Of a DNA stretch of 64,000 bases, positions 1-64,000 are shown piece after piece (the stretch's first letter is position 1; each line of letters starts with the position of its first letter). The stretch is from Brevibacterium sp. JSBI002 (lineage in GTDB: Bacteria > Actinomycetota > Actinomycetes > Actinomycetales > Brevibacteriaceae): positions 1,674,001 through 1,738,000 of the forward strand of contig NZ_CP110341.1 of NCBI RefSeq assembly GCF_026013965.1, in the 5' to 3' direction. The notes below the pieces were generated by a model. It searched no databases. It worked only from the letters and a program-made list of their open reading frames with translations, and was not told the origin of the DNA. The position numbers and the translations under genes were made by a program.

Positions 1-27
1 TCGTTCGTCATCATCGGCGAGGACTGA
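1..27 (+). CDS. 3' end of an unidentified gene (partial)
   Basis: The first 27 bases read as an open frame ending in SFVIIGED and a TGA stop, immediately before a strong hairpin. This is consistent with the last codons of a gene that begins outside the window. The fragment is too short to recognise a family. That it is coding at all is inferred from the frame and from the terminator that follows it. Confidence 0.35.
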   Translation, partial: SFVIIGED

Positions 28-52
28 ACGCCTCTGCTGAGTTGAGACAGAA

Positions 53-93
53 GACAGCGCCCCGCCGACGGATGACGTCGACGGGGCGCTGTC
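53..93. terminator. bidirectional hairpin terminator
   Basis: A 12-bp perfect stem (GACAGCGCCCCG, 53-64, with CGGGGCGCTGTC, 82-93) encloses a second small stem (CGACG/CGTCG). It lies between the end of the upstream plus-strand gene and the end of the minus-strand SPFH gene, so it probably terminates both. There is no clear T tract on either side. Confidence 0.7.
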
Positions 94-120
94 GTCTGCG
101 GTGGAACCAGCTGCCGGCGG

Positions 121-1518
121 TCAGCCTGCCGACTGCTGGTTGCGGGTGGTGCTGATCGTCGGCTGTGCGGCCTGGTCACCGCAGAGGACGATCATCAGGT
201 TCGATACGAGGTCGCTGCGTTCGGTCTGCCCGAGTCTGACGATCTGCCGTCCTTCGATCTCCTCGATCGCCGTCTCGACCATGCCCACAGCTCCTTCGAC
301 GATGAGCTGACGGGCAGCGACGACGGCCGTGGCCTGTTGCCGCTGGAGCATGGCACGGGCGATCTCAGGGGCGTAGGCCAATTGGGTGATGCGCGATTCG
401 ATGACCGTGACGCCAGCAGCCATGACGCGGGCGGCGACCTCATCGGAGAGCCGTGAGGTGATCTCGTCTGCGTTGTCGCGCAGCGACATGCGGCGCGGAT
501 CCGAGGAATCGTAGGCGTAGGAGTTCGCGATGTGCCGAACGGCGGTCTCTGCCTGGATCGCGACGAACTCCTCGAAGTCATCGACCTCGAACATCGCCTG
601 TGCGGTGTCGCGGACCTGCCAGACGACCACAGCGCCGATCTCGATCGGATTGCCATCGAGGTCATTGACCTTCAGCGTCGAGGTCTCATGGTTGCGGATG
701 CGCGTCGAGATCTGATCCTTCGTGTAGAAGGGATTGACGAATCGCAGACCCGACTGCCTGACCGTTCCGACGTACTTGCCGTAGAGCTGGAGGACGACGG
801 CATGTCCTGGCGCCACCGAAGTGCAGCCCTTGAACAGGAACATCGAAGCGATGAAGCTGAGGACGGCGACGATGAAGAGGACGACACCGACGACGACTTG
901 GGCGAAGGTCATGACGAACCCGATGATGCCCAGGAGCACAGCGAGGAGCAGCAGGACGATGGCGCCGACGATGGCGAAGTAGCCCGAAACCCCGCCTGCC
1001 GGCTTCTCTCGGACACGTTCGCCATCGGGTGAGACGATGCGCGTCGGTGCAGAATTCCCCTGACCCGAGGCAGATGGGCCGCGGTGGGAATCTGGTGTCT
1101 GCATAGTCGACCGTCTGGTCCCAGGGGGAGAAGCCTGTGGCGAGACAGGCCCGGACCCGGCGGCCGGACCCGGACCCGAATCGGCGGGCTGCCCGTACGA
1201 GCGGCGTCTCTGCGGTGCCGGTGGCAGCGGTGCGCCTTCACGGTGGTGCGGTGGCGCACCGGTGTTCGCCTGAGCACCGGCCGGCGGACCGTACGGCGCC
1301 GTCGTTCCCGAGCCGCCGACCGCCCCGGACTGAGCGCCCTGCGAACCATAGTGGCCATTGGGATTCGTCACCGCCTCCGCCCCGGGATAGGCCGCGGGCT
1401 GACTGTGCCCTGCCTGGATATGTGTGCTCGGATCTCCGCTGGGTACGGGGCCGCGATCAGTGGTCGGGTTCGACGCTCGAATGGGTCGCTGATCTGGCTG
1501 CTGGGGGTTCTGAGTCAT
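121..1518 (-). CDS. SPFH/band-7 domain membrane protein with long Pro/Gly-rich N-terminal tail
   Basis: This 465-aa protein has three parts. Residues 1-175 are low-complexity, rich in Pro, Gly, Ser and Gln, and probably disordered. Two hydrophobic segments follow (about 180-204 and 207-229). An SPFH (stomatin/prohibitin/flotillin/HflK-C) domain occupies about 235-445, with typical stretches such as VRHIANSYAYD and the Ala/Gln-rich helical tail near LQRQQATAVVAARQ. SPFH proteins scaffold membrane microdomains and often control membrane proteases; the specific role here is unknown. The gene is transcribed divergently from the AGCS symporter and ends against the hairpin at 53-93. The domain call is firm. 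The long disordered tail is unusual for a band-7 protein and may bind partners in the cytoplasm. Confidence 0.9.
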   Translation of the reverse strand: MTQNPQQPDQRPIRASNPTTDRGPVPSGDPSTHIQAGHSQPAAYPGAEAVTNPNGHYGSQGAQSGAVGGSGTTAPYGPPAGAQANTGAPPHHREGAPLPPAPQRRRSYGQPADSGPGPAAGSGPVSPQASPPGTRRSTMQTPDSHRGPSASGQGNSAPTRIVSPDGERVREKPAGGVSGYFAIVGAIVLLLLAVLLGIIGFVMTFAQVVVGVVLFIVAVLSFIASMFLFKGCTSVAPGHAVVLQLYGKYVGTVRQSGLRFVNPFYTKDQISTRIRNHETSTLKVNDLDGNPIEIGAVVVWQVRDTAQAMFEVDDFEEFVAIQAETAVRHIANSYAYDSSDPRRMSLRDNADEITSRLSDEVAARVMAAGVTVIESRITQLAYAPEIARAMLQRQQATAVVAARQLIVEGAVGMVETAIEEIEGRQIVRLGQTERSDLVSNLMIVLCGDQAAQPTISTTRNQQSAG

Positions 1519-1622
1519 GCTCCCAGTCTAGGTCAGGTAATGAGACGGGAATCTCAAACAGCCGTGGAACGGCCAGTTTCGTAACGGTTCGATAACTGAA
1601 ACGGTCCCACAACTTGGAACGC

Positions 1623-1650
1623 TTGAATGTGACCCAAGTCTCAGTAGGTT
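1623..1650 (+). promoter_or_regulatory. probable leaderless promoter of the AGCS symporter
   Basis: A -35-like TTGAAT (1623-1628) and a -10-like TAGGTT (1645-1650) are separated by 16 bp. The -10 box ends 8 nt before the ATG at 1659, so transcription would begin at or within a base or two of the start codon. No Shine-Dalgarno sequence precedes this ATG, which agrees with a leaderless message. The call is inferred from sequence only. Confidence 0.5.
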
Positions 1651-1658
1651 GTCACACT

Positions 1659-3188
1659 ATGAATGATCTTCAGATTTCAGCAGCGCCGGTGTCCCCGGTC
1701 GACGGTGCCATCAATTCCTGGTTCGATCCGATCGCGACATGGTTCGGCAGTATCATCTTCTTTCCGATCTCCATCGGAGAGATCTCTTTTCCATTCGTCG
1801 TCCTGTGGCTGATCTTTGCGGCGGCGGTCTTCACGGTCTACTTCGGCTTCATCCAAGCTCGAGGAGCCAAGCTGTCGCTCGAGATCATCCGTGGAAAATT
1901 CTCCTCGAAGTCCGATCCGGGTGAGGTCAGCCACTTCCAGGCACTGGCCTCTGCGCTGTCGGGCACCGTCGGTCTCGGCAATATCGCCGGTGTCGGAGTG
2001 GCCATCGCACTCGGCGGACCTGGAGCGACCTTCTGGATGATCGTGGCCGGACTTCTGGGTATGTGCACGAAGTTCGTCGAATGCACTCTCGGAGTGAAGT
2101 ACCGCGAGATCGACGAGAACGGTGTGGTTCACGGTGGCCCGTTCAAGTACCTCCCGGTTGCCTTCCGCCGTTTCTCCAAGCCGGTGGCAACGGTGCTCAC
2201 CGGACTGTTCGCCATCGCCATCCTCATCTTCGGCGTCGTCGGCGGCGGAATGTTCCAGGCCAACCAGACCTTCGCCCAGGTCCGCACCGCCACCGGCGGC
2301 GATGACGGATTCCTGGCCGGCCCCTTCGCCTCGCTCGTCTTCGGAATCATCTTCGCGGCACTCGTCGCCCTGGTCATCCTCGGCGGCATCCGCTCCATCG
2401 CCAAGGTCACCGACAAACTCGTACCCGGAATGGCCATCTTCTATGTCATCTCGTGCCTCCTCGTGTTGGGGCTCAACTTCTCGAACATCCCCAATGCGAT
2501 CGGCGAGATCTTCGCCGGCGCGTTCAACCCGCAGGGTGTGGCCGGCGGCATCGTCGGAGTCATGATCATCGGCTTCCAGCGTTCGGCCTTCTCGAATGAG
2601 GCAGGAATCGGATCAGCTGCGATCGCTCACTCGGCGGTCAAGACGCGTCGTCCCATCTCCGAGGGATTCGTTGCACTCCTCGAACCCTTCATCGACACTG
2701 TCATCGTCTGCACGATGACGGCACTGACGATCATCGTCGCCAACCAGGCGTCGTACCGGGAGGATCTGGGTGCCGGTGAGATCGGTGGAGTGGCACTGAC
2801 TTCGGATGCCTTCTCCACGGTCGCCTCGTGGTACCCGATCCTGCTGGCCATCGCCGTCGCACTGTTCGCCTTCTCAACCCTCATCACGTGGGCGTACTAC
2901 GGTGAGCAGGCATGGAGCTACCTGTTCGGCAACGCGAAGGCCAGTGTCACGGTTTTCCGCACGCTGGTCTGCCTCTTCGTCGTCGTCGGCTGTGTGGCGA
3001 CCTTCTCCAAGGTCGTCGAGTTCGCGGATGCGGCCCTGTTCATGTGTGCCTTCATCAACATCCTCGGCCTCTACCTGCTCATGCCGGTGGTCAAGAAGGA
3101 GATGAAGAAGTATCTCGCCGATCGCAAGGCCGGGACTCTGAACGACCCGGACACCACCGACGCTGTCCCGGTCGACCAGCACGCCTGA
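1659..3188 (+). CDS. alanine/glycine:cation symporter (AGCS family)
   Basis: This 509-aa polytopic membrane protein carries AGCS family signatures: the GTVGLGNIAGVGVAIALGG motif near residues 100-118, FKYLP, and FQRSAFSNEAGIGSAAIAHS around 305-325. Members import alanine or glycine with Na+ or H+. About 11 hydrophobic segments are visible. I chose the ATG at 1659 over an upstream TTG because a -35/-10 pair sits just before it and residue numbering then matches family members. It stands alone, divergent from the SPFH gene and followed by a hairpin at 3231. Substrate (D- or L-alanine, glycine) cannot be told from sequence. Confidence 0.93.
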   Translation: MNDLQISAAPVSPVDGAINSWFDPIATWFGSIIFFPISIGEISFPFVVLWLIFAAAVFTVYFGFIQARGAKLSLEIIRGKFSSKSDPGEVSHFQALASALSGTVGLGNIAGVGVAIALGGPGATFWMIVAGLLGMCTKFVECTLGVKYREIDENGVVHGGPFKYLPVAFRRFSKPVATVLTGLFAIAILIFGVVGGGMFQANQTFAQVRTATGGDDGFLAGPFASLVFGIIFAALVALVILGGIRSIAKVTDKLVPGMAIFYVISCLLVLGLNFSNIPNAIGEIFAGAFNPQGVAGGIVGVMIIGFQRSAFSNEAGIGSAAIAHSAVKTRRPISEGFVALLEPFIDTVIVCTMTALTIIVANQASYREDLGAGEIGGVALTSDAFSTVASWYPILLAIAVALFAFSTLITWAYYGEQAWSYLFGNAKASVTVFRTLVCLFVVVGCVATFSKVVEFADAALFMCAFINILGLYLLMPVVKKEMKKYLADRKAGTLNDPDTTDAVPVDQHA

Positions 3189-3230
3189 GTCTCGACCGCC
3201 TCGAGACAAGAGCGACGCCCCGATCAAGGA

Positions 3231-3269
3231 TGCCTGTGCCCCGTGCCATTCGGACGCGGGGCACAGGCA
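3231..3269. terminator. hairpin terminator after the AGCS symporter
   Basis: A 13-bp perfect stem (TGCCTGTGCCCCG, 3231-3243, with its complement 3257-3269) and a 13-nt loop lie 43 nt past the symporter stop. There is no following T run, as is common for actinobacterial terminators. Confidence 0.65.
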
Positions 3270-3283
3270 TGTCCGGGCATCGA

Positions 3284-3289
3284 TAGACT
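3284..3289 (+). promoter_or_regulatory. -10 box of a probable leaderless chorismate mutase transcript
   Basis: TAGACT ends 6 nt before the GTG at 3296, the spacing expected when transcription starts on the start codon. No convincing -35 box is visible. GGGAG lies in the 6-nt gap, but it would not be transcribed in a leaderless message. Confidence 0.4.
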
Positions 3290-3295
3290 GGGAGC

Positions 3296-3613
3296 GTGGA
3301 TGAGAACAGTGACGACAGAACACGCGCAGTCGACCGGCTGCAGGAGCTGCGAGGCAGCATCGACAACATCGATGCCTCCCTCGTTCACCTCCTCGCCGAA
3401 CGCTTCAAACTCACCGAGCGAGTCGGCGAACTCAAAGCTGACCATGGTCTGCCCCCGGCCGACGAGTCTCGGGAAGCCAGGCAGGTCGCCCGGCTGCGAG
3501 AACTCGCCGAGGAGTCCCATCTCGATCCGGAGTTCGCCGAGAAGTTCCTGGCGTTCATCGTCGCCGAGGTCATCCGCCGGCACGAGGGCATCGCGGAGTC
3601 ACGCGAAAGCTGA
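3296..3613 (+). CDS. chorismate mutase, AroQ class
   Basis: This 105-aa all-helical protein has the AroQ chorismate mutase pattern: an Arg in helix 1 (LQELRGSIDNID), the LLAERFKLTERVGELK segment with the catalytic-type Arg and Lys, and a C-terminal IVAEVIRRHE helix. It converts chorismate to prephenate for phenylalanine and tyrosine synthesis. It is a stand-alone domain with no signal peptide, so it is cytoplasmic. In related actinobacteria such small mutases are activated by DAHP synthase; that is family knowledge, and the partner gene is not in this window. The start is the GTG at 3296. Confidence 0.9.
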   Translation: MDENSDDRTRAVDRLQELRGSIDNIDASLVHLLAERFKLTERVGELKADHGLPPADESREARQVARLRELAEESHLDPEFAEKFLAFIVAEVIRRHEGIAESRES

Positions 3614-3706
3614 GTCAAAGCGTCGGCGGCGGTCGCCCGCCACAGGGGGGTGGACGAGAGGTGGCTCACAACGGGAGGGTCGTCCGCTCGAGCATGGGCA
3701 GCGGGT

Positions 3707-3736
3707 TTGCCGTTGCCGTGCATTCTCGACTAGACT
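3707..3736 (+). promoter_or_regulatory. promoter of the rplU-rpmA operon
   Basis: TTGCCG (3707-3712) and TAGACT (3731-3736) are spaced by 18 bp, a good match to a housekeeping sigma-70-type promoter. The predicted start of transcription is near 3743, leaving a leader of about 120 nt before rplU. Confidence 0.6.
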
Positions 3737-3742
3737 TGATCG

Positions 3743-3863
3743 TCGGTGCGCGTGACGCACCACGGCTGGTGATTCCTCTCAATGGGATGTCTGCGGGACT
3801 CGTTCTGCGGCAGCCAAGGGACAACCGCCGTTAGTTTGTTTTCAGCAGAAAGAGGGTTCGACC
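3743..3863 (+). promoter_or_regulatory. structured 5' leader of rplU (possible ribosomal protein leader)
   Basis: The roughly 120-nt leader contains a small hairpin (GGTGCG/CGCACC, near 3745-3761), a second weak pairing around CTGC...GCAG (about 3790-3815), and a T-rich stretch (TTAGTTTGTTTT) just before the rplU ribosome binding site AAAGAGG. Leaders of L21 operons are autoregulatory in some bacteria. I cannot match this one to a described class, so a regulatory role is inference. Confidence 0.35.
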
Positions 3864-4172
3864 ATGGTCTATGCCATCGTCCGCGCCGGAGGCCACCAGG
3901 AAAAGGTGAGCGTCGGCGATATCATCACAGTCAACCGAATGAAGGCGAAGGCTGGAGACAGCGTCGAACTCGATGCCGTACTTCTTGTCGACGGTGAGAC
4001 GGTCACGACCGATCCCGACGCTCTGGCGAAGGTCTCGGTCAGCGCTGAGGTCGCCGGTGAACTCCGCGGTCCCAAGATTGTGATCCAGAAGTACAAGAAC
4101 AAGACCGGGTACAAGAAGCGTCAGGGCCACCGCCAGGACCTCACCCGTCTGAAGATCACGAACATCAAGTAA
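3864..4172 (+). CDS. rplU: 50S ribosomal protein L21
   Basis: This 102-aa protein is full length for bacterial L21, with the N-terminal [14 protein letters not shown] strand and the C-terminal [16 protein letters not shown] rRNA-binding segment. It is a component of the large ribosomal subunit and binds 23S rRNA. It is followed 15 nt later by rpmA, and the AAGAGGAG ribosome binding site of rpmA lies in that gap. The order rplU-rpmA-obg is strongly conserved across bacteria. Confidence 0.98.
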
Positions 4173-4187
4173 GAGGAGACTTCTCAC

Positions 4188-4439
4188 ATGGCAAGCAAAA
4201 AGGGAGTCAGCTCGACCCGCAACGGTCGCGACTCGAACCCACAGTACCTCGGCGTGAAGCGCTTCGGCGGCCAGGCCGTCAAGGCCGGCGAGATCATCGT
4301 CCGTCAGCGCGGAACCAAGTTCCACCCCGGAGCGAATGTCGGCCGTGGAGGAGACGATACCCTCTTCGCACTGACCGCCGGTGCGGTGGAATTCGGAACC
4401 CGCAACGGTCGCAAGATCGTCAACATCGTCGGAGCCTGA
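4188..4439 (+). CDS. rpmA: 50S ribosomal protein L27
   Basis: This 83-aa protein is full length for L27. It starts [16 protein letters not shown] with no Firmicutes-type N-terminal cleavage extension, and has the conserved QRGTKFHPG core. L27 reaches the peptidyl transferase centre. It is co-transcribed with rplU. Two stacked hairpins separate it from obg. Confidence 0.98.
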
Positions 4440-4474
4440 TCCTTCCCGGATCCGTTCCGTCGTCAATATGATCT

Positions 4475-4523
4475 CTCCCTGAAAAGGGAGCATGAAGGGT
4501 GAGTCGAACGACTCACCCTTCAT
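4475..4523 (+). terminator. two stacked hairpins between rpmA and obg
   Basis: The first hairpin is CTCCCT/AGGGAG (4475-4490, loop GAAA). The second is a 15-bp perfect stem, ATGAAGGGTGAGTCG (4492-4506) with its complement (4509-4523), whose apex is CGAACG. The obg ribosome binding site (AAGGA) and ATG start only 17 nt later. They may terminate or attenuate read-through so that ribosomal proteins are made in excess of Obg. Confidence 0.6.
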
Positions 4524-4539
4524 CTGATATAAGGACATT

Positions 4540-6105
4540 ATGGCCACCGAGTTCGTAGACCGTGTCACCGTTCACCTCGCCGCAGGCGCAGGTGGGAACG
4601 GGTGTGCCTCGATCAGGCGCGAGAAATTCAAACCGCTCGGCGGGCCCGACGGCGCCGACGGCGGCAACGGCGGCAACATCATCTTCCGCGTCGACCGTCA
4701 GACCACCACCCTGCTTCCTCTGCACCACCGTCCGCACGTGCGCGCCGACGACGGCGGGATCGGCAAGGGCGATCTGCGCCACGGCGCCGACGGCAGAGAC
4801 CTCATCGTCGACGTCCCCGAGGGCACCGTGGTGAAGAACACCAACGGCGACGTCATCGCCGACCTGGTCGACGACGGAACCGAATTCACCGCAGCCGCCG
4901 GTGGCCGCGGCGGGCTCGGCAACGCCGCGCTGGCTTCGACGAAGCGCAAGGCCCCCGGCTTCGCGCTCCTCGGAGAGCCCGGGCAGTCGCTCAGCCTCGT
5001 GCTCGAACTCAAGACGATCGCCGACATCGCCCTCGTGGGATACCCATCGGCGGGCAAGTCGAGCCTGATCGCTGCGCTGTCAGCCGCCAAGCCGAAGATC
5101 GCCGACTACCCTTTCACGACACTCGTGCCCAACCTCGGGGTCGTCCAGGCCGGCGACACGCGCTACACGGTTGCCGACGTTCCAGGACTCATCCCCGGCG
5201 CATCGGAGGGCAAGGGGCTCGGCCTCGAGTTCCTCCGCCACGTCGAACGCTGTGCCGGCCTCGTCCATGTCATCGACATGGCCACCTGGGAGCCCGGTCG
5301 CGATCCCGTCTCCGACCTCACGATCATCGAATCCGAACTCGCCGCCTATGCCGTCGACCTCGACGACGGGAGCGGACTACTTCCGCTCTCGCAGCGTCCG
5401 AAGCTCGTGGCGCTCAACAAGGTCGACATCCCCGACGGTCGCGATCTCGCCGATATCGTGCGGCCCGATCTCGAAGCCGCCGGATACCGGGTCTTCGAGA
5501 TCTCGGCAGTCAGCCACGCGGGTCTGCGGGAACTCTCGTTCGCCATGGCCGAGCTCGTGCTCGCCGAACGGGAACGTCGCGCCGAGATCGAAGCGACACC
5601 GCAGCGCGTAGTCATCCGGCCGAAGGCCGTCGACGATCGGGGATTCGAAGTCCGGTCCGAACGCACCTCCGATGGACCGCTGTTCCGCGTCCTCGGTGAC
5701 AAGCCTCGTCGCTGGGTGCAGCAGACGGACTTCGGAAACGACGAAGCCGTCGGCTACCTCGCCGACCGCCTCGAGCACCTCGGCGTCGAGGAGGCTCTCT
5801 TCAAGGCTGGAGCGAAACCCGGCGACACCATCGTCGTCGGCGGAGACGACGGCGTCGTCTTCGACTGGGACCCCACAACCGTCGGCGGAGCCGAACTGCT
5901 CGGCTCCCGCGGATCGGACGCCCGACTCGACGAGGAAACGCGCTCCACACGGAAGGAGCGCAAGGCTGCGTATCACGAGAAGATGGACGCGAAGGCCGCC
6001 ACACGGGCCGAGTTCGAACAGGAGCGGCTGGCCGAACGCTCCCTCCGTGAGAGCCGCCTCGGTGCACCTGCGACGGAGTCTGCTGAGGGAGTCGGCGAGG
6101 AGTGA
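4540..6105 (+). CDS. obgE: Obg-family ribosome-associated GTPase
   Basis: This 521-aa protein contains the glycine-rich Obg fold (residues 3-158), a G domain with P-loop GYPSAGKS at about 167-174, switch [14 protein letters not shown] near 213, NKVD near 295, and an OCT domain at about 355-430. A charged extension follows, ending in VGEE. Obg/CgtA assists 50S subunit maturation and links ribosome assembly to growth and stress. The start ATG has AAGGA upstream. It overlaps proB by 4 nt, so the two are translationally coupled. Confidence 0.97.
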
Positions 6106-7268
6106 GCGCCGCAGTTCAAGCGGACTCTTCCGCAGGATCGTTCCGTGACGACATCGCACGAGCCCGTCGCATCGTCGTCAAGGTCGGATCGTCCTCGCTG
6201 ACGACGATCGACGGCGGACTCGACGAAGCCAAAATCATCGCGCTCACCGATGTCATCGGGGCCCACCGATCGGCCGGTCACGAGGTCATCCTCGTCTCCT
6301 CCGGCGCGATCGCGGCCGGTCTGGAGCCGATGGGGCTGAAGAAGCGCCCTCGAGACCTCGCCAGCCAGCAGGCAGCGGCCGGGGTCGGTCAGGGACTGCT
6401 CATGGCCGCATACACGCGGGCGCTGGGACGCTACGACCTCGTTCCCGGTCAGGTGCTGCTCACCGCCGATGACCTGATCCGACGCACCCAGTACAAGAAC
6501 GCCCAGCGAGCCATCGACAAACTCCTGGCTCTGGGCACGATGCCCATCGTCAATGAGAACGATGCCGTGGCCACCGAGGAGATCCGCTTCGGAGACAACG
6601 ATCGGCTGGCGGCGCTCGTCGCTCATCTGGCTCACGCCGATGCGCTCGTGCTGCTCTCCGATGTCGATGCGCTCTACTCTGGACCCCCGGATCAGCCCGG
6701 CTCCCGCCTGATCGGCCGCGTGCACGGACCCGGCGACCTCGACGACCTCTCCATCGGAGGTGTCGGGACTGCCGGCACCGGCACCGGCGGAATGGCCACG
6801 AAGGTCGACGCCGCCATCATGGCCGCTGATTCGGGGATCCCGGCCGTGCTGACCTCGGCACCGCAGGCCGCCTCGGCGCTGGCGGGGGAGACCGTGGGCA
6901 CATACTTCGCGGTCACCCACAGACGACGGGGCACCCGCCTGCTGTGGCTGCGCCATCTCGCTCGGACCTTCGGATCGGTCACGATCGACAGAGGAGCCGA
7001 AACAGCCGTGCTCTCCCGGGGGACGTCCCTGCTCGCTGCGGGCGTCACCTCCTGCCGCGGGGACTTCGAAGCAGGGGACCCGGTCGAGATCCGCAATCTC
7101 GACGACGAGGTCATCGCCCGCGGTATGACCAACTTCTCCTCGGACGAGCTGCCGCTGATGTTCCGTTCCACAACCGAGGAACTTGGCACCCGTCTGGGAA
7201 ATGACTACCGTAAAGAGGTCATCCATCGAAACGATCTCGTTCTCACACAGGTGAGCGGGGGGAGATAG
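6102..7268 (+). CDS. proB: glutamate 5-kinase with PUA domain
   Basis: This 388-aa enzyme has an amino-acid kinase domain (VKVGSSSLT near residue 27, [23 protein letters not shown]) followed by a C-terminal PUA domain (about 295-375). It phosphorylates L-glutamate, the first and feedback-regulated step of proline synthesis. Translation starts at a GTG that overlaps the obg stop (GTGA). proA follows after 3 nt, so the two enzymes of the pathway are made together. Confidence 0.97.
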
Positions 7269-7271
7269 CCC

Positions 7272-8561
7272 ATGACAGCAGCAGCCGAGATCCACCCGAA
7301 GACTGTGCGCGGCGTGACCCGCATCGTGCGCAACGCCAAGTCCGCCTCGAGCCTGTTGGCGACGACCTCGACCGCCGAGAAGAACGCTGCTCTCGGCGCC
7401 ATCGCCGAGGCGCTGCGCGGCAACACCGACCGCATCGTCAAAGCAAATGACGCCGACATCGCCGCCGGCACCGAGAACGGAATGAGCGAAGCTCTGCTCG
7501 ACCGTCTGCGCCTCGACGTCGATCGCATCGCAGCGATCGCGGACTCCGTCGAGGACGTCATCGATCTCGCGGATCCCGTCGGCGATGTCGTCGTCGGACG
7601 CACCTTGCCCAACGGCATCCGACTCACCCAGAACCGTGTCCCGATGGGCGTGATCGGTGCGATCTACGAAGCCCGCCCGAACGTCACCGTCGACATCGCC
7701 GTCCTCGCACTCAAATCCGGAAACGCCTCGGTCCTGCGCGGAGGATCGGCTGCGCAGAACTCGAACACTGAGATCATCTCCATCCTCCGCCGGGCCGTCG
7801 AATCGGCGGGACTGCCCGCCTTCTCGATCAACGGCATCGACCAGTACGGGCGCGAAGGCGCGAACGTGCTCATGCACGCCCGCGACTACGTCGATCTGCT
7901 CATTCCCCGAGGCGGCGCCGACCTCATCAACATGGTCGTGCAGGAATCGATCGTGCCCGTCATCGAAACCGGTGTGGGCAATGTGCACATGTTCATCGAC
8001 TCCACAGCCACGGTGAAGACCTCCGTCGACCTCGTCCTCAACTCGAAGACGCATCGACCCAGCGTGTGCAACTCGCTGGAGACCCTCCTTGTGCATGAGA
8101 AGGCTGCGAAGCGCGTGCTGCCGAAGATCCTCGAACGCCTCGACGGCGCCGGGGTCATCGTGCACGCCGACTCGGACGTCTCGGCACTGGCACCGGCCGG
8201 GATGAAGGTCCGACGGGTGTCGCGGCGCGACTGGGCCAAGGAGTACCTGGGACTGGAGATCGCGATCAAGCTCGTCTCCGGCATCGAAGAGGCCATCGAC
8301 CATATTCGTGCCTACAGCTCCGGCCACACCGAGGTGATCGTGACGAAAGACCTCGACAACGCTGACACCTTCGTCACCGCCATCGATGCAGCGGCTGTGG
8401 GAGTCAACGTCTCCACGCGATTCACCGACGGGGGAGAGCTCGGCTTCGGTGCGGAGGTGGGCATCTCCACCCAGAAGCTGCATGCTCGCGGCCCCATGGG
8501 ACTCGAACAGCTGACGACCACGAAATGGGTGATGATGGGCAACGGCCAGGTCCGTTCTTGA
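7272..8561 (+). CDS. proA: glutamate-5-semialdehyde dehydrogenase
   Basis: This 429-aa aldehyde-dehydrogenase-fold protein reduces gamma-glutamyl phosphate to glutamate semialdehyde, the second step of proline synthesis. Visible signatures are VPMGVIGAIYEARPNVTVD, LRGGSAAQNSN and the catalytic cysteine region HRPSVCNSLETLLVH near residue 258. The C terminus has the family GPMGLEQLTTTKW motif. It is encoded directly downstream of proB. Confidence 0.97.
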   Translation: MTAAAEIHPKTVRGVTRIVRNAKSASSLLATTSTAEKNAALGAIAEALRGNTDRIVKANDADIAAGTENGMSEALLDRLRLDVDRIAAIADSVEDVIDLADPVGDVVVGRTLPNGIRLTQNRVPMGVIGAIYEARPNVTVDIAVLALKSGNASVLRGGSAAQNSNTEIISILRRAVESAGLPAFSINGIDQYGREGANVLMHARDYVDLLIPRGGADLINMVVQESIVPVIETGVGNVHMFIDSTATVKTSVDLVLNSKTHRPSVCNSLETLLVHEKAAKRVLPKILERLDGAGVIVHADSDVSALAPAGMKVRRVSRRDWAKEYLGLEIAIKLVSGIEEAIDHIRAYSSGHTEVIVTKDLDNADTFVTAIDAAAVGVNVSTRFTDGGELGFGAEVGISTQKLHARGPMGLEQLTTTKWVMMGNGQVRS

Positions 8562-8737
8562 GCCCGAATCGGCTCCGACACTCCGCGATCAGGGTACTCA
8601 CCGCCCGACCAGGGGAGACATCGGAGGGGGAAGAAGTCATGTCGATGCCGGATTCCCCGATGGTTCATGAGAAACTGAGAAGGTAACGACCCCGAAGCGC
8701 TCTGTGCGCGACGGATCAATGAGTAAGGAGAAATGAC

Positions 8738-8899
8738 GTGAACGCAGCCATCATGGCCGCCGCGGCCGAAGGTGGGGAGCACGCAGCCCACGTGGAGCTG
8801 CCGATGGATCCGATCTGGTACGGACTCATCACCCTGGCGATCTTCATCACGATGGGCATTGTGTCTCGGTCGTGGAAGGGCATCTCGCACCGCCACTGA
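8738..8899 (+). CDS. 53-aa single-span membrane microprotein upstream of nadD
   Basis: A GTG at 8738, 5-6 nt after AAGGAG, opens a 54-codon frame that ends 1 nt before the nadD ATG. The product has an Ala/His/Glu-rich N-terminal segment (residues 4-20), a short LPMDPI turn, one hydrophobic span (about 28-43: [15 protein letters not shown]) and a basic tail [12 protein letters not shown] recall similar tiny proteins before nadD in related actinobacteria, but this is unverified. Good ribosome binding site, GC-rich codon use and tight spacing support it as real. The function is unknown. Confidence 0.75.
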
Positions 8900-8900
8900 T

Positions 8901-9506
8901 ATGGCAGAGCACAGACGCAGAGTCGGTGTCATGGGCGGCACCTTCGACCCCGTCCACAACGGCCACCTCGTCGCGGCAAGTGAGGTCCAGGCGACCTTCG
9001 ACCTCGACGAGGTGGTTTTCGTCCCCACGGGACGGCCGTATCAGAAGGACGTCGAAGAGGTCAGCAGCGCCGAGCACCGGTACCTGATGACCGTCATCGC
9101 CACGGCATCGAATCCGCGGTTCACCGTCTCTCGAGCCGACGTCGACAGACCGGGTCCGACCTACACGATCGACACACTGCGCGACCTCGCCAGCAGCTAC
9201 GGTCCCGAAACCGAGTTGTTCTTCATCACCGGCGCGGACGCTTTGGCTCAGATCTTGACGTGGAAGAATGTGGATGAGCTGTTTTCCCTGGCGCATTTCG
9301 TCGGGGTCAGCCGGCCCGGGCACGAACTCCACGGTGAGGGACTGCCGGTCGACCGGCTGAGTCTCGTGCAGATCCCTGCGCTGGCGATATCGTCCACGGA
9401 TTGCAGACAACGGGTGATGGATGGTGCACCCGTCTGGTACCTCGTACCGGACGGCGTAGTGCAGTACATCGCGAAATACGAGTTGTACAGGAGTGAGAAT
9501 GGCTGA
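8901..9506 (+). CDS. nadD: nicotinate-nucleotide adenylyltransferase
   Basis: This 201-aa nucleotidyltransferase carries the [12 protein letters not shown] motif (residues 11-22) that binds ATP phosphates and the C-terminal ISSTDCR motif. It makes nicotinate adenine dinucleotide from NaMN in NAD synthesis. I chose the ATG at 8901, placed right after the microprotein stop; the open frame extends further upstream but that part is out of phase with the microprotein. It overlaps the next gene by 8 nt. Confidence 0.96.
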
Positions 9507-10968
9507 GGAGCAGTTCACGTCACGTCGAGCACGGCGCGAAGCCGAAAGGCTGGCGGCGGAACAGGCGTTCGAAGCACGAGAGGTTCCTGAGCAGCCGAAG
9601 GAGGCTCCGAACCCTCGCGCCGGACTCCTCAGTCCGCTGCCCCCGAAGAAGGCCGGTGCGAAACCCGCCGCTGAGACCAGCGACGACACCGCCTCGCGCA
9701 TCGACCCCGAACCCTCGCCGCGGACCAGCCACGAACGCGGCGCCCTGGCATCGGACCACCCGCAGGAGTCCCGGCCGCCGGTGCATGCCGAAGACCGTCT
9801 CGACCCGACACGGACCCCGTTGCCGCACTTCCAGTCGCGTGCCGAGAAGAAGCGATACCTGCGCGAACACGGACTTTCGCAGTACGGCGATCTGTCCACC
9901 GGCGCGATGCCGGTTGTGGCCGATGAGAAGGAACTGGCCGAACGGCAGGCCGCAGCCGAAGGTCGACTGACCGGACCGATCCCGGAAATCTCGGATTCTG
10001 AACCCGCGGACTCGAGCTCGGAAGCTGCGCCGGCAGCAGCAGACTCCGACGAAACACAGGCTTCGGCAGCCGCTGCGAAGGAATCGGCAAGCGATTGGCA
10101 ACCCGACGCGAAGTCCGCCGCGACGGAACACGAATCCTATGACACCGCCGGGTTCGGGGGAGCAGCTGATGAGGTCGCCGCCCGCGATTTCGAAGCTCCA
10201 GTCACTCCTGCCTCGACTCCGCGGCCGTCGACGGTGGAGAGCGAACCCCATGACGCACTGTCGATGCCGTACTCGGCTCTCGACGGCGACGCTCCTGCAC
10301 TCGGCACCGAGGACGAGGACGAGACGCCTGCCGAGAACTCGGACGGGCCGGACTCAGAGGATCAGAACGCCTCAACCGACGAGCCTGCCACGGGTGCTGC
10401 CGCTGCAGCAGATCCCGCGGATGAACCTGCCCCGGAAGACAAGCCGGCCTCGAAGCCTGAGGCAGATGCCGTCGACGAGTCCGAGCCTTCGTCTCGGTCG
10501 CGACGGATGCCGATCGTGCAGCCGCCCTCGACCTCCGGAGTCCGAGTCGTCACGGCCGCCTCGGCGCAGATCCCCGAGGTCGACGAGCCCCGCAAGAGCG
10601 ATGCTCGCGGGCCGCAGACCGCGGTGCCCGGTCGTGCCGAAGAGTCGCAGTCCGGCTCGGCCTCTGAGGGTTCCGGCGAATCGGCCGGCGACTCAGGTTC
10701 CGATGACGCGGCGCGCGCCCTGGCCGCCAACCCGGAGACCCGGCCGATGGAAGCAGTGCCCGAAGCCTGGTCGCTGCCGAATGCCGACTACGAAGACGAA
10801 GAAACCGTGAACCCTCCCGGCTCACGCATCCGTGCCAGCTCGGTGACCGGGCAGGACGGTCAGATCCTCATGGGCGAAGAGCCTTCGAAGATGCCCTATA
10901 TCGTCCTCGGCGTGGCCGCGTTCTTCGCCCTGGTCCTCATAGTCATCGCCCTCGTCATGTTCCTCTGA
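9499..10968 (+). CDS. long acidic disordered protein with C-terminal membrane anchor
   Basis: This 489-aa protein starts with a basic helical patch ([15 protein letters not shown]). About 400 residues rich in Ala, Glu, Asp, Pro and Ser follow, with almost no hydrophobic clusters, and a single hydrophobic tail of about 22 residues ends the chain ([20 protein letters not shown]). It therefore looks like a cytoplasmic disordered protein held by a tail anchor. AGGAG 5-6 nt upstream supports the ATG at 9499. It sits between nadD and rsfS, where many actinobacteria have a LytR-type gene, but no LytR domain is present. The function is unknown. Confidence 0.85.
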
Positions 10969-11020
10969 GCAACACCCGGGACACACCACCTCGACAACCG
11001 CATCCATGCGAAAGGATCTT

Positions 11021-11398
11021 GTGAGCGAGATCGCCGAATCCACCCAGTTGCTTCGAACCGCGGCCAAAGCCGCGGACGAGAAGCTCGGAACCGACATCAT
11101 CGGCCTCGATGTGAGCTCCACGCTCTATATCACCGACGCGTTCCTCATCGTCTCCGCCGATAACGAACGCCAGATCGGTGCGGTCATCGACGCTATCGAA
11201 CAGGAAGTGCAGCTCGTCCACGACCGCACTCCGCTGCGCCGCGAAGGCCGGGGAGGGGACTGGGTGCTGCTCGACTTCGGCGAGATCGTCGTCCATGTCT
11301 TCTCCGCCGAACAGCGCGAATACTACGCGCTCGAACGGTTGTGGAAGGACGTTCCGGTCATTGATCTGCAGCTGCCGGAACCCGGCTCGGAGACATGA
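11021..11398 (+). CDS. rsfS: ribosomal silencing factor RsfS
   Basis: This 125-aa protein matches RsfS/Iojap: GLDVSSTLYITDAFLIVSA, a middle EGRGGDWVLLDFGEIVVHVF segment and the C-terminal YYALERLWKD. RsfS binds L14 and blocks joining of the ribosomal subunits in starvation. I chose the GTG at 11021, which has GAAAGGA at good spacing; an ATG at 11006 would add five residues and has no ribosome binding site. It overlaps the downstream phosphatase by 4 nt. Confidence 0.94.
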   Translation: MSEIAESTQLLRTAAKAADEKLGTDIIGLDVSSTLYITDAFLIVSADNERQIGAVIDAIEQEVQLVHDRTPLRREGRGGDWVLLDFGEIVVHVFSAEQREYYALERLWKDVPVIDLQLPEPGSET

Positions 11399-11991
11399 CG
11401 AAGACCGTTCTGTTCTGGCGTCACGGACAGACGGACTTCAACGTCGCCGGTCGATTCCAGGGGCAGTCCGACGTCCCCCTCAACGATACGGGCCGAGAGC
11501 AGGCTGATCAGGTCGCCAGGCGGCTCGCTGAACTCGGACCGGAACTCATCATCTCCTCCGACCTCTCGCGCGCCGCTGCGACCGCCGACAGCTTGGCGAC
11601 ACGCGTCGCTGTCGAACCCGTTCGCGATGAGCGGCTGCGGGAGACCGCCTTCGGCGAATGGGAAGGCTCCACCCGCGCCGAGGTGGCGGAGACCTGGCCG
11701 GACGAACTCGCCGAATGGGCCTCCGGAGCGGATATCGCACCTCCCGGAGGAGAATCGCGTACCCAGTCGGGCCGTCGTGTCGCCGACGCCATCACCGATA
11801 TCGTGCAGTCCGCTGAAGCCTCGACGATCGCTATCGTCGCCCACGGTGCGGTGCTGCGCGCCGCTGCCGAAATCCTCCTGGAGATGAACGGGACAGGCCG
11901 GCTCGGGGTCCTCGGAAACTGCGGTCACGGAGAGTTCGGGTACACCGGCGACCGATGGGTTCTGCGCAGTTGGGGCACGCTCTCCCACTGA
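11395..11991 (+). CDS. histidine phosphatase family (phosphoglycerate mutase-like) protein
   Basis: This 198-aa protein has the catalytic RHG motif (FWRHGQTDFN, residues 7-16), the second histidine region IVAHGAVLRAA near 150, and an acid residue in ETAFGEWEG. Members are phosphatases or mutases acting on small phosphate esters. The substrate cannot be read from sequence. The gene follows rsfS with an ATGA overlap, an arrangement common in actinobacteria. Confidence 0.9.
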   Translation: MTKTVLFWRHGQTDFNVAGRFQGQSDVPLNDTGREQADQVARRLAELGPELIISSDLSRAAATADSLATRVAVEPVRDERLRETAFGEWEGSTRAEVAETWPDELAEWASGADIAPPGGESRTQSGRRVADAITDIVQSAEASTIAIVAHGAVLRAAAEILLEMNGTGRLGVLGNCGHGEFGYTGDRWVLRSWGTLSH

Positions 11992-12085
11992 GTTGTTCGG
12001 TCGCACCGCTGCGGGCTCGGCCATCGGCTGAACGCGCCCTTGAGGAACCCGAGGCGGTCACCCGTGCGTCAGTGTCCGCTCGGAC

Positions 12086-13225
12086 TCAGCCGTCGCTCTT
12101 GCGGTCGGCAGCGACTGATCTGATGAGGTCGACCAGCGAGTCTGCCGACTTCGCCCAATCGAAGACCTGTGACTGACGCCTGCCGGCTACGGACTGTTCG
12201 GCCCACCTGTCGGCATCGGTGAGCCGCTCGATCGCGTGCGCGATCGAGCGCGGATCTTCCGGGTCGAAGTATTCGGCCGCCTCAGCGGCGATCTCTCGGA
12301 AGATCGGAATGTCCGACACGGCCACGGGCACTCCCTTGGCCATCGCTTCGATGACGGGCAGACCGAAGCCCTCCTCCCGCGAGGCCGTGACCAGGGCCGT
12401 CGATTCGTCGAGCAGTCGTGCATACTCCTCATCGCTGATCCCCCGATGGAAGACGACCTTCGCCCGGTCGGGAATGAGGGCTCGCAGCTGAGCTTCCCTC
12501 CGGCCTTCGATGCGGCTGGCGATGTGCAGGGTCCACCCCGGCAGGTGCTCGAGCGCGCGGATGAGGGATTCGACGTTCTTGTACGGCAGGAACGCGCCCA
12601 TGTAGATGAGTGTCTTCGCATCGTGCCGGTTCACGGTCCGCGCCGGCGCTGCGACCGCCTCGGCGGCATTGGACACGACCTGCACCGGTCGGTCCGTCAG
12701 CCGGTGGGCGGCGATGAGATCCTTCGTCGTCTCGGAGACGGCCGCTACGGCATCGGCACGATTGAGCAGCAGCCGCTGCGGGACGAAACTCAAATGATAT
12801 GCCCGCCACAGCAGTCTCACTGGCAGCGGCAGATCGCCAGGTGGTTCGGGGTGGGAGTAGTAGATGAGATCGTGGATGGTGAGGATGAGGCCGTAGCGGC
12901 GACCGAACGAGCCCATCGTCTGCATCGTCGAGAACACGACATCGGCGCCCAGTGCATTGAGCTTTCCGGCGATGGCCACCTCGGCGGGGGAGGTGGGGTC
13001 ACCCAGCTGCACCCACGAACATTCGGGAAGCAGCGCCAGCTGTGCTTCATCGCTGATGACCACGGTCACGTCGATCTCTGTACCCTCGACGGCCGACAGT
13101 AGGGCCGAGAGCAGACACGAACCGTAACGGGAGATCCCGTCGTGATGGGTGGTGCGGGTGAAGCGCGCGTCGAAGAAGACCGACAGCCTCGGGAACGGGT
13201 CGAGGCTCTTTGTGCTTTTGCTCAT
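12086..13225 (-). CDS. group 1 (GT4) glycosyltransferase
   Basis: This 379-aa GT-B fold protein has an N-terminal acceptor domain with HHDGISRYG (residues 24-32), the IHDLIYY segment, and a C-terminal nucleotide-sugar domain with YMGAFLPYKN and the GT4 signature REEGFGLPVIEAMAKGVP. It probably transfers mannose or a related sugar to a cell-envelope acceptor at the inner membrane face; the sugar is not determined. The ATG at 13225 follows GGAG at short spacing and is preferred to a more upstream start. It is divergent from the mrp operon. Confidence 0.88.
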   Translation of the reverse strand: MSKSTKSLDPFPRLSVFFDARFTRTTHHDGISRYGSCLLSALLSAVEGTEIDVTVVISDEAQLALLPECSWVQLGDPTSPAEVAIAGKLNALGADVVFSTMQTMGSFGRRYGLILTIHDLIYYSHPEPPGDLPLPVRLLWRAYHLSFVPQRLLLNRADAVAAVSETTKDLIAAHRLTDRPVQVVSNAAEAVAAPARTVNRHDAKTLIYMGAFLPYKNVESLIRALEHLPGWTLHIASRIEGRREAQLRALIPDRAKVVFHRGISDEEYARLLDESTALVTASREEGFGLPVIEAMAKGVPVAVSDIPIFREIAAEAAEYFDPEDPRSIAHAIERLTDADRWAEQSVAGRRQSQVFDWAKSADSLVDLIRSVAADRKSDG

Positions 13226-13347
13226 GGAACTCCGAGTCGATAGTCTGATTCTTCGAAAGTCTGTGTTTTGCAGAACGCGCACCTTGTGATGAAGGATCAG
13301 TGAGTGAACGAACGATCACCTGTGCCTGCGGCCGTCGAGGCCCGGTC

Positions 13348-16300
13348 ATGATCCTAACGCTAATCGTTCTGGCTGCACTCGTGGTGCTCACTCCCGTCCT
13401 CACCCGTTTCGCGGGACGCGAGAGCGGCTGGCCGTTGGCGATCGCCTATCTCGGCGTGGCGGCCCTGTTCACTCCCACCGCCGCCGAGGTGATGACGGGG
13501 CAGAATCCGGAAGTGTCCTACCCGTGGATTCCCAGCTTCGGCGTCGACCTGGCGCTGCGGGCCGACGGAATCGGTGTCGTGTTCACTTATATCGCACTGA
13601 TCATCGGTGCGGTCGTATTCATATATTCGACGCGCTACCTCAGCCCCGGACGCAATACGAGCTTCTACTGGCTGATGGTGATCTTCACCTTCTCCATGGT
13701 CGCCCTTGTGCTCACCAACGATGTGCTCGTGCTGTTCGTGTGCTGGGAGCTGACGTCCCTGGCCTCGTTCTTCCTCATCGCCCGGTCCGGATCTCCTGGG
13801 CAGGCACCGGCGCTGCGGACGATGTTCTTCACCTTCATCGGCGGCCTCAGTCTGCTGGTGGCCACCGGAGTGATCATCGCCGTGACCGGCACGACGAACC
13901 TCGCCGAGGCGATCAGCTCCCCGGTCTGGGCGGGCCAGCCCGAAGTCACGACGCTCGTGGCTCTGCTCGTGGGCGTCGCAGCCATGACGAAGTCCGCTCA
14001 GTTCCCGTTCCATCCCTGGCTGCCCGACGCGATGGCCGCCGCCACGCCAGTCTCGGCCTACCTGCATGCCGCTGCCGTCGTCAAAGCCGGCATCTTCCTC
14101 ATGCTTCGGTTCTCACCGACCTTCCACGCCACACCGGCATGGAATATCCTGCTAGTGACGGCGGGTCTCCTCACCGCTTGCCTGGGCGGCTGGTTCGCGC
14201 TCAACCAGCATGACGTGAAGAAGCTCATGGCCTATTCGACCGTGTCTCAACTCGGTCTCATCACCGCGGTCATCGGCGTCGGCACCGAGGCGGCGATCGC
14301 CGCCGCCACCCTCCACGTCATCGCACATGCACTGTTCAAGTCCGGTCTGTTCATGATGGTCGGCGTCGTCGACCACCTCGCCGGCACCCGTGACCTGGCT
14401 CGGATTCCGAAACTCATGCGCTCCGCCCCGGCGGCGTTCACGGTGATGATCATCGGCTGTGGGTCCATGGCGGGGATTCCGCCACTGTTGGGATTCGTGT
14501 CCAAGGAGGCTCTGTTCACCGCGCTGAGGGAAGCCCCGGGCGGGCCCTGGGCCGGTTGGGCGGCTCTGCTCGTCGCCGTCGGCGCCTCGGTGCTCACCTT
14601 CGCCTACTGTGCGAAGACAGTCTGGGGCAGCTTCATCGACGGCCGCGAGCCCGAAGAGAGTCAGATCCATCGCGGTTCACCCGTCATGCTCATTGCAGCG
14701 GCCCTGCCGATCCTGGCCTCCATTCCCCTGAGTTTCGTCCTCTACCTGCTCGACACCCCGCTCGACCAGGTGGTCCGGGCAGCGGTGCCGACGGCCTCGG
14801 AGTCCGTGCACCTGGCACTGTGGCACGGATTCAACGCAGAACTGCTCGCCTCTGGGCTCATCATCGCCATCGGCGTGTTCATCATCCTCCGCCGGTCGCG
14901 CGTCTTCGTGTTCTTCCACAAGGCCACGCTGCCCTTCGACGGGGCCGACGTCATCGATGCGCTGACGAAGAATCTCAAACGCCTGGGATACGGGCTCTCC
15001 GCCTTCGTCCGTCCCATGAACTCGGGCCCCTATCTCGCTCTGTCGCTGGGCGGACTGAGCGTGCTCGCCATTGGGGCCGTACCTGTCGTCTTCGCCGATC
15101 TGCCGCCGCTCCAGGCCAACCTGAGCCGTCCTGTGGACGTGATTCTGCTCGTCCTCATCACCGTGGCGGTGCTCGTTCTGTGCACTTCGCATTCGCGGCT
15201 GACCACCGTTGTGGCGCTCTCTGCCATCGGAATCCTCGCCACCGTGCAGATCCTCGCGCTCGGCGCCCCCGACGTCACCCTGACACAGCTGCTCGTCGAA
15301 GCGATGACGATCATCGTCATCATGCTCGTGCTGCAGAAGCTTCCACGCTCATTCTGGAAGTACCCGAAGCGCAAACAGACACCGCGTCTGCTCCTGGCGA
15401 TCATCGTCGGCGCGAGCGTTGCCGGGCTGACCCTGGCGCTCAACGGCCGTCGGGAGCGCTCCGCCCTCGGCCAGTACTACCTCGACAAGGCTCCGGAGAT
15501 CAGCGGCGGAGACAACATCGTCAATACGATCCTCGTCGAATTCCGTGCTCTCGACACCCTCGGTGAGCTGACTGTCCTCGGCATGGCCGGAATCGCGATC
15601 GTCGCGGTGATGTCGACGGTCAAGGACAAGTTCATCGACCCGCCGGCCGAGAACATCCCGGAACCGCCCAGGCCCCCGTGGGTGTCGATCCGGCCCAAGG
15701 GCACCACCGCATATCGTGCTGTTCACGAGGCATGGCCGAACGTCATCCCGCTGCAGCTGACCCTGAAGGTGCTCGGACCGCTGCTGGCGGTGAGCTCCCT
15801 GCTCATCTTCTGGCGCGGCCACAACTCCCCGGGAGGCGGATTCATCGCCGCCCTCGTCGGTTCTGCCGTCATCGGTCTGGCCTACCTGTCCACGCCGAAG
15901 GACCGGGCGCTCGGCCCGCCGCGTGCGCCCCTCTACCTCATCGGCTCCGGAGTCGCGACTGCGGTGGTGACCGGAATCATCGGACTGCTGTTCGCCGGTT
16001 CGTTCCTGCAGCCGCTGCACACCGAGTTCGCCGGCCAGCACTGGACGACGTCGATGCTCTTCGACGTCGGGGTCTACCTGGCGGTGCTCGGCCTCATGCT
16101 GCTCTCGTTCAACCTCCTCGGTGTCTCGGACTCCGCAGCCACGCCGGCCGGCGACGATGTGCTCACCAACGGCATCATCCGCCGGGACGTCGAACGCACC
16201 CGCGAACGTGCCGATGAGCTGCTCTACGGTGAGCTGAGCGGTCCGATGGAGACCATCCGCGGTGAACGCCCCGAACGCAGCCGTCGCCGTGGAGCCGAAG

Positions 16301-16386
16301 AGTCCGAAGAGGCGAAGGTGCGTGCGAACTCGACCCATATCCTCCGAGGGGATCCACCGACCGACGGAGACGAGGAGGAAGCATGA
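13348..16386 (+). CDS. mrpA: Mrp Na+/H+ antiporter subunit A fused to subunit B
   Basis: This is a protein of about 1012 aa with more than 20 membrane spans. The first two-thirds resemble MrpA and complex I NuoL (KSAQFPFHPWLPDAMAAATPVSAYLHAA-type stretch, conserved Lys and Glu). The last part is an MrpB domain (FWRGHNSPGGGFIAALVG). No separate mrpB exists in the operon, so the fusion supplies it. Together with C-G it forms the multi-subunit Na+/H+ exchanger used in pH and salt homeostasis. I chose the ATG at 13348; a GTG at 13300 would add 16 polar residues. It overlaps mrpC by 4 nt. Confidence 0.93.
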   Translation: MILTLIVLAALVVLTPVLTRFAGRESGWPLAIAYLGVAALFTPTAAEVMTGQNPEVSYPWIPSFGVDLALRADGIGVVFTYIALIIGAVVFIYSTRYLSPGRNTSFYWLMVIFTFSMVALVLTNDVLVLFVCWELTSLASFFLIARSGSPGQAPALRTMFFTFIGGLSLLVATGVIIAVTGTTNLAEAISSPVWAGQPEVTTLVALLVGVAAMTKSAQFPFHPWLPDAMAAATPVSAYLHAAAVVKAGIFLMLRFSPTFHATPAWNILLVTAGLLTACLGGWFALNQHDVKKLMAYSTVSQLGLITAVIGVGTEAAIAAATLHVIAHALFKSGLFMMVGVVDHLAGTRDLARIPKLMRSAPAAFTVMIIGCGSMAGIPPLLGFVSKEALFTALREAPGGPWAGWAALLVAVGASVLTFAYCAKTVWGSFIDGREPEESQIHRGSPVMLIAAALPILASIPLSFVLYLLDTPLDQVVRAAVPTASESVHLALWHGFNAELLASGLIIAIGVFIILRRSRVFVFFHKATLPFDGADVIDALTKNLKRLGYGLSAFVRPMNSGPYLALSLGGLSVLAIGAVPVVFADLPPLQANLSRPVDVILLVLITVAVLVLCTSHSRLTTVVALSAIGILATVQILALGAPDVTLTQLLVEAMTIIVIMLVLQKLPRSFWKYPKRKQTPRLLLAIIVGASVAGLTLALNGRRERSALGQYYLDKAPEISGGDNIVNTILVEFRALDTLGELTVLGMAGIAIVAVMSTVKDKFIDPPAENIPEPPRPPWVSIRPKGTTAYRAVHEAWPNVIPLQLTLKVLGPLLAVSSLLIFWRGHNSPGGGFIAALVGSAVIGLAYLSTPKDRALGPPRAPLYLIGSGVATAVVTGIIGLLFAGSFLQPLHTEFAGQHWTTSMLFDVGVYLAVLGLMLLSFNLLGVSDSAATPAGDDVLTNGIIRRDVERTRERADELLYGELSGPMETIRGERPERSRRRGAEESEEAKVRANSTHILRGDPPTDGDEEEA

Positions 16387-16715
16387 TCCTGGCACTGACG
16401 ATCGGCGTCCTCACCGCCGGCGGCGTCTACCTCATGATGCAGCGCTCCATGGTCCGGGGAGTCTTCGGCCTCACCCTCATCTCCCATGCCGCGAACTTCA
16501 TCCTGCTCTCGGCCGGAGTCGGCGCCTGGAGAGGCGAACCTCTGGCCGGGCGTGGTGACCTCGCCGAGGCGGCCGATCCGCTGCCTCAGGCCTTCGTCCT
16601 CACTGCCATCGTCATCACCCTGGCAGTGACGATCTTCATGCTCGCCCTGGCTGTGCTCGGCCACGACGACGACCAGAAACGCAATCCCGAGACAGGGGAG
16701 GAGCGCGACTCATGA
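16383..16715 (+). CDS. mrpC: Mrp antiporter subunit C
   Basis: This 110-aa protein with three hydrophobic spans is homologous to MrpC and complex I NuoK (GVYLMMQRSMVRGVFGLTLISHAANFILL). The conserved DPLPQAFVLTAIVI motif lies near residues 60-75. GAGGAGGA sits before its ATG. It overlaps both neighbours by 4 nt, so synthesis is coupled. Confidence 0.95.
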   Translation: MILALTIGVLTAGGVYLMMQRSMVRGVFGLTLISHAANFILLSAGVGAWRGEPLAGRGDLAEAADPLPQAFVLTAIVITLAVTIFMLALAVLGHDDDQKRNPETGEERDS

Positions 16716-18229
16716 ACTCCGCACTGCTTCTTCTGCTCATCGGCATCCCGCTTCTGGCCTCCGCGCTGAGCGTGCTCATCACCTCACGCACCTTCGACCG
16801 GCTGCTCCTGCTCTCCGTTCCCGTGCTCGTCGGCGGCAGCGGCGTCGCCCTGCTCGGCCTGCATGCTTCGACCCCGGTGATCGCCCATTCGGTCGGCGAC
16901 TATGTGCCCGGCCTGGCGATCGTGTTCGTCTCGGACACGTTCACCGCGCTCATGCTGGTGCTCACCTCGCTGGTCGCGTTCGTCAGCAGCCTGTTCCTGG
17001 TCTCCACCGGTGAGGACCAGTACAGATTCGTCCCGGCGCTCATCCTGATGATGCTCACCGGTGTCTACGGTGCGCTGCTGACCGGTGATCTTTTCAACTT
17101 CTTCGTCTTCGTCGAAGTGATGATGCTGCCCGCCTACGCACTCATCGCCGTCACCGGCACCTGGCGCAGGCTCGGCATCGGACGTCTCTACGTCATGGTC
17201 AACCTGCTGACCTCGACGATGCTGCTCATCGGCGTCGGATTCGTCTACGGCGCCACCGGCACCGTCAACCTCGCCGTCCTGGCAGATCAGGGACGTCCGA
17301 CCGGCCAAGCCGCGATCGCTCTGGGCGTGGTGCTGCTCTCTCTGCTCATCAAGGCCGGCGGCGCACCCTTCCACGGGTGGCTCGTCCGCAGCTATCCGAA
17401 CACCTCGGCGGGCATGATGTCGCTGTTCTCCGGACTGCACTCGAAGGTCGGGCTGTATGCGATCTACCGCATCTACACCACTGTCTACGGTGAGCCTGCT
17501 CCGTGGGCGACCGCCATTCTCCTCGTCGCGGTGGCGAGCATCCTCATCGGTGCGATCTCCGGATTCGGGCAGGTGCGGGTGCGCAATGTGCTCGGGTTCC
17601 AGATGACCGCAGGCGTGGGCCACATCCTCATCGGCGCCACCCTGCTGACATCGGCGGCCCTCGGTGCCGGCGCCTTCTACATGATGCACCACATGGTTAC
17701 GATGGCAGGCCTGCTGCTCATCATGGGCGCCGTCGAACAGACCTACGGCACCGGTTCCTTCCGCAAGCTCTCAGGGCTCGCCTCACGGGAGCGGTGGGCG
17801 ACCATCCTCATGATCCTCGGCCTCTTCTCCCTCGTCGGTCTGCCGCCGACCTCCGGGCTGTGGGGCAAGGTCGGCCTCGTCAGGGCCTCCACGGACGCCG
17901 GCGGCGGCTTCGGGTGGGTCCTCGTCGCAACGATCGTGGCCGGCGCGCTGATCAGTCTGCTGGCGCTTCAGCGCACTTGGCGCAACACCTTCTGGGGACC
18001 GCCGATGCAGACGTATCGACCCGATTCGGCGGAGACCGGGCGCGCCCCGGCCGAACCGATCACGCGCAGCGTGCGCATTCCCGCCCGTCTGCTGGTGCCC
18101 GCCACGATCATGATCGGGGTATCCGTTGCGCTCTTCTGCTTCCCGGAGCCTCTGCTCGACCTCACGCACCGGGCAGCCGAGGGTCTCCTCGACCACAGTG
18201 ACTACATCGAGGCGGTGATGGCACCGTGA
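16712..18229 (+). CDS. mrpD: Mrp antiporter subunit D
   Basis: This 505-aa protein with about 14 spans is related to complex I NuoN/NuoM. It has GDLFNFFVFVEVMML (acidic residue in the channel), the LLIKAGGAPFHGWL loop with conserved Lys and His, and LFSLVGLPPTSGLWGK. It forms part of the ion path of the antiporter. The start is an ATG overlapping the mrpC stop; its stop overlaps the mrpE start. Confidence 0.95.
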   Translation: MNSALLLLLIGIPLLASALSVLITSRTFDRLLLLSVPVLVGGSGVALLGLHASTPVIAHSVGDYVPGLAIVFVSDTFTALMLVLTSLVAFVSSLFLVSTGEDQYRFVPALILMMLTGVYGALLTGDLFNFFVFVEVMMLPAYALIAVTGTWRRLGIGRLYVMVNLLTSTMLLIGVGFVYGATGTVNLAVLADQGRPTGQAAIALGVVLLSLLIKAGGAPFHGWLVRSYPNTSAGMMSLFSGLHSKVGLYAIYRIYTTVYGEPAPWATAILLVAVASILIGAISGFGQVRVRNVLGFQMTAGVGHILIGATLLTSAALGAGAFYMMHHMVTMAGLLLIMGAVEQTYGTGSFRKLSGLASRERWATILMILGLFSLVGLPPTSGLWGKVGLVRASTDAGGGFGWVLVATIVAGALISLLALQRTWRNTFWGPPMQTYRPDSAETGRAPAEPITRSVRIPARLLVPATIMIGVSVALFCFPEPLLDLTHRAAEGLLDHSDYIEAVMAP

Positions 18230-18603
18230 TGCGACTCATCCACGGCGTCTCCTACGCAGGCTTCATCGTCTGGGCGATCATCACCGGTTCGGCGACCATA
18301 GTCGCCCGACTCTTCCGCAGCGACTACGCCCAGCCGATGATCGTCGAACTGCCGATGCGCTGCGCCACCGATCTCGAAGTCACCCTCTTCGCATCGTCGA
18401 TCACGATCACCCCGGGCACCCTGGTGACGGCGATCGCGGCCGGCACGTCGACGACCCCGCCGGTGATCTTCGTCCACGCCCTGTTCGAGGAGTCGGAGGA
18501 ATCCGCCCTCGATGGGCTCATCGATATGGAATCGCGACTGCTGGCCATGACCCGTGGTCGGGCACCGGGACCACACGCCGATTCAGAGGGAGGACGCTCA
18601 TGA
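18226..18603 (+). CDS. mrpE: Mrp antiporter subunit E (short form)
   Basis: This 125-aa protein matches the C-terminal part of MrpE: one or two hydrophobic spans, then VELPMRCATDLEVTLFASSITITPGTL. Many MrpE proteins are about 160 aa, so this one lacks part of the first spans. Start is GTG at 18226 (followed by ATG), overlapping the mrpD stop. Position between D and F makes the call secure. Confidence 0.92.
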   Translation: MMRLIHGVSYAGFIVWAIITGSATIVARLFRSDYAQPMIVELPMRCATDLEVTLFASSITITPGTLVTAIAAGTSTTPPVIFVHALFEESEESALDGLIDMESRLLAMTRGRAPGPHADSEGGRS

Positions 18604-18860
18604 TCGTCATCGCAAGCATCTGTGCGGTCATCCTCGCCGCCGCCATCGTCATCGGACTCATCCGCGTGCTCACTGCTCGCGACCAGGGCTCACGTGCGGT
18701 GGTCTCTGACCTCATCTACTTCTCGGCTATTGCCATCGTCACCATGCTCGGCATCACCGTGTCATCATCGATCGTCCTCGATGTGATCTTCCTGTCCTCC
18801 ATGGTGGGCATCCTCGCCACGATCGCTCTCTCCCGGATCCTCACGAGGGGGCACCGCTGA
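18600..18860 (+). CDS. mrpF: Mrp antiporter subunit F
   Basis: This 86-aa protein with three hydrophobic spans has the MrpF pattern RVLTARDQGSRAVVSDLI, with the conserved Asp in the second span. It overlaps mrpE by 4 nt and shares one base with the mrpG start (TGATG). It is a small accessory subunit needed for assembly of the exchanger. Confidence 0.93.
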   Translation: MIVIASICAVILAAAIVIGLIRVLTARDQGSRAVVSDLIYFSAIAIVTMLGITVSSSIVLDVIFLSSMVGILATIALSRILTRGHR

Positions 18861-19249
18861 TGAACGAAGCACTCGCCACGACCCTCGTCGGGATCTTCGG
18901 AATCACCGGCTCCCTGCTGCTGCTCGGATCCGCCCTCGCGATGTTCAGGGTCCGCGACGCGCTGTCTCGGATCAATGTGTTCTCTCCGGCAACCGGGTTG
19001 GGCATGCCGTTCATCGTCATCGCCGCCTTCATCTACGACCTCTATTCGTCCGGGTTCTCCTGGAGCTCGCTGTTCATGGCGGTCATCGCCGTGCTGTGTC
19101 TGATCATCGTGTCCTCGGTTGCGAGCAACACTCTGGCCAGGTCGGCGGTGCTGTCCGGACAGCCGGTGTTCCGGAAGACGTCCCCGAACCGGCTGGCAGC
19201 GCCGCCGGAAGGGGTCGCCGACATCGACCCCGACGCGAAGGACTCCTGA
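18860..19249 (+). CDS. mrpG: Mrp antiporter subunit G
   Basis: This 129-aa protein with three spans carries the MrpG motif GSALAMFRVRDALSRINVFSPATGLG. A polar C-terminal tail ends DPDAKDS. It is the last gene of the mrpA(B)CDEFG operon and converges on alkB with a gap of 45 nt, in which I see no strong hairpin. Confidence 0.93.
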   Translation: MNEALATTLVGIFGITGSLLLLGSALAMFRVRDALSRINVFSPATGLGMPFIVIAAFIYDLYSSGFSWSSLFMAVIAVLCLIIVSSVASNTLARSAVLSGQPVFRKTSPNRLAAPPEGVADIDPDAKDS

Positions 19250-19294
19250 GCCGACTCAGTCAGTCGGGTCTGCCGGGCGACCGATCGCGTGGGC

Positions 19295-20017
19295 TCAGTC
19301 CCGTCCGGTCGTGCGCATCGTGATGTTGATCCTGCCTCCGCCGAGGTGGTTCAACCTTCCCGCGTCCGGTGCGGTTCCCGACTGGATCGACCTGACTCCG
19401 TGGTAGGCGAAGCGGGCAGGGCCGCCGAAGACGAAGGCGTCACCCGACGCCAATCGCAGATCCTCGAAGGGACGGTTGCGGGTCTCCGTGTTCCCGAACC
19501 GGAAGAGGCATGTATCGCCCAATGACAGAGAGACGACCGGGGCAGGGTCGAATTCGTCCTTGTCCTGATGCATACCCATCTTCGCGTGCTCGTCGTAGTA
19601 GTTCACGAGAGCTACATCCGGGTGGTAGTCGGCAGGGTCGAAGCCCCAGACAGCGGCGGTCCCCGGGGGGAGATCCTGTGCGTCCTCGACGACAGCGACT
19701 GCGGACTCCAGGACCTGGCGGCCAAGACGGGTCATCCAATCGGGGAAGGGCAGCACCACCTTGTCGTTGACGTCGACGGCTCGGCGGTCGTAGCGCCCGG
19801 GCTGCCAATGCCACCCCAGCCCGATCGTCGTCACGCTCATCGGATGGCCTGCGATCGTCGTGGCATGGGGCGGAACCGGACCGGATTGCCAATCGGCATA
19901 GCGGGCGATGATCCACTGCTGCGCCTCCGCGGTAAGGAAGCCCGGTACCCAGACCGCGCCGGGGGCGACGATTGTCGGTCGACGGTCGAAGGCCTCATCG
20001 GCGAAGAGCGAATCCAT
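19295..20017 (-). CDS. alkB: AlkB-family 2-oxoglutarate/Fe(II) dioxygenase
   Basis: This 240-aa protein has the AlkB core: NYYDEHAKMGMHQDKDE, with the HxD iron ligands; LSLGDTCLFRFGN; the distal His in RFAYHGVRSI; and the 2-oxoglutarate-binding GRINITMR (RxNxTxR). It repairs alkylated bases (1-methyladenine, 3-methylcytosine) in DNA or RNA by oxidative demethylation. It is divergent from an alpha/beta hydrolase with only 56 nt between the starts. Confidence 0.93.
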   Translation of the reverse strand: MDSLFADEAFDRRPTIVAPGAVWVPGFLTAEAQQWIIARYADWQSGPVPPHATTIAGHPMSVTTIGLGWHWQPGRYDRRAVDVNDKVVLPFPDWMTRLGRQVLESAVAVVEDAQDLPPGTAAVWGFDPADYHPDVALVNYYDEHAKMGMHQDKDEFDPAPVVSLSLGDTCLFRFGNTETRNRPFEDLRLASGDAFVFGGPARFAYHGVRSIQSGTAPDAGRLNHLGGGRINITMRTTGRD

Positions 20018-20073
20018 GTCTACCAGGATGCCAGAGCTGGTTCTAGAATTGTCACGAGACCCGAGGAGACACG

Positions 20074-20742
20074 ATGAACGCAGCCAGTCCGCAATTGATC
20101 TTCCTCCACGGCGCCGGTGAGCGTGCCGCCGTCTGGGACGACGTGATCGCCGGGCTGCCTGGCGATTGGTCGTGCGAGGCGATCGACCTCGGCGAGCTCG
20201 GCGTCATCGACGATGGCATGTTCGACTTGTCTGCTGCGGCGGATCGGGTTCTGGAATCGGTCGATGAGGACACAGCGACCGTGGTCTGCGGACTGTCTCT
20301 GGGAGCGATGGTGGCCACTGTGGTCGCGGCCAGAGCAGCACCCGGCTCACTCGACGCGCTGATTCTCTCCGGCGGACAGGTCAGACCCCCGAAATGGATG
20401 ATGCGTCTGCAGTGGCAGATCTCCATCCGACTGCCGGAAGCGGCGTTCGGAGCATACGGTTCGACGAAGACCGAGACCTTGGCCATGTACGCGGCAGTCG
20501 AAGCCGCCGATCTGCGGGGCCGCCTCGGCGAAGTGCGGGTGCCGACCGCGGTGTGGTGCGGGACCCGGGACATCGCGAACAGACCTGCGGCCAGGCAGCT
20601 GGCGGAAGGCATCGACGGAGCCGAACTCCGATTCGTCCCGGGAATGGGCCACGACTGGCACCGCAGCCATCCGGCGGCGTTTGCGGCACACCTGCGGGAA
20701 TTCGTCACTGCAGCGCTGGCACGGAAACCGCGGGGCCGGTGA
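20074..20742 (+). CDS. alpha/beta hydrolase
   Basis: This 222-aa hydrolase fold has an oxyanion-hole HGAG motif (FLHGAGERAAVWDD), the nucleophile elbow GLSLGAM near residue 90, an Asp region GTRDIANRP and a C-terminal GMGHDWHR histidine. The substrate is unknown. The ATG at 20074 follows GAGGAG. A TAGAAT at 20044-20049 may be its -10 box. Confidence 0.85.
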   Translation: MNAASPQLIFLHGAGERAAVWDDVIAGLPGDWSCEAIDLGELGVIDDGMFDLSAAADRVLESVDEDTATVVCGLSLGAMVATVVAARAAPGSLDALILSGGQVRPPKWMMRLQWQISIRLPEAAFGAYGSTKTETLAMYAAVEAADLRGRLGEVRVPTAVWCGTRDIANRPAARQLAEGIDGAELRFVPGMGHDWHRSHPAAFAAHLREFVTAALARKPRGR

Positions 20743-20827
20743 CATTCGGATCACCGACCCCGCAGAGTCATCGTTCGTTGGCGCGTCGGCTCGGCTCGGA
20801 TACCCTCGGAGTCGGAGCCAGCCCGAA

Positions 20828-22039
20828 TCAGAGTTCGCCGACCGGCACCTGGTCGTCGGCGAGACGATCGGCGCTGACTTCCTTGCCGATGAGGGCGCGG
20901 AGCTCGTCGCCGTAGTCCCAGACATTGACGTTCATGGCTGCGGTGACCTTGCCGCCTCGGTGCCAGAACACGATGAATTCGCCGCTGGACTTGTCTCCGC
21001 GGATGACGACGTCATCCTCGGATCCGCCGCGACCGACGTATTCCATGCCGAGGTCGAACTGGTCGGTGTAGAAATACGGCTGCCGGTCGTAGGACTTGGT
21101 CCCGCCGCTGATCGTCGAGGCCGCGACCTCGGCCTGGCGAACCGCGTTGTCCCAGTGTTCGACGCGCAGACGTTCACCACGCAGAAGGTTCTGCGCATTC
21201 GCGATATCGCCGATGGCCAGGATGCTGCCGTCGGAGGTGCGCATCTGTTCGTCGACGATCACGCCGTTCTCGGTCGTCAGACCCGCCGAGGAGGCCAGAT
21301 CGACGGCGGGATCCGCGCCGATTCCGATGACGACGAGATCGGCGGGAACACTTCCGGCGGACGTTTCGACGGCCTCGACCGCGGAGTCACCGGTGAAGGC
21401 TGTCGTGTCCACGTCCTTGAGGAAGTTCACTCCGTTCTTTCGGTGCAGGTCTTCGAAGTACTCTCCGAGTTCCGGCCCGAGGACACCGGAGAGCGGGGGA
21501 GCATCGGTGTGGAGGATGACCGTGACATCGCAGCCGTGGGACTTCGCTGCGGCTGCGACCTCGAGGCCGATCCAGCCGCCGCCGATGATCGCGACCTTCT
21601 TCCCCTCGCCGAACTGGGACCGGATGGCCACCGCATCCCCGGAGTCGCGGAGAGTGTGGATATTGCCCAGCTGAGCGCCGGGGACATCGAGTGTCCGGGG
21701 CACCGATCCTGTCGCAAGGATCACCTGACCATAGGACAGCTCTCCGCCGTCGTCGAGGGTGACGGTCTGAGCATCTGTGTCGATCGAGTTCACCGAGGTG
21801 CCGAAGAACGTCTCGACGTCGTGGGCCGAGTACCAGTCCTCTCCGCGGAGGGCTGAGTCGGCAGGATCCGACCCCTCGATCATCACCTTCTTCGACAGGT
21901 CCGGGCGGTAGTACGGAGCCGCGGGATCGGTGCCGATGAGCGCGATCCGAGCGGTGTAACCGGCATTCCGCAGCGATTCGACCACGGTGCCTCCTGCCAG
22001 GCCGGCGCCGATGACTACTGTTCCGAATTCTTCTGCCAT
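20828..22039 (-). CDS. NAD(P)H:ferredoxin-type FAD-dependent oxidoreductase
   Basis: This 403-aa protein has two dinucleotide-binding motifs: FAD (VVIGAGLAGGTVVESLRNAG near residue 7) and NAD(P) (KVAIIGGGWIGLEVAAAA near 147). It also has the FAD-contact AIGDIANAQN and the C-terminal reductase domain. It resembles the ferredoxin/rubredoxin reductases that feed P450 or dioxygenase systems, but no ferredoxin or oxygenase gene is adjacent, so its partner is unknown. AAAGGA precedes the ATG at 22039. Confidence 0.9.
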   Translation of the reverse strand: MAEEFGTVVIGAGLAGGTVVESLRNAGYTARIALIGTDPAAPYYRPDLSKKVMIEGSDPADSALRGEDWYSAHDVETFFGTSVNSIDTDAQTVTLDDGGELSYGQVILATGSVPRTLDVPGAQLGNIHTLRDSGDAVAIRSQFGEGKKVAIIGGGWIGLEVAAAAKSHGCDVTVILHTDAPPLSGVLGPELGEYFEDLHRKNGVNFLKDVDTTAFTGDSAVEAVETSAGSVPADLVVIGIGADPAVDLASSAGLTTENGVIVDEQMRTSDGSILAIGDIANAQNLLRGERLRVEHWDNAVRQAEVAASTISGGTKSYDRQPYFYTDQFDLGMEYVGRGGSEDDVVIRGDKSSGEFIVFWHRGGKVTAAMNVNVWDYGDELRALIGKEVSADRLADDQVPVGEL

Positions 22040-22201
22040 TGTCGGTCCTTTCGTAGAGGGGACTCTCTTTCGACTGTACTCGCCGAGATCAAGTGGCTCC
22101 ACCGACCCCGAACCTGGTGACACACTGTGCCTCACGAGGTCGCACACGGCCCGTGCGATTTTGGCTGAGAACCGGGTGCAGGCGTAAACTGAAAGCGAAA
22201 A

Positions 22202-22274
22202 GGGGCTTTAGCTCAGTTGGTAGAGCGTTTCGTTCGCAATGAAAAGGTCAGGGGTTCGATTCCCCTAAGCTCCA
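22202..22274 (+). tRNA. tRNA-Ala (anticodon CGC)
   Basis: The 73-nt gene folds into a full cloverleaf: acceptor GGGGCTT/AAGCTCC with the alanine identity pair G3:U70, D arm GCTC...GAGC, anticodon stem TTTCG/TGAAA with loop TTCGCAA, and T arm AGGGGTTCGATTCCCCT. The anticodon CGC reads GCG codons. The CCA end is not encoded. Confidence 0.95.
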
Positions 22275-22304
22275 CACAGTTCCCCGTCGACTCGTTCAAC
22301 GGCT

Positions 22305-22310
22305 TATATT
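22305..22310 (+). promoter_or_regulatory. -10 box upstream of the DoxX-like gene
   Basis: TATATT is a near-consensus -10 box 82 nt before the ATG at 22392, just past the tRNA-Ala gene. The -35 region is weak (TTCCCC-like). A separate promoter for the next gene is therefore possible. Confidence 0.35.
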
Positions 22311-22391
22311 GTGTTGTGGATCTCGTGCATTCGGGGCCAGGCTCTGGGGCAGGGGACGCGTCGAAGTGCACAGAGTCAGGACGGACGTGGA

Positions 22392-22748
22392 ATGAACACG
22401 AAGACGGCAGTCATGACCGGCATTCTGGGTCTTGCCGGCGTTGCCCACTTCTCACGACCCAACCTCTTCGACTCCATCGTCCCGCCTCGGTTAGGCAACC
22501 CGCGGTTCTGGACCTACGCCAGCGGCATCGCGGAGCTCGGCTGTGCAGGATTGTTAGCCAACCCGACGACCCGGCGCTTCGGCGGTGTCGCTTCTGCCGC
22601 GCTCATGGTCGGCGTCTTCCCGGCCAACATCTACACAGTGATCAAGCAGTGGGACAATCCGAAGGGGCGAGCCATCGCCTGTGCGAGACTGCCTCTGCAG
22701 ATCCCGCTCGTGTGGGCATCGGCGGCGATCGCCGCTGAAGCCGATTGA
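22392..22748 (+). CDS. DoxX-like small membrane protein
   Basis: This 118-aa protein has about four hydrophobic segments and the DoxX-like pattern GVAHFSRPNLFDSIVPP near residues 15-31, then YASGIAELGCAGLL and FPANIYTVIKQWDN. Such proteins are membrane subunits of uncertain role, some tied to quinone or thiol redox. AGGACGGA precedes the ATG. The upstream part of the open frame overlaps the tRNA leader and was left out. Confidence 0.8.
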   Translation: MNTKTAVMTGILGLAGVAHFSRPNLFDSIVPPRLGNPRFWTYASGIAELGCAGLLANPTTRRFGGVASAALMVGVFPANIYTVIKQWDNPKGRAIACARLPLQIPLVWASAAIAAEAD

Positions 22749-22872
22749 ATCTCCTGCGCTCCAGACCCTTCAGCTGCGATCTGTACTGATCTGACCAGTC
22801 AGGGCGCCCCTGCTTGCCGCCCCCGTCGTCCTCGCAGAGCGAAGCCGCATCTGCCAGGTTCAGGATCATCTG

Positions 22873-22901
22873 TTGCAGGCCCTGACCAACCGTGACATAT
22901 T
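22873..22901 (+). promoter_or_regulatory. probable leaderless promoter of the GH1 glycosidase
   Basis: TTGCAG (22873-22878) and CATATT (22896-22901) have the ideal 17-bp spacing, and the -10 box ends 6 nt before the ATG at 22908. No Shine-Dalgarno sequence is present before that ATG, so a leaderless transcript fits best. Confidence 0.55.
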
Positions 22902-22907
22902 CGATTC

Positions 22908-24260
22908 ATGGTGGGGAATCTTCCAAGCAATGTCGGGGCTTTGGCCGGAATGCACTTCTCCGCAGCCACGGCCGCCTTCCAGATCGAAGGGGCGCGCAGC
23001 GCGGGTGGTCGCGGCCGCAGCATCTGGGATGACTTCGTCGACACGCCCGGCAACATCATCGACGGCAGCACTGCCGAGCCTGGTCCCGACAGCTACCACC
23101 GCTTCGCTGACGACATCGGGCTGCTTGCCGACCTCGGTGTCGACCGGTACCGGTTCTCCATTTCATGGACCCGTGTGATCCCGAGTGCCGGGACGGACGC
23201 CTCGGTGAATTCGGCCGGTCTCGACTACTACGACCGCCTCGTCGACGGACTGCTCGCCGCCGGGATCACACCGGAACCGACGCTCTACCACTGGGACCTG
23301 CCGGTCGCACTCGAGGCAGACGGCGGATGGCTCAACCGTGACACAGCCCACCGCTTCGGTGACTATACGCAGGTGGTTGCCGGACGCCTCGGTGACCGTG
23401 TTCGTCACTGGTACACGATCAACGAACCCGCATCGACATCGCTGCAGGGCTATGCGCTGGGGGAACTGGCACCCGGACACACACTGCTCTTCGATTCCCT
23501 GCCCACCGTCCACCACCAGCTGCTGGCTCACGGGATCGCCGCTCCGATACTGCGTGGGTACGGCGCAGTTCAGGCCGCTCCGACGTTCAACCACAGCCTC
23601 ATCCTCCCCGCCTCCGAGACGTCCGAGGACCAGGCAGCGGCCGGGCTGCTCGATGTGATTCACAACCGCCTTTTCGCTGACCCCCTGCTGACTGGACAAT
23701 ATCCCGACCTCAGCGGCTTCGGCGTGGAACTGCCGATGGCCGACGGCGATATGGACCTCATCTCCGCACCGAATGAGGTCTACGGGTTCAACTACTACAA
23801 TCCGACCACGGTCCGTGCCTCGGCAGGACCCGTGCCGTTCGAGATGGTGCCGACCCCCGGAGCGACCGTGACCGGGTTCGGTCCCATGTGGCCGATCCGT
23901 CCGGATACGATGCGCGACTTCCTCATCGATATGGGTCGACGCTACGGGTCCGCACTGCCGCCGATCATCATCACCGAGAACGGGGCGTCGTTCCCCGAAC
24001 CGGACACCACGGACGAGGAGATCGAAGATTCCGAGCGGATCGACTTTCTGCGCGACCACCTCGGCGCGGTGATCGATGCGAAAGCAGCGGGTCTGCGCAT
24101 CGACGGGTACACCGTATGGTCGCTGTTGGACAATTTCGAATGGGCTGACGGATGGAGTCAGCGCTTCGGGCTCGTCCACGTCGATATGAACACCGGAATG
24201 CGGACGCCGAAAGCCTCTTTCCGCTGGTATCGGGACCTCATCTCCGCGGTCCGGCCATGA
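22908..24260 (+). CDS. glycoside hydrolase family 1 beta-glucosidase
   Basis: This 450-aa TIM-barrel enzyme has the GH1 N-terminal signature (SAATAAFQIEGA), the acid/base glutamate in WYTINEPA (near residue 170) and the nucleophile in IITENGASFP (near 357). The C-terminal WSLLDNFEWADGWSQRFGLVHVD is also typical. It hydrolyses beta-glucosides or beta-galactosides, and the lack of a signal peptide puts it in the cytoplasm. The next gene, an MFS transporter, overlaps by 4 nt, suggesting uptake followed by cleavage. An ATG at 22950 is a possible shorter start. Confidence 0.95.
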   Translation: MVGNLPSNVGALAGMHFSAATAAFQIEGARSAGGRGRSIWDDFVDTPGNIIDGSTAEPGPDSYHRFADDIGLLADLGVDRYRFSISWTRVIPSAGTDASVNSAGLDYYDRLVDGLLAAGITPEPTLYHWDLPVALEADGGWLNRDTAHRFGDYTQVVAGRLGDRVRHWYTINEPASTSLQGYALGELAPGHTLLFDSLPTVHHQLLAHGIAAPILRGYGAVQAAPTFNHSLILPASETSEDQAAAGLLDVIHNRLFADPLLTGQYPDLSGFGVELPMADGDMDLISAPNEVYGFNYYNPTTVRASAGPVPFEMVPTPGATVTGFGPMWPIRPDTMRDFLIDMGRRYGSALPPIIITENGASFPEPDTTDEEIEDSERIDFLRDHLGAVIDAKAAGLRIDGYTVWSLLDNFEWADGWSQRFGLVHVDMNTGMRTPKASFRWYRDLISAVRP

Positions 24261-25546
24261 GTACGGTCAGCCCGCCGCCTCACCGAGGCGACTCCGCTAC
24301 GCGAGCACACGTATCGCTCGGATGGATGGTGTGGTTCACGCTCGCATGGTTGGCGATCTGGACGGTCCAGCTGACCCCGATCCAACTGCTGCTTCCGCTG
24401 CAGCTCGACACTCAGAGCGGGCACTGGATCGACGGGGTCGTCTGGTCCGGACTCGTCCTCTCGGCCGGAGGCTTGGCCGGAATCGCTGCCGCACCCGTGG
24501 CCGGTCGGCTCTCCGACCGCACCCGGTCGCGGTACGGCCGGAGACGTCCTTGGGCGATCGGGGGATCGGTGCTCGCCGCACTCGGACTCGTGCTCACCGG
24601 CAGCGCCGAGGGACCCCTGTCGGTCGGGGCAGCGTGGGTGGTCACCTCGGTCGGCGTGTCCGTGGCTTCTTCGGCGCTGACCGCGCTCATCGCCGATCAG
24701 CTCGCCGATCAGCGCGGCGCGGCCTCGGCCGCAGCCAGTTCGGCTCAAGCCGTCGGCGTCGTCGTCGGCGTCGCCGCGATCGTCCTGCTGGGTCTGAGCA
24801 CCGGCGCGTCCTATGTGGTACTGGCCTGCTTCATCCTCGTCGTCGGCACGGCCACTGCGATGCTGCTGCCCGACCGGCCGCTGCCGCATGCCGCCGTTCT
24901 CCAATTCCATGCCCGTCGCGAGCTCATCCGGCCACGGGTATCCTCACTCGTCGACCCGAGCTTCACCCGGCTGCTGATCAGCCGCTTCATCGTCAACGTC
25001 GGCAATGCGTTCGGAACGTCGCTGCTGCTGTTCTTCCTGCTCTACGGGATCATGATCCCCGCCGCAGACGCCGAGAACAGCCTGCTCATCCTCATCGTCA
25101 TCTACACAGTCTTCGTGGTCGCCGCCTCGATCCTCGTCGGCATGGTCACGGACAGACGAGGCAGCCGACGCTTCTGGACGGTGATCTCGGCCCTGGCCCA
25201 GGCCTGTTCCGGAATCATCATCCTCATCAGCCCGAGCTTCACCATGACAGCGGTGGCGGCCGGAGTTATGGGCGCCGGATACGGAGCCTATATGGCGGTC
25301 AGCCTCGCGCTGGCCACGGATCTGCTGCTCGACCCGGACGATCACGCCCGTGATCTCAGCCTCGTCAACAGCTCTGCGAACCTCGGGCAGCTGATCGGCC
25401 CGCTCCTGGGCGCCGGACTCGTCGCACTGGTCGGCGGGTTCTGGCTCCTCTTCGCGGCCGCCGCGGTCGTCTCCGTACTGGGGGCGGGACTCACGCTCAC
25501 GGTGCACTCGTCACGCGCGGTGCTGCGAGCTCCGCAGCCGGACTGA
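24257..25546 (+). CDS. MFS transporter, probably for glycosides
   Basis: This 429-aa protein has 12 hydrophobic segments and the MFS loop signature AGRLSDRTRSRYGRRRPW between spans 2 and 3, a form common in sugar-transporting MFS and SLC45-like proteins. Its ATG overlaps the stop of the GH1 gene (ATGA), so the two are translationally coupled and the transporter probably imports the substrate of the glycosidase. Substrate identity is inference. Confidence 0.88.
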   Translation: MSTVSPPPHRGDSATRAHVSLGWMVWFTLAWLAIWTVQLTPIQLLLPLQLDTQSGHWIDGVVWSGLVLSAGGLAGIAAAPVAGRLSDRTRSRYGRRRPWAIGGSVLAALGLVLTGSAEGPLSVGAAWVVTSVGVSVASSALTALIADQLADQRGAASAAASSAQAVGVVVGVAAIVLLGLSTGASYVVLACFILVVGTATAMLLPDRPLPHAAVLQFHARRELIRPRVSSLVDPSFTRLLISRFIVNVGNAFGTSLLLFFLLYGIMIPAADAENSLLILIVIYTVFVVAASILVGMVTDRRGSRRFWTVISALAQACSGIIILISPSFTMTAVAAGVMGAGYGAYMAVSLALATDLLLDPDDHARDLSLVNSSANLGQLIGPLLGAGLVALVGGFWLLFAAAAVVSVLGAGLTLTVHSSRAVLRAPQPD

Positions 25547-25581
25547 CCGGTGCCGGGCGGGTCGGTCAGATTCCTGTCAGT

Positions 25582-26124
25582 TCAGGACAGTCCGAGCAGC
25601 TTTCCGCTCTTGGACAGTTCCGGGTCGGTGCACGAGGACAGGTCGAAGCAGCAGGGACGACGCTTGCCGGACTCGAGCTTCGAGATTGCGACCTCGACAC
25701 GGCGTGCACGTGTATCGGCGTTCTTCGTCGACTTGATCCAGCGCACCCATTCCCAGCGAGCCATCGGGGTGAGCCCGGCCCAGACATCGTCGAGATCACC
25801 GGCACCATCGAGAGCCGCACGGAGGTCCGATGGTACCGCCACCTCCGGCCAGTTCTTCGTCGGAGTCAGACCGACCTCGACCTCCGCTCCTTCTGTTGCC
25901 CCGAGGGTCTCCCACTGGTCGTCATCGAGGCTGATCCAATGGCCACGTCGACCGTCAGGTTCGATGACAGTGCTGAACCCGGTGCCGTCGAGCGTGCCGT
26001 TGACGGCGACCTGTCCGCGTGAGGGCAGCTGATCGCTGGCCTCCTGGGGCAGGCGCAGAATCGGGCGGTCGCCCAGCAGCTCGGCGTTCGCAGTGAAAGT
26101 GACGTCGGCAGTCGTGGTGGTCAT
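25582..26124 (-). CDS. DUF1905 / YdeI-OmdA-like protein
   Basis: This 180-aa protein has an N-terminal DUF1905-type barrel (VAVNGTLDGTGFSTVIEPDGRRGHWISL) and a C-terminal YdeI/OmdA-like helical domain (PMARWEWVRWIKSTKNADTRARRVEVAISKLESGKR). A cysteine pair CC near residue 158 is present. Family function is poorly known, with links to stress and peptide resistance. GAGGAG precedes the ATG at 26124. It converges on the MFS gene. Confidence 0.85.
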   Translation of the reverse strand: MTTTTADVTFTANAELLGDRPILRLPQEASDQLPSRGQVAVNGTLDGTGFSTVIEPDGRRGHWISLDDDQWETLGATEGAEVEVGLTPTKNWPEVAVPSDLRAALDGAGDLDDVWAGLTPMARWEWVRWIKSTKNADTRARRVEVAISKLESGKRRPCCFDLSSCTDPELSKSGKLLGLS

Positions 26125-26236
26125 GGTGACTCCTCAGAGAACGGATGATCGGGTCTGGACACTCGGATTCGACCGAAGCGATGACTTTCAGAATAGTGGC
26201 ACGAGGCTGTGTCGGCTTCTTGATTCCTGACGCATT

Positions 26237-27766
26237 TCAGCCGATCGAACGGCCGACCCAGTCGGGGCTGCTCGTCTCGATCTGCGCGATCCGCTCGGTC
26301 ACAGCCTGTGGGAAGGGCACGACTCGGTCCTCCGCTTGGTCGACATGGAGGGCCATGATCTCCTCGGTCGAAACGAGGCGGTCGTCGACGTACATCTCAT
26401 ACGCCAGGTGCAGCTTCTTCTCACCAGCACTCACGAGGTGCGGGACGACGGTGAGGCGGTCGCCCAGGGCCGCCTCGTCGAGGTAGCGGATATGGGATTC
26501 GACAGTGTACAGGGACGCTTCCGCGCTTTCCCGGTAGGCGGCATCGAGGCCGAGCTGATCCATCACCTGATCGGTGGCGAATCCGAACACCAGGACGTAG
26601 AAGGCCTCGGACATGTGCCCGTTGTAGTCGATCCATTCGGGAACGACTTCGGTGCTGTACGTACCGAGTATCCTCGCCGAGGCGGTCCGCGCCATCGATG
26701 CAGACGGTGGGGGAGCGGCGGAGGAAGAAGGAGAGCCCACCTGGCCGTCGGCAATCTCATCGCGACCGGAACCTGTCGCGGCGGCGGGCAGAGACGCGGT
26801 CAGTCGACGAAGGGCGATGATTCCGGCATCACGATGAGCCACGAGGTCGGCGATGGAGCGGTCACCGGCCTCGATATCGCAGCCGGCCACGACATCATCA
26901 CGCAGCTGCTGACTGAGTTCAGGGGCGGTCAGCCGCGTCCACGGAGACTTCAGCGACGGTCCGAAATGGTCGAGCATATGCGCCATTCCGCCCTCGCCGC
27001 CGGCGAGGTGGAACGTGAGCATCGGTCCCTGGAACGGCCACCGCAGACCGGGGCCATCGGTGATCGAGCGGTCGATCTGCTCGACCGTGGCCTCTCCCTG
27101 CTCGACCATGTACAGGGCCTCGCGCCACTGAGCTTCCTGCAGACGATTGGCGATGAAGCCGGGGACTTCGCGGTCCATGCGGATGACGGACTTGCCGATA
27201 TGGCTGAAGAAGCCGGCCGCCCAGTCGACAGCCGCAGCCGAGGTGGACTGGCCGCCGACGACCTCGACCAAAGGGATGAGGTAGGGCGGATTGAACGGAT
27301 GGCCGACGACGAGTCGCTCGGGGTGGGCCGCCTCGGTGGCCATTTCGGTCATGCTGTATCCCGAGGTCGACGAGCTGATCACGATGTTCGGCGGGCACAC
27401 CTCGTCGATCCGGGCCAGCAGTCCGCGCTTGAGCGCGAGGTCCTCGGGTGCGGACTCCTGGACGAATCCGGTGTCGGCGACCGCCTCGGCGAGGTCGGTG
27501 TGGATCGACCAGGCGGTGCGGTCGGCTGACTCGACCATGTCGAGTTCGGCCAAGGCCGGCCAGGCCGCGTCGAGGAGCCTGGCGAACTTGTCGCCGGCGG
27601 CCGGAGCCGGGTCCCAGATCTTCACCCGGTAACCCTGGGCGAGGAAATAGGCGGCCCAGCCGCCGCCGATCGTTCCTGCGCCGACGCAGGAGACGGAGTC
27701 GATCGAGCCGAAGTCGGGGAACTCCGGCGCGTTGGGAATGGGCGCGGCGGGGGTGGAACCGGTCAC
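26237..27766 (-). CDS. carnitine 3-dehydrogenase fused to a hotdog thioesterase
   Basis: This 509-aa bifunctional protein has a 3-hydroxyacyl-CoA-dehydrogenase-like NAD domain at the N terminus (VGAGTIGGGWAAYFLAQG, residues 18-35), its C-terminal helical domain to about residue 330, and a 4HBT hotdog thioesterase at about 365-509 (EWIDYNGHMSEAFYVLVF). Known carnitine dehydrogenases oxidise L-carnitine to 3-dehydrocarnitine, and this fusion with betainyl-CoA thioesterase is described in proteobacteria. Together with the BKACE gene this gives L-carnitine to glycine betaine. Start is the GTG at 27766, overlapping the BKACE stop by 4 nt. Substrate is inferred from fusion and context. Confidence 0.88.
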   Translation of the reverse strand: MTGSTPAAPIPNAPEFPDFGSIDSVSCVGAGTIGGGWAAYFLAQGYRVKIWDPAPAAGDKFARLLDAAWPALAELDMVESADRTAWSIHTDLAEAVADTGFVQESAPEDLALKRGLLARIDEVCPPNIVISSSTSGYSMTEMATEAAHPERLVVGHPFNPPYLIPLVEVVGGQSTSAAAVDWAAGFFSHIGKSVIRMDREVPGFIANRLQEAQWREALYMVEQGEATVEQIDRSITDGPGLRWPFQGPMLTFHLAGGEGGMAHMLDHFGPSLKSPWTRLTAPELSQQLRDDVVAGCDIEAGDRSIADLVAHRDAGIIALRRLTASLPAAATGSGRDEIADGQVGSPSSSAAPPPSASMARTASARILGTYSTEVVPEWIDYNGHMSEAFYVLVFGFATDQVMDQLGLDAAYRESAEASLYTVESHIRYLDEAALGDRLTVVPHLVSAGEKKLHLAYEMYVDDRLVSTEEIMALHVDQAEDRVVPFPQAVTERIAQIETSSPDWVGRSIG

Positions 27767-28674
27767 AGATCGCCTCCGGTGATGGTCGGTGTCTGTACGC
27801 GCAGATCGAGGATCTCGCGAGCTTCGTCCGAGGTGGCAACGGATGCACCGAGGCTTTCGATGATGTCGACGGCACGTGCCGTGAGGTCGGCGTTCGTGGC
27901 CTTGACGCCCTTGGACAGGTAGAGGTTGTCCTCGAGCCCGACGCGGGCGTGGCCCCCGGCGAGCACGGAGCGCGCCACCCACGGCAGTTGGTTCGCGCCG
28001 ATGGCGAACGACGTGAACTGCGCTCCTTTGGGCAGCATGTTCACCATCGCCGACAGCAGGCCCGGATCGGCGGGGGCACCATAGGGAATGCCCATGCACA
28101 GCTGGTACAGAGGCGGAGCGTCGATGAGCCCCTCCTCGACCAGCACATTGGCGAACCACAGATTGCCGGTGTCGAAGATCTCGAGTTCCGGACGCACCCC
28201 CAGGGTCTTGATGCGCTTCGAGCCTTCGCGCAGCATGTCCGGGGTCGAGACGTAGAGGTTCGACCCCTCACCGAAGTTGAGGCTGCCGCAGTCGATCGTG
28301 CAGATCTCGGGCAGCAGCTCCTCGACGTGGGGGAGTCGATCGAGAGCGTTGATGAGATCGGTGCCCGGCATCGTCGTCAGCGGATCCTGCGGATCGATGA
28401 CGAGGTCGCCGCCCATCCCGGCGGTGAGGTTGATGACCGGATCGACGTCGGCGGCGCGGACGCGACGGACGACCTCACGGTAGTATGCGACCTCCCGCGA
28501 ACCCTGTTTCGTTTCGAGATCGCGGACATGGATGTGGACGACCGATGCCCCGGCGCGGGCCGCCGCAATGGCATCGTTCGCGATCTCTTCGGGGCTGACG
28601 GGAACGTGCTCGCTCTTGCCGGTGGTGTCTCCGGCGCCTGTGACGGCACAGGTGAGGATGACCTTGCGATTCAT
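27763..28674 (-). CDS. BKACE-family beta-keto acid cleavage enzyme (probable dehydrocarnitine cleavage)
   Basis: This 303-aa TIM-barrel enzyme of the BKACE (3-keto-5-aminohexanoate cleavage, DUF849) family has the Zn-binding HIHVRD motif near residue 48, the GGHARVGLEDNLYL motif near 255 and an N-terminal VILTCAVTGAGDT. The family condenses a beta-keto acid with acetyl-CoA to give acetoacetate plus a new CoA ester. With the linked dehydrogenase-thioesterase the natural reading is dehydrocarnitine plus acetyl-CoA to betainyl-CoA plus acetoacetate. It overlaps the regulator gene by 4 nt. Confidence 0.9.
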   Translation of the reverse strand: MNRKVILTCAVTGAGDTTGKSEHVPVSPEEIANDAIAAARAGASVVHIHVRDLETKQGSREVAYYREVVRRVRAADVDPVINLTAGMGGDLVIDPQDPLTTMPGTDLINALDRLPHVEELLPEICTIDCGSLNFGEGSNLYVSTPDMLREGSKRIKTLGVRPELEIFDTGNLWFANVLVEEGLIDAPPLYQLCMGIPYGAPADPGLLSAMVNMLPKGAQFTSFAIGANQLPWVARSVLAGGHARVGLEDNLYLSKGVKATNADLTARAVDIIESLGASVATSDEAREILDLRVQTPTITGGDL

Positions 28675-29609
28675 GATGACTCCTTCAGTCGATCGGCGGA
28701 TGTGGCGGTTGTGGGTGGTGGGTTGTGGGGACGCATGATGGCGCGGTCGAGGTAGGAGCGCAGGCGCTGGGAGAAGATCTCGGTGTCCATCACCCCGGTG
28801 AGCACCTTGATGCCGAGTCCGTCGAGGAGAGAAGTGAGCTCGTCGGCCATGGCGCGAGGATCACCGGCACGGAAGCAGCCGGTGCGCTGACCGTCCTCGA
28901 GCGTCGTCTGGACGGTGCGCGACCAGCGTTCGTAGCTGAGCGGATAGTTCGACAGGGTTGAACCGTCGAGGGCCATTCGAGACCACGTCTGCAGCCAGAT
29001 CGACCATTCGCCGCGTTCCGTGCGCCCCAGTGGCGACTGCAGCTTCAGCAGACGTTCGAGTCTCTGCGCGGGATCCGCGATGTCGTCGAGCCACGCGATC
29101 TGACGGTCGAAGGCGAGTTTGACCGAATAGTCGAGCGCGGCATCGAAGAGCTCGGATTTGTTGGCGAAGTAGTAATGGATGCTCGGAGCAGAGACCCCGG
29201 ACGCCGCCGCGATATCGGCGATGCGCACGGCGTCGAAACCTAACCGGCCGAACAGCGTCCACGCTGCCTCGGCGATCGTGCGTTTCGGGTTGGCGTCGTC
29301 GTCGCCGACTGCCGCTGCCGCTGAGTTCGGCGGCAGCGCGGAGACCTGGGACTCGTCGCCGAGCAGCCACCGGACCGTCACGCCCGTAGCGGTGGCCACG
29401 CCGAGGAGCTCATCGGCGGTGAAGCGGCGGCGACCGGACAGCGCCTTGGACAGCTTCGTCTCGTCGATGCCGATCACCGAGGCGATCTTGCGCTGCTTCA
29501 GTCCGGATCGTCGGATGGCCTCCCGGACGCGGAGTCCGGTCGCCTCAGAGCTCTTGCCGATCTTGCCGCGGGAAAGATCCCGGACGTCGGTCGTCTGCCC
29601 TCCTGCCAT
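28671..29609 (-). CDS. XRE-TetR two-HTH transcriptional regulator
   Basis: This 312-aa protein has two DNA-binding domains. Residues about 24-82 form a Cro/CI-type helix-turn-helix (KQRKIASVIGIDETKLSKAL). Residues about 112-160 form a TetR N-terminal helix-turn-helix (FDAVRIADIAAASGVSAPSI, then HYYFANKSELF), followed by a TetR-like ligand domain. The linker is Ala/Asn-rich. It is the first gene of the carnitine operon, overlapping the BKACE gene by 4 nt, so it probably controls its own operon and perhaps the divergent decarboxylase. Ligand (carnitine, betainyl-CoA or another) is unknown. Confidence 0.9.
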   Translation of the reverse strand: MAGGQTTDVRDLSRGKIGKSSEATGLRVREAIRRSGLKQRKIASVIGIDETKLSKALSGRRRFTADELLGVATATGVTVRWLLGDESQVSALPPNSAAAAVGDDDANPKRTIAEAAWTLFGRLGFDAVRIADIAAASGVSAPSIHYYFANKSELFDAALDYSVKLAFDRQIAWLDDIADPAQRLERLLKLQSPLGRTERGEWSIWLQTWSRMALDGSTLSNYPLSYERWSRTVQTTLEDGQRTGCFRAGDPRAMADELTSLLDGLGIKVLTGVMDTEIFSQRLRSYLDRAIMRPHNPPPTTATSADRLKESS

Positions 29610-29802
29610 GGTGCCGAACCTACCTCAGCACCGAGTCCGTTCGCAAGGAAATATGAATAGAAATCAGAACTTGCGATCAGTGATCATGAAGAGGAATTAG
29701 CAGCGATCCGAACCGTCCGACGCACCACAGATCGGCTCTGTGCGGTTAATCTCGTTATCGGTGGGCGATCCCCATCACCATCGACCGCGCCGAGGAGCCC
29801 CT

Positions 29803-31176
29803 ATGACCGACAGTCTTCATTCCCGCATGCACGTCGTCTCCGATGAGACCCGCAACCTCGTGAATCTCGTGCTCGAGTATTCGCGTCGTCGGACTCTTGC
29901 CGAGGACACTCCGCTCGACCATCCGACGTCCGAAGCCGAGCTGCGTCGGCTGGCCGGTCCCACCGTCACCGAGGAGGGGCTGGGGTCGGCTCGGGCGCTG
30001 GCGATCTTCGAACACATCTTCGCACCCGCCTGCATCTCCACCGACCACCCGAAGTACCTGTCGTTCATTCCCAGTGCTCCGACGAAGGCTGCTGTGGCCT
30101 TCGATCTCGTCGTCTCCGCCAGTGCTCTCTACGGCGGATCGTGGCTCGAAGGCGCCGGCGTCGTCCATGCCGAGAACGAAGTCCTGCGCTGGCTGGCGGA
30201 AGAATTCGGGCTGCCCGCAGGAGCCGGGGGAGTATTCGTCCAAGGAGGTACGATCGGCAACCTCTCAGCTCTCGTCGCCGCCCGCAACGCACAGAAGGAG
30301 AAGCTCGGTGAGACTCGGCCGGGACGCTGGGTGATCGTGTGCAGCGCCGAAGCCCACTCCTCGGTCGCCTCCGCGGCCGAGGTGATGGATGTCGATATCG
30401 CCCCTGTGGCCACCGGCGAGGACGGGATCCTGCGTCCGGGCGGTGTGCGTGAGGCCCTGCTCGAACACGGGGACGCCGTGATCGCGGTGGTCGCCACCTC
30501 GGGGACGACGAATTTCGGCACCATCGACGACATCGCCGGCATCGCCGCTCTCAAGGACGAATTCGACTTCTGGCTCCACATCGACGGCGCTTACGGTCTG
30601 GCCGCGATGCTCTCCCCGCAGGCACGCCACAAATTCGCCGGAGTGGAGAAGGCCGATTCGCTCATCGTCGACCCTCACAAATGGCTCTTCGCTCCCTTCG
30701 ACGCTTGTGCGCTCATCTACCGCGATCCGAATTCGGGACGGCGAGCGCACACACAGAAGGCCGAATATCTCGATACGCTCACCGACGCTCAGGATTGGAG
30801 CCCCTCGGACTTCGCCATCCAGCTCACGCGACGGCCGCGCGGGCTGCCGCTGTGGTATTCGCTGGCCAGCTATGGTGCCGAAACCTATCGGGAGGCGATC
30901 GGCCATTCGATCGATCTTGCGCGTGAGATCGCCACTGAGATCAAGCATCGTGAGCATCTGCGGCTCGTGCGCGAACCGGAACTCTCGGTGGTCGTTTTCG
31001 AACGTGACGGTTGGCAGCGTTCGGATTATGACGCGTGGTCGGATCGACTGCTCGAGGACCAGCGCGCCTTCGTCGTCCCGAGTTCACACCAGGGGCGGCC
31101 GAATGCCAGATTCGCGATCGTCAATCCGCTGACGACGTTCGACGATCTCACCGACATCCTCGATTCGATGGAGTGA
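29803..31176 (+). CDS. group II PLP-dependent decarboxylase
   Basis: This 457-aa fold-type I PLP enzyme has the GGTIGNLSALVAARNA motif, the HIDGAYG aspartate and the PLP lysine in VDPHKWLFAPFDACAL (about residue 290). The family decarboxylates aromatic amino acids, glutamate, aspartate or 2,4-diaminobutyrate. I cannot assign the substrate. GAGGAG lies before the ATG at 29803. It is divergent from the XRE-TetR regulator across a 193-nt gap and may be under its control. Confidence 0.88.
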   Translation: MTDSLHSRMHVVSDETRNLVNLVLEYSRRRTLAEDTPLDHPTSEAELRRLAGPTVTEEGLGSARALAIFEHIFAPACISTDHPKYLSFIPSAPTKAAVAFDLVVSASALYGGSWLEGAGVVHAENEVLRWLAEEFGLPAGAGGVFVQGGTIGNLSALVAARNAQKEKLGETRPGRWVIVCSAEAHSSVASAAEVMDVDIAPVATGEDGILRPGGVREALLEHGDAVIAVVATSGTTNFGTIDDIAGIAALKDEFDFWLHIDGAYGLAAMLSPQARHKFAGVEKADSLIVDPHKWLFAPFDACALIYRDPNSGRRAHTQKAEYLDTLTDAQDWSPSDFAIQLTRRPRGLPLWYSLASYGAETYREAIGHSIDLAREIATEIKHREHLRLVREPELSVVVFERDGWQRSDYDAWSDRLLEDQRAFVVPSSHQGRPNARFAIVNPLTTFDDLTDILDSME

Positions 31177-31253
31177 ATGGACGCGTCGGATGATTGGTCC
31201 GTCCTGCAGTGAGGTCCTCGATCGTCTGAGGGCCGCGCAGAGGCGACCGTAGC

Positions 31254-31949
31254 TCAGTCTTCGGGGACATCCTCGGCGGTGGTCGTCGGCTTCGACCGGG
31301 GACGGAGTTCGACGGTGAAGGCGGGAAGCAGAGCCTGGGTGATCGGGCCGATCCCGAACGCGTAGAGGACCGTGCCGATGCCGACGACTCCGCCGAGGAG
31401 CCAGCCCACCGCGACGACGCTGACTTCGATGAGGGTGCGGACCAGACGGATCGAACGTCCGGTCACGCGGGAGAGACCGGTCATCAGCCCATCGCGGGGG
31501 CCCGGCCCGAACTGGGAGCCGATGTACATCGCCGAGGCGGCCCCGTTGAGGACGACGCCAGTGACCATAAGCGCGATGTTCCACCCGAGCTCTTCGGGCC
31601 GGGGCAGGAACATGCGGGTGAGGTCGAGCGCCGGCCCGACGAGGAGGGCGTTGAGAATCGTGCCGATGCCCGGCTGCTGGCGCAGCGGGATCCAGATGAG
31701 GAGCACGAGGAACGCGAGAATCGTGATGATGGTTCCGAACGTCAGCGGCACGTGATTCTGAATGCCGGAGTGGAGGACGTCCCACGGCATCATGCCCAAG
31801 CCCGCGTTGACCATCATCGCCATCGAGGCACCGAAGAGGTAGAGACCGAGGATCAGCTGGGGGAGACGCCGCCACAGCCGTCCGCCGCGCAGCTGTGCGA
31901 TGGGACCGACGTTGGCCAGCTGTCGCTTCGGGGCTCTCATCTTCGTCAT
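31254..31949 (-). CDS. YczE/YyaS/YitT-family membrane protein
   Basis: This protein of about 231 aa has five or six hydrophobic spans and family motifs GLYLFGASMAMMVNAGLGMMPWDVLHSG and YIGSQFGPGPRDGLMTGL. The role of the family is unknown. It is divergent from a MocR regulator, as YczE is from YczR in bacilli, which suggests direct control. The ATG at 31949 is favoured, with 31940 possible. The open frame extends to 32024 through the operator region and is unlikely to be translated. Confidence 0.85.
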   Translation of the reverse strand: MTKMRAPKRQLANVGPIAQLRGGRLWRRLPQLILGLYLFGASMAMMVNAGLGMMPWDVLHSGIQNHVPLTFGTIITILAFLVLLIWIPLRQQPGIGTILNALLVGPALDLTRMFLPRPEELGWNIALMVTGVVLNGAASAMYIGSQFGPGPRDGLMTGLSRVTGRSIRLVRTLIEVSVVAVGWLLGGVVGIGTVLYAFGIGPITQALLPAFTVELRPRSKPTTTAEDVPED

Positions 31950-31993
31950 GTGGTGGCTTTCTGCGGGTGCGATCGGAGGGACGATTCCATCAT

Positions 31994-32040
31994 GACCGAA
32001 ATTGGTCTTGTGCGAAATAGCCACTTGCAGGAAAGTGGTC
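31994..32040. promoter_or_regulatory. direct and inverted repeats between yczE and the MocR gene
   Basis: Two direct copies of AAA(T/G)TGGTC start at 31999 and 32032, 33 bp or about three helical turns apart. Each is also one arm of a small palindrome: GACC/GGTC (31994-32007) and CCACTT/AAGTGG (32021-32038). MocR regulators are known to bind direct repeats between their own gene and the target. The placement makes this the best operator candidate. Confidence 0.5.
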
Positions 32041-32056
32041 CTATGAGGTCAGAACC

Positions 32057-33547
32057 ATGAGCACACCGGTCCTGGGCGCGAAACGACTCGTCGGCATCAT
32101 CGGCGACGGTCCGTGGAAGGCACCCGCATACGAATCGCTGGCTGCTGCGGTGGCCGCGGCGATCACCGACGGACGTCTCCCGGTCGGAACGAGGCTGCCG
32201 AGCGAACGCGAACTCGCAACCGCGTCCGGTCTCTCGCGGACGACGACGGGGCGGGCGTACTCTCAGCTGCGGGAACAGGAATTCATCCTCACCCGCCGCG
32301 GCTCCGGCAGCATCGTTCAACTGCCCAGCGTCCCCGGCGGCCGCATCGACCATCTGCTCTCACCCGCCGGCGGCGACGAGTCGGAGGTCGACCTCACCTG
32401 CACTGCACCGGTCGCAGCTCCGGATATCCTCGACGCCTACGACCGGGCACTGTCGCGATTGGGTGCCTACCTGCCCGGCACCGGATACTATCCTTCCGGG
32501 CTTCCGGTCCTGCGGGAGATCATCGCCGACCGCTATACCCGTCGAGGCGCCCCGACCGACCCCGATCAGATCCTCATCACCTCCGGGGCCCTCGGCGGTG
32601 CGGCCATCGCCGTTCGCGCCCTCCTCGACGTCGAACCGCATGAGTCCGCGCGCCTCGGCGGGGCACGGTCGACCTCGCGGGTGCTCGTCGAAAGTCCCAC
32701 CTATCCGAATGCGATCGCCGCGCTCGAAGGCGCTGGCGCCGCTCTCGTGACCTACCCGCTGGAGTTCGGAGCTCAGGGGCACCATTGGGACATCGACGCC
32801 GTGGAGCAGCTCATGGGACAGATGCGTCCGCGCAGCGCCTATCTCATCCCTGACTTCCACAATCCGACCGGCGCCCTGCTGCCCGAAGCCCAGCGCAGTG
32901 AGTTGGCGGAGGCCCTTCGCCGGCATCGAGTCGTCCCCATCTTCGACGAATCCCTCGTCGAACTGGGGCTCGACGGCGGCAGGACGCCCACCCCGATGTC
33001 TGCGCTGGTCCCGGACTCGGTGACAGTGGGCAGTGTGAGCAAGATCTACTGGGGAGGACTGCGCATCGGATGGATGCGCATTCCCCGCCACCGGATAGGC
33101 CATTTCGCGTCCTCCCGGCTCGGACTCGACCTGGGAGCACCGGTTCTCGAACAGCTCGTCACTGTCGAGCTCATGACCAACCACGATGCTGTCGTCGCCG
33201 ACTGCCGATCCCGACTCAGAGCCGCCCGAGACATGCTCACCGCGCAGGTGAGGTCATGGCTGCCCGAGTGGAAGCTCATCGTCCCAACCGGTGGAATGGC
33301 GCTGTGGGCCGAACTGCCGGAGGCGCGTTCCGGGGTACTCTCGATCGCCGCCAGAAACCACGGTCTCCGCCTCGTCGCCGGGCCGAACTTCGCCCCGGCC
33401 GGTGGACTCGACCGGTGGGTGCGCCTGCCGTATACGGTGACGGAGAGCGAACTGCAGCGGGTGGGGCCGCGACTGGCCGCGGCCTGGGAGGAGGCCAAGT
33501 CGATGAGCGGACGTGGACCGACCGACCGGGCCCGCATCGTGGCGTGA
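32057..33547 (+). CDS. MocR-family (GntR HTH + aminotransferase) regulator, YczR-like
   Basis: This 496-aa protein has a GntR winged helix (residues about 22-85, including LPVGTRLPSERELATASGLS) joined to a fold-type I aminotransferase-like domain. The PLP lysine lies in SVSKIYWGGLRIGW near residue 327. MocR proteins use PLP as effector. It is divergent from the YczE-like gene and should control it. The ATG at 32057 follows GAGG. The gene is intact. Confidence 0.92.
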   Translation: MSTPVLGAKRLVGIIGDGPWKAPAYESLAAAVAAAITDGRLPVGTRLPSERELATASGLSRTTTGRAYSQLREQEFILTRRGSGSIVQLPSVPGGRIDHLLSPAGGDESEVDLTCTAPVAAPDILDAYDRALSRLGAYLPGTGYYPSGLPVLREIIADRYTRRGAPTDPDQILITSGALGGAAIAVRALLDVEPHESARLGGARSTSRVLVESPTYPNAIAALEGAGAALVTYPLEFGAQGHHWDIDAVEQLMGQMRPRSAYLIPDFHNPTGALLPEAQRSELAEALRRHRVVPIFDESLVELGLDGGRTPTPMSALVPDSVTVGSVSKIYWGGLRIGWMRIPRHRIGHFASSRLGLDLGAPVLEQLVTVELMTNHDAVVADCRSRLRAARDMLTAQVRSWLPEWKLIVPTGGMALWAELPEARSGVLSIAARNHGLRLVAGPNFAPAGGLDRWVRLPYTVTESELQRVGPRLAAAWEEAKSMSGRGPTDRARIVA

Positions 33548-33576
33548 ACACCACGGGCACGCGGCCGGAACCTGAG

Positions 33577-33582
33577 TACGAT
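33577..33582 (+). promoter_or_regulatory. -10 box of a probable leaderless yggS-type transcript
   Basis: TACGAT ends 6 nt before the ATG at 33589, and no ribosome binding site precedes that ATG. The -35 region is weak. A leaderless message is plausible. Confidence 0.35.
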
Positions 33583-33588
33583 GACCGT

Positions 33589-34368
33589 ATGGGAGATGAC
33601 AGCGGACTCAGTCACGATGGGCAGTATTCGACAGCGACGACAGTCGAGGATTTCCGAGCCTATATCGCCGAGGTGAAGCGCCGGATCGCCGCTGCCGCCG
33701 AACGCGCCGGTCGGGACCGGACCGACATCGAGCTGCTTCCCGTGAGCAAGACCGTACCCCAGGACCGCATCCGCCTCGCCGTTGCCGCCGGTTGTGCGAA
33801 GTTGGGTGAGAACAAGGTTCAGGAAGCCCACCGCAAATCCGAGGAGATGGCCGATCTCGACATCGATTGGGCTGTGATCGGGCACCTCCAGTCGAACAAG
33901 GCCAAGGACGTGGCGAAGTTCGCCAGCGAATTCCAAGCGCTCGACCGACTCAAGGTCGCCAGAGCCCTCGACCGGCGACTCGAAGCGGAAGGACGCAGCC
34001 TCGATGTGTACGTCCAGGTCAACACTTCCTCCGAAGACTCCAAATTCGGCATGCCCCCGGAAGAGCTTCTCTACTTCCTCAAAGAGGTGCGAGCATTCGA
34101 CACTCTCAAGGTCCGGGGACTGATGACCTTGGCAGTCTTCTCCTCGGACATCGACCGTGTCCGTCCCTGCTTCCAGCTTCTGCGCGGTCTGCGTGACCGG
34201 GTTCGCGAGACCGATCCTGACCTTCTCGGTCCGGGGCGGCTGTCGATGGGCATGTCCGGTGACTTCGAAGTGGCCATCGAAGAGGGTGCAGACTGCGTCC
34301 GCGTCGGTCAGGCCATCTTCGGTCGACGAGCGCTGCCGGACTCCCACTACTGGCCCGAAGCCGACTGA
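33589..34368 (+). CDS. YggS/PLPBP-family PLP homeostasis protein
   Basis: This 259-aa single-domain alanine-racemase-like barrel has the PLP lysine in LLPVSKTVP (near residue 52), GENKVQEA, WAVIGHLQSNKAKD and the phosphate-binding LSMGMSGDFEVAI. Family members buffer PLP and affect amino-acid balance; no catalytic activity is known. In many actinobacteria the gene is in the dcw cluster; here it follows the PLP-binding MocR gene, 41 nt downstream. Confidence 0.93.
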   Translation: MGDDSGLSHDGQYSTATTVEDFRAYIAEVKRRIAAAAERAGRDRTDIELLPVSKTVPQDRIRLAVAAGCAKLGENKVQEAHRKSEEMADLDIDWAVIGHLQSNKAKDVAKFASEFQALDRLKVARALDRRLEAEGRSLDVYVQVNTSSEDSKFGMPPEELLYFLKEVRAFDTLKVRGLMTLAVFSSDIDRVRPCFQLLRGLRDRVRETDPDLLGPGRLSMGMSGDFEVAIEEGADCVRVGQAIFGRRALPDSHYWPEAD

Positions 34369-34382
34369 TCGGCCGATCGGCT

Positions 34383-35408
34383 GTGCCTCCTTCTCGCCCG
34401 GAGTCCGGACGTGACAAGCCGTCGGCTCAGACGAGTTCGAACGCCGTTCGCAACCCCTCGACGCAGACGCTCTGGTGGTTCGGCGGTGCCGTGCTCGGTG
34501 TCATCCTCGGTGCCGGAGTCTCCGGATTCGCAACCCTGGCAGAAGGCGCCCTGACGCCGTGCCTCATCGCCCTGCTCTTCCTCACGTTCCTCGACATCCC
34601 TTTCGAAACGGGACTGCGAGCCGTTCGCGATCTGCCTCTTCTCGCAGTGACGGCGGCCTTGAACTTCCTCATCGTCCCGTTGGTCGTCGCCGGTCTCATC
34701 ACGGTCTTCGACATTGCTGATCCGCTGCTGCCGGCTGTGCTCATCGTGTTGCTGTGTCCCTGCATCGACTACGTCATAGCGTTCACACGCGCTGCGGGAG
34801 GCGCCGCCGATCGGCTGCTGATGCTCACTCCCGTGCTCATGATCGCTCAGCTGCTGTTGCTGCCCGTGATGCTGTGGGCGGTCACCGGCGGGCGGCTGAG
34901 CATCGATCTGCCTGTTCGCCCGCTTGTCGGCGCACTGGTGCTGTTCATCATCATTCCTCTTACGGCTGCCGTCGTCGTTCGTCGACTTGCCCGCCATACG
35001 CCACGACTGGAGCGGCCCCTCGCCGCGAGCGCTCGTCTGATGGATCCGGTCATGACGCTGACCCTGCTCGTCATCACTGCCTCGGTCACCCCGATGATCG
35101 CCGGCTCCGTCGGACAGTTGGGGACCGTGGCCGTCGTCTCCACCGTCTTCGCCGTCGCGATGACCATGATCGGGTGGGGCGTCACCCGGGCTCTGCACGT
35201 CGGTCCGCAGAGATCTCGTGCTGTGATCCTCTCCGCCGTCACGCGCAACTCCCTGGTCATGCTTCCGATCGTGCGGGCGATCACCGGGGAGGGAATCGGC
35301 CCTGCAGGGGTCGTGACGCAGACTCTCATCGAGCTGATCGTTCTGATCGTCCTCGTGCGCGTCCTCCCTCGTCTGGTGCCGGCGACTGCCGTGACCGAAA
35401 ACCGCTAG
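34383..35408 (+). CDS. ACR3-like/BASS superfamily transporter (annotated arsenic resistance type)
   Basis: This 341-aa protein has about ten hydrophobic spans and the ACR3-type motif LLCPCIDYVIAFTRAAGG, with a cysteine in the fourth span as in arsenite exporters. No arsR, arsC or other ars gene is near, so arsenite export is only one possibility; a bile-acid/sodium-symporter-type role is another. The GTG at 34383 lacks a clear ribosome binding site, so the N-terminal 20-25 polar residues may not be translated. Confidence 0.75.
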   Translation: MPPSRPESGRDKPSAQTSSNAVRNPSTQTLWWFGGAVLGVILGAGVSGFATLAEGALTPCLIALLFLTFLDIPFETGLRAVRDLPLLAVTAALNFLIVPLVVAGLITVFDIADPLLPAVLIVLLCPCIDYVIAFTRAAGGAADRLLMLTPVLMIAQLLLLPVMLWAVTGGRLSIDLPVRPLVGALVLFIIIPLTAAVVVRRLARHTPRLERPLAASARLMDPVMTLTLLVITASVTPMIAGSVGQLGTVAVVSTVFAVAMTMIGWGVTRALHVGPQRSRAVILSAVTRNSLVMLPIVRAITGEGIGPAGVVTQTLIELIVLIVLVRVLPRLVPATAVTENR

Positions 35409-35440
35409 TAATGGTTCTCCTCGGGGCGGACAATGGATTT

Positions 35441-36898
35441 ATGTTCACCTCCGACCAGTGTTATCAGGCAGTCACTTCCCGTGACCGACGCTTCGACGGA
35501 ATGTTCTTCACGGCGGTGCGCACCACCGGGATCTTCTGCCGTCCGTCGTGTCCAGCGAGGACTCCGCGCCGAGAGAATGTAGACTTCTTCGTGACCGCCG
35601 CGGCTGCGGCAGATGCCGGTTTTCGGGCCTGCCGACGGTGCCGCCCGGATGCCAGTCCGAATTCGCCGCAGTGGGACACCCGCGGTGACGTCGTGGCCCG
35701 AGCCATGCGCCTCATTCGCGATGGTGCCGTCGACCGCGGAGGAGTCGAAACCCTCGCCGCCGAACTCGGGTACAGCACTCGCCAACTCGGGCGCCTCATC
35801 CATGCCGAGCTCGGTGCCGGGCCTTTGGCGCTGGCCCGCACCGAACGAGTGCGCACTGCCAGGACGCTCATCGAGGCAACCTCGATGCCGATGAGCGACA
35901 TCGCCTTCGCCGCCGGCTTCTCCAGTATCCGACAGTTCAACGACACGTTCCGCACGATGTATTCGATCAGCCCACGACAGCTGCGCAGAGCCGGTGCCGA
36001 ACATTCGGTGGCCGACGAAGTCGTACTCCGGTTGGCATATCGGCCGCCGTTCGATTTCTCGCATCTGCTCGGGTATCTCGAGGCAAGAGCCGTTGCCGGG
36101 ATCGAAAACGTCTCGGACGGCGCTTATACCCGCTCGTTGCGGCTGGCTCACGGTCCCGCCGTGATCATGGTGCGGCAAGGGGCCGGGGACTTCGTCGACT
36201 GCCGCCTCCGATTGGCGGACACCCGCGACCTCGGCAGCGCTGTCGCACGGGTCCGGCGCCTCCTCGACCTCGACGCCGACCCCGAGGCGATCGCCGATAC
36301 ACTGCGGTCGGCGGGGCTGCGCCGCCTCGTCGACGAACATCCGGGACTTCGTTCGCCGGGCCACAGCGACCCCGTCGAACTGGCCTTGCGCACAGTTCTC
36401 GGACAGCAGATCTCCCTGGCCGCCGCTCGGACCCATCTGGAACGCCTTGTCTCAGGGGCAGGAGAATCACTGCCGAAGGAGTTGAGGCTCGAAGGAGTCG
36501 ACCGAGTCTTTCCCACCGCGGAGGCGATCGCCGCGATACCCGTATCGGACTGGGCTCTGCCGGCAAGTCGGATCCGGACGATTCACGCACTGTCGCAGGC
36601 GTTGGCCGACGGCAGTGTGGACCTCGGCACCGGCAGCGACCGCGAGGACGCGAGCCGGAACCTGCTGGCACTGCCCGGAATCGGTCCGTGGAGCAACGGC
36701 TATATTCGGATGCGGGCACTCGGAGATCCCGACGTCTTCATGGGCTCCGACCTAGGCGTGAAGAAGGCCATCGCCGATCTCGATGAGAATTCCGCGGCAC
36801 CTGCCGATTGGACGCTGGTCGCTATGAACTGCAGTCCCTGGCGCTCCTACCTCACCCACCTCCTGTGGGCACATCACGCCCGCAGCCCGGAACCCTGA
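35441..36898 (+). CDS. AdaA-AlkA fusion: methyl-phosphotriester sensor, AraC HTH and 3-methyladenine glycosylase
   Basis: This 485-aa protein has three parts. Residues 1-75 are an Ada-type zinc domain with CRPSC and CRRC cysteines that accept methyl from phosphotriesters. About 80-180 is an AraC-type double helix-turn-helix (MSDIAFAAGFSSIRQFNDTF). About 185-485 is an AlkA glycosylase with a helix-hairpin-helix LLALPGIGPWSNGYI and catalytic Asp region GSDLGVK. It removes alkylated bases and, once methylated, probably activates the ada regulon including ogt next door. The ATG at 35441 fits the family N terminus; 35411 is an alternative. Confidence 0.9.
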   Translation: MFTSDQCYQAVTSRDRRFDGMFFTAVRTTGIFCRPSCPARTPRRENVDFFVTAAAAADAGFRACRRCRPDASPNSPQWDTRGDVVARAMRLIRDGAVDRGGVETLAAELGYSTRQLGRLIHAELGAGPLALARTERVRTARTLIEATSMPMSDIAFAAGFSSIRQFNDTFRTMYSISPRQLRRAGAEHSVADEVVLRLAYRPPFDFSHLLGYLEARAVAGIENVSDGAYTRSLRLAHGPAVIMVRQGAGDFVDCRLRLADTRDLGSAVARVRRLLDLDADPEAIADTLRSAGLRRLVDEHPGLRSPGHSDPVELALRTVLGQQISLAAARTHLERLVSGAGESLPKELRLEGVDRVFPTAEAIAAIPVSDWALPASRIRTIHALSQALADGSVDLGTGSDREDASRNLLALPGIGPWSNGYIRMRALGDPDVFMGSDLGVKKAIADLDENSAAPADWTLVAMNCSPWRSYLTHLLWAHHARSPEP

Positions 36899-36961
36899 CA
36901 GTCCGACTCCGACCAACGAATGATTCGACCCATCACTCACCGACACGAAGGACACGCAGAC

Positions 36962-37533
36962 ATGACCACGTCGACTCCGACCCAACCCGACACCGCACGG
37001 AAACCCACCGCCGTCATCGACCTGCCGACCGCCTCGGCACCGGTATATACGACGATCCTCGACACGGACCTGGGACCGGTCCTGCTCACCTCCGACGGCG
37101 TCCATCTCACTGGTCTCTATCTGGAGGTCTCCGAATTGATCGATGCTCGACTCGACAGAGCGTTCGGAGTCGAACCGACTCCGGAAGACGATCTGGAGAT
37201 CTTCCACCGCACTGAAGTGCAGCTGGGGGAGTACTTCGCCGGCCGCGCACAGCATTTGATCTGCCGTTGGCAGCAAAGGGAACGGAATTCCGACGCTCGG
37301 TATGGCAGGCGCTGACGCAGATCCCGTACGGCAGCACCGCAGGTTACGGTGAACTGGCCGAGATGCTGGGACGACCCGGTGCGGCCCGTGCGGTGGGGGC
37401 CGCCAATGGAAAGAACCCCATCAGCATCATCGTGCCCTGCCACCGAGTCATCGGAGCTGACGGATCCCTGACCGGCTACGCCTGGGGAGAAGAGAAGAAG
37501 CGCCAGCTCCTCACCCTAGAAACCCGCCCCTAA
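36962..37533 (+). pseudogene. ogt: methylated-DNA-protein-cysteine methyltransferase, frameshifted
   Basis: The gene is split between two frames. The N-terminal part (from ATG 36962, AAGGA upstream) reads normally through QLGEYFAGR, and the C-terminal part, with the active site PCHRV, continues in the -1 frame. One missing base after 37246 (GGCCGC^GCAC) explains it: adding a C gives [13 protein letters not shown], as in intact family members. The restored protein of about 190 aa would transfer O6-methyl groups from guanine to its cysteine. Its position after the AdaA-AlkA gene fits an adaptive response. The break may be a sequencing error (see findings). Confidence 0.85.
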
Positions 37534-37536
37534 TTA

Positions 37537-37592
37537 CTACCTGACGGCGGCCCAGCAACCTGGCGCGAGGTTGCTGGGCCGCCGTCAGGTAG
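37537..37592. repeat. 25-bp perfect palindrome with 6-nt loop
   Basis: Arms at 37537-37561 (CTACCTGACGGCGGCCCAGC...) and 37568-37592 are exactly complementary over 25 bp with loop GGCGCG. It begins 4 nt after the ogt stop and lies between ogt and the converging tRNA-Ala. It may be a terminator for ogt, but its perfection and length, and the lack of T tracts, also suit a mobile palindromic element. Confidence 0.85.
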
Positions 37593-37599
37593 CAAGAAA

Positions 37600-37627
37600 G
37601 GCGGGGATCCTTGTTCGGATCCCCGCC
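37600..37627 (-). terminator. rho-independent terminator of tRNA-Ala(GGC)
   Basis: An 11-bp stem GGCGGGGATCC/GGATCCCCGCC with loop TTGTTC, followed on the minus strand by TTTCTT, lies 10 nt past the 3' end of the tRNA. It has the classical stem plus T-rich tail on the minus strand. Confidence 0.8.
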
Positions 37628-37636
37628 CTTCAGCGG

Positions 37637-37709
37637 TGGAGGTAAGGGGATTCGAACCCCTGACCTTCTCCATGCCATGGAGACGCGCTACCAACTGCGC
37701 CATACCCCC
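37637..37709 (-). tRNA. tRNA-Ala (anticodon GGC)
   Basis: The 73-nt minus-strand gene gives a complete cloverleaf: acceptor GGGGGTA/TACCTCC with the alanine G3:U70 pair, D arm GCGC...GCGC, anticodon stem TCTCC/GGAGA with loop ATGGCAT, and T arm AGGGGTTCGAATCCCCT. Anticodon GGC reads GCC and GCU codons. No CCA is encoded. Confidence 0.95.
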
Positions 37710-37896
37710 GCTTGCCAGATCAATATTACCCACGTGTGGGTGAGAGACCAAATCGGCGGGAAGTGACGCTCACCACAAGGCTGGCAATGTTGGAAACCCC
37801 GTGGTCAGGCACTGATCGGGGACGACCCTGAGGCCCGAGTCCGATGAGCTCGGGCCACGGCGAGTCTGCTGTCCCCGGAGGATTCTCCGCGGCGTC

Positions 37897-38124
37897 TCAG
37901 ATGAACGGCCGGACCTGGCTGAGGTAGCGCACGATATCCCGCTCGCGCAGTTCACGTGCGCGCTGCTCGCGAGCGTGTACGCGCAGGCGAGCCTGCTGAC
38001 GACGGGTTGCCTTCAGGCGGCGGGTCTCGGGTGTCGGGGCTGGGCGGCGTGCCCACCGGATGAGCTTCATTCCGGTGCTCAGGGCCCAGCGTCGTGGATA
38101 GGTGAATGGGAATGTGGTGGACAC
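37897..38124 (-). CDS. small basic protein of unknown function
   Basis: A GTG at 38124 behind GAGGAAGAA opens a 75-aa frame. The product is very basic: a short hydrophobic-aromatic start (TTFPFTYPRRWALSTG), then RRPAPTPETRRLKATRRQQARLR-type Arg-rich helices and a C terminus DIVRYLSQVRPFI. No family is recognised. A longer frame continues upstream but has no ribosome binding site. The gene-like start and codon use give moderate support. Confidence 0.5.
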   Translation of the reverse strand: MSTTFPFTYPRRWALSTGMKLIRWARRPAPTPETRRLKATRRQQARLRVHAREQRARELRERDIVRYLSQVRPFI

Positions 38125-38987
38125 AATTCTTCCTCGTGGTTTTCGGGCAGGGGATATCCGCAAATGGGCAGGAGATATCCCGGAATGACGGTCAGATAAA
38201 CAATTGCCGAAAAAGCCGTGACAATGACGATGAATCGCCCGCATAAGGGTGCATATGACAAAGGCTGCTAATTGCCAATGTGGCAATAGGTCATTGAAAT
38301 GACAGCTTCACTGAGATGGCAACGGAATTCGACAGGCAATGAATCCGAACTGGTCGGCCGCAGAGCGGAAGTCGCCAGGTGGTACGGCGCTCACTCGGGA
38401 ATGCAGCAGATCGGACCGAACTCAAACATGTCGGCGTGAAGCGACCGGATCAGGTACGGCAGCTGGCGGTGCCAGGCACAGCAGGGATGCCGAAAGTGAT
38501 CTGGACACAAGCCAGGCGTGAAGAATGCCGGATATCAGGCAACCGGTGGCTCAGAGGACAACGGTGGCCGGAAGCCAACCGGTGGAAAAGACGTGAGAGA
38601 CGGCTGTGTCAGCCGACGAGTCCTTGTCCGCCAATCGGGCAGGCAGCGTATTCATGCCAGGGTGTTCGAAAGTCAGGGCCTGCAAGAAAATTCATCATCG
38701 TAACTGCTCTCCTTTCATGGTCGTGGATCTCGTGGGGACGGCGTGAACGTCCGCTATTGTCAAGGTGCAATCAGGGTGGTGTCTGCGAATCCGTAATTGC
38801 ACTGTCGAATTTAGCACAGCTTTCATTGTGTGTGGGAGTTTTGTTCATTATTTTCTCAAATATTTTCACTTCGTCTGTTCGGGTGAGAAAGACGGTTCGT
38901 GGAAACTGTTGGTCGAAGTGCTGTTTGGGCCGACGTAGAATCATAGGAGACGTGCATCAGTCGGACGCGCAGCTTGAGGAGTTGAGG
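38125..38987. other. gene-poor, AT-richer stretch
   Basis: About 860 nt with no conserved gene. Contents: an inverted repeat ATTGCC-AATGT-GGCAAT (38271-38287) that could be an operator; a possible 29-aa minus-strand ORF (38609-38698); and a markedly AT-rich segment (about 38800-38880) that probably holds promoters. TAGAAT at 38936-38941 may be the -10 box for the stress-protein gene. A plus-strand open frame runs from 38379 through to the stress gene, but its first 200 codons look non-coding. Confidence 0.6.
38609..38698 (-). CDS. possible 29-aa peptide gene
   Basis: On the minus strand an AAAGGAG stands 10 nt before ATGATG, which opens a 29-codon frame (start MMNFLAGPDFRTPWHEYAAC, end GLVG) and a TGA. 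The stop lies inside a CGGCT/AGCCG hairpin (38601-38615) followed by a T-rich stretch, which looks like a terminator. Codon use (TTT, CTT, ACA) is unlike neighbours. It may be a tiny peptide gene, a leader peptide, or chance. Confidence 0.35.
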   Translation of the reverse strand: MMNFLAGPDFRTPWHEYAACPIGGQGLVG

Positions 38988-39893
38988 ATGTCAGAGACCG
39001 CCACCACCAGACGTCTGGTCGTCGGATACATCGCCACGGATCGGGGTCGGGACGCGATCTCACTGGCCATTTCGATCGCGCGGTCCATCGACGTCGAGCT
39101 CGTGGTCACCATCGTCCGTCCGGAATCATCGACGATTCTCGCCGGCAGCGCCGTGCCGAAGGACGGGGCCGGGATCGTGGCCCAGCAGATCGATGATTGG
39201 CTGGACGAAGCGCTGGCACTCATCCCCGATGACATCCGCGCCATAGGCTGCATCCATATCGCCTCGAACGAATCCAAGGGACTCATGGAGGTCGCCGAGC
39301 AGGAAGGCGCACTGGGCATCATCATCGGTGCACGGGCCACCACACTCATGCGCCAACTGCGCATCGGCACGGTCGCTTCGTCGCTGCTGCACTCGTCGAC
39401 GGTACCCGTTATACTCGCCCCGTCGGGCAGATCCGACATCGGTCCGATCTCGCGGGTGACCGCACTCTACGGTGCTCGCCCAGGTGCCTCGTCACTCATC
39501 GGAGCGGCCATCGAATCGGCCGTCGGCCTCGGAGTCGATCTCAGGCTGCTGTCCCTGATCGAGAACGACGGACTCTATGACGACGAGGTCGCCGAGATCA
39601 CCGAATTCGCCGAACAGTACGGGGGAGCGGTGCTGGCCGACGACGCTTCGGAGATGCTGGCTTCTGGCCGCGCGACGGTGAGAACCAAGGCCGGAGCCGA
39701 TATCGAAGAGGCCGCCGAGACCATCGACTGGCAGCCCGGCGACCTCGCCTTTATCGGATCGAGCCGCTTGGGCCACGGAGGCAAGGTCGCGATCGGTGCG
39801 CGGGCTCGCCGCCTGCTGCGTGTCCTGCCCGTTCCGGTCGTGGTCGTGCCCCGACGTGCCGTGAGTCGACTGCACACCGCCGAAACCGACTGA
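38988..39893 (+). CDS. universal stress protein with tandem Usp domains
   Basis: This 301-aa protein has two UspA-like halves: residues about 8-145 (LVVGYIATDRGRDAISLAISIAR ... GIIIGARATTLMRQLRIGTVASSLLHSSTVPVIL) and about 155-295, ending LLRVLPVPVVVVPRR. The first half has a degenerate G-(2x)-G-(9x)-G(S/T) nucleotide motif. Such proteins aid survival under stress or oxygen limitation. GAGGAG precedes the ATG at 38988. The next gene begins one base after its stop codon. Confidence 0.88.
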   Translation: MSETATTRRLVVGYIATDRGRDAISLAISIARSIDVELVVTIVRPESSTILAGSAVPKDGAGIVAQQIDDWLDEALALIPDDIRAIGCIHIASNESKGLMEVAEQEGALGIIIGARATTLMRQLRIGTVASSLLHSSTVPVILAPSGRSDIGPISRVTALYGARPGASSLIGAAIESAVGLGVDLRLLSLIENDGLYDDEVAEITEFAEQYGGAVLADDASEMLASGRATVRTKAGADIEEAAETIDWQPGDLAFIGSSRLGHGGKVAIGARARRLLRVLPVPVVVVPRRAVSRLHTAETD

Positions 39894-39894
39894 G

Positions 39895-40770
39895 GTGCGG
39901 ATACGTCAATCACAGCGGACCGACATCCGCCTGGGCTCCCACAGCACGGCCGCGTGGCTCTATCCGGGTGACAGGCGTCGGCGTCCGCTGCTGATGGTGC
40001 ACGGCTTCCGTGGGGACCATCATGGAATGGACCTCATCGCCGGCAGCATCACCGACCGCGAGGTGGTCGTGCCCGACCTGCCCGGGTTCGGTCTCACGGC
40101 CCCGCTGGGCTCGGGCTCGTCGCTCTCTGCCTTCGTCGATCATCTCCTCGCGCTGCGCGCCGATGTGGGCAGGCAGCGGGGCGTGACACCGATCCTGGTG
40201 GGGCACTCCTTCGGATCGATCCTGGTCAGCCACCTAGCGGCCTCCCACCGGGACGTCATCGACGAGCTCGTGCTCATCAATCCGATCACCAGCCCCGCAC
40301 TCGAAGGACCCGCACGCTTCCTCACCGCGGTCACCCGCGCCTACTATGCCCTCGGCGCGCGGCTGCCCGAGCGCGCCGGTCGCGCCCTGCTGAGCAACCC
40401 CGTGATCGTCCGCGCCATGAGTGTGGCCATGGCCACGACCGGCGATCCCGGCCTGCGTTCTTACATCCATGATCAGCACGCGCGGCACTTCTCGTCGTTC
40501 GCCGACCGCACGTCCCTGTCAGAGGCCTTCGCGACGTCGGTCGCGCACACCGTCACCGAGGTGGCCGACCACTTGAGTATGCCCACGCTCGTCATCGCCG
40601 GCGATCATGACGCCATCGCTCCGATCGGACCGACCCGTGCATTCGTGGAGAAGCTCCCCGACGTCGATTTCGTGGAATTGGGCGGGGTGGGCCACCTCGT
40701 GCACTATGAGCGCTCGGAGGAAGCCGCCTCGGCGACCATGGATTTCTGTCACCGTCGAATCGACAGGTGA
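39895..40770 (+). CDS. alpha/beta hydrolase
   Basis: This 291-aa hydrolase has HGFRGDHHGMD (oxyanion-hole region, residue 35 on), the nucleophile elbow VGHSFGSIL near 103, an acidic residue in IAGDHDAIAP and the catalytic His in GGVGHLVHYER. It resembles lysophospholipase or haloalkane-dehalogenase-type hydrolases; the substrate is unknown. It starts at GTG 39895, one base after the stress-protein stop, so the two are likely in one operon. A strong hairpin follows. Confidence 0.85.
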   Translation: MRIRQSQRTDIRLGSHSTAAWLYPGDRRRRPLLMVHGFRGDHHGMDLIAGSITDREVVVPDLPGFGLTAPLGSGSSLSAFVDHLLALRADVGRQRGVTPILVGHSFGSILVSHLAASHRDVIDELVLINPITSPALEGPARFLTAVTRAYYALGARLPERAGRALLSNPVIVRAMSVAMATTGDPGLRSYIHDQHARHFSSFADRTSLSEAFATSVAHTVTEVADHLSMPTLVIAGDHDAIAPIGPTRAFVEKLPDVDFVELGGVGHLVHYERSEEAASATMDFCHRRIDR

Positions 40771-40789
40771 TTCGGCGTGTGACAAGACG

Positions 40790-40821
40790 AAGGGCCGCTG
40801 CGCATCAGCGCAGCGGCCCTT
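40790..40821. terminator. bidirectional hairpin terminator
   Basis: A 14-bp perfect stem (AAGGGCCGCTGCGC, 40790-40803, with 40808-40821) and a 4-nt loop lie between the converging hydrolase and a small membrane protein gene. The plus side is followed by CTTATG, the minus side by TCGTCTTG. Confidence 0.8.
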
Positions 40822-40839
40822 CTTATGCCGTGTAGGAGA

Positions 40840-41070
40840 TCAGCGGCGACCGTCGCGCGCCCAACGGTAGACGATCGGCACGAGGAACGCGAAGCTCGAT
40901 GCGAGCAGACCACCCCAGAACACCCAGAATTCGGTTCCCTCAGGCGAGGAGAACGAGGCTCCGAAAAGGTAGAGACCGAACAGGAAGAGCGCGAAGGCAA
41001 AGACGAAGACGATGACATCGGCGAACGATGCTGAATTGCGGGTTCTCTTCGGGGCGGCGATATCGGACAT
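40840..41070 (-). CDS. small two-span membrane protein
   Basis: This 76-aa protein has two hydrophobic spans (about 17-42 and 49-67) separated by SSPEGTEF and a basic C terminus RWARDGRR. The ATG at 41070 has a perfect GGAGGAG ribosome binding site. No family is recognised. It is probably an inner membrane protein. Confidence 0.75.
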   Translation of the reverse strand: MSDIAAPKRTRNSASFADVIVFVFAFALFLFGLYLFGASFSSPEGTEFWVFWGGLLASSFAFLVPIVYRWARDGRR

Positions 41071-41142
41071 GGTCTCCTCCGGCGATGATTCTGGTGGTCA
41101 GCTGACTCTCAGCGACAGTCTACATCGCGTAGAGGACTTTGC

Positions 41143-41562
41143 TCATCTCCGGTCGTGTTCGGCGCTTCGCTCCGGGACCAGCCAACCGAGCAGAGCCGAG
41201 ACGATCGAGACGATGATCGCGGCGAAGATGGCGGAGAAGAAGAACGAATCGATGGTGAACTCGAACGGGGTGAACCCGCTGAGCCAGCTCGTCAGCGCCA
41301 ACATGATCGCGTTGATGACGATCGAGAACAGCCCCAGAGTCAGACACGTGATCGGAGCCGAGACGAAGCTGAGGATCGGTTTGATGAAAGCGTTCGCCAA
41401 TCCGAAGATGAGGCCGATGACGAGGTAGGAGATGATCGTCGCCGGTATGGCTCCGGCCTGCTCCTCGACGACCCGGTTCCCTGTGATCGTCACACCCGGC
41501 AGGATCCAGGCCGCCACCCAGATCGCACAGGCGTTGACGATGACGCGAGACAAGAAGTTCAT
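41143..41562 (-). CDS. phage-holin-4-2-like (YvlD/DUF360) membrane protein
   Basis: This 139-aa protein with four spans has the family pattern LIFGLANAFIKPILSFVSAPITCLTLGLFSIVINAIMLAL. The Pfam name refers to a phage holin, but chromosomal members are small membrane proteins linked to envelope stress, with no lysis role. The ATG at 41562 has GAGG at good spacing; the ATG at 41571 touches the same GAGG and is less likely. The end of the gene carries a charged tail EHDRR. Confidence 0.82.
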   Translation of the reverse strand: MNFLSRVIVNACAIWVAAWILPGVTITGNRVVEEQAGAIPATIISYLVIGLIFGLANAFIKPILSFVSAPITCLTLGLFSIVINAIMLALTSWLSGFTPFEFTIDSFFFSAIFAAIIVSIVSALLGWLVPERSAEHDRR

Positions 41563-41814
41563 ATCCGTCATCCTCGCAGACCGATCTGCGTTCTTTCTGA
41601 GTCGCGGATGGGAATGAGTTCCGTGCCATGGTGATCAAACTCAACGTCGCTTGGTGCACTGGCACTCGAATCGGATCGGCAAACACAGTAGCCTGAAGGG
41701 GAACCTCTCGGTTCGACTTTCTCAGACCAACAGCGTGCACCTACCGAGTGATTTGATCCAGGTCACCACGGCGGCACGACCTCCCGGATGAGCGGGAGCA
41801 GAAACTGGATTGAT

Positions 41815-43125
41815 ATGACAGACAGCGACACACCCTCCTCGGCTCGGCGCACCACCGTGCAGCAGTCTTCACCGACTCTGTTCTCGGCCGTCGGGCGCAG
41901 CTATTTCCCGATCGCCTTCGTCGCCCGCATGCCTTTCGCCATGATCGTCGTCGGTGTGCTCACCCTCGTTGTGGCCGCACGCGGATCGCTCAGCCTGGGC
42001 GGGATCAACTCCGCCATGGTCGGATTGGGCACGGCTCTGTTCGGTTCCTTCATCGGGGCGGCCGCTGATCGTTGGGGTCAGCGCTACGTTCTGCTCATCG
42101 CCGGGATCCTCAACTGCCTGGCGCTGACTTTCATGGCATGGGTCGTCTTCAGCCCGCTGCCGGATTTCGTCGTGTTCATCGCCGCCTTCGCGATCGGTGC
42201 CACCTCACCTCAGGTCGCACCGATGTCGCGGTCTCGCATCGTCGACATCGTCATGTCCGTGCTGCCCTTGTCGAGGCGGCCGAAGGTGCTCAATGCCACG
42301 ATGGCCTACGAATCCGCCGCCGATGAGGTCATCTTCGTCTTCGGACCTTTCCTCGTCGGACTCTTGGCGACCTTCTTCACCCCGGTCGCGCCCATCATCG
42401 GGGCGATCGTGATGACGCTCGTCTTCGTCTCCGCCTTCGCACTCCACCCGACAGGTCGGGCGCGTTCGACGGGGACGTCGAGCAGCCTCGGCGAGCGTGC
42501 TCCGGCCAAGGACGTGTTCACCGCCGGTGTCTTCGTCATCATCCTCGGCGTGTTCGGCGTCGGCATGGTGTTCGGCTCTACGCTCACGGCTCTCACCGCG
42601 TTGACCAACGACATCGGCCGACCGGAGGAAGCCGGACTCATCTACGGAGTCATGGGCATCGGCTCTGCGGTGCTGGCGATCTCGGTGGCGCTGTTCCCCT
42701 CAGCGTTCGCGCTGTGGGCCCGACTGCTGTGTTTCGCGCCGGTTCTGGTCACGGGCTCGGTCATCCTCGCATCGACAGAAGCGATGCCGATCATCGTCAT
42801 GGCTCTGCTGCTCATGGGAACGGGAATCGGGCCGAGCCTCGTCACCCTCTTCAGCCTCGCTGCCGAACGGGCACCGCTCGGACGCTCGGCGACGGTGATG
42901 TCGATGGCGGGGTCGGCGATCATCGTCGGCCAATCGGTGTCCTCGGCGATCAACGGAATCCTCGCCGAGGATCAGGGAACGGCCGTGGCGATGGCCGTCC
43001 CGGTGGCCGCCTCGGCGATCGTCCTCTGTGCCGGTATCCTCAATCTGTTCGTCGGGAAGCGCCGCGATCAGAACGCTGACAAGCCGTCACGGCATCGCGT
43101 AACAGACGGCGAAGAAGAGATCTGA
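41815..43125 (+). CDS. MFS transporter
   Basis: This 436-aa protein has 12 hydrophobic spans and the MFS loop GSFIGAAADRWGQRYVLL between spans 2 and 3. The family is an exporter-like MFS of unknown substrate. I chose the ATG at 41815 (GGAT 5 nt upstream); an in-frame ATG at 41788 would add nine residues. It stands alone between the YvlD-like gene and the peptide transporter. Confidence 0.83.
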   Translation: MTDSDTPSSARRTTVQQSSPTLFSAVGRSYFPIAFVARMPFAMIVVGVLTLVVAARGSLSLGGINSAMVGLGTALFGSFIGAAADRWGQRYVLLIAGILNCLALTFMAWVVFSPLPDFVVFIAAFAIGATSPQVAPMSRSRIVDIVMSVLPLSRRPKVLNATMAYESAADEVIFVFGPFLVGLLATFFTPVAPIIGAIVMTLVFVSAFALHPTGRARSTGTSSSLGERAPAKDVFTAGVFVIILGVFGVGMVFGSTLTALTALTNDIGRPEEAGLIYGVMGIGSAVLAISVALFPSAFALWARLLCFAPVLVTGSVILASTEAMPIIVMALLLMGTGIGPSLVTLFSLAAERAPLGRSATVMSMAGSAIIVGQSVSSAINGILAEDQGTAVAMAVPVAASAIVLCAGILNLFVGKRRDQNADKPSRHRVTDGEEEI

Positions 43126-43272
43126 ATCACTCTGACTTTCCGCTTTTTGGGACGGCGTGTCCCAGGCGTTGCCAGGTGTGACCACGGCAAAACCGAGGAG
43201 TAGGATGTCCGCTGGTCCATCGTGAAATGCGCCACGGATCGTGGCCTCTCACACCACTACGGAAAGCACACA

Positions 43273-44742
43273 ATGTCTTCAAGCACCTCGACGACCGAGG
43301 CCGTCCGCAGCGACACCCGCTTCTTCGGACACCCTCTGCCGCTCTTGCAGCTGTTCAGCCTGGAACTGTGGGAGCGATTCTCCTACTACGGAATGAACGG
43401 CATCCTCGCCCTCTACCTCTACTTCAGTGTCACCGACGGCGGCATGGGGATGGAGCAGGGTACGGCCGTGGGCATCGTCGGTGCGTACGGCGGTGCCGTC
43501 TTCCTCGCTACGATCCTCGGCGCCTGGATCGCCGACCGCCTCGCCGGAGCCGAGAAGGTCCTCTTCTACTCAGCGATCATCATCATGGTCGGCCACATCT
43601 GCTTGGCGTTCATCCCCGGTTTTGGGGGAGTGGCGGTCGGCCTCATCCTCGTTGCGCTCGGATCCGGCGGTCTCAAGGCGAATGCCTCGGCACTCGTCGG
43701 TGAACTCTACGAAGAGAAGGATCCGCGCCGTGACGCCGGTTTCACCATCTTCTACATGGGTGTGAACATCGGAGCCTTGTTCGGACCGCTGATCACAGGT
43801 CTGCTGCAGTCGAACATCGGCTTCCACTACGGCTTCGGGGCCGCCGCGATCGGCATGGCCCTTGGTCTCGTCATCTACCTCACCGGTCGCAAGAATCTGC
43901 CGCCGGAGTCGCGGGTGGCGGTCAACCCGCTGCCGAAGAACAAGCTCTACCTCTTCGTCGTGGCCGTCGTGGTCGTCGTTCTCCTCGCCGTCATTCTGTG
44001 GATGACGAAGGTCGTCAACCCCGAGAACCTCGATTGGTGGATCGCCGGCATCTCCGCCGGTGCGGCCGCCTGCTACTTCATCGTCATGTACACCTCACGG
44101 CAGACGAAAGGCGACGAGCGCTCCCGCGTCCTCGCCTACATCCCATTCTTCATCACCGTCGTCATCTTCTGGTCGATGTACCAGCAGATCTTCGGCGTGC
44201 TGACCGTCTACTCGGATACCCAGCTCAACCGTTCGATCTTCGGTTGGGAGATGCCGATCAACTGGATCCAGCTGATCCCTGCGTTCTTCGTCATCGTCTT
44301 CGCCCCGCTGTTCGCGACCATGTGGATGAAGCTCGGACCCAAGCAGATCTCGACACCTGTCAAGGCCGGACTGTCTCTCGTGCTCATCGGCATCGGCTTC
44401 CTCATGTTCCTGCCCTTCGCTGAGGCCGGGCAAAATGAGACCCCGCTGCTGTGGGTATGTCTGACCCTCGCCGTGTTCGTCTTCGGTGAGCTGCTCATCT
44501 CGCCGGTGGGACTCTCGTTCTCCACGAAGGTCGCTCCGAAGGTATTCCAGTCGCAGATGATCGCCGTGTTCTTCCTCGCCTCAGGCGTGGGTACGGCGCT
44601 GTCCGGTGTGCTCGGCGGGTACTTCGACGCCGGCAACCAGGCACCCTACTGGCTGTCGGTCGGCGGATCGTCGGTCGTGCTCGGCCTGCTCGCGCTGACG
44701 CTGACGAAGCCGATGCTGGGGCTGCTGCGCGGAATCCGCTGA
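43273..44742 (+). CDS. POT-family proton-dependent di/tripeptide transporter
   Basis: This 489-aa protein with 14 predicted spans has the POT signatures ELWERFSYYGMNGILALYL (residues 34-52, including the E-x-x-E-R-type proton-coupling motif) and the PTR2 segment FTIFYMGVNIGALFGPLITG near 175. It imports di- and tripeptides with protons, supplying amino acids. The ATG at 43273 is favoured over upstream starts because it begins the SSSTSTT polar tail seen in such proteins. A hairpin follows 30 nt after the stop. Confidence 0.93.
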   Translation: MSSSTSTTEAVRSDTRFFGHPLPLLQLFSLELWERFSYYGMNGILALYLYFSVTDGGMGMEQGTAVGIVGAYGGAVFLATILGAWIADRLAGAEKVLFYSAIIIMVGHICLAFIPGFGGVAVGLILVALGSGGLKANASALVGELYEEKDPRRDAGFTIFYMGVNIGALFGPLITGLLQSNIGFHYGFGAAAIGMALGLVIYLTGRKNLPPESRVAVNPLPKNKLYLFVVAVVVVVLLAVILWMTKVVNPENLDWWIAGISAGAAACYFIVMYTSRQTKGDERSRVLAYIPFFITVVIFWSMYQQIFGVLTVYSDTQLNRSIFGWEMPINWIQLIPAFFVIVFAPLFATMWMKLGPKQISTPVKAGLSLVLIGIGFLMFLPFAEAGQNETPLLWVCLTLAVFVFGELLISPVGLSFSTKVAPKVFQSQMIAVFFLASGVGTALSGVLGGYFDAGNQAPYWLSVGGSSVVLGLLALTLTKPMLGLLRGIR

Positions 44743-44771
44743 TTCAGTCAGTGCGCGGATAGTCAGTTCAG

Positions 44772-44813
44772 CCCGAGGGCCCCTGTGAGTCACCGACTCG
44801 CAGGGGCCCTCGG
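44772..44813. terminator. hairpin terminator after the peptide transporter
   Basis: An 18-nt stem CCCGAGGGCCCCTGTGAG pairs with CTCGCAGGGGCCCTCGG with one G:U and little loop (about TCACCGA). It is 30 nt past the transporter stop. Confidence 0.75.
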
Positions 44814-44923
44814 CGTTGCCTGGGGGCATCCCTCACCCGCAGTGTCGTTTCAGAGCGTTGCAGCACGAGGGTGTGGCCGGACGGGCGATGGATGCCGGAG
44901 CAACGGTATGAATTGGCACTAGT

Positions 44924-44980
44924 GGGAGGGCGTGCGACTGACGGGAGGGCGTGCGGCCGACGGGAGGGCGTGACGCGGGC
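44924..44980. repeat. three 19-bp G-rich tandem repeats
   Basis: Copies start at 44924, 44943 and 44962. Each begins GGGAGGGCGTG; the first two differ at two of 19 positions (GGGAGGGCGTGCGACTGAC and GGGAGGGCGTGCGGCCGAC) and the third diverges in its second half. The six G3 runs could form a G-quadruplex on the plus strand. It lies in the 300-nt gap between the peptide transporter and the end of the CPBP gene; nothing else is seen there. Confidence 0.8.
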
Positions 44981-45041
44981 TGGGTGAATCGCAAGCACAG
45001 CGCGGCACAGCCTCAGCGAGCGTGTGTGACGCGCCCCCGAG

Positions 45042-45926
45042 TCAGACGCCGATGAAGATGGGCAGCGCGTCAGGGTGGTGGGCGTGGACGATCGTGAGGA
45101 ACACGAGCGCGTCGAAGAGCAGATGCACCGTGACGGTATAAGGCAGTGACTTCGTGCGAGTGAAGATGAAGGCCTGCACGAGTGCGAAGGGGATCGTCAG
45201 CAGCGGTCCGATCGACCGGTAGCCGAGCTCCCAGAGGAACGACACGAAGATGATCGTGGTGAATACGTTCGCAGTCCAGAATGAGAAGTGTTTGCGCAAG
45301 AGGGCGAAGACCGTGCAGATGAAGAACAGTTCGTCCCAGATGCCCACGGCGTTGACCCCGAAGAACAGTCGGATGATCTCCGACCAGTTCGTCAGCGGAG
45401 GCCAGTTGAGGTAGACCCCGGTGCGCATGAAGTACTGCGGCAGCACTGCCCAAGCGACCACAACGACGAAGACCAGCCAGGCCCACTCCAGCCGCGACCA
45501 GGGCTGGCCGCGACGCAGCGGAAACTGGATCGTCTTGTCATCGAACACATAACGAGACACGACCCAAGGGCCGATGACGACGGCGGAGAGCACAACGCCC
45601 ATGCGTGCGATGTTCGACCACGAGATATCGGCTTCGACAGATATCGCCGAGATGAGAGCGAGACACGCGGCGATGATGCTGAGGTCTCTGGCGAACCTCC
45701 GATTGACACTCCACGCGATGATCAGGGCCGCGAGCATCGGAGCGTATCCGAAGGCGCGGACCTGCGGAAACGTCGTTCCGACGCCGAAGAGCACAACCGC
45801 CGAGACCGCCAGCAAGGCAGCCGCAGCAGCCTCCCAGCTGAGCGGTTTCAACTGCGGGGCTCCGATGGTTACTGCTCGGTCAGTGTCCACGCTCCACACT
45901 GTAGACGAACCCTGACCGAGCCGCAC
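45042..45926 (-). CDS. CPBP-family intramembrane protease-like protein
   Basis: This 294-aa protein has about eight spans. The CPBP region shows IWDELFFICTVFALLRKH, where the usual EExxxR motif is replaced by DE-L-F, and a VHLLFDAL histidine motif near the C terminus. It may thus be an inactive or atypical CAAX-protease homologue. The start is uncertain (GTG at 45926, or a later GTG). It is divergent from moeA1. Confidence 0.72.
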   Translation of the reverse strand: MRLGQGSSTVWSVDTDRAVTIGAPQLKPLSWEAAAAALLAVSAVVLFGVGTTFPQVRAFGYAPMLAALIIAWSVNRRFARDLSIIAACLALISAISVEADISWSNIARMGVVLSAVVIGPWVVSRYVFDDKTIQFPLRRGQPWSRLEWAWLVFVVVVAWAVLPQYFMRTGVYLNWPPLTNWSEIIRLFFGVNAVGIWDELFFICTVFALLRKHFSFWTANVFTTIIFVSFLWELGYRSIGPLLTIPFALVQAFIFTRTKSLPYTVTVHLLFDALVFLTIVHAHHPDALPIFIGV

Positions 45927-46010
45927 CGGATCTTCAGCCAGTGGCGCACCGGAACATCGCGCTTGGCTGTGCCGAATCGCAAGTAGGATCGGAGCGAGGG
46001 AAGGACATCA

Positions 46011-47228
46011 TTGGACCCAGAGGACTACTGCGAGCTCATCGCCGCACTGGCACCGAACCTGCACACCGAAACGACGCCGTTACACAGTGCTCTCGGGCGC
46101 ACCACGGCAACCGATATCACAGCTCCACGATCGGTGCCCGGGTTCGCCGCCTCGGCGATGGATGGGTTCGCCCTCGACGGAGCTGCCCTCAACTCCGCCC
46201 GCGACGGCAAGTCCATTCGAGTCGTCGGCGACACTCCCGCCGGACATCCCGCCGTCACTCTGCAGACGGGATGCGCGGTGCGCGTGATGACGGGCGCTCC
46301 CGTTCCCACCGATGCCGAGGCGGTCGTGCCCGTCGAGCTCACCGATGCTCAGCAGACCGGGCCGGCTCCCGAAGCCATCAGAATCGATTCCCTGCCCGAG
46401 GCAGTGCCTACGCAGTGGAATATCCGCGCGATCGGCGAGGACATGAGCCGGGGCGACACCGTCCTGACCGCGGGGCAGCGGATCACCTCGGCCGGGGTCG
46501 GCGTGCTGGCGATGCTCGGCGTCATCGAGATCGACGTGGTCCGCAGGCCCCGCATCGGTCTGATCGTCACCGGAGACGAAATCCAGGGCACCGACCGGAC
46601 AGGCGAGAGCCGTACCGAGGCGACCGCCGCCGCGATCTTCAACTCGAACCTGCCGATGCTCGCCGCCGCCGTCCGCGGCTTCGGTGCCGACCCCATCGAA
46701 GCCACGTGCAGCGACGACGCCGACGAGCTGCGCGGTGTGCTCACGACGATGAGCACCGAGGCCGACCTCGTGGTGACGACCGGAGGAATCAGCGCCGGTG
46801 CCTTCGAAGTCGTCCGTCAGGTCCTGGAACCCGCCCATTCGACATTCCGCCGACTGGCTATGCGACCCGGATCGCCACAGGGATTCGGGCTCTATGGAAC
46901 TCTGCCGCTCATTCATCTGCCCGGCACTCCACAGGGAGCTCTCGTCGCCTTCCACCTCTTCGTCGGCTCGCTGCTGACCGGGAAGCGTCTGCGGCAGAGA
47001 TGGCGGAAGGGAATTCTCGCAGGCCCCGACCTGCGACCACACGGAAACGCCGAAACGTTCCGTCCCGGCACCTTCACCGAATCGGGGGAGATCCTCCCCG
47101 CCGACCGGGCCAGGCTTCCGAACTTCGCCACGGCCGATGTGATCATCAGAATCCCTGCCGGTACCGATACCCCGCGTGGTTCAGCGGAACTGTGCGCAGG
47201 CACGGCGGTCGACTACCTCGAGTGCTGA
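46011..47228 (+). CDS. moeA: MoeA-type molybdopterin molybdotransferase, divergent copy
   Basis: This 405-aa protein has the MoeA order of domains: N-terminal AASAMDGFALDG, the MTGAPVPTDAEAVVPVE loop, a MoCF-binding domain with TTGGISAGAFEVV and the C-terminal domain. MoeA inserts molybdate into adenylated molybdopterin. Two signatures are altered (PGSPQGFGLYG, and LPGTPQGALVA where many MoeA proteins have GNPVS), so substrate or metal choice may differ. It starts at TTG with GAAGGA upstream. A second MoeA lies at 49848. Confidence 0.88.
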   Translation: MDPEDYCELIAALAPNLHTETTPLHSALGRTTATDITAPRSVPGFAASAMDGFALDGAALNSARDGKSIRVVGDTPAGHPAVTLQTGCAVRVMTGAPVPTDAEAVVPVELTDAQQTGPAPEAIRIDSLPEAVPTQWNIRAIGEDMSRGDTVLTAGQRITSAGVGVLAMLGVIEIDVVRRPRIGLIVTGDEIQGTDRTGESRTEATAAAIFNSNLPMLAAAVRGFGADPIEATCSDDADELRGVLTTMSTEADLVVTTGGISAGAFEVVRQVLEPAHSTFRRLAMRPGSPQGFGLYGTLPLIHLPGTPQGALVAFHLFVGSLLTGKRLRQRWRKGILAGPDLRPHGNAETFRPGTFTESGEILPADRARLPNFATADVIIRIPAGTDTPRGSAELCAGTAVDYLEC

Positions 47229-47248
47229 TGCCGTCCGCCCTGTCGGAT

Positions 47249-47254
47249 TAGGAT
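47249..47254 (+). promoter_or_regulatory. -10 box of a probable leaderless moeB transcript
   Basis: TAGGAT ends 6 nt before the ATG at 47261; the gap GGGGCC is G-rich but would not be transcribed. No good -35 box is visible. The gene is also close to moeA1 (32 nt), so read-through is possible. Confidence 0.35.
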
Positions 47255-47260
47255 GGGGCC

Positions 47261-48466
47261 ATGTCCACTTCACGCCTCAGCCCTGCCGACCGGACCCGCT
47301 ACGCACGGCAGATCCGGCTGTCCGGATTCGGCGAAAGCGCGCAGGCGTCGCTGCTCGACTCGCACGTGCTCGTCATCGGCGCCGGGGGGCTCGGTGCCCC
47401 GATTCTCAGCTACCTCGCGGCCGTGGGCATCGGCACGATCACCGTGGTCGACCCCGATATCGTCGAACTGAGCAATCTGCATCGACAGGTCATCCACACC
47501 GAGGCGGCCATCGGCACTCGTAAGATCGATTCCGCTCAGCAGCGGATGAACGGGATCAATTCGTCGATCGAGGTCCGCACGATTCCGCAGCTGCTCACTC
47601 CGGACAACGCTCTCGAACTCTTCGCAGGCGTCGACATCGTCGTCGACGGCAGCGACAACTTCGCCACCCGCTACCTCGCCAATGACGCCTGTGAGATTCT
47701 CGGCATCCCGCTCGTCTGGGGGACGATCCTCGGCTTCGACGGCCAGGTCGCCGTCTTCGATGCCGAACGCGGCGCCACCCTGCGCGACATCTACCCCGAG
47801 GTTCCCGCTCCGGGCAGTGTGCCCGACTGCTCGGTCGCCGGAGTCCTCGGGCCCCTGTGCGGAAGCATCGGATCCGCCATGGCGATGGAGGCCGTCAAGG
47901 TGCTCACCGGCATCGGGACACCGCTGATCAACAGCGTGGCGATCCACAGCAGCCTCGACGCGGGCTGGGAGACGGTCCCGGTCCGGCCGATCCCCGGCAG
48001 GCCTCCGGTCACCGACCTCGAGCAGCATCGCGGCGACTACGCCCAGCACACGTTCGACTCTCTGAGCACCGACGGCGACACGGCAGAGAGTGCAAAAGGC
48101 TCGACCACAGGGGAGGACCCTCTCGGGCCGGCCACCGTCACCTGGGCGGAGGTCGAGTCAGGCTCCATCCTCGTCGACATCCGCGATGACGATGAGGTCG
48201 CCTCGGGGATGGTCCCCGGTGCCATTCACATTCCGATGGACGAGCTGCTCGCCGATCTCAGCCGGCTGCCGACTGCCAACACAGCCGACGCGTCCGCCAT
48301 TTCTGACGTCGCCCCCGCACGGCCGCACGGGATCGCACTGTACTGCCGGTCGGGAGTGCGCTCGGCGAAGACCGCTGCGCAGCTGCGTTCACACGGCATC
48401 GCAGTGACCTCGGTCAACGGCGGATACCTCGCGTTTCTGTCACAGCCGACACCTCAACGGCGCTGA
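47261..48466 (+). CDS. moeB: MoeB/MoeZ-type adenylyltransferase with rhodanese domain
   Basis: This 401-aa E1-like protein has the ATP motif GAGGLGAPIL (near residue 41), the RQVIH and DGSDNFATRYLANDA motifs and a C-terminal rhodanese domain (about 290-400) with the active-site cysteine in LYCRSGVRSAKTA. It adenylates the C-terminal Gly-Gly of MoaD (and maybe ThiS or CysO), and the rhodanese gives sulfur. The CxxC zinc-cysteines of E. coli MoeB are not obvious. It converges on moaD. Confidence 0.92.
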   Translation: MSTSRLSPADRTRYARQIRLSGFGESAQASLLDSHVLVIGAGGLGAPILSYLAAVGIGTITVVDPDIVELSNLHRQVIHTEAAIGTRKIDSAQQRMNGINSSIEVRTIPQLLTPDNALELFAGVDIVVDGSDNFATRYLANDACEILGIPLVWGTILGFDGQVAVFDAERGATLRDIYPEVPAPGSVPDCSVAGVLGPLCGSIGSAMAMEAVKVLTGIGTPLINSVAIHSSLDAGWETVPVRPIPGRPPVTDLEQHRGDYAQHTFDSLSTDGDTAESAKGSTTGEDPLGPATVTWAEVESGSILVDIRDDDEVASGMVPGAIHIPMDELLADLSRLPTANTADASAISDVAPARPHGIALYCRSGVRSAKTAAQLRSHGIAVTSVNGGYLAFLSQPTPQRR

Positions 48467-48472
48467 CGAGTC

Positions 48473-48718
48473 CTACCCGCCGGCGAACGGCGGGAGAACG
48501 TCGACGGTGTCACCATCGGCCAAGGCTGCCGACTTGTCGGTGGCGGCCACGGAATTGACGAGGAAGCTCGAGCGCGACAGCACGGTCGCGGCTTGGGGGT
48601 CGGCCGCCTCGGCGAGGGTCGTGACGAGCTCATCGACGGACCCGGCACGGATCTGTGATTCTCGGGCGCCGAAGGCCTCCCGGGCTGCGGCGAAGAACCG
48701 AACGGTGATGGTGGGCAC
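48473..48718 (-). CDS. moaD: molybdopterin synthase small subunit (MoaD/ThiS-like sulfur carrier)
   Basis: This 81-aa beta-grasp protein ends in FAGG; the terminal Gly-Gly is thiocarboxylated. The N-terminal TITVRFFAAAREAFG is typical of MoaD. It gives sulfur to precursor Z through MoaE. The GTG start is next to the moaA stop, and the overlap-like spacing implies one transcript moaA-moaD. Confidence 0.92.
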   Translation of the reverse strand: MPTITVRFFAAAREAFGARESQIRAGSVDELVTTLAEAADPQAATVLSRSSFLVNSVAATDKSAALADGDTVDVLPPFAGG

Positions 48719-49807
48719 TTATCCTCCGATGGCGCTCATGGGTCGTTGCGGCTGCTCGAACGAATCCGTTTCCATCCCATGACCGGCGAGCTTCTTCCAG
48801 TGCGCACCCTTCCACAGGTTCGCGATCGATTCGTCGGAGGCGCCATCGCGCATCGCGGTGAGCAGATCGACCTCGGTGCGGGAGAACAGGCAGGTGCGCA
48901 CACGTCCTTCCGCGGTCAGCCGGGTGCGAGTGCAGTCGGCGCAGAAGGGACGCGTGACCGAAGCGATGATGCCGACGGTGCCGAGGATCGTATCGGGACG
49001 GCGTTGATCGGCGACGAGGAACTTCTCGGCCGGGGCGCCGTTGCGCGGGGCCGAATCCGGGGTGAGGACGAATCGGGGTTCGAGGAGGGCGAAGATGTCG
49101 GCGGCGGTGATCATCGACGTCCGCTCCCAGGAATGTCCGGCGTCCAGGGGCATCTGTTCGATGAACCGCAGGCTCAGATCCTGTTCGAGGCACCACTGCA
49201 GCAGATCAGGCGCTTGTGCATCGTTGACCCCCGGCAGGAGCACAGCGTTGATCTTCACCGGCTCGAGGCCGGCGGCCTTCGCCCCGTCGATGCCTGCCAG
49301 CACGCGTTTGAGGAATGGGCGCCGGGTCATCGTCTCGAAGGTCTCCGGATCGATCGTGTCGAGCGAGACGTTGATGCGATCGAGTCCGGCGGCCTTGAGC
49401 CCGGCCGCTCGTTTGTCGAGGCCGATCGCGTTCGTCGTCAGCGCGATGTTCGGGCGCGGTTCGAGGGCGGCGACCCCGGCGATGATCTCGTTGATGTCCT
49501 TGCGGGTCAGTGGTTCACCGCCGGTGAACCGGACCTGGTCGACCCCGAATTTCTCCACGGCGATGCGCACGAACCGAACGATCTCGTCCCGCGACATTGC
49601 GGAATCACGAGACATGAATTCGACGCCTTCGGCCGGCATACAGTACGTGCAGCGCAGATTGCAGAAATCGGTGAGTGAGATGCGCATGTCGGTGGCGCGA
49701 CGATCGAAGGTGTCGAGCAGCGCATCCTCGTTGTGGCCGGTGAATTCCGCACCTGGGTCGACAGTCGGAGTTCTCAGCACAGGCATCGGCAGACCGATCT
49801 TCTCCAT
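48719..49807 (-). CDS. moaA: GTP 3',8-cyclase
   Basis: This 362-aa radical-SAM enzyme has the CxxxCxxC cluster motif in DFCNLRCTYCMPAEG (near residue 46), the second cluster cysteines in PFCADCTRTRLTAEGRVRTCLF, and the C-terminal Gly-Gly tail (SAIGG). With MoaC it turns GTP into cyclic pyranopterin monophosphate. The start ATG follows AAGGAGG. It is divergent from moeA2 with only 40 nt between the start codons. Confidence 0.96.
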   Translation of the reverse strand: MEKIGLPMPVLRTPTVDPGAEFTGHNEDALLDTFDRRATDMRISLTDFCNLRCTYCMPAEGVEFMSRDSAMSRDEIVRFVRIAVEKFGVDQVRFTGGEPLTRKDINEIIAGVAALEPRPNIALTTNAIGLDKRAAGLKAAGLDRINVSLDTIDPETFETMTRRPFLKRVLAGIDGAKAAGLEPVKINAVLLPGVNDAQAPDLLQWCLEQDLSLRFIEQMPLDAGHSWERTSMITAADIFALLEPRFVLTPDSAPRNGAPAEKFLVADQRRPDTILGTVGIIASVTRPFCADCTRTRLTAEGRVRTCLFSRTEVDLLTAMRDGASDESIANLWKGAHWKKLAGHGMETDSFEQPQRPMSAIGG

Positions 49808-49847
49808 TTCGTCATCCTCCTTGAGAGCGTGTCGATATCATCGTCCC

Positions 49848-51055
49848 ATGACTACAGCGAAGATGCATCGTGAGCGGGTATTCGAGACGATCGCTCCACT
49901 CACCGGGACGCAGGAGCTGCCGCTGCACGCACTGCTCGATGCCCCGCGCAGGCTCGCCGCCGATGTGAGTTCACCGATCGATGTTCCCGGCTTCGACAAC
50001 TCGAGCATGGACGGTTATGCCTTGGCCGCGGCACCGTGGAGGAGATGCGGCAACGCCCGATTCTCGTATGCGGTCGCGTCGCAGCGGGGTCCCGTGGTGA
50101 GACAGTCCAGCCGGGCACCGCGGTGGAGATCATGACCGGGGCACCGCTGCCGCAGGGAACCGATATGGTCGTCAAGATCGAAGACACCTCGCCGGGACGC
50201 TTCGGTGCCGAATCCATCACCCTCGACGCTCATGCGGAACCGCGCCCGGGAGCATTCGTCCGCCCCCGCGGCTCCGACGTGAGCGCCGGGCAGACCGTGC
50301 TCACCGCGGGCACCATGCTCACTCCCGCCCACCTCGGCGTGGCCGCCGCCTGCGGAATCCGCACGCTGCCGGTCCTCTCGCTGCCACGCGTGCTCATCGT
50401 GAGCACAGGTGACGAGATCGCCGCCGAGGCGGCCGCCGGAATCAACGACGCGAACTCAGTGACGCTCTCGGCCGGGCTGCGCCGCCTCGGCGTCGAAGTC
50501 GATGTCGCCTTCGTCCCCGATGATCCGCAGCAGCTGCTCGACCGAGTGCGGCGCAGCGACGCACAGCTCGTCATCTCCACCGGCGGAATCTCCAAAGGCG
50601 CTCACGAAGTCGTCAAGCTCGCAGCCGAACTCGATGCCGAATCCGCGATGGTCTTCGAACCCATCGCCATGCAGCCCGGCGGACCACAGGGATGCGGACG
50701 TCTGGCAGACCACGCCTGGGTCGCGCTGCCCGGCAACCCGGTGAGCACCCTCATCAGCTTCGAACTGTTCATCCGTCCCGCGCTGCTCGGCCTGGCAGGC
50801 GACGCAGCGCCCCGCGAAGTCGCCCACCACCGCCTGGCCCACGGGTTCGATGAGACCCCGCCGGCCGGGAAGCTCCAGGTCCGCCGTGCCCGGCTCACCG
50901 AGGCGGGCCTCGAATTCGTCGGCGATTCCCGTTCCCACCTGCTCCACAGCTACGCCGAGGCGACCCACCTCGTCTTCGTCTCACCCGACGAACCCGGACC
51001 GGACAACCCGTTCTCACCCGCGGGGGATAGGCTGATGACGTGGAAGATCGCATGA
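49848..51055 (+). pseudogene. moeA: second MoeA-type molybdotransferase, frameshifted
   Basis: The N-terminal part from ATG 49848 reads normally through NSSMDGYALAA, then the frame is lost at GGCCGC^GGCA (50024-50033). From GTVEEMRQRPILVCG the second frame has all MoeA domains: the MTGAPLPQGTDMVVKIED loop, STGGISKGAHEVV and ALPGNPVSTLISFELF. Adding one C after 50029 restores a protein of about 402 aa. This copy has the classical GNPVS motif. TATCAT (49836-49841) ends 6 nt before the ATG and no ribosome binding site is seen, so a leaderless start is possible. It overlaps moaC by 4 nt. Confidence 0.85.
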
Positions 51056-51522
51056 AGCTCTCGCACGTCGACGAGACCGGAACCGCCCAGATGGTCGATG
51101 TCGGCGACAAAGACGTGACCAAACGCCGGGCGGTGGCCACCGGGACCATCACGACCCGCAGCGAGGTCATCGACATGATCGCCGAGGCGGGACTGCCCAA
51201 GGGAGACGCCCTGCCCGTGGCGCGCATCGCCGCAGTGATGGGGGCGAAGCGCACCAGCGACCTCATTCCCCTGTGCCATCCGCTGCCGCTGACCGGAATC
51301 GACGTCGAATTCGCACTCGGCGACGATCGTGTGACCATCACCGCCGCAGTGAAGACGGTGTCGAAGACCGGAGTCGAGATGGAGGCCCTGACGGCCGTGA
51401 CCACGGCCGCGCTGACGATCTTCGACATGATCAAGGCCGTGGACAATCAGGCCGTGATCAGCGATGTCAAGGTCATCGAGAAGTCAGGCGGAAGGAGCGG
51501 AGATTGGACACGAGGAGCATGA
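51052..51522 (+). CDS. moaC: cyclic pyranopterin monophosphate synthase
   Basis: This 156-aa protein has the MoaC signatures LIPLCHPLPLTGIDVEF, the KTGVEMEALTAVTTAAL segment with catalytic residues, and DMIKAVDN. It acts with MoaA to make the pterin precursor. The ATG at 51052 overlaps the moeA2 stop and matches the family start; a GTG at 51040 behind GGGGGATAGG is a possible alternative. Its stop overlaps moaE by 4 nt. Confidence 0.95.
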   Translation: MKLSHVDETGTAQMVDVGDKDVTKRRAVATGTITTRSEVIDMIAEAGLPKGDALPVARIAAVMGAKRTSDLIPLCHPLPLTGIDVEFALGDDRVTITAAVKTVSKTGVEMEALTAVTTAALTIFDMIKAVDNQAVISDVKVIEKSGGRSGDWTRGA

Positions 51523-51953
51523 GCGCTACCGGCACGGTCATCACCACCGGAGTCGTCGACACCGAGATCTCCACGGCGGCCCTCGAACCCGAAGTCCTCA
51601 CCGACACCTGCGGCGCAGTCGTGAGCTTCTCCGGCGTCATCCGCGACCACGACGAGGGCCGCGGCGTGAGTTCCCTGCACTATGAGGCCCACCCCCTCGC
51701 GGCCGATCAGATCGCCGAGGTGGCCGCCGACATCGCTGCCCGCCACGCCGAGGTCCGCCTCTCCGTCGTCCACCGGGTCGGCGACCTCACCATCGGAGAC
51801 GTGGCTCTGGCCGCCGTCGTGGCCTCGGCCCACCGGAAGGACTCGTTCCTGGCCTGTTCCGAACTCATCGACGAGGTCAAAGCCCGAGTGGCGATCTGGA
51901 AGCACCAGCACTTCGCCGACGGCAGCGACGAATGGGTGGGAGCCCTCGAATGA
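51519..51953 (+). CDS. moaE: molybdopterin synthase large subunit
   Basis: This 144-aa protein has the MoaE patterns GAVVSFSGVIRDHDEG, LHYEAHPLA, VHRVGDLTIGD, the catalytic Lys region SAHRKDSF and IWKHQHF. With MoaD it puts the two sulfurs on precursor Z to make molybdopterin. Its start is ATG at 51519 with GAGGAG upstream. It overlaps both neighbours. Confidence 0.95.
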   Translation: MSATGTVITTGVVDTEISTAALEPEVLTDTCGAVVSFSGVIRDHDEGRGVSSLHYEAHPLAADQIAEVAADIAARHAEVRLSVVHRVGDLTIGDVALAAVVASAHRKDSFLACSELIDEVKARVAIWKHQHFADGSDEWVGALE

Positions 51954-52351
51954 CTCAGCTGCGCATCAGCGAGGCCGCACGGTTCCTCGGCGTCAGCGAC
52001 GACACGGTGCGCCGGTGGGTCGCCGACGGGCGGCTCACCTCGCTCAAGGACTCCTCGAACCGTGCCGTCGTCGAAGGCAGGGAACTCGCCGAACTCGCGC
52101 AGTCGTCCGCAGCCTCACTCGCCGACCCCAGCGGCGTTATGAGCTCCTCACGGAACCGATTCGCCGGTCTCGTCACCGCCGTCGCCGTCGACGGAGTCAT
52201 GGCCCAGGTGAGCATGCAGTGCGGGCCCTTCCGCGTGGTCTCGCTGATGTCGGCCGAAGCGTGCCGCGAACTCGACCTGCAGCCGGGCAGTCTCGCCACC
52301 GCCTCGGTGAAGGCGACGATGGTCTCGATCGACACTGTCCCCGGCGACTGA
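51950..52351 (+). CDS. HTH-Mop (TOBE) molybdate-responsive protein
   Basis: This 133-aa protein has an excisionase/MerR-type helix-turn-helix (residues 3-45, RISEAARFLGVSDDTVRRWV) and one Mop/TOBE-like domain (about 66-132), where MopI-like proteins bind molybdate. It may regulate modA or store molybdate. It overlaps moaE by 4 nt and precedes modA by about 110 nt. This is a minimal ModE-like layout known in actinobacteria, but function is inferred. Confidence 0.85.
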   Translation: MTQLRISEAARFLGVSDDTVRRWVADGRLTSLKDSSNRAVVEGRELAELAQSSAASLADPSGVMSSSRNRFAGLVTAVAVDGVMAQVSMQCGPFRVVSLMSAEACRELDLQPGSLATASVKATMVSIDTVPGD

Positions 52352-52439
52352 GCCTCACCCGTCAACCGGTGGGAGAGCCGATTTTCGGGACTGCAGACCG
52401 CCCTGGAATCTCAAAAGCGTCGTCCAAGTCGACATGAAC

Positions 52440-52451
52440 CCGCAAATGCGG
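52440..52451. promoter_or_regulatory. inverted repeat in the modA leader
   Basis: CCGCA-AA-TGCGG is an exact 5-bp inverted repeat 13 nt before the modA start, partly overlapping the region upstream of the GGGGG ribosome binding site. It is a candidate operator for the HTH-Mop protein or a small RNA hairpin. Confidence 0.35.
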
Positions 52452-52464
52452 TTTCAATAGGGGG

Positions 52465-53229
52465 ATGAAGAAAACCCTTATCGGGCTCAGCATCGTCGCT
52501 GCCCTGACCCTGTCCGCGTGTTCCTCCGGCGCCGATTCGCAGTCCGAATCGGATGCGCCCAAGGAGATCACGGTGTTCGCCGCCGCCTCGCTGACGGAGG
52601 TGTTCGAAGACATCGCCGACGAATTCGCGAAGGCCGAGCCGGATGCGCCCGAGGTGAAATTCTCCTTCGCGGGATCGTCCGACCTCGTCGCGCAGATCTC
52701 CGAAGGCGCCCCCGCCGACGTCATCGCCACCGCCGACGAGAAGACCATGGACACCTTGAACGGCGACGATCTGCTCGCCGCAGAGCCGACGATGTTCGCC
52801 TCGAACACGCTGACGCTGGCCGTAGCCGAAGGCAATCCGACGGCGATTGAGAGTTCGAAGGACTTCGCCGACAGCGATCTCGTCGTGTGCGCGCCCCAAG
52901 TTCCCTGCGGTGCGGCCACCGAGAAGTGGGCCGACGCCAATGATGCGACGCTCGAACCAGTCAGCGAAGAGAACTCCGTGACCGACGTCCTCGGCAAGGT
53001 CAGCGCCGGGCAGGCCGACGCCGGCATCGTCTACGTCACCGATATCGCCCGCGCTGACGGCAAGGTCGAGCAGGTCGACCTCGACGGCGCCGACAAGGTC
53101 GTCAACAAGTACCCCGCCGCGACCGTTAAGGCCAGCGAGAATCAGGAGCAGGCCGAAGCGTTCGTCGAGTTCCTCGGAACCGATACCGCCCAGAAGCTGC
53201 TGCGCGACGCCGGGTTCGCCGCCGCCTGA
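52465..53229 (+). CDS. modA: molybdate ABC transporter substrate-binding lipoprotein
   Basis: This 254-aa protein starts with a lipoprotein signal (LTLSAC lipobox; Cys at residue 19) and a mature periplasmic-binding fold. ModA features are ITVFAAASLTEVFEDI, KFSFAGSSDLVAQI, the GAPADVIATAD segment and the CAPQVPCG and GKVSAGQADAGIVYV regions. It binds molybdate or tungstate outside the membrane. It is followed by the fused permease-ATPase gene after 1 nt. Confidence 0.95.
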   Translation: MKKTLIGLSIVAALTLSACSSGADSQSESDAPKEITVFAAASLTEVFEDIADEFAKAEPDAPEVKFSFAGSSDLVAQISEGAPADVIATADEKTMDTLNGDDLLAAEPTMFASNTLTLAVAEGNPTAIESSKDFADSDLVVCAPQVPCGAATEKWADANDATLEPVSEENSVTDVLGKVSAGQADAGIVYVTDIARADGKVEQVDLDGADKVVNKYPAATVKASENQEQAEAFVEFLGTDTAQKLLRDAGFAAA

Positions 53230-53230
53230 T

Positions 53231-54888
53231 ATGGCCCCAGGACGCAGAGGGGGAGGGGTCTCGACGATTCCCGGCTGGCTGTGGATTCCCGCCGCCGTCG
53301 GGATCGTCTTCCTCCTCCTGCCCATCATCGGGATGGTCTCCCGCATCGACCCGCAGGGCCTCCTCGACGTCATCCGCGCCGAGGAATCCCGGCTCGCGAT
53401 GCAGCTGTCCCTGCTGACCTCGGTGATCTCGGCCCTGGTCAGCGTCGCCCTCGGGTTCCCGCTGGGCTACCTGCTCGCGACCAAGGACTTCCGCGGACAG
53501 CGGATCGTGCGCACCCTCATCCTGCTGCCGCTCGTGCTTCCACCGGTGGTCAGCGGTCTGGCACTGCTCTACACCTGGGGGCGCTCGGCCGTTCTCGGCG
53601 GCGCCGCGGAAGATCTCGGACTGAGCCTGGCCTACACCACCTCGGCGGTGATCATGGCCCAGATCTTCGTCTCGCTGCCGTTCATGGTCATGTCGGTCGA
53701 GACCGCAACCACGGCTCTGGGGCGTCGCTTCGAGCTCACCGCCGCCGAACTCGGGGCGAAACCCGACCGCGTGTTCTTCACGGTCACGCTGCCGCTCCTG
53801 CGCAACGGCATCACCACTGGCGCCGTCCTCTGCTTCGCTCGCTCCCTCGGCGAATTCGGTGCCACCCTGACCTTCGCCGGATCCCTCTCCGGCGTCACTC
53901 GCACGATGCCCCTGCAGATCTACCTCGTCCGCGAATCGGATCCGCAGGCCGCCATCGGCCTGTCCCTGCTGCTCATCGTCATCGCCGTGGTCATCATCGT
54001 CCTAGCCTACCGATCCCCGCACGCCCCCCGCCTCCGCCCGACACCCCGGACGGTGAAGTCCACCCTCGCCGAGGCGGCCACCCCGCCACCGCGCCATGAC
54101 CGGGCACAGGGTGCTCCGATCACATCCGGTCCACCGTCCGGAGGGCGTCTGAGCACCGCGGTGGAACTTGCCGAGCGGGGAATCGCTCTCGACTTCACCG
54201 TCCCCGCCGGGGCGACGACCGCGATCATCGGGCGCAACGGCGCCGGCAAATCGAGCCTCTTCCACATCCTCACCGGAGCGCTGCGCCCCGACTCCGGACA
54301 CCTGCGCATCGGTGACGATGCGATCTTCGATCTGGACGCCGGGCACTGGCCGGCCATCCACGACCGCGGCATCATCCATCTGGCGCAGAACCCGCTGCTG
54401 TTCCCACACCTGAGCGTCATCGACAACGCGAGCTACGGTCTACGCGCTCACGGCATGGCCCGCGGGCGGCCCGGGAACGGGCGCAGGACATGCTCGACCG
54501 CCTCGGCGTCGGTCACTGTGCGCAACGGCGACCCGAAGCGGTCTCGGGCGGCCAGGCCGCACGCATCGCTCTGGCCCGCGCCCTCCTCGTCGATCCGCGG
54601 CTGCTTCTGCTCGACGAGCCCCTTGCCGCACTCGACGTCGATGTGCGCGTCGAGACCCGTCAGGTGGTCGCCGAACTCCTGGCCGATCGCAGCGCACTGC
54701 TCATCACTCATGACATCGACGACGTCAGCGCGCTGGCCGATGAGCTCGTGCTCGTCGAAGACGGAGCGGTGGAACTGTCGGCCCAGGTAGGGCACGTCGA
54801 TCCAGGGCAAGCCGGAGCAGGGGAGGACTTTCTGCGGAGCTTTTGCATGATGGACCGCGACGGCATAGTGTGCAATCAGTCACATTGA
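53231..54888 (+). pseudogene. modB: fused molybdate permease-ATPase (ModB-ModC), frameshifted
   Basis: Residues 1-about 270 are the ModB permease with about five spans and the EAA-like loop (AAELGAKPDRVFFTVTLPLL). A linker and the ModC ATPase follow: Walker A IGRNGAGKSS and Q-loop AQNPLLFPHL read in the first frame. Then the frame is lost at GCCCGC^GGGC (54458-54467), and SGGQAARIALARALL, Walker B LLLLDEPLAALD and the H-loop LITHDIDD are in the -1 frame. Adding a C after 54463 gives a 552-aa fusion. No C-terminal TOBE domain is seen. ModBC fusions are known in actinobacteria. Confidence 0.87.
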
Positions 54889-54917
54889 ACCACTGACATT
54901 TCAAGGAGCACAGCGCC

Positions 54918-56606
54918 GTGGCCGAACTGTCCTATTCCTCCGGTATCTCCACCGAACCCCTGCTCGGGATCACCATCGGAGAGCACTTCAAACGCATCGC
55001 GACTGCGAACCCCGATGCCTTGGCACTCGTCGACCGGAAATCGAACCGGCGGTGGACGTACTCGGAGTTCGACGCCGACACCGATGCACTGGCCGTGGGA
55101 CTGCTCGAACGCGGCGTGAAGAAGGGCGACCGAGTCGGGATCTGGGCGCAGAACGTTGCCGAATGGGCCCTCGTCCAGTACGCGACCGCGAAGATGGGCG
55201 CCATCCTCGTCAACGTCAACCCCGCCTACCGCAGCCACGAACTCGAATACGTGGCCAAGCAGTCCGGGATGACGCTGCTCATCTCGCAGGTCGTGGCGCC
55301 CCCGCATTCGGATTTCCACGCCATCGGCACCGAGGTGGCTGCGAAGGTCCCGGCACTCGACCTGGTGTTCCTCGACACCGTCCCCGAGGACCTCATCGGC
55401 GGCGCGAACATCGGCGAACGTCAGTCCTTCGCCCGCCTCATCGGACACGGCAGGCAGCTGCTGGCCGACTCGGGCGCGAAGTACGGCGTCCGCCTGCAGC
55501 AGGTGATGGACGACCTGTCGGCCGATGAGCCGATCAACATCCAATACACCTCAGGCACCACCGGATTCCCCAAAGGCGTGACGCTCAGCCACCACAACAT
55601 CCTCAACAACGGATTCTTCATCGGCGAGACGCTCTCATACACCACTGCTGACACCGTCGTCGTGCCCGTGCCCTACTACCACTGCTTCGGCATGGTCATC
55701 GGCAACCTCGCCGCACTCAGCCACGGAGCGGCGATCGTGCTGCCCTCACCCGGCTTCGACCCGCTGGAGACGATGACCGCCGTCACCGAGGAGAAGGCCA
55801 CCTCCCTCTATGGTGTGCCGACGATGTTCATCGCCGAACTCGAACACCCGCAGTTCTCCGAATTCGATTTCTCGAGCCTGCGCACCGGCGTCATGGCCGG
55901 GTCCCCGTGCCCGGTGAACACGATGCGCAGAGTCATCGACGATATGAACATGTCGGAGGTCGCCATCTGCTACGGCATGACCGAAACGGCACCCGTGTCG
56001 ATGATGACCCGCGTCGACGACTCCCTGGAGAAGCGCACCCAGACGGTCGGGCGCGTGATGCCCCATCTCGAGATCAAGATCGCCGACCCGGTCACCGGAC
56101 AGACTCTCCCGCGTGGACAGAAGGGCGAATTCTGCACCCGCGGCTACGCGGTCATGCTCGGATACTGGGAGCAGCCCGACAAGACGGCGGAGACGATCGA
56201 CGCAGCTCGGTGGATCCACACCGGCGACCTCGCGATCATGGACGAGGACGGCTACGTCGACATCTCCGGTCGCATCAAGGACATGGTCATCCGCGGCGGC
56301 GAGAACGTCTATCCGCGGGAGATCGAAGAGTTCCTCTACCACCACCCGGCCATCCGCGACGTCCAGGTCGTCGGGGTCTCCGACGAGAAGTACGGGGAGG
56401 AGCTCATGGCCTGGGTGATCCTCAAGGACGGCTTCGAAACCCTGAGCGCCGAGGAGCTGCGGGAGTTCTGCTCCGGCAAACTCGCCCACTTCAAGATCCC
56501 CCGCTACGTCGAGGTCCGGGATTCCTTCCCCATGACGGTGTCGGGAAAGATCCGCAAGATCGAACTTCGCGAAGAGGGCGAGAGGATCGCACACGCCGCC
56601 GTCTGA
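54918..56606 (+). CDS. AMP-binding acyl-CoA synthetase
   Basis: This 562-aa adenylate-forming enzyme has the P-loop [18 protein letters not shown] (near residue 212), the FADD-type [10 protein letters not shown] motif, the TGD-type motif [16 protein letters not shown] and the C-terminal [20 protein letters not shown] with the final catalytic Lys in SGKIRKIEL. It activates a fatty or aryl acid to its CoA ester; chain length is not clear. Start is GTG 54918 behind AAGGAG. It follows the modBC gene by 29 nt. Confidence 0.92.
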
Positions 56607-56717
56607 GGCCCAGCCGCGATCCGGAACCGAACTGCTTTCGGATCGAGCCTGAGATCACAAGTCGGTTGCAGTTCGAACCCGACCGGGCATGAGTTTCTCT
56701 TGTGTGCCCGAATTCAC

Positions 56718-56723
56718 TAGGAT
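56718..56723 (+). promoter_or_regulatory. -10 box of a probable leaderless gluA transcript
   Basis: TAGGAT ends 8 nt before the ATG at 56732, so the message could start close to the start codon. The -35 region is weak, and no ribosome binding site precedes the ATG. The upstream gap has a CGATCCG/CGGATCG inverted repeat near 56616-56645 that may end the acyl-CoA synthetase transcript. Confidence 0.35.
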
Positions 56724-56731
56724 CATTGTTC

Positions 56732-57481
56732 ATGAGAGCTGAATCACAGCCATTGGTGTCGCTGACGAACGTCGAAAAGCACTACGGCGATTTCCACGCA
56801 TTGAAGAATGTCAACCTCGACATCGCCGAACGCGAGGTCGTTGTCGTCATCGGCCCGTCAGGATCGGGCAAATCGACCCTGTGCCGGACGATCAACCGTC
56901 TCGAGACGATCACCTCGGGCAGCATCACCATCGACGGCAAGGAGCTGCCAGCTGAAGGTGCGGCACTGGCCCAGCTGCGCTCGGACGTGGGCATGGTCTT
57001 CCAGGCGTTCAACCTGTTCGCCCACAAGACGATCCTCGAAAACGTCACGCTCGGCCCGATCAAGGTGAGGAAGCTGTCGAAGTCCGAAGCGGACAAGCAG
57101 GCCATGGCCCTGCTCGAACGCGTCGGAGTCGCGCACCAGGCCGACAAATATCCCGCACAGCTGTCCGGCGGACAGCAGCAGCGCGTCGCGATCGCTCGAT
57201 CGCTGGCGATGAAACCGAAGGTGATGCTCTTCGACGAGCCCACCTCGGCGCTCGACCCGGAGATGATCAACGAAGTCCTCGACGTCATGGTCGGGCTCGC
57301 CGAGGAGGGCATGACGATGGTCGTGGTCACCCACGAGATGGGCTTCGCCCGCAAAGCGGCACACCGCGTCGTGTTCATGGCCGACGGGGAGATCGTCGAA
57401 GTCGCCGAGCCCGAGGAGTTCTTCACCAATCCGCAGAGCGGGCGGGCCAAGGACTTCCTGTCGAAGATCCTGACGAACTGA
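56732..57481 (+). CDS. gluA: glutamate-type amino-acid ABC transporter ATPase
   Basis: This 249-aa ATPase has Walker [11 protein letters not shown] (near residue 40), Q-loop [17 protein letters not shown], signature [16 protein letters not shown], Walker [16 protein letters not shown] and the H-loop THEMGF. It belongs to the polar amino-acid (HisP/GlnQ/GluA) family. It powers uptake with the gluB-gluC-gluD products. Glutamate is the likely substrate by similarity to the corynebacterial gluABCD, but other polar amino acids are possible. Confidence 0.92.
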
Positions 57482-57515
57482 AACCACCGCACCACCTCAC
57501 TCACAAGGAGAGACA

Positions 57516-58415
57516 ATGAAGAAGCTCAGACTCGCGGTCGCCTCGGTGGCCATCGGCATGTTGGCGCTCAGCGGCTGCGGCCAGGGCGGAACCCCAGATG
57601 CTCCGGCCGAAGGTGATGGCGCCCAGGCCGAAGCACCCGAATACAAGGTCAATGACAGCGCGGACGTTGCTGACTCGAAGACCTGGAAGGCTGCGAAGGA
57701 CGCCGGCGAGATCACCATCGGCGTGAAGAAGGACCAGCCGGGACTCGGCAACGTCAAGGCCGGTTCGAAGGAGCCCGAGGGCTTCGATATCGAGATCGCG
57801 AAGATGGTCGCCGCCCAGCTCGGCTTCAAGCCGGACCACATCAAGTACACGGAGACCGTTTCGGCCAACCGCGAGCCGTTCCTCCAGCAGGGCAACGTCG
57901 ATATGGTCGTGGCGACCTATACGATCAACGACGAGCGCAAGAAGGTCGTCGACTTCGCAGGACCCTACTACGTGGCCGGCCAGGACCTCCTCGTGGCCGA
58001 GGACTCCGACATCACCGGACCCGATGACCTCGCAGGGAAGAAGGTCTGCTCCGTCGACGGTTCGACCCCGGCACAGAACATCAAGGAGAAGTACAAGAAG
58101 GCCGAGCTCGTCACCTACGATGCCTACTCGAAGTGCGTGACCGACCTGCAGTCGGGATCCGTCGATGCGGTGACCACGGACGATGCGATCCTGCGTGGCT
58201 ACGCCAAGCAGTATGAGGGCGAGTTCAAGGTCGTCGGCAAGCCCTTCACCGAGGAGCCCTACGGTGTCGGTCTGCCCAAGGGCGACGATGCACTGCGCGA
58301 CGCAGTCAACGATGCTCTGGAGAAGGGCATGGACGACGGTGACTGGAAGAAGGCCTTCGAATACACCCTCGGCTCCACCGATGATGTCGACATGCCCAAA
58401 GTCGACCGCTACTGA
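57516..58415 (+). CDS. gluB: amino-acid ABC transporter substrate-binding lipoprotein
   Basis: This 299-aa lipoprotein has a lipobox LALSGC (Cys at residue 21), a Pro/Glu-rich linker, and a family 3 solute-binding domain (about 60-295) with FDIEIAKMVAAQLGF, DFAGPYYVAGQDLLV and TYDAYSKCVTDLQSGSVDAVTTDD. It catches the amino acid outside the membrane. AAGGAG precedes the ATG. A strong hairpin lies between this gene and gluC. Confidence 0.93.
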   Translation: MKKLRLAVASVAIGMLALSGCGQGGTPDAPAEGDGAQAEAPEYKVNDSADVADSKTWKAAKDAGEITIGVKKDQPGLGNVKAGSKEPEGFDIEIAKMVAAQLGFKPDHIKYTETVSANREPFLQQGNVDMVVATYTINDERKKVVDFAGPYYVAGQDLLVAEDSDITGPDDLAGKKVCSVDGSTPAQNIKEKYKKAELVTYDAYSKCVTDLQSGSVDAVTTDDAILRGYAKQYEGEFKVVGKPFTEEPYGVGLPKGDDALRDAVNDALEKGMDDGDWKKAFEYTLGSTDDVDMPKVDRY

Positions 58416-58435
58416 CCCAGTCCACAGATTGACAT

Positions 58436-58469
58436 GATGCGAGGGCACCGTCAGCGGTGCCCTCGCATC
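58436..58469 (+). terminator. 15-bp intercistronic hairpin between gluB and gluC
   Basis: A perfect 15-bp stem (GATGCGAGGGCACCG, 58436-58450, with 58455-58469) with loop TCAG sits 20 nt past the gluB stop and 16 nt before gluC. Hairpins here in transporter operons reduce downstream expression or protect the binding-protein mRNA, giving more binding protein than permease. Confidence 0.75.
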
Positions 58470-58485
58470 GATTAAGGAATCTGCT

Positions 58486-59148
58486 ATGGATTTCCTGGAG
58501 CTTCTCCAGATGTTCCTCTCCGGTGCGTGGGGAACGATCAAACTCTTCACCATCGCCTTGATCGGATCCATGATTCTCGGCACGGTGCTGGCTGCCATGC
58601 GGGTCTCGCCGACCCCGGTGCTGCGGATCGCGGCATCGACGTACATCAACGTCGTCCGGAACACTCCGCTGACCCTGGTGATGTTCTTCTGCGCGTTCGG
58701 ACTGCCGTTCCTCGACATCCGATTCGGTGCGACGAGCTCATTCAACTCCTTCGTGTACGCGACGATCGCTCTCATCGCCTACACGGCTTGCTTCGTTGCG
58801 GAGACTCTGAAGTCGGGAATCTCGACGATTCCCGTCGGTCAGGCCGAAGCCGCCCGAGCGGTCGGTCTGAGGTTCGGTCAGACTCTGGGCGAAGTGATCC
58901 TGCCGCAGGCTTTCCGCACGGTGATTCCGCCCCTGGGCAGCGTGATCATCGCGATGCTCAAGAACACATCGATCGCCTCGGCGTTCAACAACCGAGAGCT
59001 CATCTCCGCGATGCGCAACGCCATCGAGGTCCGTGGTGACCTCGTCATTCCGATCCTGTTCGGCACCGCCTTGGCCTACCTGGTCCTGGCTCTGCTGCTC
59101 GGCCGTGTCTTCGACTACCTGGAGAAGAAGCTGGTGATTCTGCGATGA
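58486..59148 (+). CDS. gluC: amino-acid ABC transporter permease
   Basis: This 220-aa permease has five spans and the HisM/GluC-type motif AEAARAVGLRFGQTLGEVILPQA (the EAA loop contacting the ATPase). TAAGGAATC precedes the ATG at 58486. It overlaps gluD by 4 nt. It forms a heterodimer with GluD in the inner membrane. Confidence 0.92.
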   Translation: MDFLELLQMFLSGAWGTIKLFTIALIGSMILGTVLAAMRVSPTPVLRIAASTYINVVRNTPLTLVMFFCAFGLPFLDIRFGATSSFNSFVYATIALIAYTACFVAETLKSGISTIPVGQAEAARAVGLRFGQTLGEVILPQAFRTVIPPLGSVIIAMLKNTSIASAFNNRELISAMRNAIEVRGDLVIPILFGTALAYLVLALLLGRVFDYLEKKLVILR

Positions 59149-59987
59149 GCGCACCGACACAAGTTCTGTTCGACGAACCGGGCCCGAAGGCGCGCCGGAA
59201 CAACATCATCCTCTCGATCGTGTCTCTGATCGTGCTCTTGGCACTTGCGGCCTTCGTGGTCTGGAAGTTCGCCGATGCCGGTCAGCTCGAACCCGCGAAG
59301 TGGTACCCCTTCACCTTCGCGCAGATCCAGATGGTGCTCTTCCAGGGAATGCTCGCCACCCTCAAGGTCGCCGTTGTCGCATCGGTGCTTGCGATGGTCG
59401 TCGGTGTCGTCTTCGCTCTCCTGCGGCTGTCGAACAAGAGGGTCGTCTCCGTTCCCGGAACGATCGTTCTCGAGTTCTTCCGCGGAGTTCCCGTCCTGCT
59501 GCTGATCTTTGCGATGTTCCTTCTGTTCGGCAACGAGATCGGTTCCTTCTGGTCGGTCGTCTTCGGCCTGACCCTCTACAACGGAATGGTGCTGGCCGAG
59601 ATCATCCGTGCAGGCATCCTCGCCGTCCCCACCGGGCAGCGTGAAGCGGCCATGGCGATCGGGCTGCGCTCGGGACAGGTGATGAGTCTGGTGCTCATGC
59701 CGCAGGCGCTGCGAGCGATGATGCCGACGATCATCGCTCAGATCGTCGTGCTCCTGAAGGATTCGGCTCTGGGCTTCATCGTCACGTATCAGGATCTGCT
59801 CTACCAGGTGAACCTCATCGGGCGAGAGTACAACAACCTGTTGCCGACGTTCATCGTCGGGGCACTCCTGTTCATCATCATCAACATGATCGTCGCCGGG
59901 TTCGCCCGCTGGCTCGAATCCCGACTCCAGCGAAAGACGACCGCCGATACCGAGGCGGATGCTCTGACCTCGAAGATCATCGACTGA
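59145..59987 (+). CDS. gluD: amino-acid ABC transporter permease
   Basis: This 280-aa permease has a longer N-terminal part than GluC (a polar start and one span at about 25-50), and the EAA loop REAAMAIGLRSGQVMSLVLMPQALR. Motifs match the polar amino-acid permease family. A long hairpin follows the stop, so it is the last gene of the operon. Confidence 0.92.
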   Translation: MSAPTQVLFDEPGPKARRNNIILSIVSLIVLLALAAFVVWKFADAGQLEPAKWYPFTFAQIQMVLFQGMLATLKVAVVASVLAMVVGVVFALLRLSNKRVVSVPGTIVLEFFRGVPVLLLIFAMFLLFGNEIGSFWSVVFGLTLYNGMVLAEIIRAGILAVPTGQREAAMAIGLRSGQVMSLVLMPQALRAMMPTIIAQIVVLLKDSALGFIVTYQDLLYQVNLIGREYNNLLPTFIVGALLFIIINMIVAGFARWLESRLQRKTTADTEADALTSKIID

Positions 59988-59999
59988 TTCCCCGGTTGC

Positions 60000-60035
60000 G
60001 AACAGGGCCCGGTCGACAGCGACCTGGCCCTGTTC
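60000..60035 (+). terminator. terminator hairpin after gluD
   Basis: A long, nearly continuous hairpin: GAACAGGGCC (60000-60009) pairs with 60026-60035 and GGTCG (60011-60015) pairs with CGACC (60020-60024) with loop ACAG. It starts 12 nt past the gluD stop. Confidence 0.75.
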
Positions 60036-60081
60036 GACCATGTATCGTTCACATAGGAGTCGGCCATGAAGGAGTGCATCA

Positions 60082-60402
60082 ATGCCACAGCCTCAACTCA
60101 GCCCCACACCGGTTCGAATGGTGAAGAACATCGACCGCGAACGGTACGAGCTGTTCACCGATGAGACCCCGGGAGAGTTCATCGGGTTCCTCGCCTACCA
60201 GGTCATCGATGACCACACTCTGGAACTCCAGCACACGATCATCTCCGAAGGCTTCTCCCGACGAGGCTTCGCCCGTACCCTTGTCACCCAGGTGCTCGAC
60301 CTCATCCGGGCCGACGGGTCGACCATCGTGCCGACCTGTTCGTACGTCCAGGACTACCTCGAGCGGTTCCCGCAGTACGGCGATCTCGTGTCCCCTCAGT
60401 GA
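60082..60402 (+). CDS. small GNAT-family N-acetyltransferase (COG2388-like)
   Basis: This 106-aa protein has a minimal GNAT fold: QHTIISEGFSRRGFARTLVTQVLDLI is the acetyl-CoA-binding part and TCSYVQDYLERFPQY the C-terminal signature of the COG2388 class. The substrate is unknown. The ATG at 60082 has AAGGAG 7 nt upstream. It overlaps gluQ by 4 nt. Confidence 0.85.
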   Translation: MPQPQLSPTPVRMVKNIDRERYELFTDETPGEFIGFLAYQVIDDHTLELQHTIISEGFSRRGFARTLVTQVLDLIRADGSTIVPTCSYVQDYLERFPQYGDLVSPQ

Positions 60403-61337
60403 CGGAGAGACAGCAAGGCGGCGGAGCGGGCCGTTTCGCTCCGAGCCCGAGCGGTGACCTCCACATCGGCAATATCCGCTCCGGACTGCTCAGCTATGTG
60501 CGTGCCCGGCAGACGGGCCGGCGGTTCGTGTGGCGGATCGAAGACCTCGATCGGGTGAAGGCCGGAGCGGCCGACTCACAGCTTCAGGTCTTCGCCGAAC
60601 TCGGCGTCGACCCAGACGAAGCTCCTCTGGTCCAATCCGAACGCACTGCCGAATACGCCGCCGCGATTGCGAGGCTGGAGGCGGACGGACTCGTCTACGA
60701 ATGCTATTGCTCACGCAAGGACATCGCTCAGGCCCCGAGCGCACCGCACGCACCACCCGGGGCGTACCCGGGGACCTGTCGCCGCCTCGGGGAAGAAGAG
60801 CGCGAGTCCGCCCGACTGAGGCTCGAAGCGAGCAATCGGCGCCCGGCGCTGCGTCTGCGCGCGGACAACCGAGTCCACAGCATCGACGATGTGCTGCTGG
60901 GCCGGGTGGAGGCCGTCGTCGACGATCTCGTGCTGCGGCGAGGTGACGGTGTCTTCGCCTACAATCTCACCGTCGTCGTCGATGATGCAGCGACCGGAAT
61001 CGACGAGATCCTGCGCGGCGACGATCTCGCTTCTTCGGCACCCCGGCAGGCGTACCTGGCACGGCTGCTTGGTCTGCCCGAACCGGACTGGGTGCATGTT
61101 CCACTGGTGCTCAACGACAGTGGTCAGCGGCTGGCCAAACGCGATGGAGCGGTGACCTATCAGCAGCTGCGCGGCCTCGGCTGGACCAATGAAGACGTCT
61201 TCGCCTGGATGCAGCAGTCACTGGGATTCGACGGAGACGGTGCCCCGTGGAGATCCGTCGACGATATGGTCAGGGACATCGACTTCGCTCGGATGGCGAC
61301 GACGCCGACGGTCTTCATCCCGCCTGCGGGCTCCTAG
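60399..61337 (+). CDS. gluQ: glutamyl-Q tRNA(Asp) synthetase
   Basis: This 312-aa paralogue of glutamyl-tRNA synthetase lacks the anticodon-binding domain. It has the HIGN signature (GRFAPSPSGDLHIGNIRSGL), the FVWRIEDLDRVK motif and the KMSKS-like RLAKRDGAV. The zinc-site CYC of E. coli YadB is only partly kept (YECYCSRKD). It attaches Glu to queuosine in tRNA(Asp). Start is GTG at 60399, overlapping the GNAT gene. Confidence 0.93.
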   Translation: MTERQQGGGAGRFAPSPSGDLHIGNIRSGLLSYVRARQTGRRFVWRIEDLDRVKAGAADSQLQVFAELGVDPDEAPLVQSERTAEYAAAIARLEADGLVYECYCSRKDIAQAPSAPHAPPGAYPGTCRRLGEEERESARLRLEASNRRPALRLRADNRVHSIDDVLLGRVEAVVDDLVLRRGDGVFAYNLTVVVDDAATGIDEILRGDDLASSAPRQAYLARLLGLPEPDWVHVPLVLNDSGQRLAKRDGAVTYQQLRGLGWTNEDVFAWMQQSLGFDGDGAPWRSVDDMVRDIDFARMATTPTVFIPPAGS

Positions 61338-61381
61338 GGCCGATTCCGCTCAGGCCGTTTCCTCGTCAGGCCGATGCTTCA

Positions 61382-62590
61382 TCAGGCTGCGGAAGAGTCG
61401 ACGGCGTCTCGGATGACGTCGTCGTAGATCGCTTCGAAGGTGTCGAGGGTGTATTCGATATCGTGTTTGGCCACGACATCGAGCGACGCCTTCGACATGG
61501 CATCGAGTTCATCATCGGGCATCCGGCAGATGCGGGTGAAGCGGTCCGCCAGCGCATCGGTGTCGCGCGGCGGAAACAGGTACCCGTTGACTTCGTCGCG
61601 GACGAGGTGCGGCAGGGCCACAGCATCGGCGAGGACCACAGGTTTGCGCGACGCCAGTGCCTCCAGCGTAGCGATGGACTGCAGCTCGGCGGTCGACGGC
61701 ATGCAGAAGAAGGTGCAGCGCTGGTACGCCTCCATGAGCGCCTTGTCACTGATCTTCCCGAGCACATGCACACGATCGGCGATGCCGAGTTCGGCAGCCA
61801 GCTGCTTCAGCGGCTCCTCCTGGTCACCGCCGCCGACGATATCGGCTTCGAGCCCCAGCGCGGGATCGGTCTTGGCCACGGCCTCGACGATGTCGGAGGC
61901 ATGCTTCTCCGAGGAGAGCCGACCGACGAAGAGAACACGTGGGGGAACGGCACGCGACGCGGCGCAGTCGAGTTCGCGCAGATGGGCAAAGCGTTCCAGA
62001 TCGATCCCGCAGGACACTGCCCTGATGGGCGAGGAGAACCCGTTCTCGGTGAGCAGATCGGCGGCCAGCTGCGTCGGAACCGTGATGAAATCGGCGGACT
62101 GGAACTTCCGGCGCAGGTCCCACCAGGCGATGGCGGTGCCGCCGTCGAGAACGGCCTTCGGAGCTTTGAGATAGGGGCGGACGTTGTCGGGCATGAAATG
62201 GTTCGTGGCCACGACAGGGATTCCGCGCCTGATCGACTCGGAGAACGCATAGCGGCCGATGACGAAGTGCGCCTGAGTATGCACGACATCGGGGCGGACG
62301 CTGTCGAGGAGCCGTGAGAGCTCGGGCTTCGTCTCCCACGGCATGCAGATCATCCACGTCGGGTGCAGCGGCCACCTGTGGGCGGTGAGTCGGTGGACGG
62401 TGACCCCGTTCTCGACACTGACCGAGGGTTTGCCCGTGGCCGAGGGGCAGGCGACGTGGACATCATTTCCGCGAGCGGCGAGACCTTCGGCCAACCGTTC
62501 GGCGAATTTCGCGGCACCGTTGACTTCGGGGGCGTACGTCTCCGCCGGGATGAGGATGCGGCGTTTCGGGGTGGGACGGTGCGCAGACAG
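61382..62590 (-). CDS. group 1 (GT4) glycosyltransferase with non-canonical start
   Basis: This is a GT-B glycosyltransferase with the N-terminal motif ILIPAETYAPEVNGAAKFAE, central FVGRLSSEKHASDIVEAV and the signature STAELQSIATLEALASRKPVVL. It resembles alpha-mannosyltransferases of envelope lipids. The first standard start in frame is TTG at 62494, but this cuts off the conserved first strand and Gly-rich loop. The frame with the full N terminus begins with CTG at 62590, 9 nt after GAGGAG and just 3 nt past the DMT-gene stop. I take 62590 as the most likely start (402 aa); this is unusual. Confidence 0.75.
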   Translation of the reverse strand: MSAHRPTPKRRILIPAETYAPEVNGAAKFAERLAEGLAARGNDVHVACPSATGKPSVSVENGVTVHRLTAHRWPLHPTWMICMPWETKPELSRLLDSVRPDVVHTQAHFVIGRYAFSESIRRGIPVVATNHFMPDNVRPYLKAPKAVLDGGTAIAWWDLRRKFQSADFITVPTQLAADLLTENGFSSPIRAVSCGIDLERFAHLRELDCAASRAVPPRVLFVGRLSSEKHASDIVEAVAKTDPALGLEADIVGGGDQEEPLKQLAAELGIADRVHVLGKISDKALMEAYQRCTFFCMPSTAELQSIATLEALASRKPVVLADAVALPHLVRDEVNGYLFPPRDTDALADRFTRICRMPDDELDAMSKASLDVVAKHDIEYTLDTFEAIYDDVIRDAVDSSAA

Positions 62591-62593
62591 GAT

Positions 62594-63505
62594 TCAGCTC
62601 TCCTCGGTGTCGGTCATGGTGCCGGAACGGCGGGCGTTCCGGCGCTGAGCTTCTCGATCTCTGACATCGGGATGATACCGCGACAATACAACGACGGCCG
62701 CGCAGGCGACCAATCCGGTGAGCGAGATGAGGATGATGAGCCAGACGGGGGAGTGGGCCGCCTCGCCGAGGACGACGGTGCCGAGGATGACGGCGCCGAT
62801 CGGGTCGATGACGGTCAGGCCGGCGATGACCATCTCCGGGGGGCCAGCGGCATAGGAATTCTGGACGAACAGGGACCCCAGTGCCACGGCCGCCAGAAGC
62901 GCTGCGACATTGATCCAGGTGACCTGATCGAGCCCGGCCTGGAGGAACTGGACGCTGACCAGGTGAGCGTTCGTCGCCACACAGGCGAACAGCAGGCCGG
63001 CGGCGATGATGAGCACGAGCTGAGGGGCGTGGCGGAAGACCACCACGATCACCAGGCCGACCGCCACGGCGACGGCAGTGATCCAGAACAGCGGCATCGC
63101 ATCGGCTCCGAGGTGGACCTCCGACTGTGCCGTCGTCGCCGAGAGCGCGACGAAGAGCGTCACCCCGGCGGTGCACCAGACGACTGACTGGACGAGTCGC
63201 CTGTTGACCTTGAGCCCGCGGTGGCGGACGCCGAGCAGCACCGAGACGATGAGTGAGAACGCCCCGATCGGCTGCACGACCATCACCGGAGCCAGCGCCA
63301 GGGCCACGAAATTGCCCGCCGTTCCCACTCCGAGGATGATCAGCCCGAGCAGCCACCGACGATTGCGCAGCAGCTCGGCGAAATGGGCCCAGCTGAGTCC
63401 GTTGTGGGAGGCATCCTGCCCGGCGACCGCATCGTGCTGATACAAGGCGCCATAGGCCAGTGCCACGGCCGCGAGGACGGCGAGGGCGATTGCCACTATG
63501 GTCAC
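62594..63505 (-). CDS. DMT-superfamily membrane transporter
   Basis: A protein of about 303 aa with nine or ten hydrophobic spans, in a DMT/EamA-like or NIPA-like family (GNFVALALAPVMVVQPIGAFSLIVSVLL; TVIDPIGAVILGTVVLGE). The open frame goes to 63697, but that part has no membrane character; the GTG at 63505 with GGAAG upstream gives a normal first span. It is in the same frame and directly upstream of the glycosyltransferase, so the two are in one operon. The substrate is unknown. Confidence 0.8.
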   Translation of the reverse strand: MTIVAIALAVLAAVALAYGALYQHDAVAGQDASHNGLSWAHFAELLRNRRWLLGLIILGVGTAGNFVALALAPVMVVQPIGAFSLIVSVLLGVRHRGLKVNRRLVQSVVWCTAGVTLFVALSATTAQSEVHLGADAMPLFWITAVAVAVGLVIVVVFRHAPQLVLIIAAGLLFACVATNAHLVSVQFLQAGLDQVTWINVAALLAAVALGSLFVQNSYAAGPPEMVIAGLTVIDPIGAVILGTVVLGEAAHSPVWLIILISLTGLVACAAVVVLSRYHPDVRDREAQRRNARRSGTMTDTEES

Positions 63506-63761
63506 GATGAGTCTTCCGGTGTCGACGGTGTGGATGTGGGGAGCGGATCGCTTCGAGTCTATCGCGCGGGGCGGCGGCGAAGATGGCCGCAGACTGTGTT
63601 TGTGCTGACTGTAAGGCAACCCTGCGGCGACAGGTGGGGAAACCCACAGCGGCGCGGCCGAGGCACCCTCAAGGCTGTGAGCTAAAGCACTCGTCACGGT
63701 TTTGTTCGCCGGCCAGGGGATTTGCTAAGCTGGAACACACGTCCGCAGGAAACTGCGGCAT

Positions 63762-63834
63762 TCCTCCGTAGCTCAGTTGGCAGAGCATTCGACTGTTAAT
63801 CGAAGGGTCGCTGGTTCGAGCCCAGCCGGGGGAG
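63762..63834 (+). tRNA. tRNA-Asn (anticodon GTT)
   Basis: The 73-nt gene makes a normal cloverleaf: acceptor TCCTCCG/CGGGGGA, D arm GCTC...GAGC, anticodon stem TTCGA/TCGAA with loop CTGTTAA, T arm GCTGGTTCGAGCCCAGC and discriminator G. Anticodon GTT reads AAC and AAU. No CCA is encoded. Confidence 0.95.
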
Positions 63835-63839
63835 CAGCC

Positions 63840-63867
63840 AAGGCCCCGTCCGTTAGGACGGGGCCTT
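63840..63867 (+). terminator. terminator of tRNA-Asn
   Basis: A 12-bp perfect stem AAGGCCCCGTCC/GGACGGGGCCTT with loop GTTA starts 5 nt past the tRNA and is followed by CGTCGTTCCTT. Confidence 0.8.
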
Positions 63868-64000
63868 CGTCGTTCCTTGCCGCTTTTGTCACAGCTGTCT
63901 CGCGGCGGTGCGCGCCTCACCTGCTCGATCAAGCCCCAGCGCGTCTGTCGACCCGTGGACGTTCGGATATCCGTGTTACGCCTTGAACGACACCTGCCAC
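63868..64000. other. window end with no supported gene
   Basis: The last 133 nt hold no convincing gene, promoter or repeat. The next gene probably begins beyond the window. Confidence 0.5.

Follow-up and report, generated by a model that had tools for sequence, protein, structure and literature searches.

Indel errors that fragment genes in long-read bacterial assemblies are described in the report on Kastor (PMC12007338). The portion of that report on which we draw resembles the present case in that short false deletions, often in short homopolymers, break genes and are detected by comparison with relatives. Those errors differ from the losses in Brevibacterium sp. JSBI002 in being tied to homopolymers, most often of four to five bases and with A/T runs ahead of G/C, and the string "palindrom" has 0 occurrences in PMC12007338. 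G/C runs one base short have been reported from PacBio-derived assemblies of a high-G+C bacterium (PMC11649196). The parts of that report used here again describe G/C runs shortened by a single base in a high-G+C bacterium, but with 3, 5 and 8 differences in the individual genomes, at runs of 4-10, whereas the 20 of JSBI002 come from 464 kb and lie mostly in runs of 2-3, within palindromes. Modification-linked nanopore base-calling errors (PMC12016153 and PMC11610573) are, in the sections cited, likewise systematic and context-dependent and are settled by the signal of the opposite strand; they are mainly purine/pyrimidine ambiguities at motifs, whereas the JSBI002 changes are deletions with dyad symmetry as their sole common motif. 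Among the matches listed in the open-licence literature, judged by titles and the starts of abstracts, we found no paper on palindrome-linked deletion errors.

Frame breaks in ogt, moeA and modBC

The window, meaning the whole 64-kb stretch of DNA that was analysed, is part of the single-contig 3.74 Mb genome of JSBI002, which has a completeness score of 99.74%. Three conserved genes within it, ogt, moeA and a modBC fusion, were originally predicted to switch frame, and we confirmed one such change per gene (near window positions 37243, 50030 and 54465), each gene being one base short of all five relatives at its break. The nearest relative compared is G036; G018 is another relative. The parts of the three genes are as follows.

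36962..37243, + strand: ogt 5' part in the first frame, stop-free
37235..37250, + strand: ogt frame break, one base fewer than in 5/5 relatives, exact base not placeable
37244..37533, + strand: ogt 3' part in the shifted frame up to the stop, terminal stop only, protein match goes on
49848..50031, + strand: moeA 5' part, stop-free frame
50022..50036, + strand: moeA frame break, one base fewer than in 5/5 relatives, 12-bp perfect palindrome there in G036
50032..51055, + strand: moeA 3' part in the shifted frame (ORF 50036-51055)
53231..54465, + strand: modBC fusion gene 5' part (permease plus the beginning of the ATPase), ORF with stop-free frame
54456..54470, + strand: modBC frame break, one base fewer than in 5/5 relatives, 10-bp perfect palindrome in G036 and G018, exact base not placeable
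54466..54888, + strand: modBC 3' part in the shifted frame (remaining ATPase), terminal stop only, protein match goes on

The corresponding genes of a relative carry TIGR00589, PF01035 and PF02870 (ogt), PF03453 and PF00994 (moeA), and TIGR02141, TIGR01581 and PF00005 (modBC). The further claim that these genes show no other decay also holds, because the terminal stop is the sole stop in the retained frames and protein matches to G018 cover each gene on either side of its break. The 3' part of moeA is 96% identical to the full-length database protein P0002. An apparent break relative to G018 at window position 23944 was left out of the count because it is absent from the list of sites common to at least three of the five relatives.

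The CCGCCG context

All three junctions read CCGCG in the window, and it had been proposed from this that the same base was lost three times in the same context (CCGC^G), and that one added C restores each family sequence exactly. Comparison with relatives does not bear out either statement. The residue at the break differs between relatives in ogt (the search pattern could read 18 of 19 loci) and in modBC (22 loci), and therefore the lost base cannot be uniquely placed in these two genes. In moeA, the residue at the break is A, S, T or E in the 22 Brevibacterium loci and never glycine, so that the proposed glycine string occurs in none of them; in the best four full-length database proteins inspected (P0002-P0005) it is alanine.

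A count of indels at CCGCCG had been suggested as a check. G036 has 1662 CCGCCG/CGGCGG sites, of which 1448 could be aligned in JSBI002 and 214 were not judged. At the alignable sites 1447 were unchanged, one had gained three bases and none had lost one, and the corresponding counts in the control genomes were 3 of 1426 (G018) and 2 of 1458 (G036). CCGCCG as the trigger is thus not supported. The idea of a systematic sequencing or basecalling error in CCGCCG runs is strongly supported in its first half, given the many losses, the near absence of gains and the central genes that are split, and unsupported in its second. The three breaks do exceed chance, but as part of a larger set (3 of the 20 losses across 464 kb) and not as a CCGCCG effect.

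Single-base losses across 464 kb

We drew the set of losses from conserved genes in 464 kb of the JSBI002 genome, using tests polarised by three genomes (JSBI002, G036 and G018, the latter two serving as controls). There were 20 single-base losses and hardly any gains, and JSBI002 was the shorter sequence in 57 of the 58 site-by-relative cells across the 20 sites (one double site being counted twice). Two events were excluded from this count, one a loss at 1619015 in codon 10 of its gene and the other an insertion at 1751646 in codon 13, along with longer indels and the antisense duplicate of 1894515. A pairwise test of the same region also gave 20 losses, but a different set, which adds three sites not polarised by the third genome and lacks others. 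Under a uniform filter, JSBI002 had 18 single-base losses in 332 genes (369 kb), compared with 0 short events in 316 genes (342 kb) of G036 and 7 short events, 3 of them single-base losses, in 318 genes (350 kb) of G018.

A tblastn scan of the 464 kb for frame junctions returned 38 in JSBI002 and 46 the other way, many of them in antisense or overlapping ORFs, and was replaced by the polarised three-genome tests. A scan of runs with identical 4-base flanks in all three genomes, which misses most of the 20 loss sites, did not separate JSBI002 from G018 (10 changed runs in JSBI002, 8 of them losses; 12 in G018; 4 in G036).

The losses are mostly in short G or C runs. With run lengths as in G036, 16 of 20 fall in runs of at least two bases, vs 41% of G036 bases, and 9 of 20 in runs of at least three, vs 10% (p 6e-5). 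No single short motif is common to the 20 sites, and the contexts beyond ogt, moeA and modBC differ.

Genes are hit irrespective of need, including the sole or main copies of transketolase, COX1 (cytochrome oxidase subunit I) and RNase E/G. The transketolase N domain lies in two frames in JSBI002 and is complete in 55 of 56 other genomes of the genus; COX1 is split, and is complete in 53 of 56 congeners; and RNase E/G, of which JSBI002 has a sole copy, has an open frame of 629 aa vs 1021-1045 in three of three relatives. Because single-copy genes of central metabolism suffer the same kind of loss, the breaks probably have no biological basis. GAPDH is also hit, but two further copies are intact in JSBI002.

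Association with spacer-free palindromes

The spacer-free palindrome is a better common feature of the losses than CCGCCG, although ogt, with a stem of only 2 bp in both G036 and G018, is an exception. The palindrome rule is post hoc, having emerged from inspection of the 20 contexts before being tested on the region that contains them, and it rests mainly on that one region. Perfect spacer-free stems of at least 5 bp in G036 coincide with 15 of the 20 losses, where 2.6 are expected from positions of equal base class and run length in the genes concerned (0 of 20000 resamples were as high). The association is weaker with G018 as the reference (7 of 20, 2.2 expected, p 0.004).

The loss rate also climbs with palindrome length. 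Spacer-free palindromes of G036 with a lost base numbered 2 of 5676 at 6 bp, 4 of 1693 at 8 bp, 5 of 519 at 10 bp, 2 of 117 at 12 bp, 1 of 43 at 14 bp and 2 of 25 at 16 bp or longer, and no such climb was present in the control genomes. The 4-bp class (43/21632) does not fit the trend, and with G018 as the reference there were no losses at 110 palindromes of 12 bp or at 50 of 14 bp. The lost base is usually in a short run 3-5 positions off the palindrome centre, and in a single palindrome each arm lacks a base, the two positions mirroring each other. Outside the region we noted five short losses, of which one falls within a 20-bp G018 palindrome, another is next to an 8-bp palindrome, and three have no notable palindrome.

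Where arms are at least 5 bases long, losses occur at 10 of 704 spacer-free palindromes vs 6 of 4287 inverted repeats with spacers of 3-12 (p 1e-5). A physical hairpin artefact was rejected because the repeats with such a loop are spared.

Origin of the losses

On this comparative sequence evidence, the breaks in ogt, moeA and modBC very probably arose when the consensus of this finished Brevibacterium genome was assembled. They belong with single-base losses on a genome scale, most of which fall in short G/C runs and most of which are in or beside short spacer-free perfect palindromes, some 3-5 bases off centre. That the losses are errors rather than true mutations is an interpretation that we favor strongly.

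Ordinary under-calling of short G/C runs in long-read assembly, with palindromes involved only through their richness in such runs, would fit the excess of losses in runs given above, and long-read errors are reported mainly as short homopolymer indels, mostly false deletions, in the cited portion of PMC12007338. We consider it unlikely, as the palindrome excess persists against run-length- and base-class-matched positions and spaced inverted repeats escape losses; run length alone does not account for the sites. It is quite unlikely that base modification upsets base calling, such that modified and often palindromic recognition sites lose a base. This was put forward in the original prediction, and the cited parts of PMC12016153 describe nanopore errors that occur close to modified bases and on the strand bearing them, but the 20 sites lack one common short motif and the rate climbs with palindrome length well past the usual size of a recognition site.

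Real mutations, whether from a deletion process directed at palindromes or in a mutator lineage, are very unlikely. Losses far outnumber gains and palindromes are known sites of instability, both of which count in favor of this reading; yet transketolase, COX1 and RNase E/G would all be lost in one living strain, and ogt, moeA and modBC are without further decay. The mutational hotspot that had been offered as an alternative is improbable because the losses also fall in genes that the cell should need. An error or hotspot specific to CCGCCG draws on the CCGCG at each of the three window junctions but is hardly credible, with no alignable CCGCCG site shortened, the proposed MoeA residue in none of the 22 relatives, and the remaining losses in other contexts. 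Programmed ribosomal frameshifting or true pseudogenes would agree with the otherwise good preservation of the genes, but we regard their likelihood as close to nil: the shift is not conserved, as five of five relatives read through all three genes, and 20 unrelated genes would need one shift apiece.

For the preferred reading, consensus error at palindromes, we weakly propose a strand-dependent mechanism, with perhaps an even chance of being correct. Reads would drop a base in a context set by the strand being read, and at most sites the opposite-strand reads would retain that base and yield a correct consensus. At a palindrome both strands read identical letters, and for this reason the base missing from the reads of one strand may mirror, in the opposite arm, the base missing from the reads of the other. 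Full-length reads would then be scarce, and the consensus would take the shorter form.

Only tentatively do we suggest that single bases missing 3-5 positions off the centre of palindromes that lack a spacer represent a distinct error class, as yet unnamed, in finished bacterial genomes, which would arise because the strands show the same letters and neither rescues the other. Such a class, if true, would be a source of false pseudogenes in high-G+C genomes that is predictable and screenable by sequence alone. Should the palindrome rule hold elsewhere, read data would not be needed to flag these false pseudogenes, and polishing software could be alerted to the places where concordant strands offer no protection. 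As it stands, annotation of this 99.74%-complete genome would lead one to regard transketolase, cytochrome oxidase subunit I, RNase E/G, MoeA and Ogt as defective. Extrapolation from 20 per 464 kb gives up to approximately 160 losses genome-wide, or fewer if the origin region is cleaner.

Frame breaks in ogt, moeA and modBC

The window lies in a single-contig genome of 3,741,678 bases (window, bases 1674001-1738000). Other Brevibacterium genomes are denoted by G numbers. The protein encoded at window 48719-49807, which we take to be MoaA-like, matches 22 loci, all of them in Brevibacterium. Identity across the window was 91% to G026, G027 and G036, 87% to G029, and 86% to G018. Positions not marked as window positions are those of the JSBI002 genome. 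Three genes carry one frame change each, accompanied by a length deficit:

ogt break, window ~37243, 1 base shorter in JSBI002 than in 5/5 relatives
moeA break, window ~50030, 1 base shorter in JSBI002 than in 5/5 relatives
modBC break, window ~54465, 1 base shorter in JSBI002 than in 5/5 relatives

As originally noted, the genes are otherwise undecayed: their retained frames are free of stops except the terminal one, and the protein match continues on either side of each break. In a relative's genes the family models are TIGR00589 (ogt), PF03453 and PF00994 (moeA), and TIGR02141 and PF00005 (modBC). The proposal that a C added after CCGC restores the family sequence exactly was not borne out. 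The moeA glycine so produced occurs in none of 22 relatives and in none of the four best full-length database proteins examined; in ogt and modBC the residue at the break varies among relatives, and the lost base is therefore not placeable. Nor did the motif to which the losses had been ascribed prove to be a trigger. G036 contains 1662 CCGCCG/CGGCGG sites, and at none of the 1448 with alignable flanks (214 were left unjudged) was JSBI002 short, one site having 3 additional bases; in the control directions, bases were lost at 3/1426 and 2/1458 such sites.

Directly 3' of ogt, at window 37540-37590, is a near-perfect long inverted repeat. Full copies of its core number 3 per 464 kb in JSBI002, 3 per 480 kb in G036 and 1 per 480 kb in G018; it is a small dispersed palindromic element, and perhaps a terminator.

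Extent of the single-base losses

We compared positions 1474001-1938000 (464 kb) with the syntenic stretches of G036 and G018. With some candidates dropped beforehand, 20 single-base losses were found in JSBI002 among genes open in both relatives. Under a uniform filter, which admitted events of 1 or 2 bases whose flanks matched at 70% or more over the 30 bases to either side, JSBI002 had 18 distinct losses plus a single insertion (332 genes, 369 kb); there were no events in G036 (316 genes, 342 kb), and 7 events, 3 of them single-base losses, in G018 (318 genes, 350 kb). JSBI002 was the shorter sequence in 57 of the 58 comparisons of a site with a relative, 6 of which come from one double site; the sole exception is G018 at 1897552, where the loss is nonetheless shown in the three-genome test referenced to G018. 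The pattern of loss is genome-scale.

The origin (1-200000) looks cleaner than this middle region (1 vs 20, one-sided p 0.017). A stricter pairwise test found 1 event in 129 kb at the origin. The middle region had 23 over 375 kb, made up of 20 losses and 3 insertions. At 1.938-2.038 Mb (93 kb) there were 5, namely 3 losses of one base, one of 2 bases and 1 insertion, and at 2.70-2.78 Mb (34 kb) there were none. Reversing the test in the middle region gave 21 events in G018, of which 16 were insertions, many of them mirror images of the JSBI002 losses. The three-genome test at the origin yielded 3 short events in JSBI002 with G018 as reference (1 loss, 2 insertions), 5 with G029 as reference (3 losses, 2 insertions), and 1 event each when G018 and G029 were the tested genomes. 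Lower read depth further from the origin could account for the difference.

Larger or lineage-specific differences were also seen. Beyond the window, at ~1661816, 20 inserted bases adjoin an identical 20-base stretch at codon 14 of a gene of ~912 codons in G036, either a real duplication or an alternative start. JSBI002 lacks 154 bases of a 254-codon G036 gene at ~1753281, also outside the window; in contrast to the single-base losses, this looks like a true deletion. Within window 22908-25546, the frame differs from that of G018 near 23944, a difference not common to three or more relatives and probably one of lineage.

Association with spacer-free palindromes

The spacer-free palindrome is a better common feature of the losses than CCGCCG. 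Palindromes were noticed on reading the 20 loss contexts, and the rule is post hoc, drawn mostly from one region and one close reference. We scored a loss as associated if it fell within, or at most 2 bases from, a stem of at least 5 bp with a loop of at most 4, and took expected values from positions drawn from those genes and matched to the losses in base class and run length. With G036 as reference, 15/20 losses lay at such stems (2.6 expected; observed mean reached in 0/20000 resamples), and with G018, 7/20 (2.2 expected; p 0.004). The modBC break fits the rule (10 bp in both references), as does that of moeA (12 bp in G036, none such in G018); the ogt break does not, its stem measuring just 2 bp in G036 and G018 alike.

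Palindromes short of one base, by length. For the G036 reference, spacer-free palindromes of unchanged length in G018 were taken; overlapping palindromes may count one loss twice.
JSBI002, G036 reference: 4 bp 43/21632 (out of line); 6 bp 2/5676; 8 bp 4/1693; 10 bp 5/519; 12 bp 2/117; 14 bp 1/43; at least 16 bp 2/25
JSBI002, G018 reference: 4 bp 42/21820; 6 bp 6/5650; 8 bp 4/1708; 10 bp 5/501; 12 bp 0/110; 14 bp 0/50; at least 16 bp 1/21
Control G018: 10 bp 0/517; 12 bp 1/117; 14 bp 0/44; at least 16 bp 0/23
Control G036: 10 bp 0/496; 12 bp 0/110; 14 bp 0/49; at least 16 bp 0/20

Among palindromes with arms of at least 5, 10/704 spacer-free ones were short of a base, as against 6/4287 with loops of 3-12 (p 1e-5); for loops of 1 and 2 the counts were 1/740 and 1/556. 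Physical hairpins were considered and dropped as a likely cause, because a stem closed by a natural loop should fold no less readily and yet such structures are spared.

The losses also have a characteristic position. Thirteen sites have a spacer-free palindrome of at least 8 bp in G036, and 12 of them fit a loss 3-5 bases from the centre, the modBC site not being resolvable. At 1860798 and 1860802, both arms of a single palindrome are short of one base at mirrored places. The lost base is G or C in 15/20; 16/20 lie in runs of at least 2 (41% of bases) and 9/20 in runs of at least 3 (10% of bases).

Beyond the main region, support for the palindrome rule is thin. Between genes at ~1777467, beyond the window, G036 has a perfect palindrome of 30 bp or more, of the same kind as the inverted repeat 3' of ogt, and JSBI002 is 1 base shorter there. 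Of five candidate losses outside the region, the one at ~2015879 lies in a 20-bp palindrome, another beside an 8-bp palindrome, and three at no palindrome of note in G018.

Sequencing error or biology

We infer that the palindrome losses may arise in the reading of strands. Because a spacer-free palindrome presents identical letters on both strands, a strand-dependent read error would strike reads of either, leaving no clean strand, whereas at non-palindromic sites the opposite strand would rescue the consensus. A nanopore study describes modification-linked errors on the methylated strand, the opposite strand being accurate (PMC12016153). An error context spanning the palindrome centre would explain the protection afforded by spacers, and the same strand mechanism would explain hits in both arms.

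The genes affected, as identified by family models, include transketolase, a phosphoglucose isomerase-domain protein, GAPDH, aa3 oxidase subunit I, RNase E, EttA, MshC, an RNase H, a UvrA-like protein, an error-prone polymerase and a HisN-type phosphatase. It does not seem credible that all of these were lost through single bases in one living strain, and the splitting of central genes therefore favors error over biology. GAPDH is weaker evidence, since two further copies are intact in JSBI002. The sole RNase E/G domain lies in an open frame of 629 aa (1021, 1036 and 1045 aa in three relatives). The transketolase N domain, split over two frames in JSBI002, is complete in 55/56 other genomes of the genus, the exception (G034) being a draft of ~280 contigs. 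COX1, likewise split over two frames, is complete in 53/56; G012 has none, G051 has it at a contig end, and G003 has a partial match. In G003, a single-contig genome, the match (contig 1, 2069851-2071029) lacks the first 49 model positions, possibly through a break similar to that in JSBI002.
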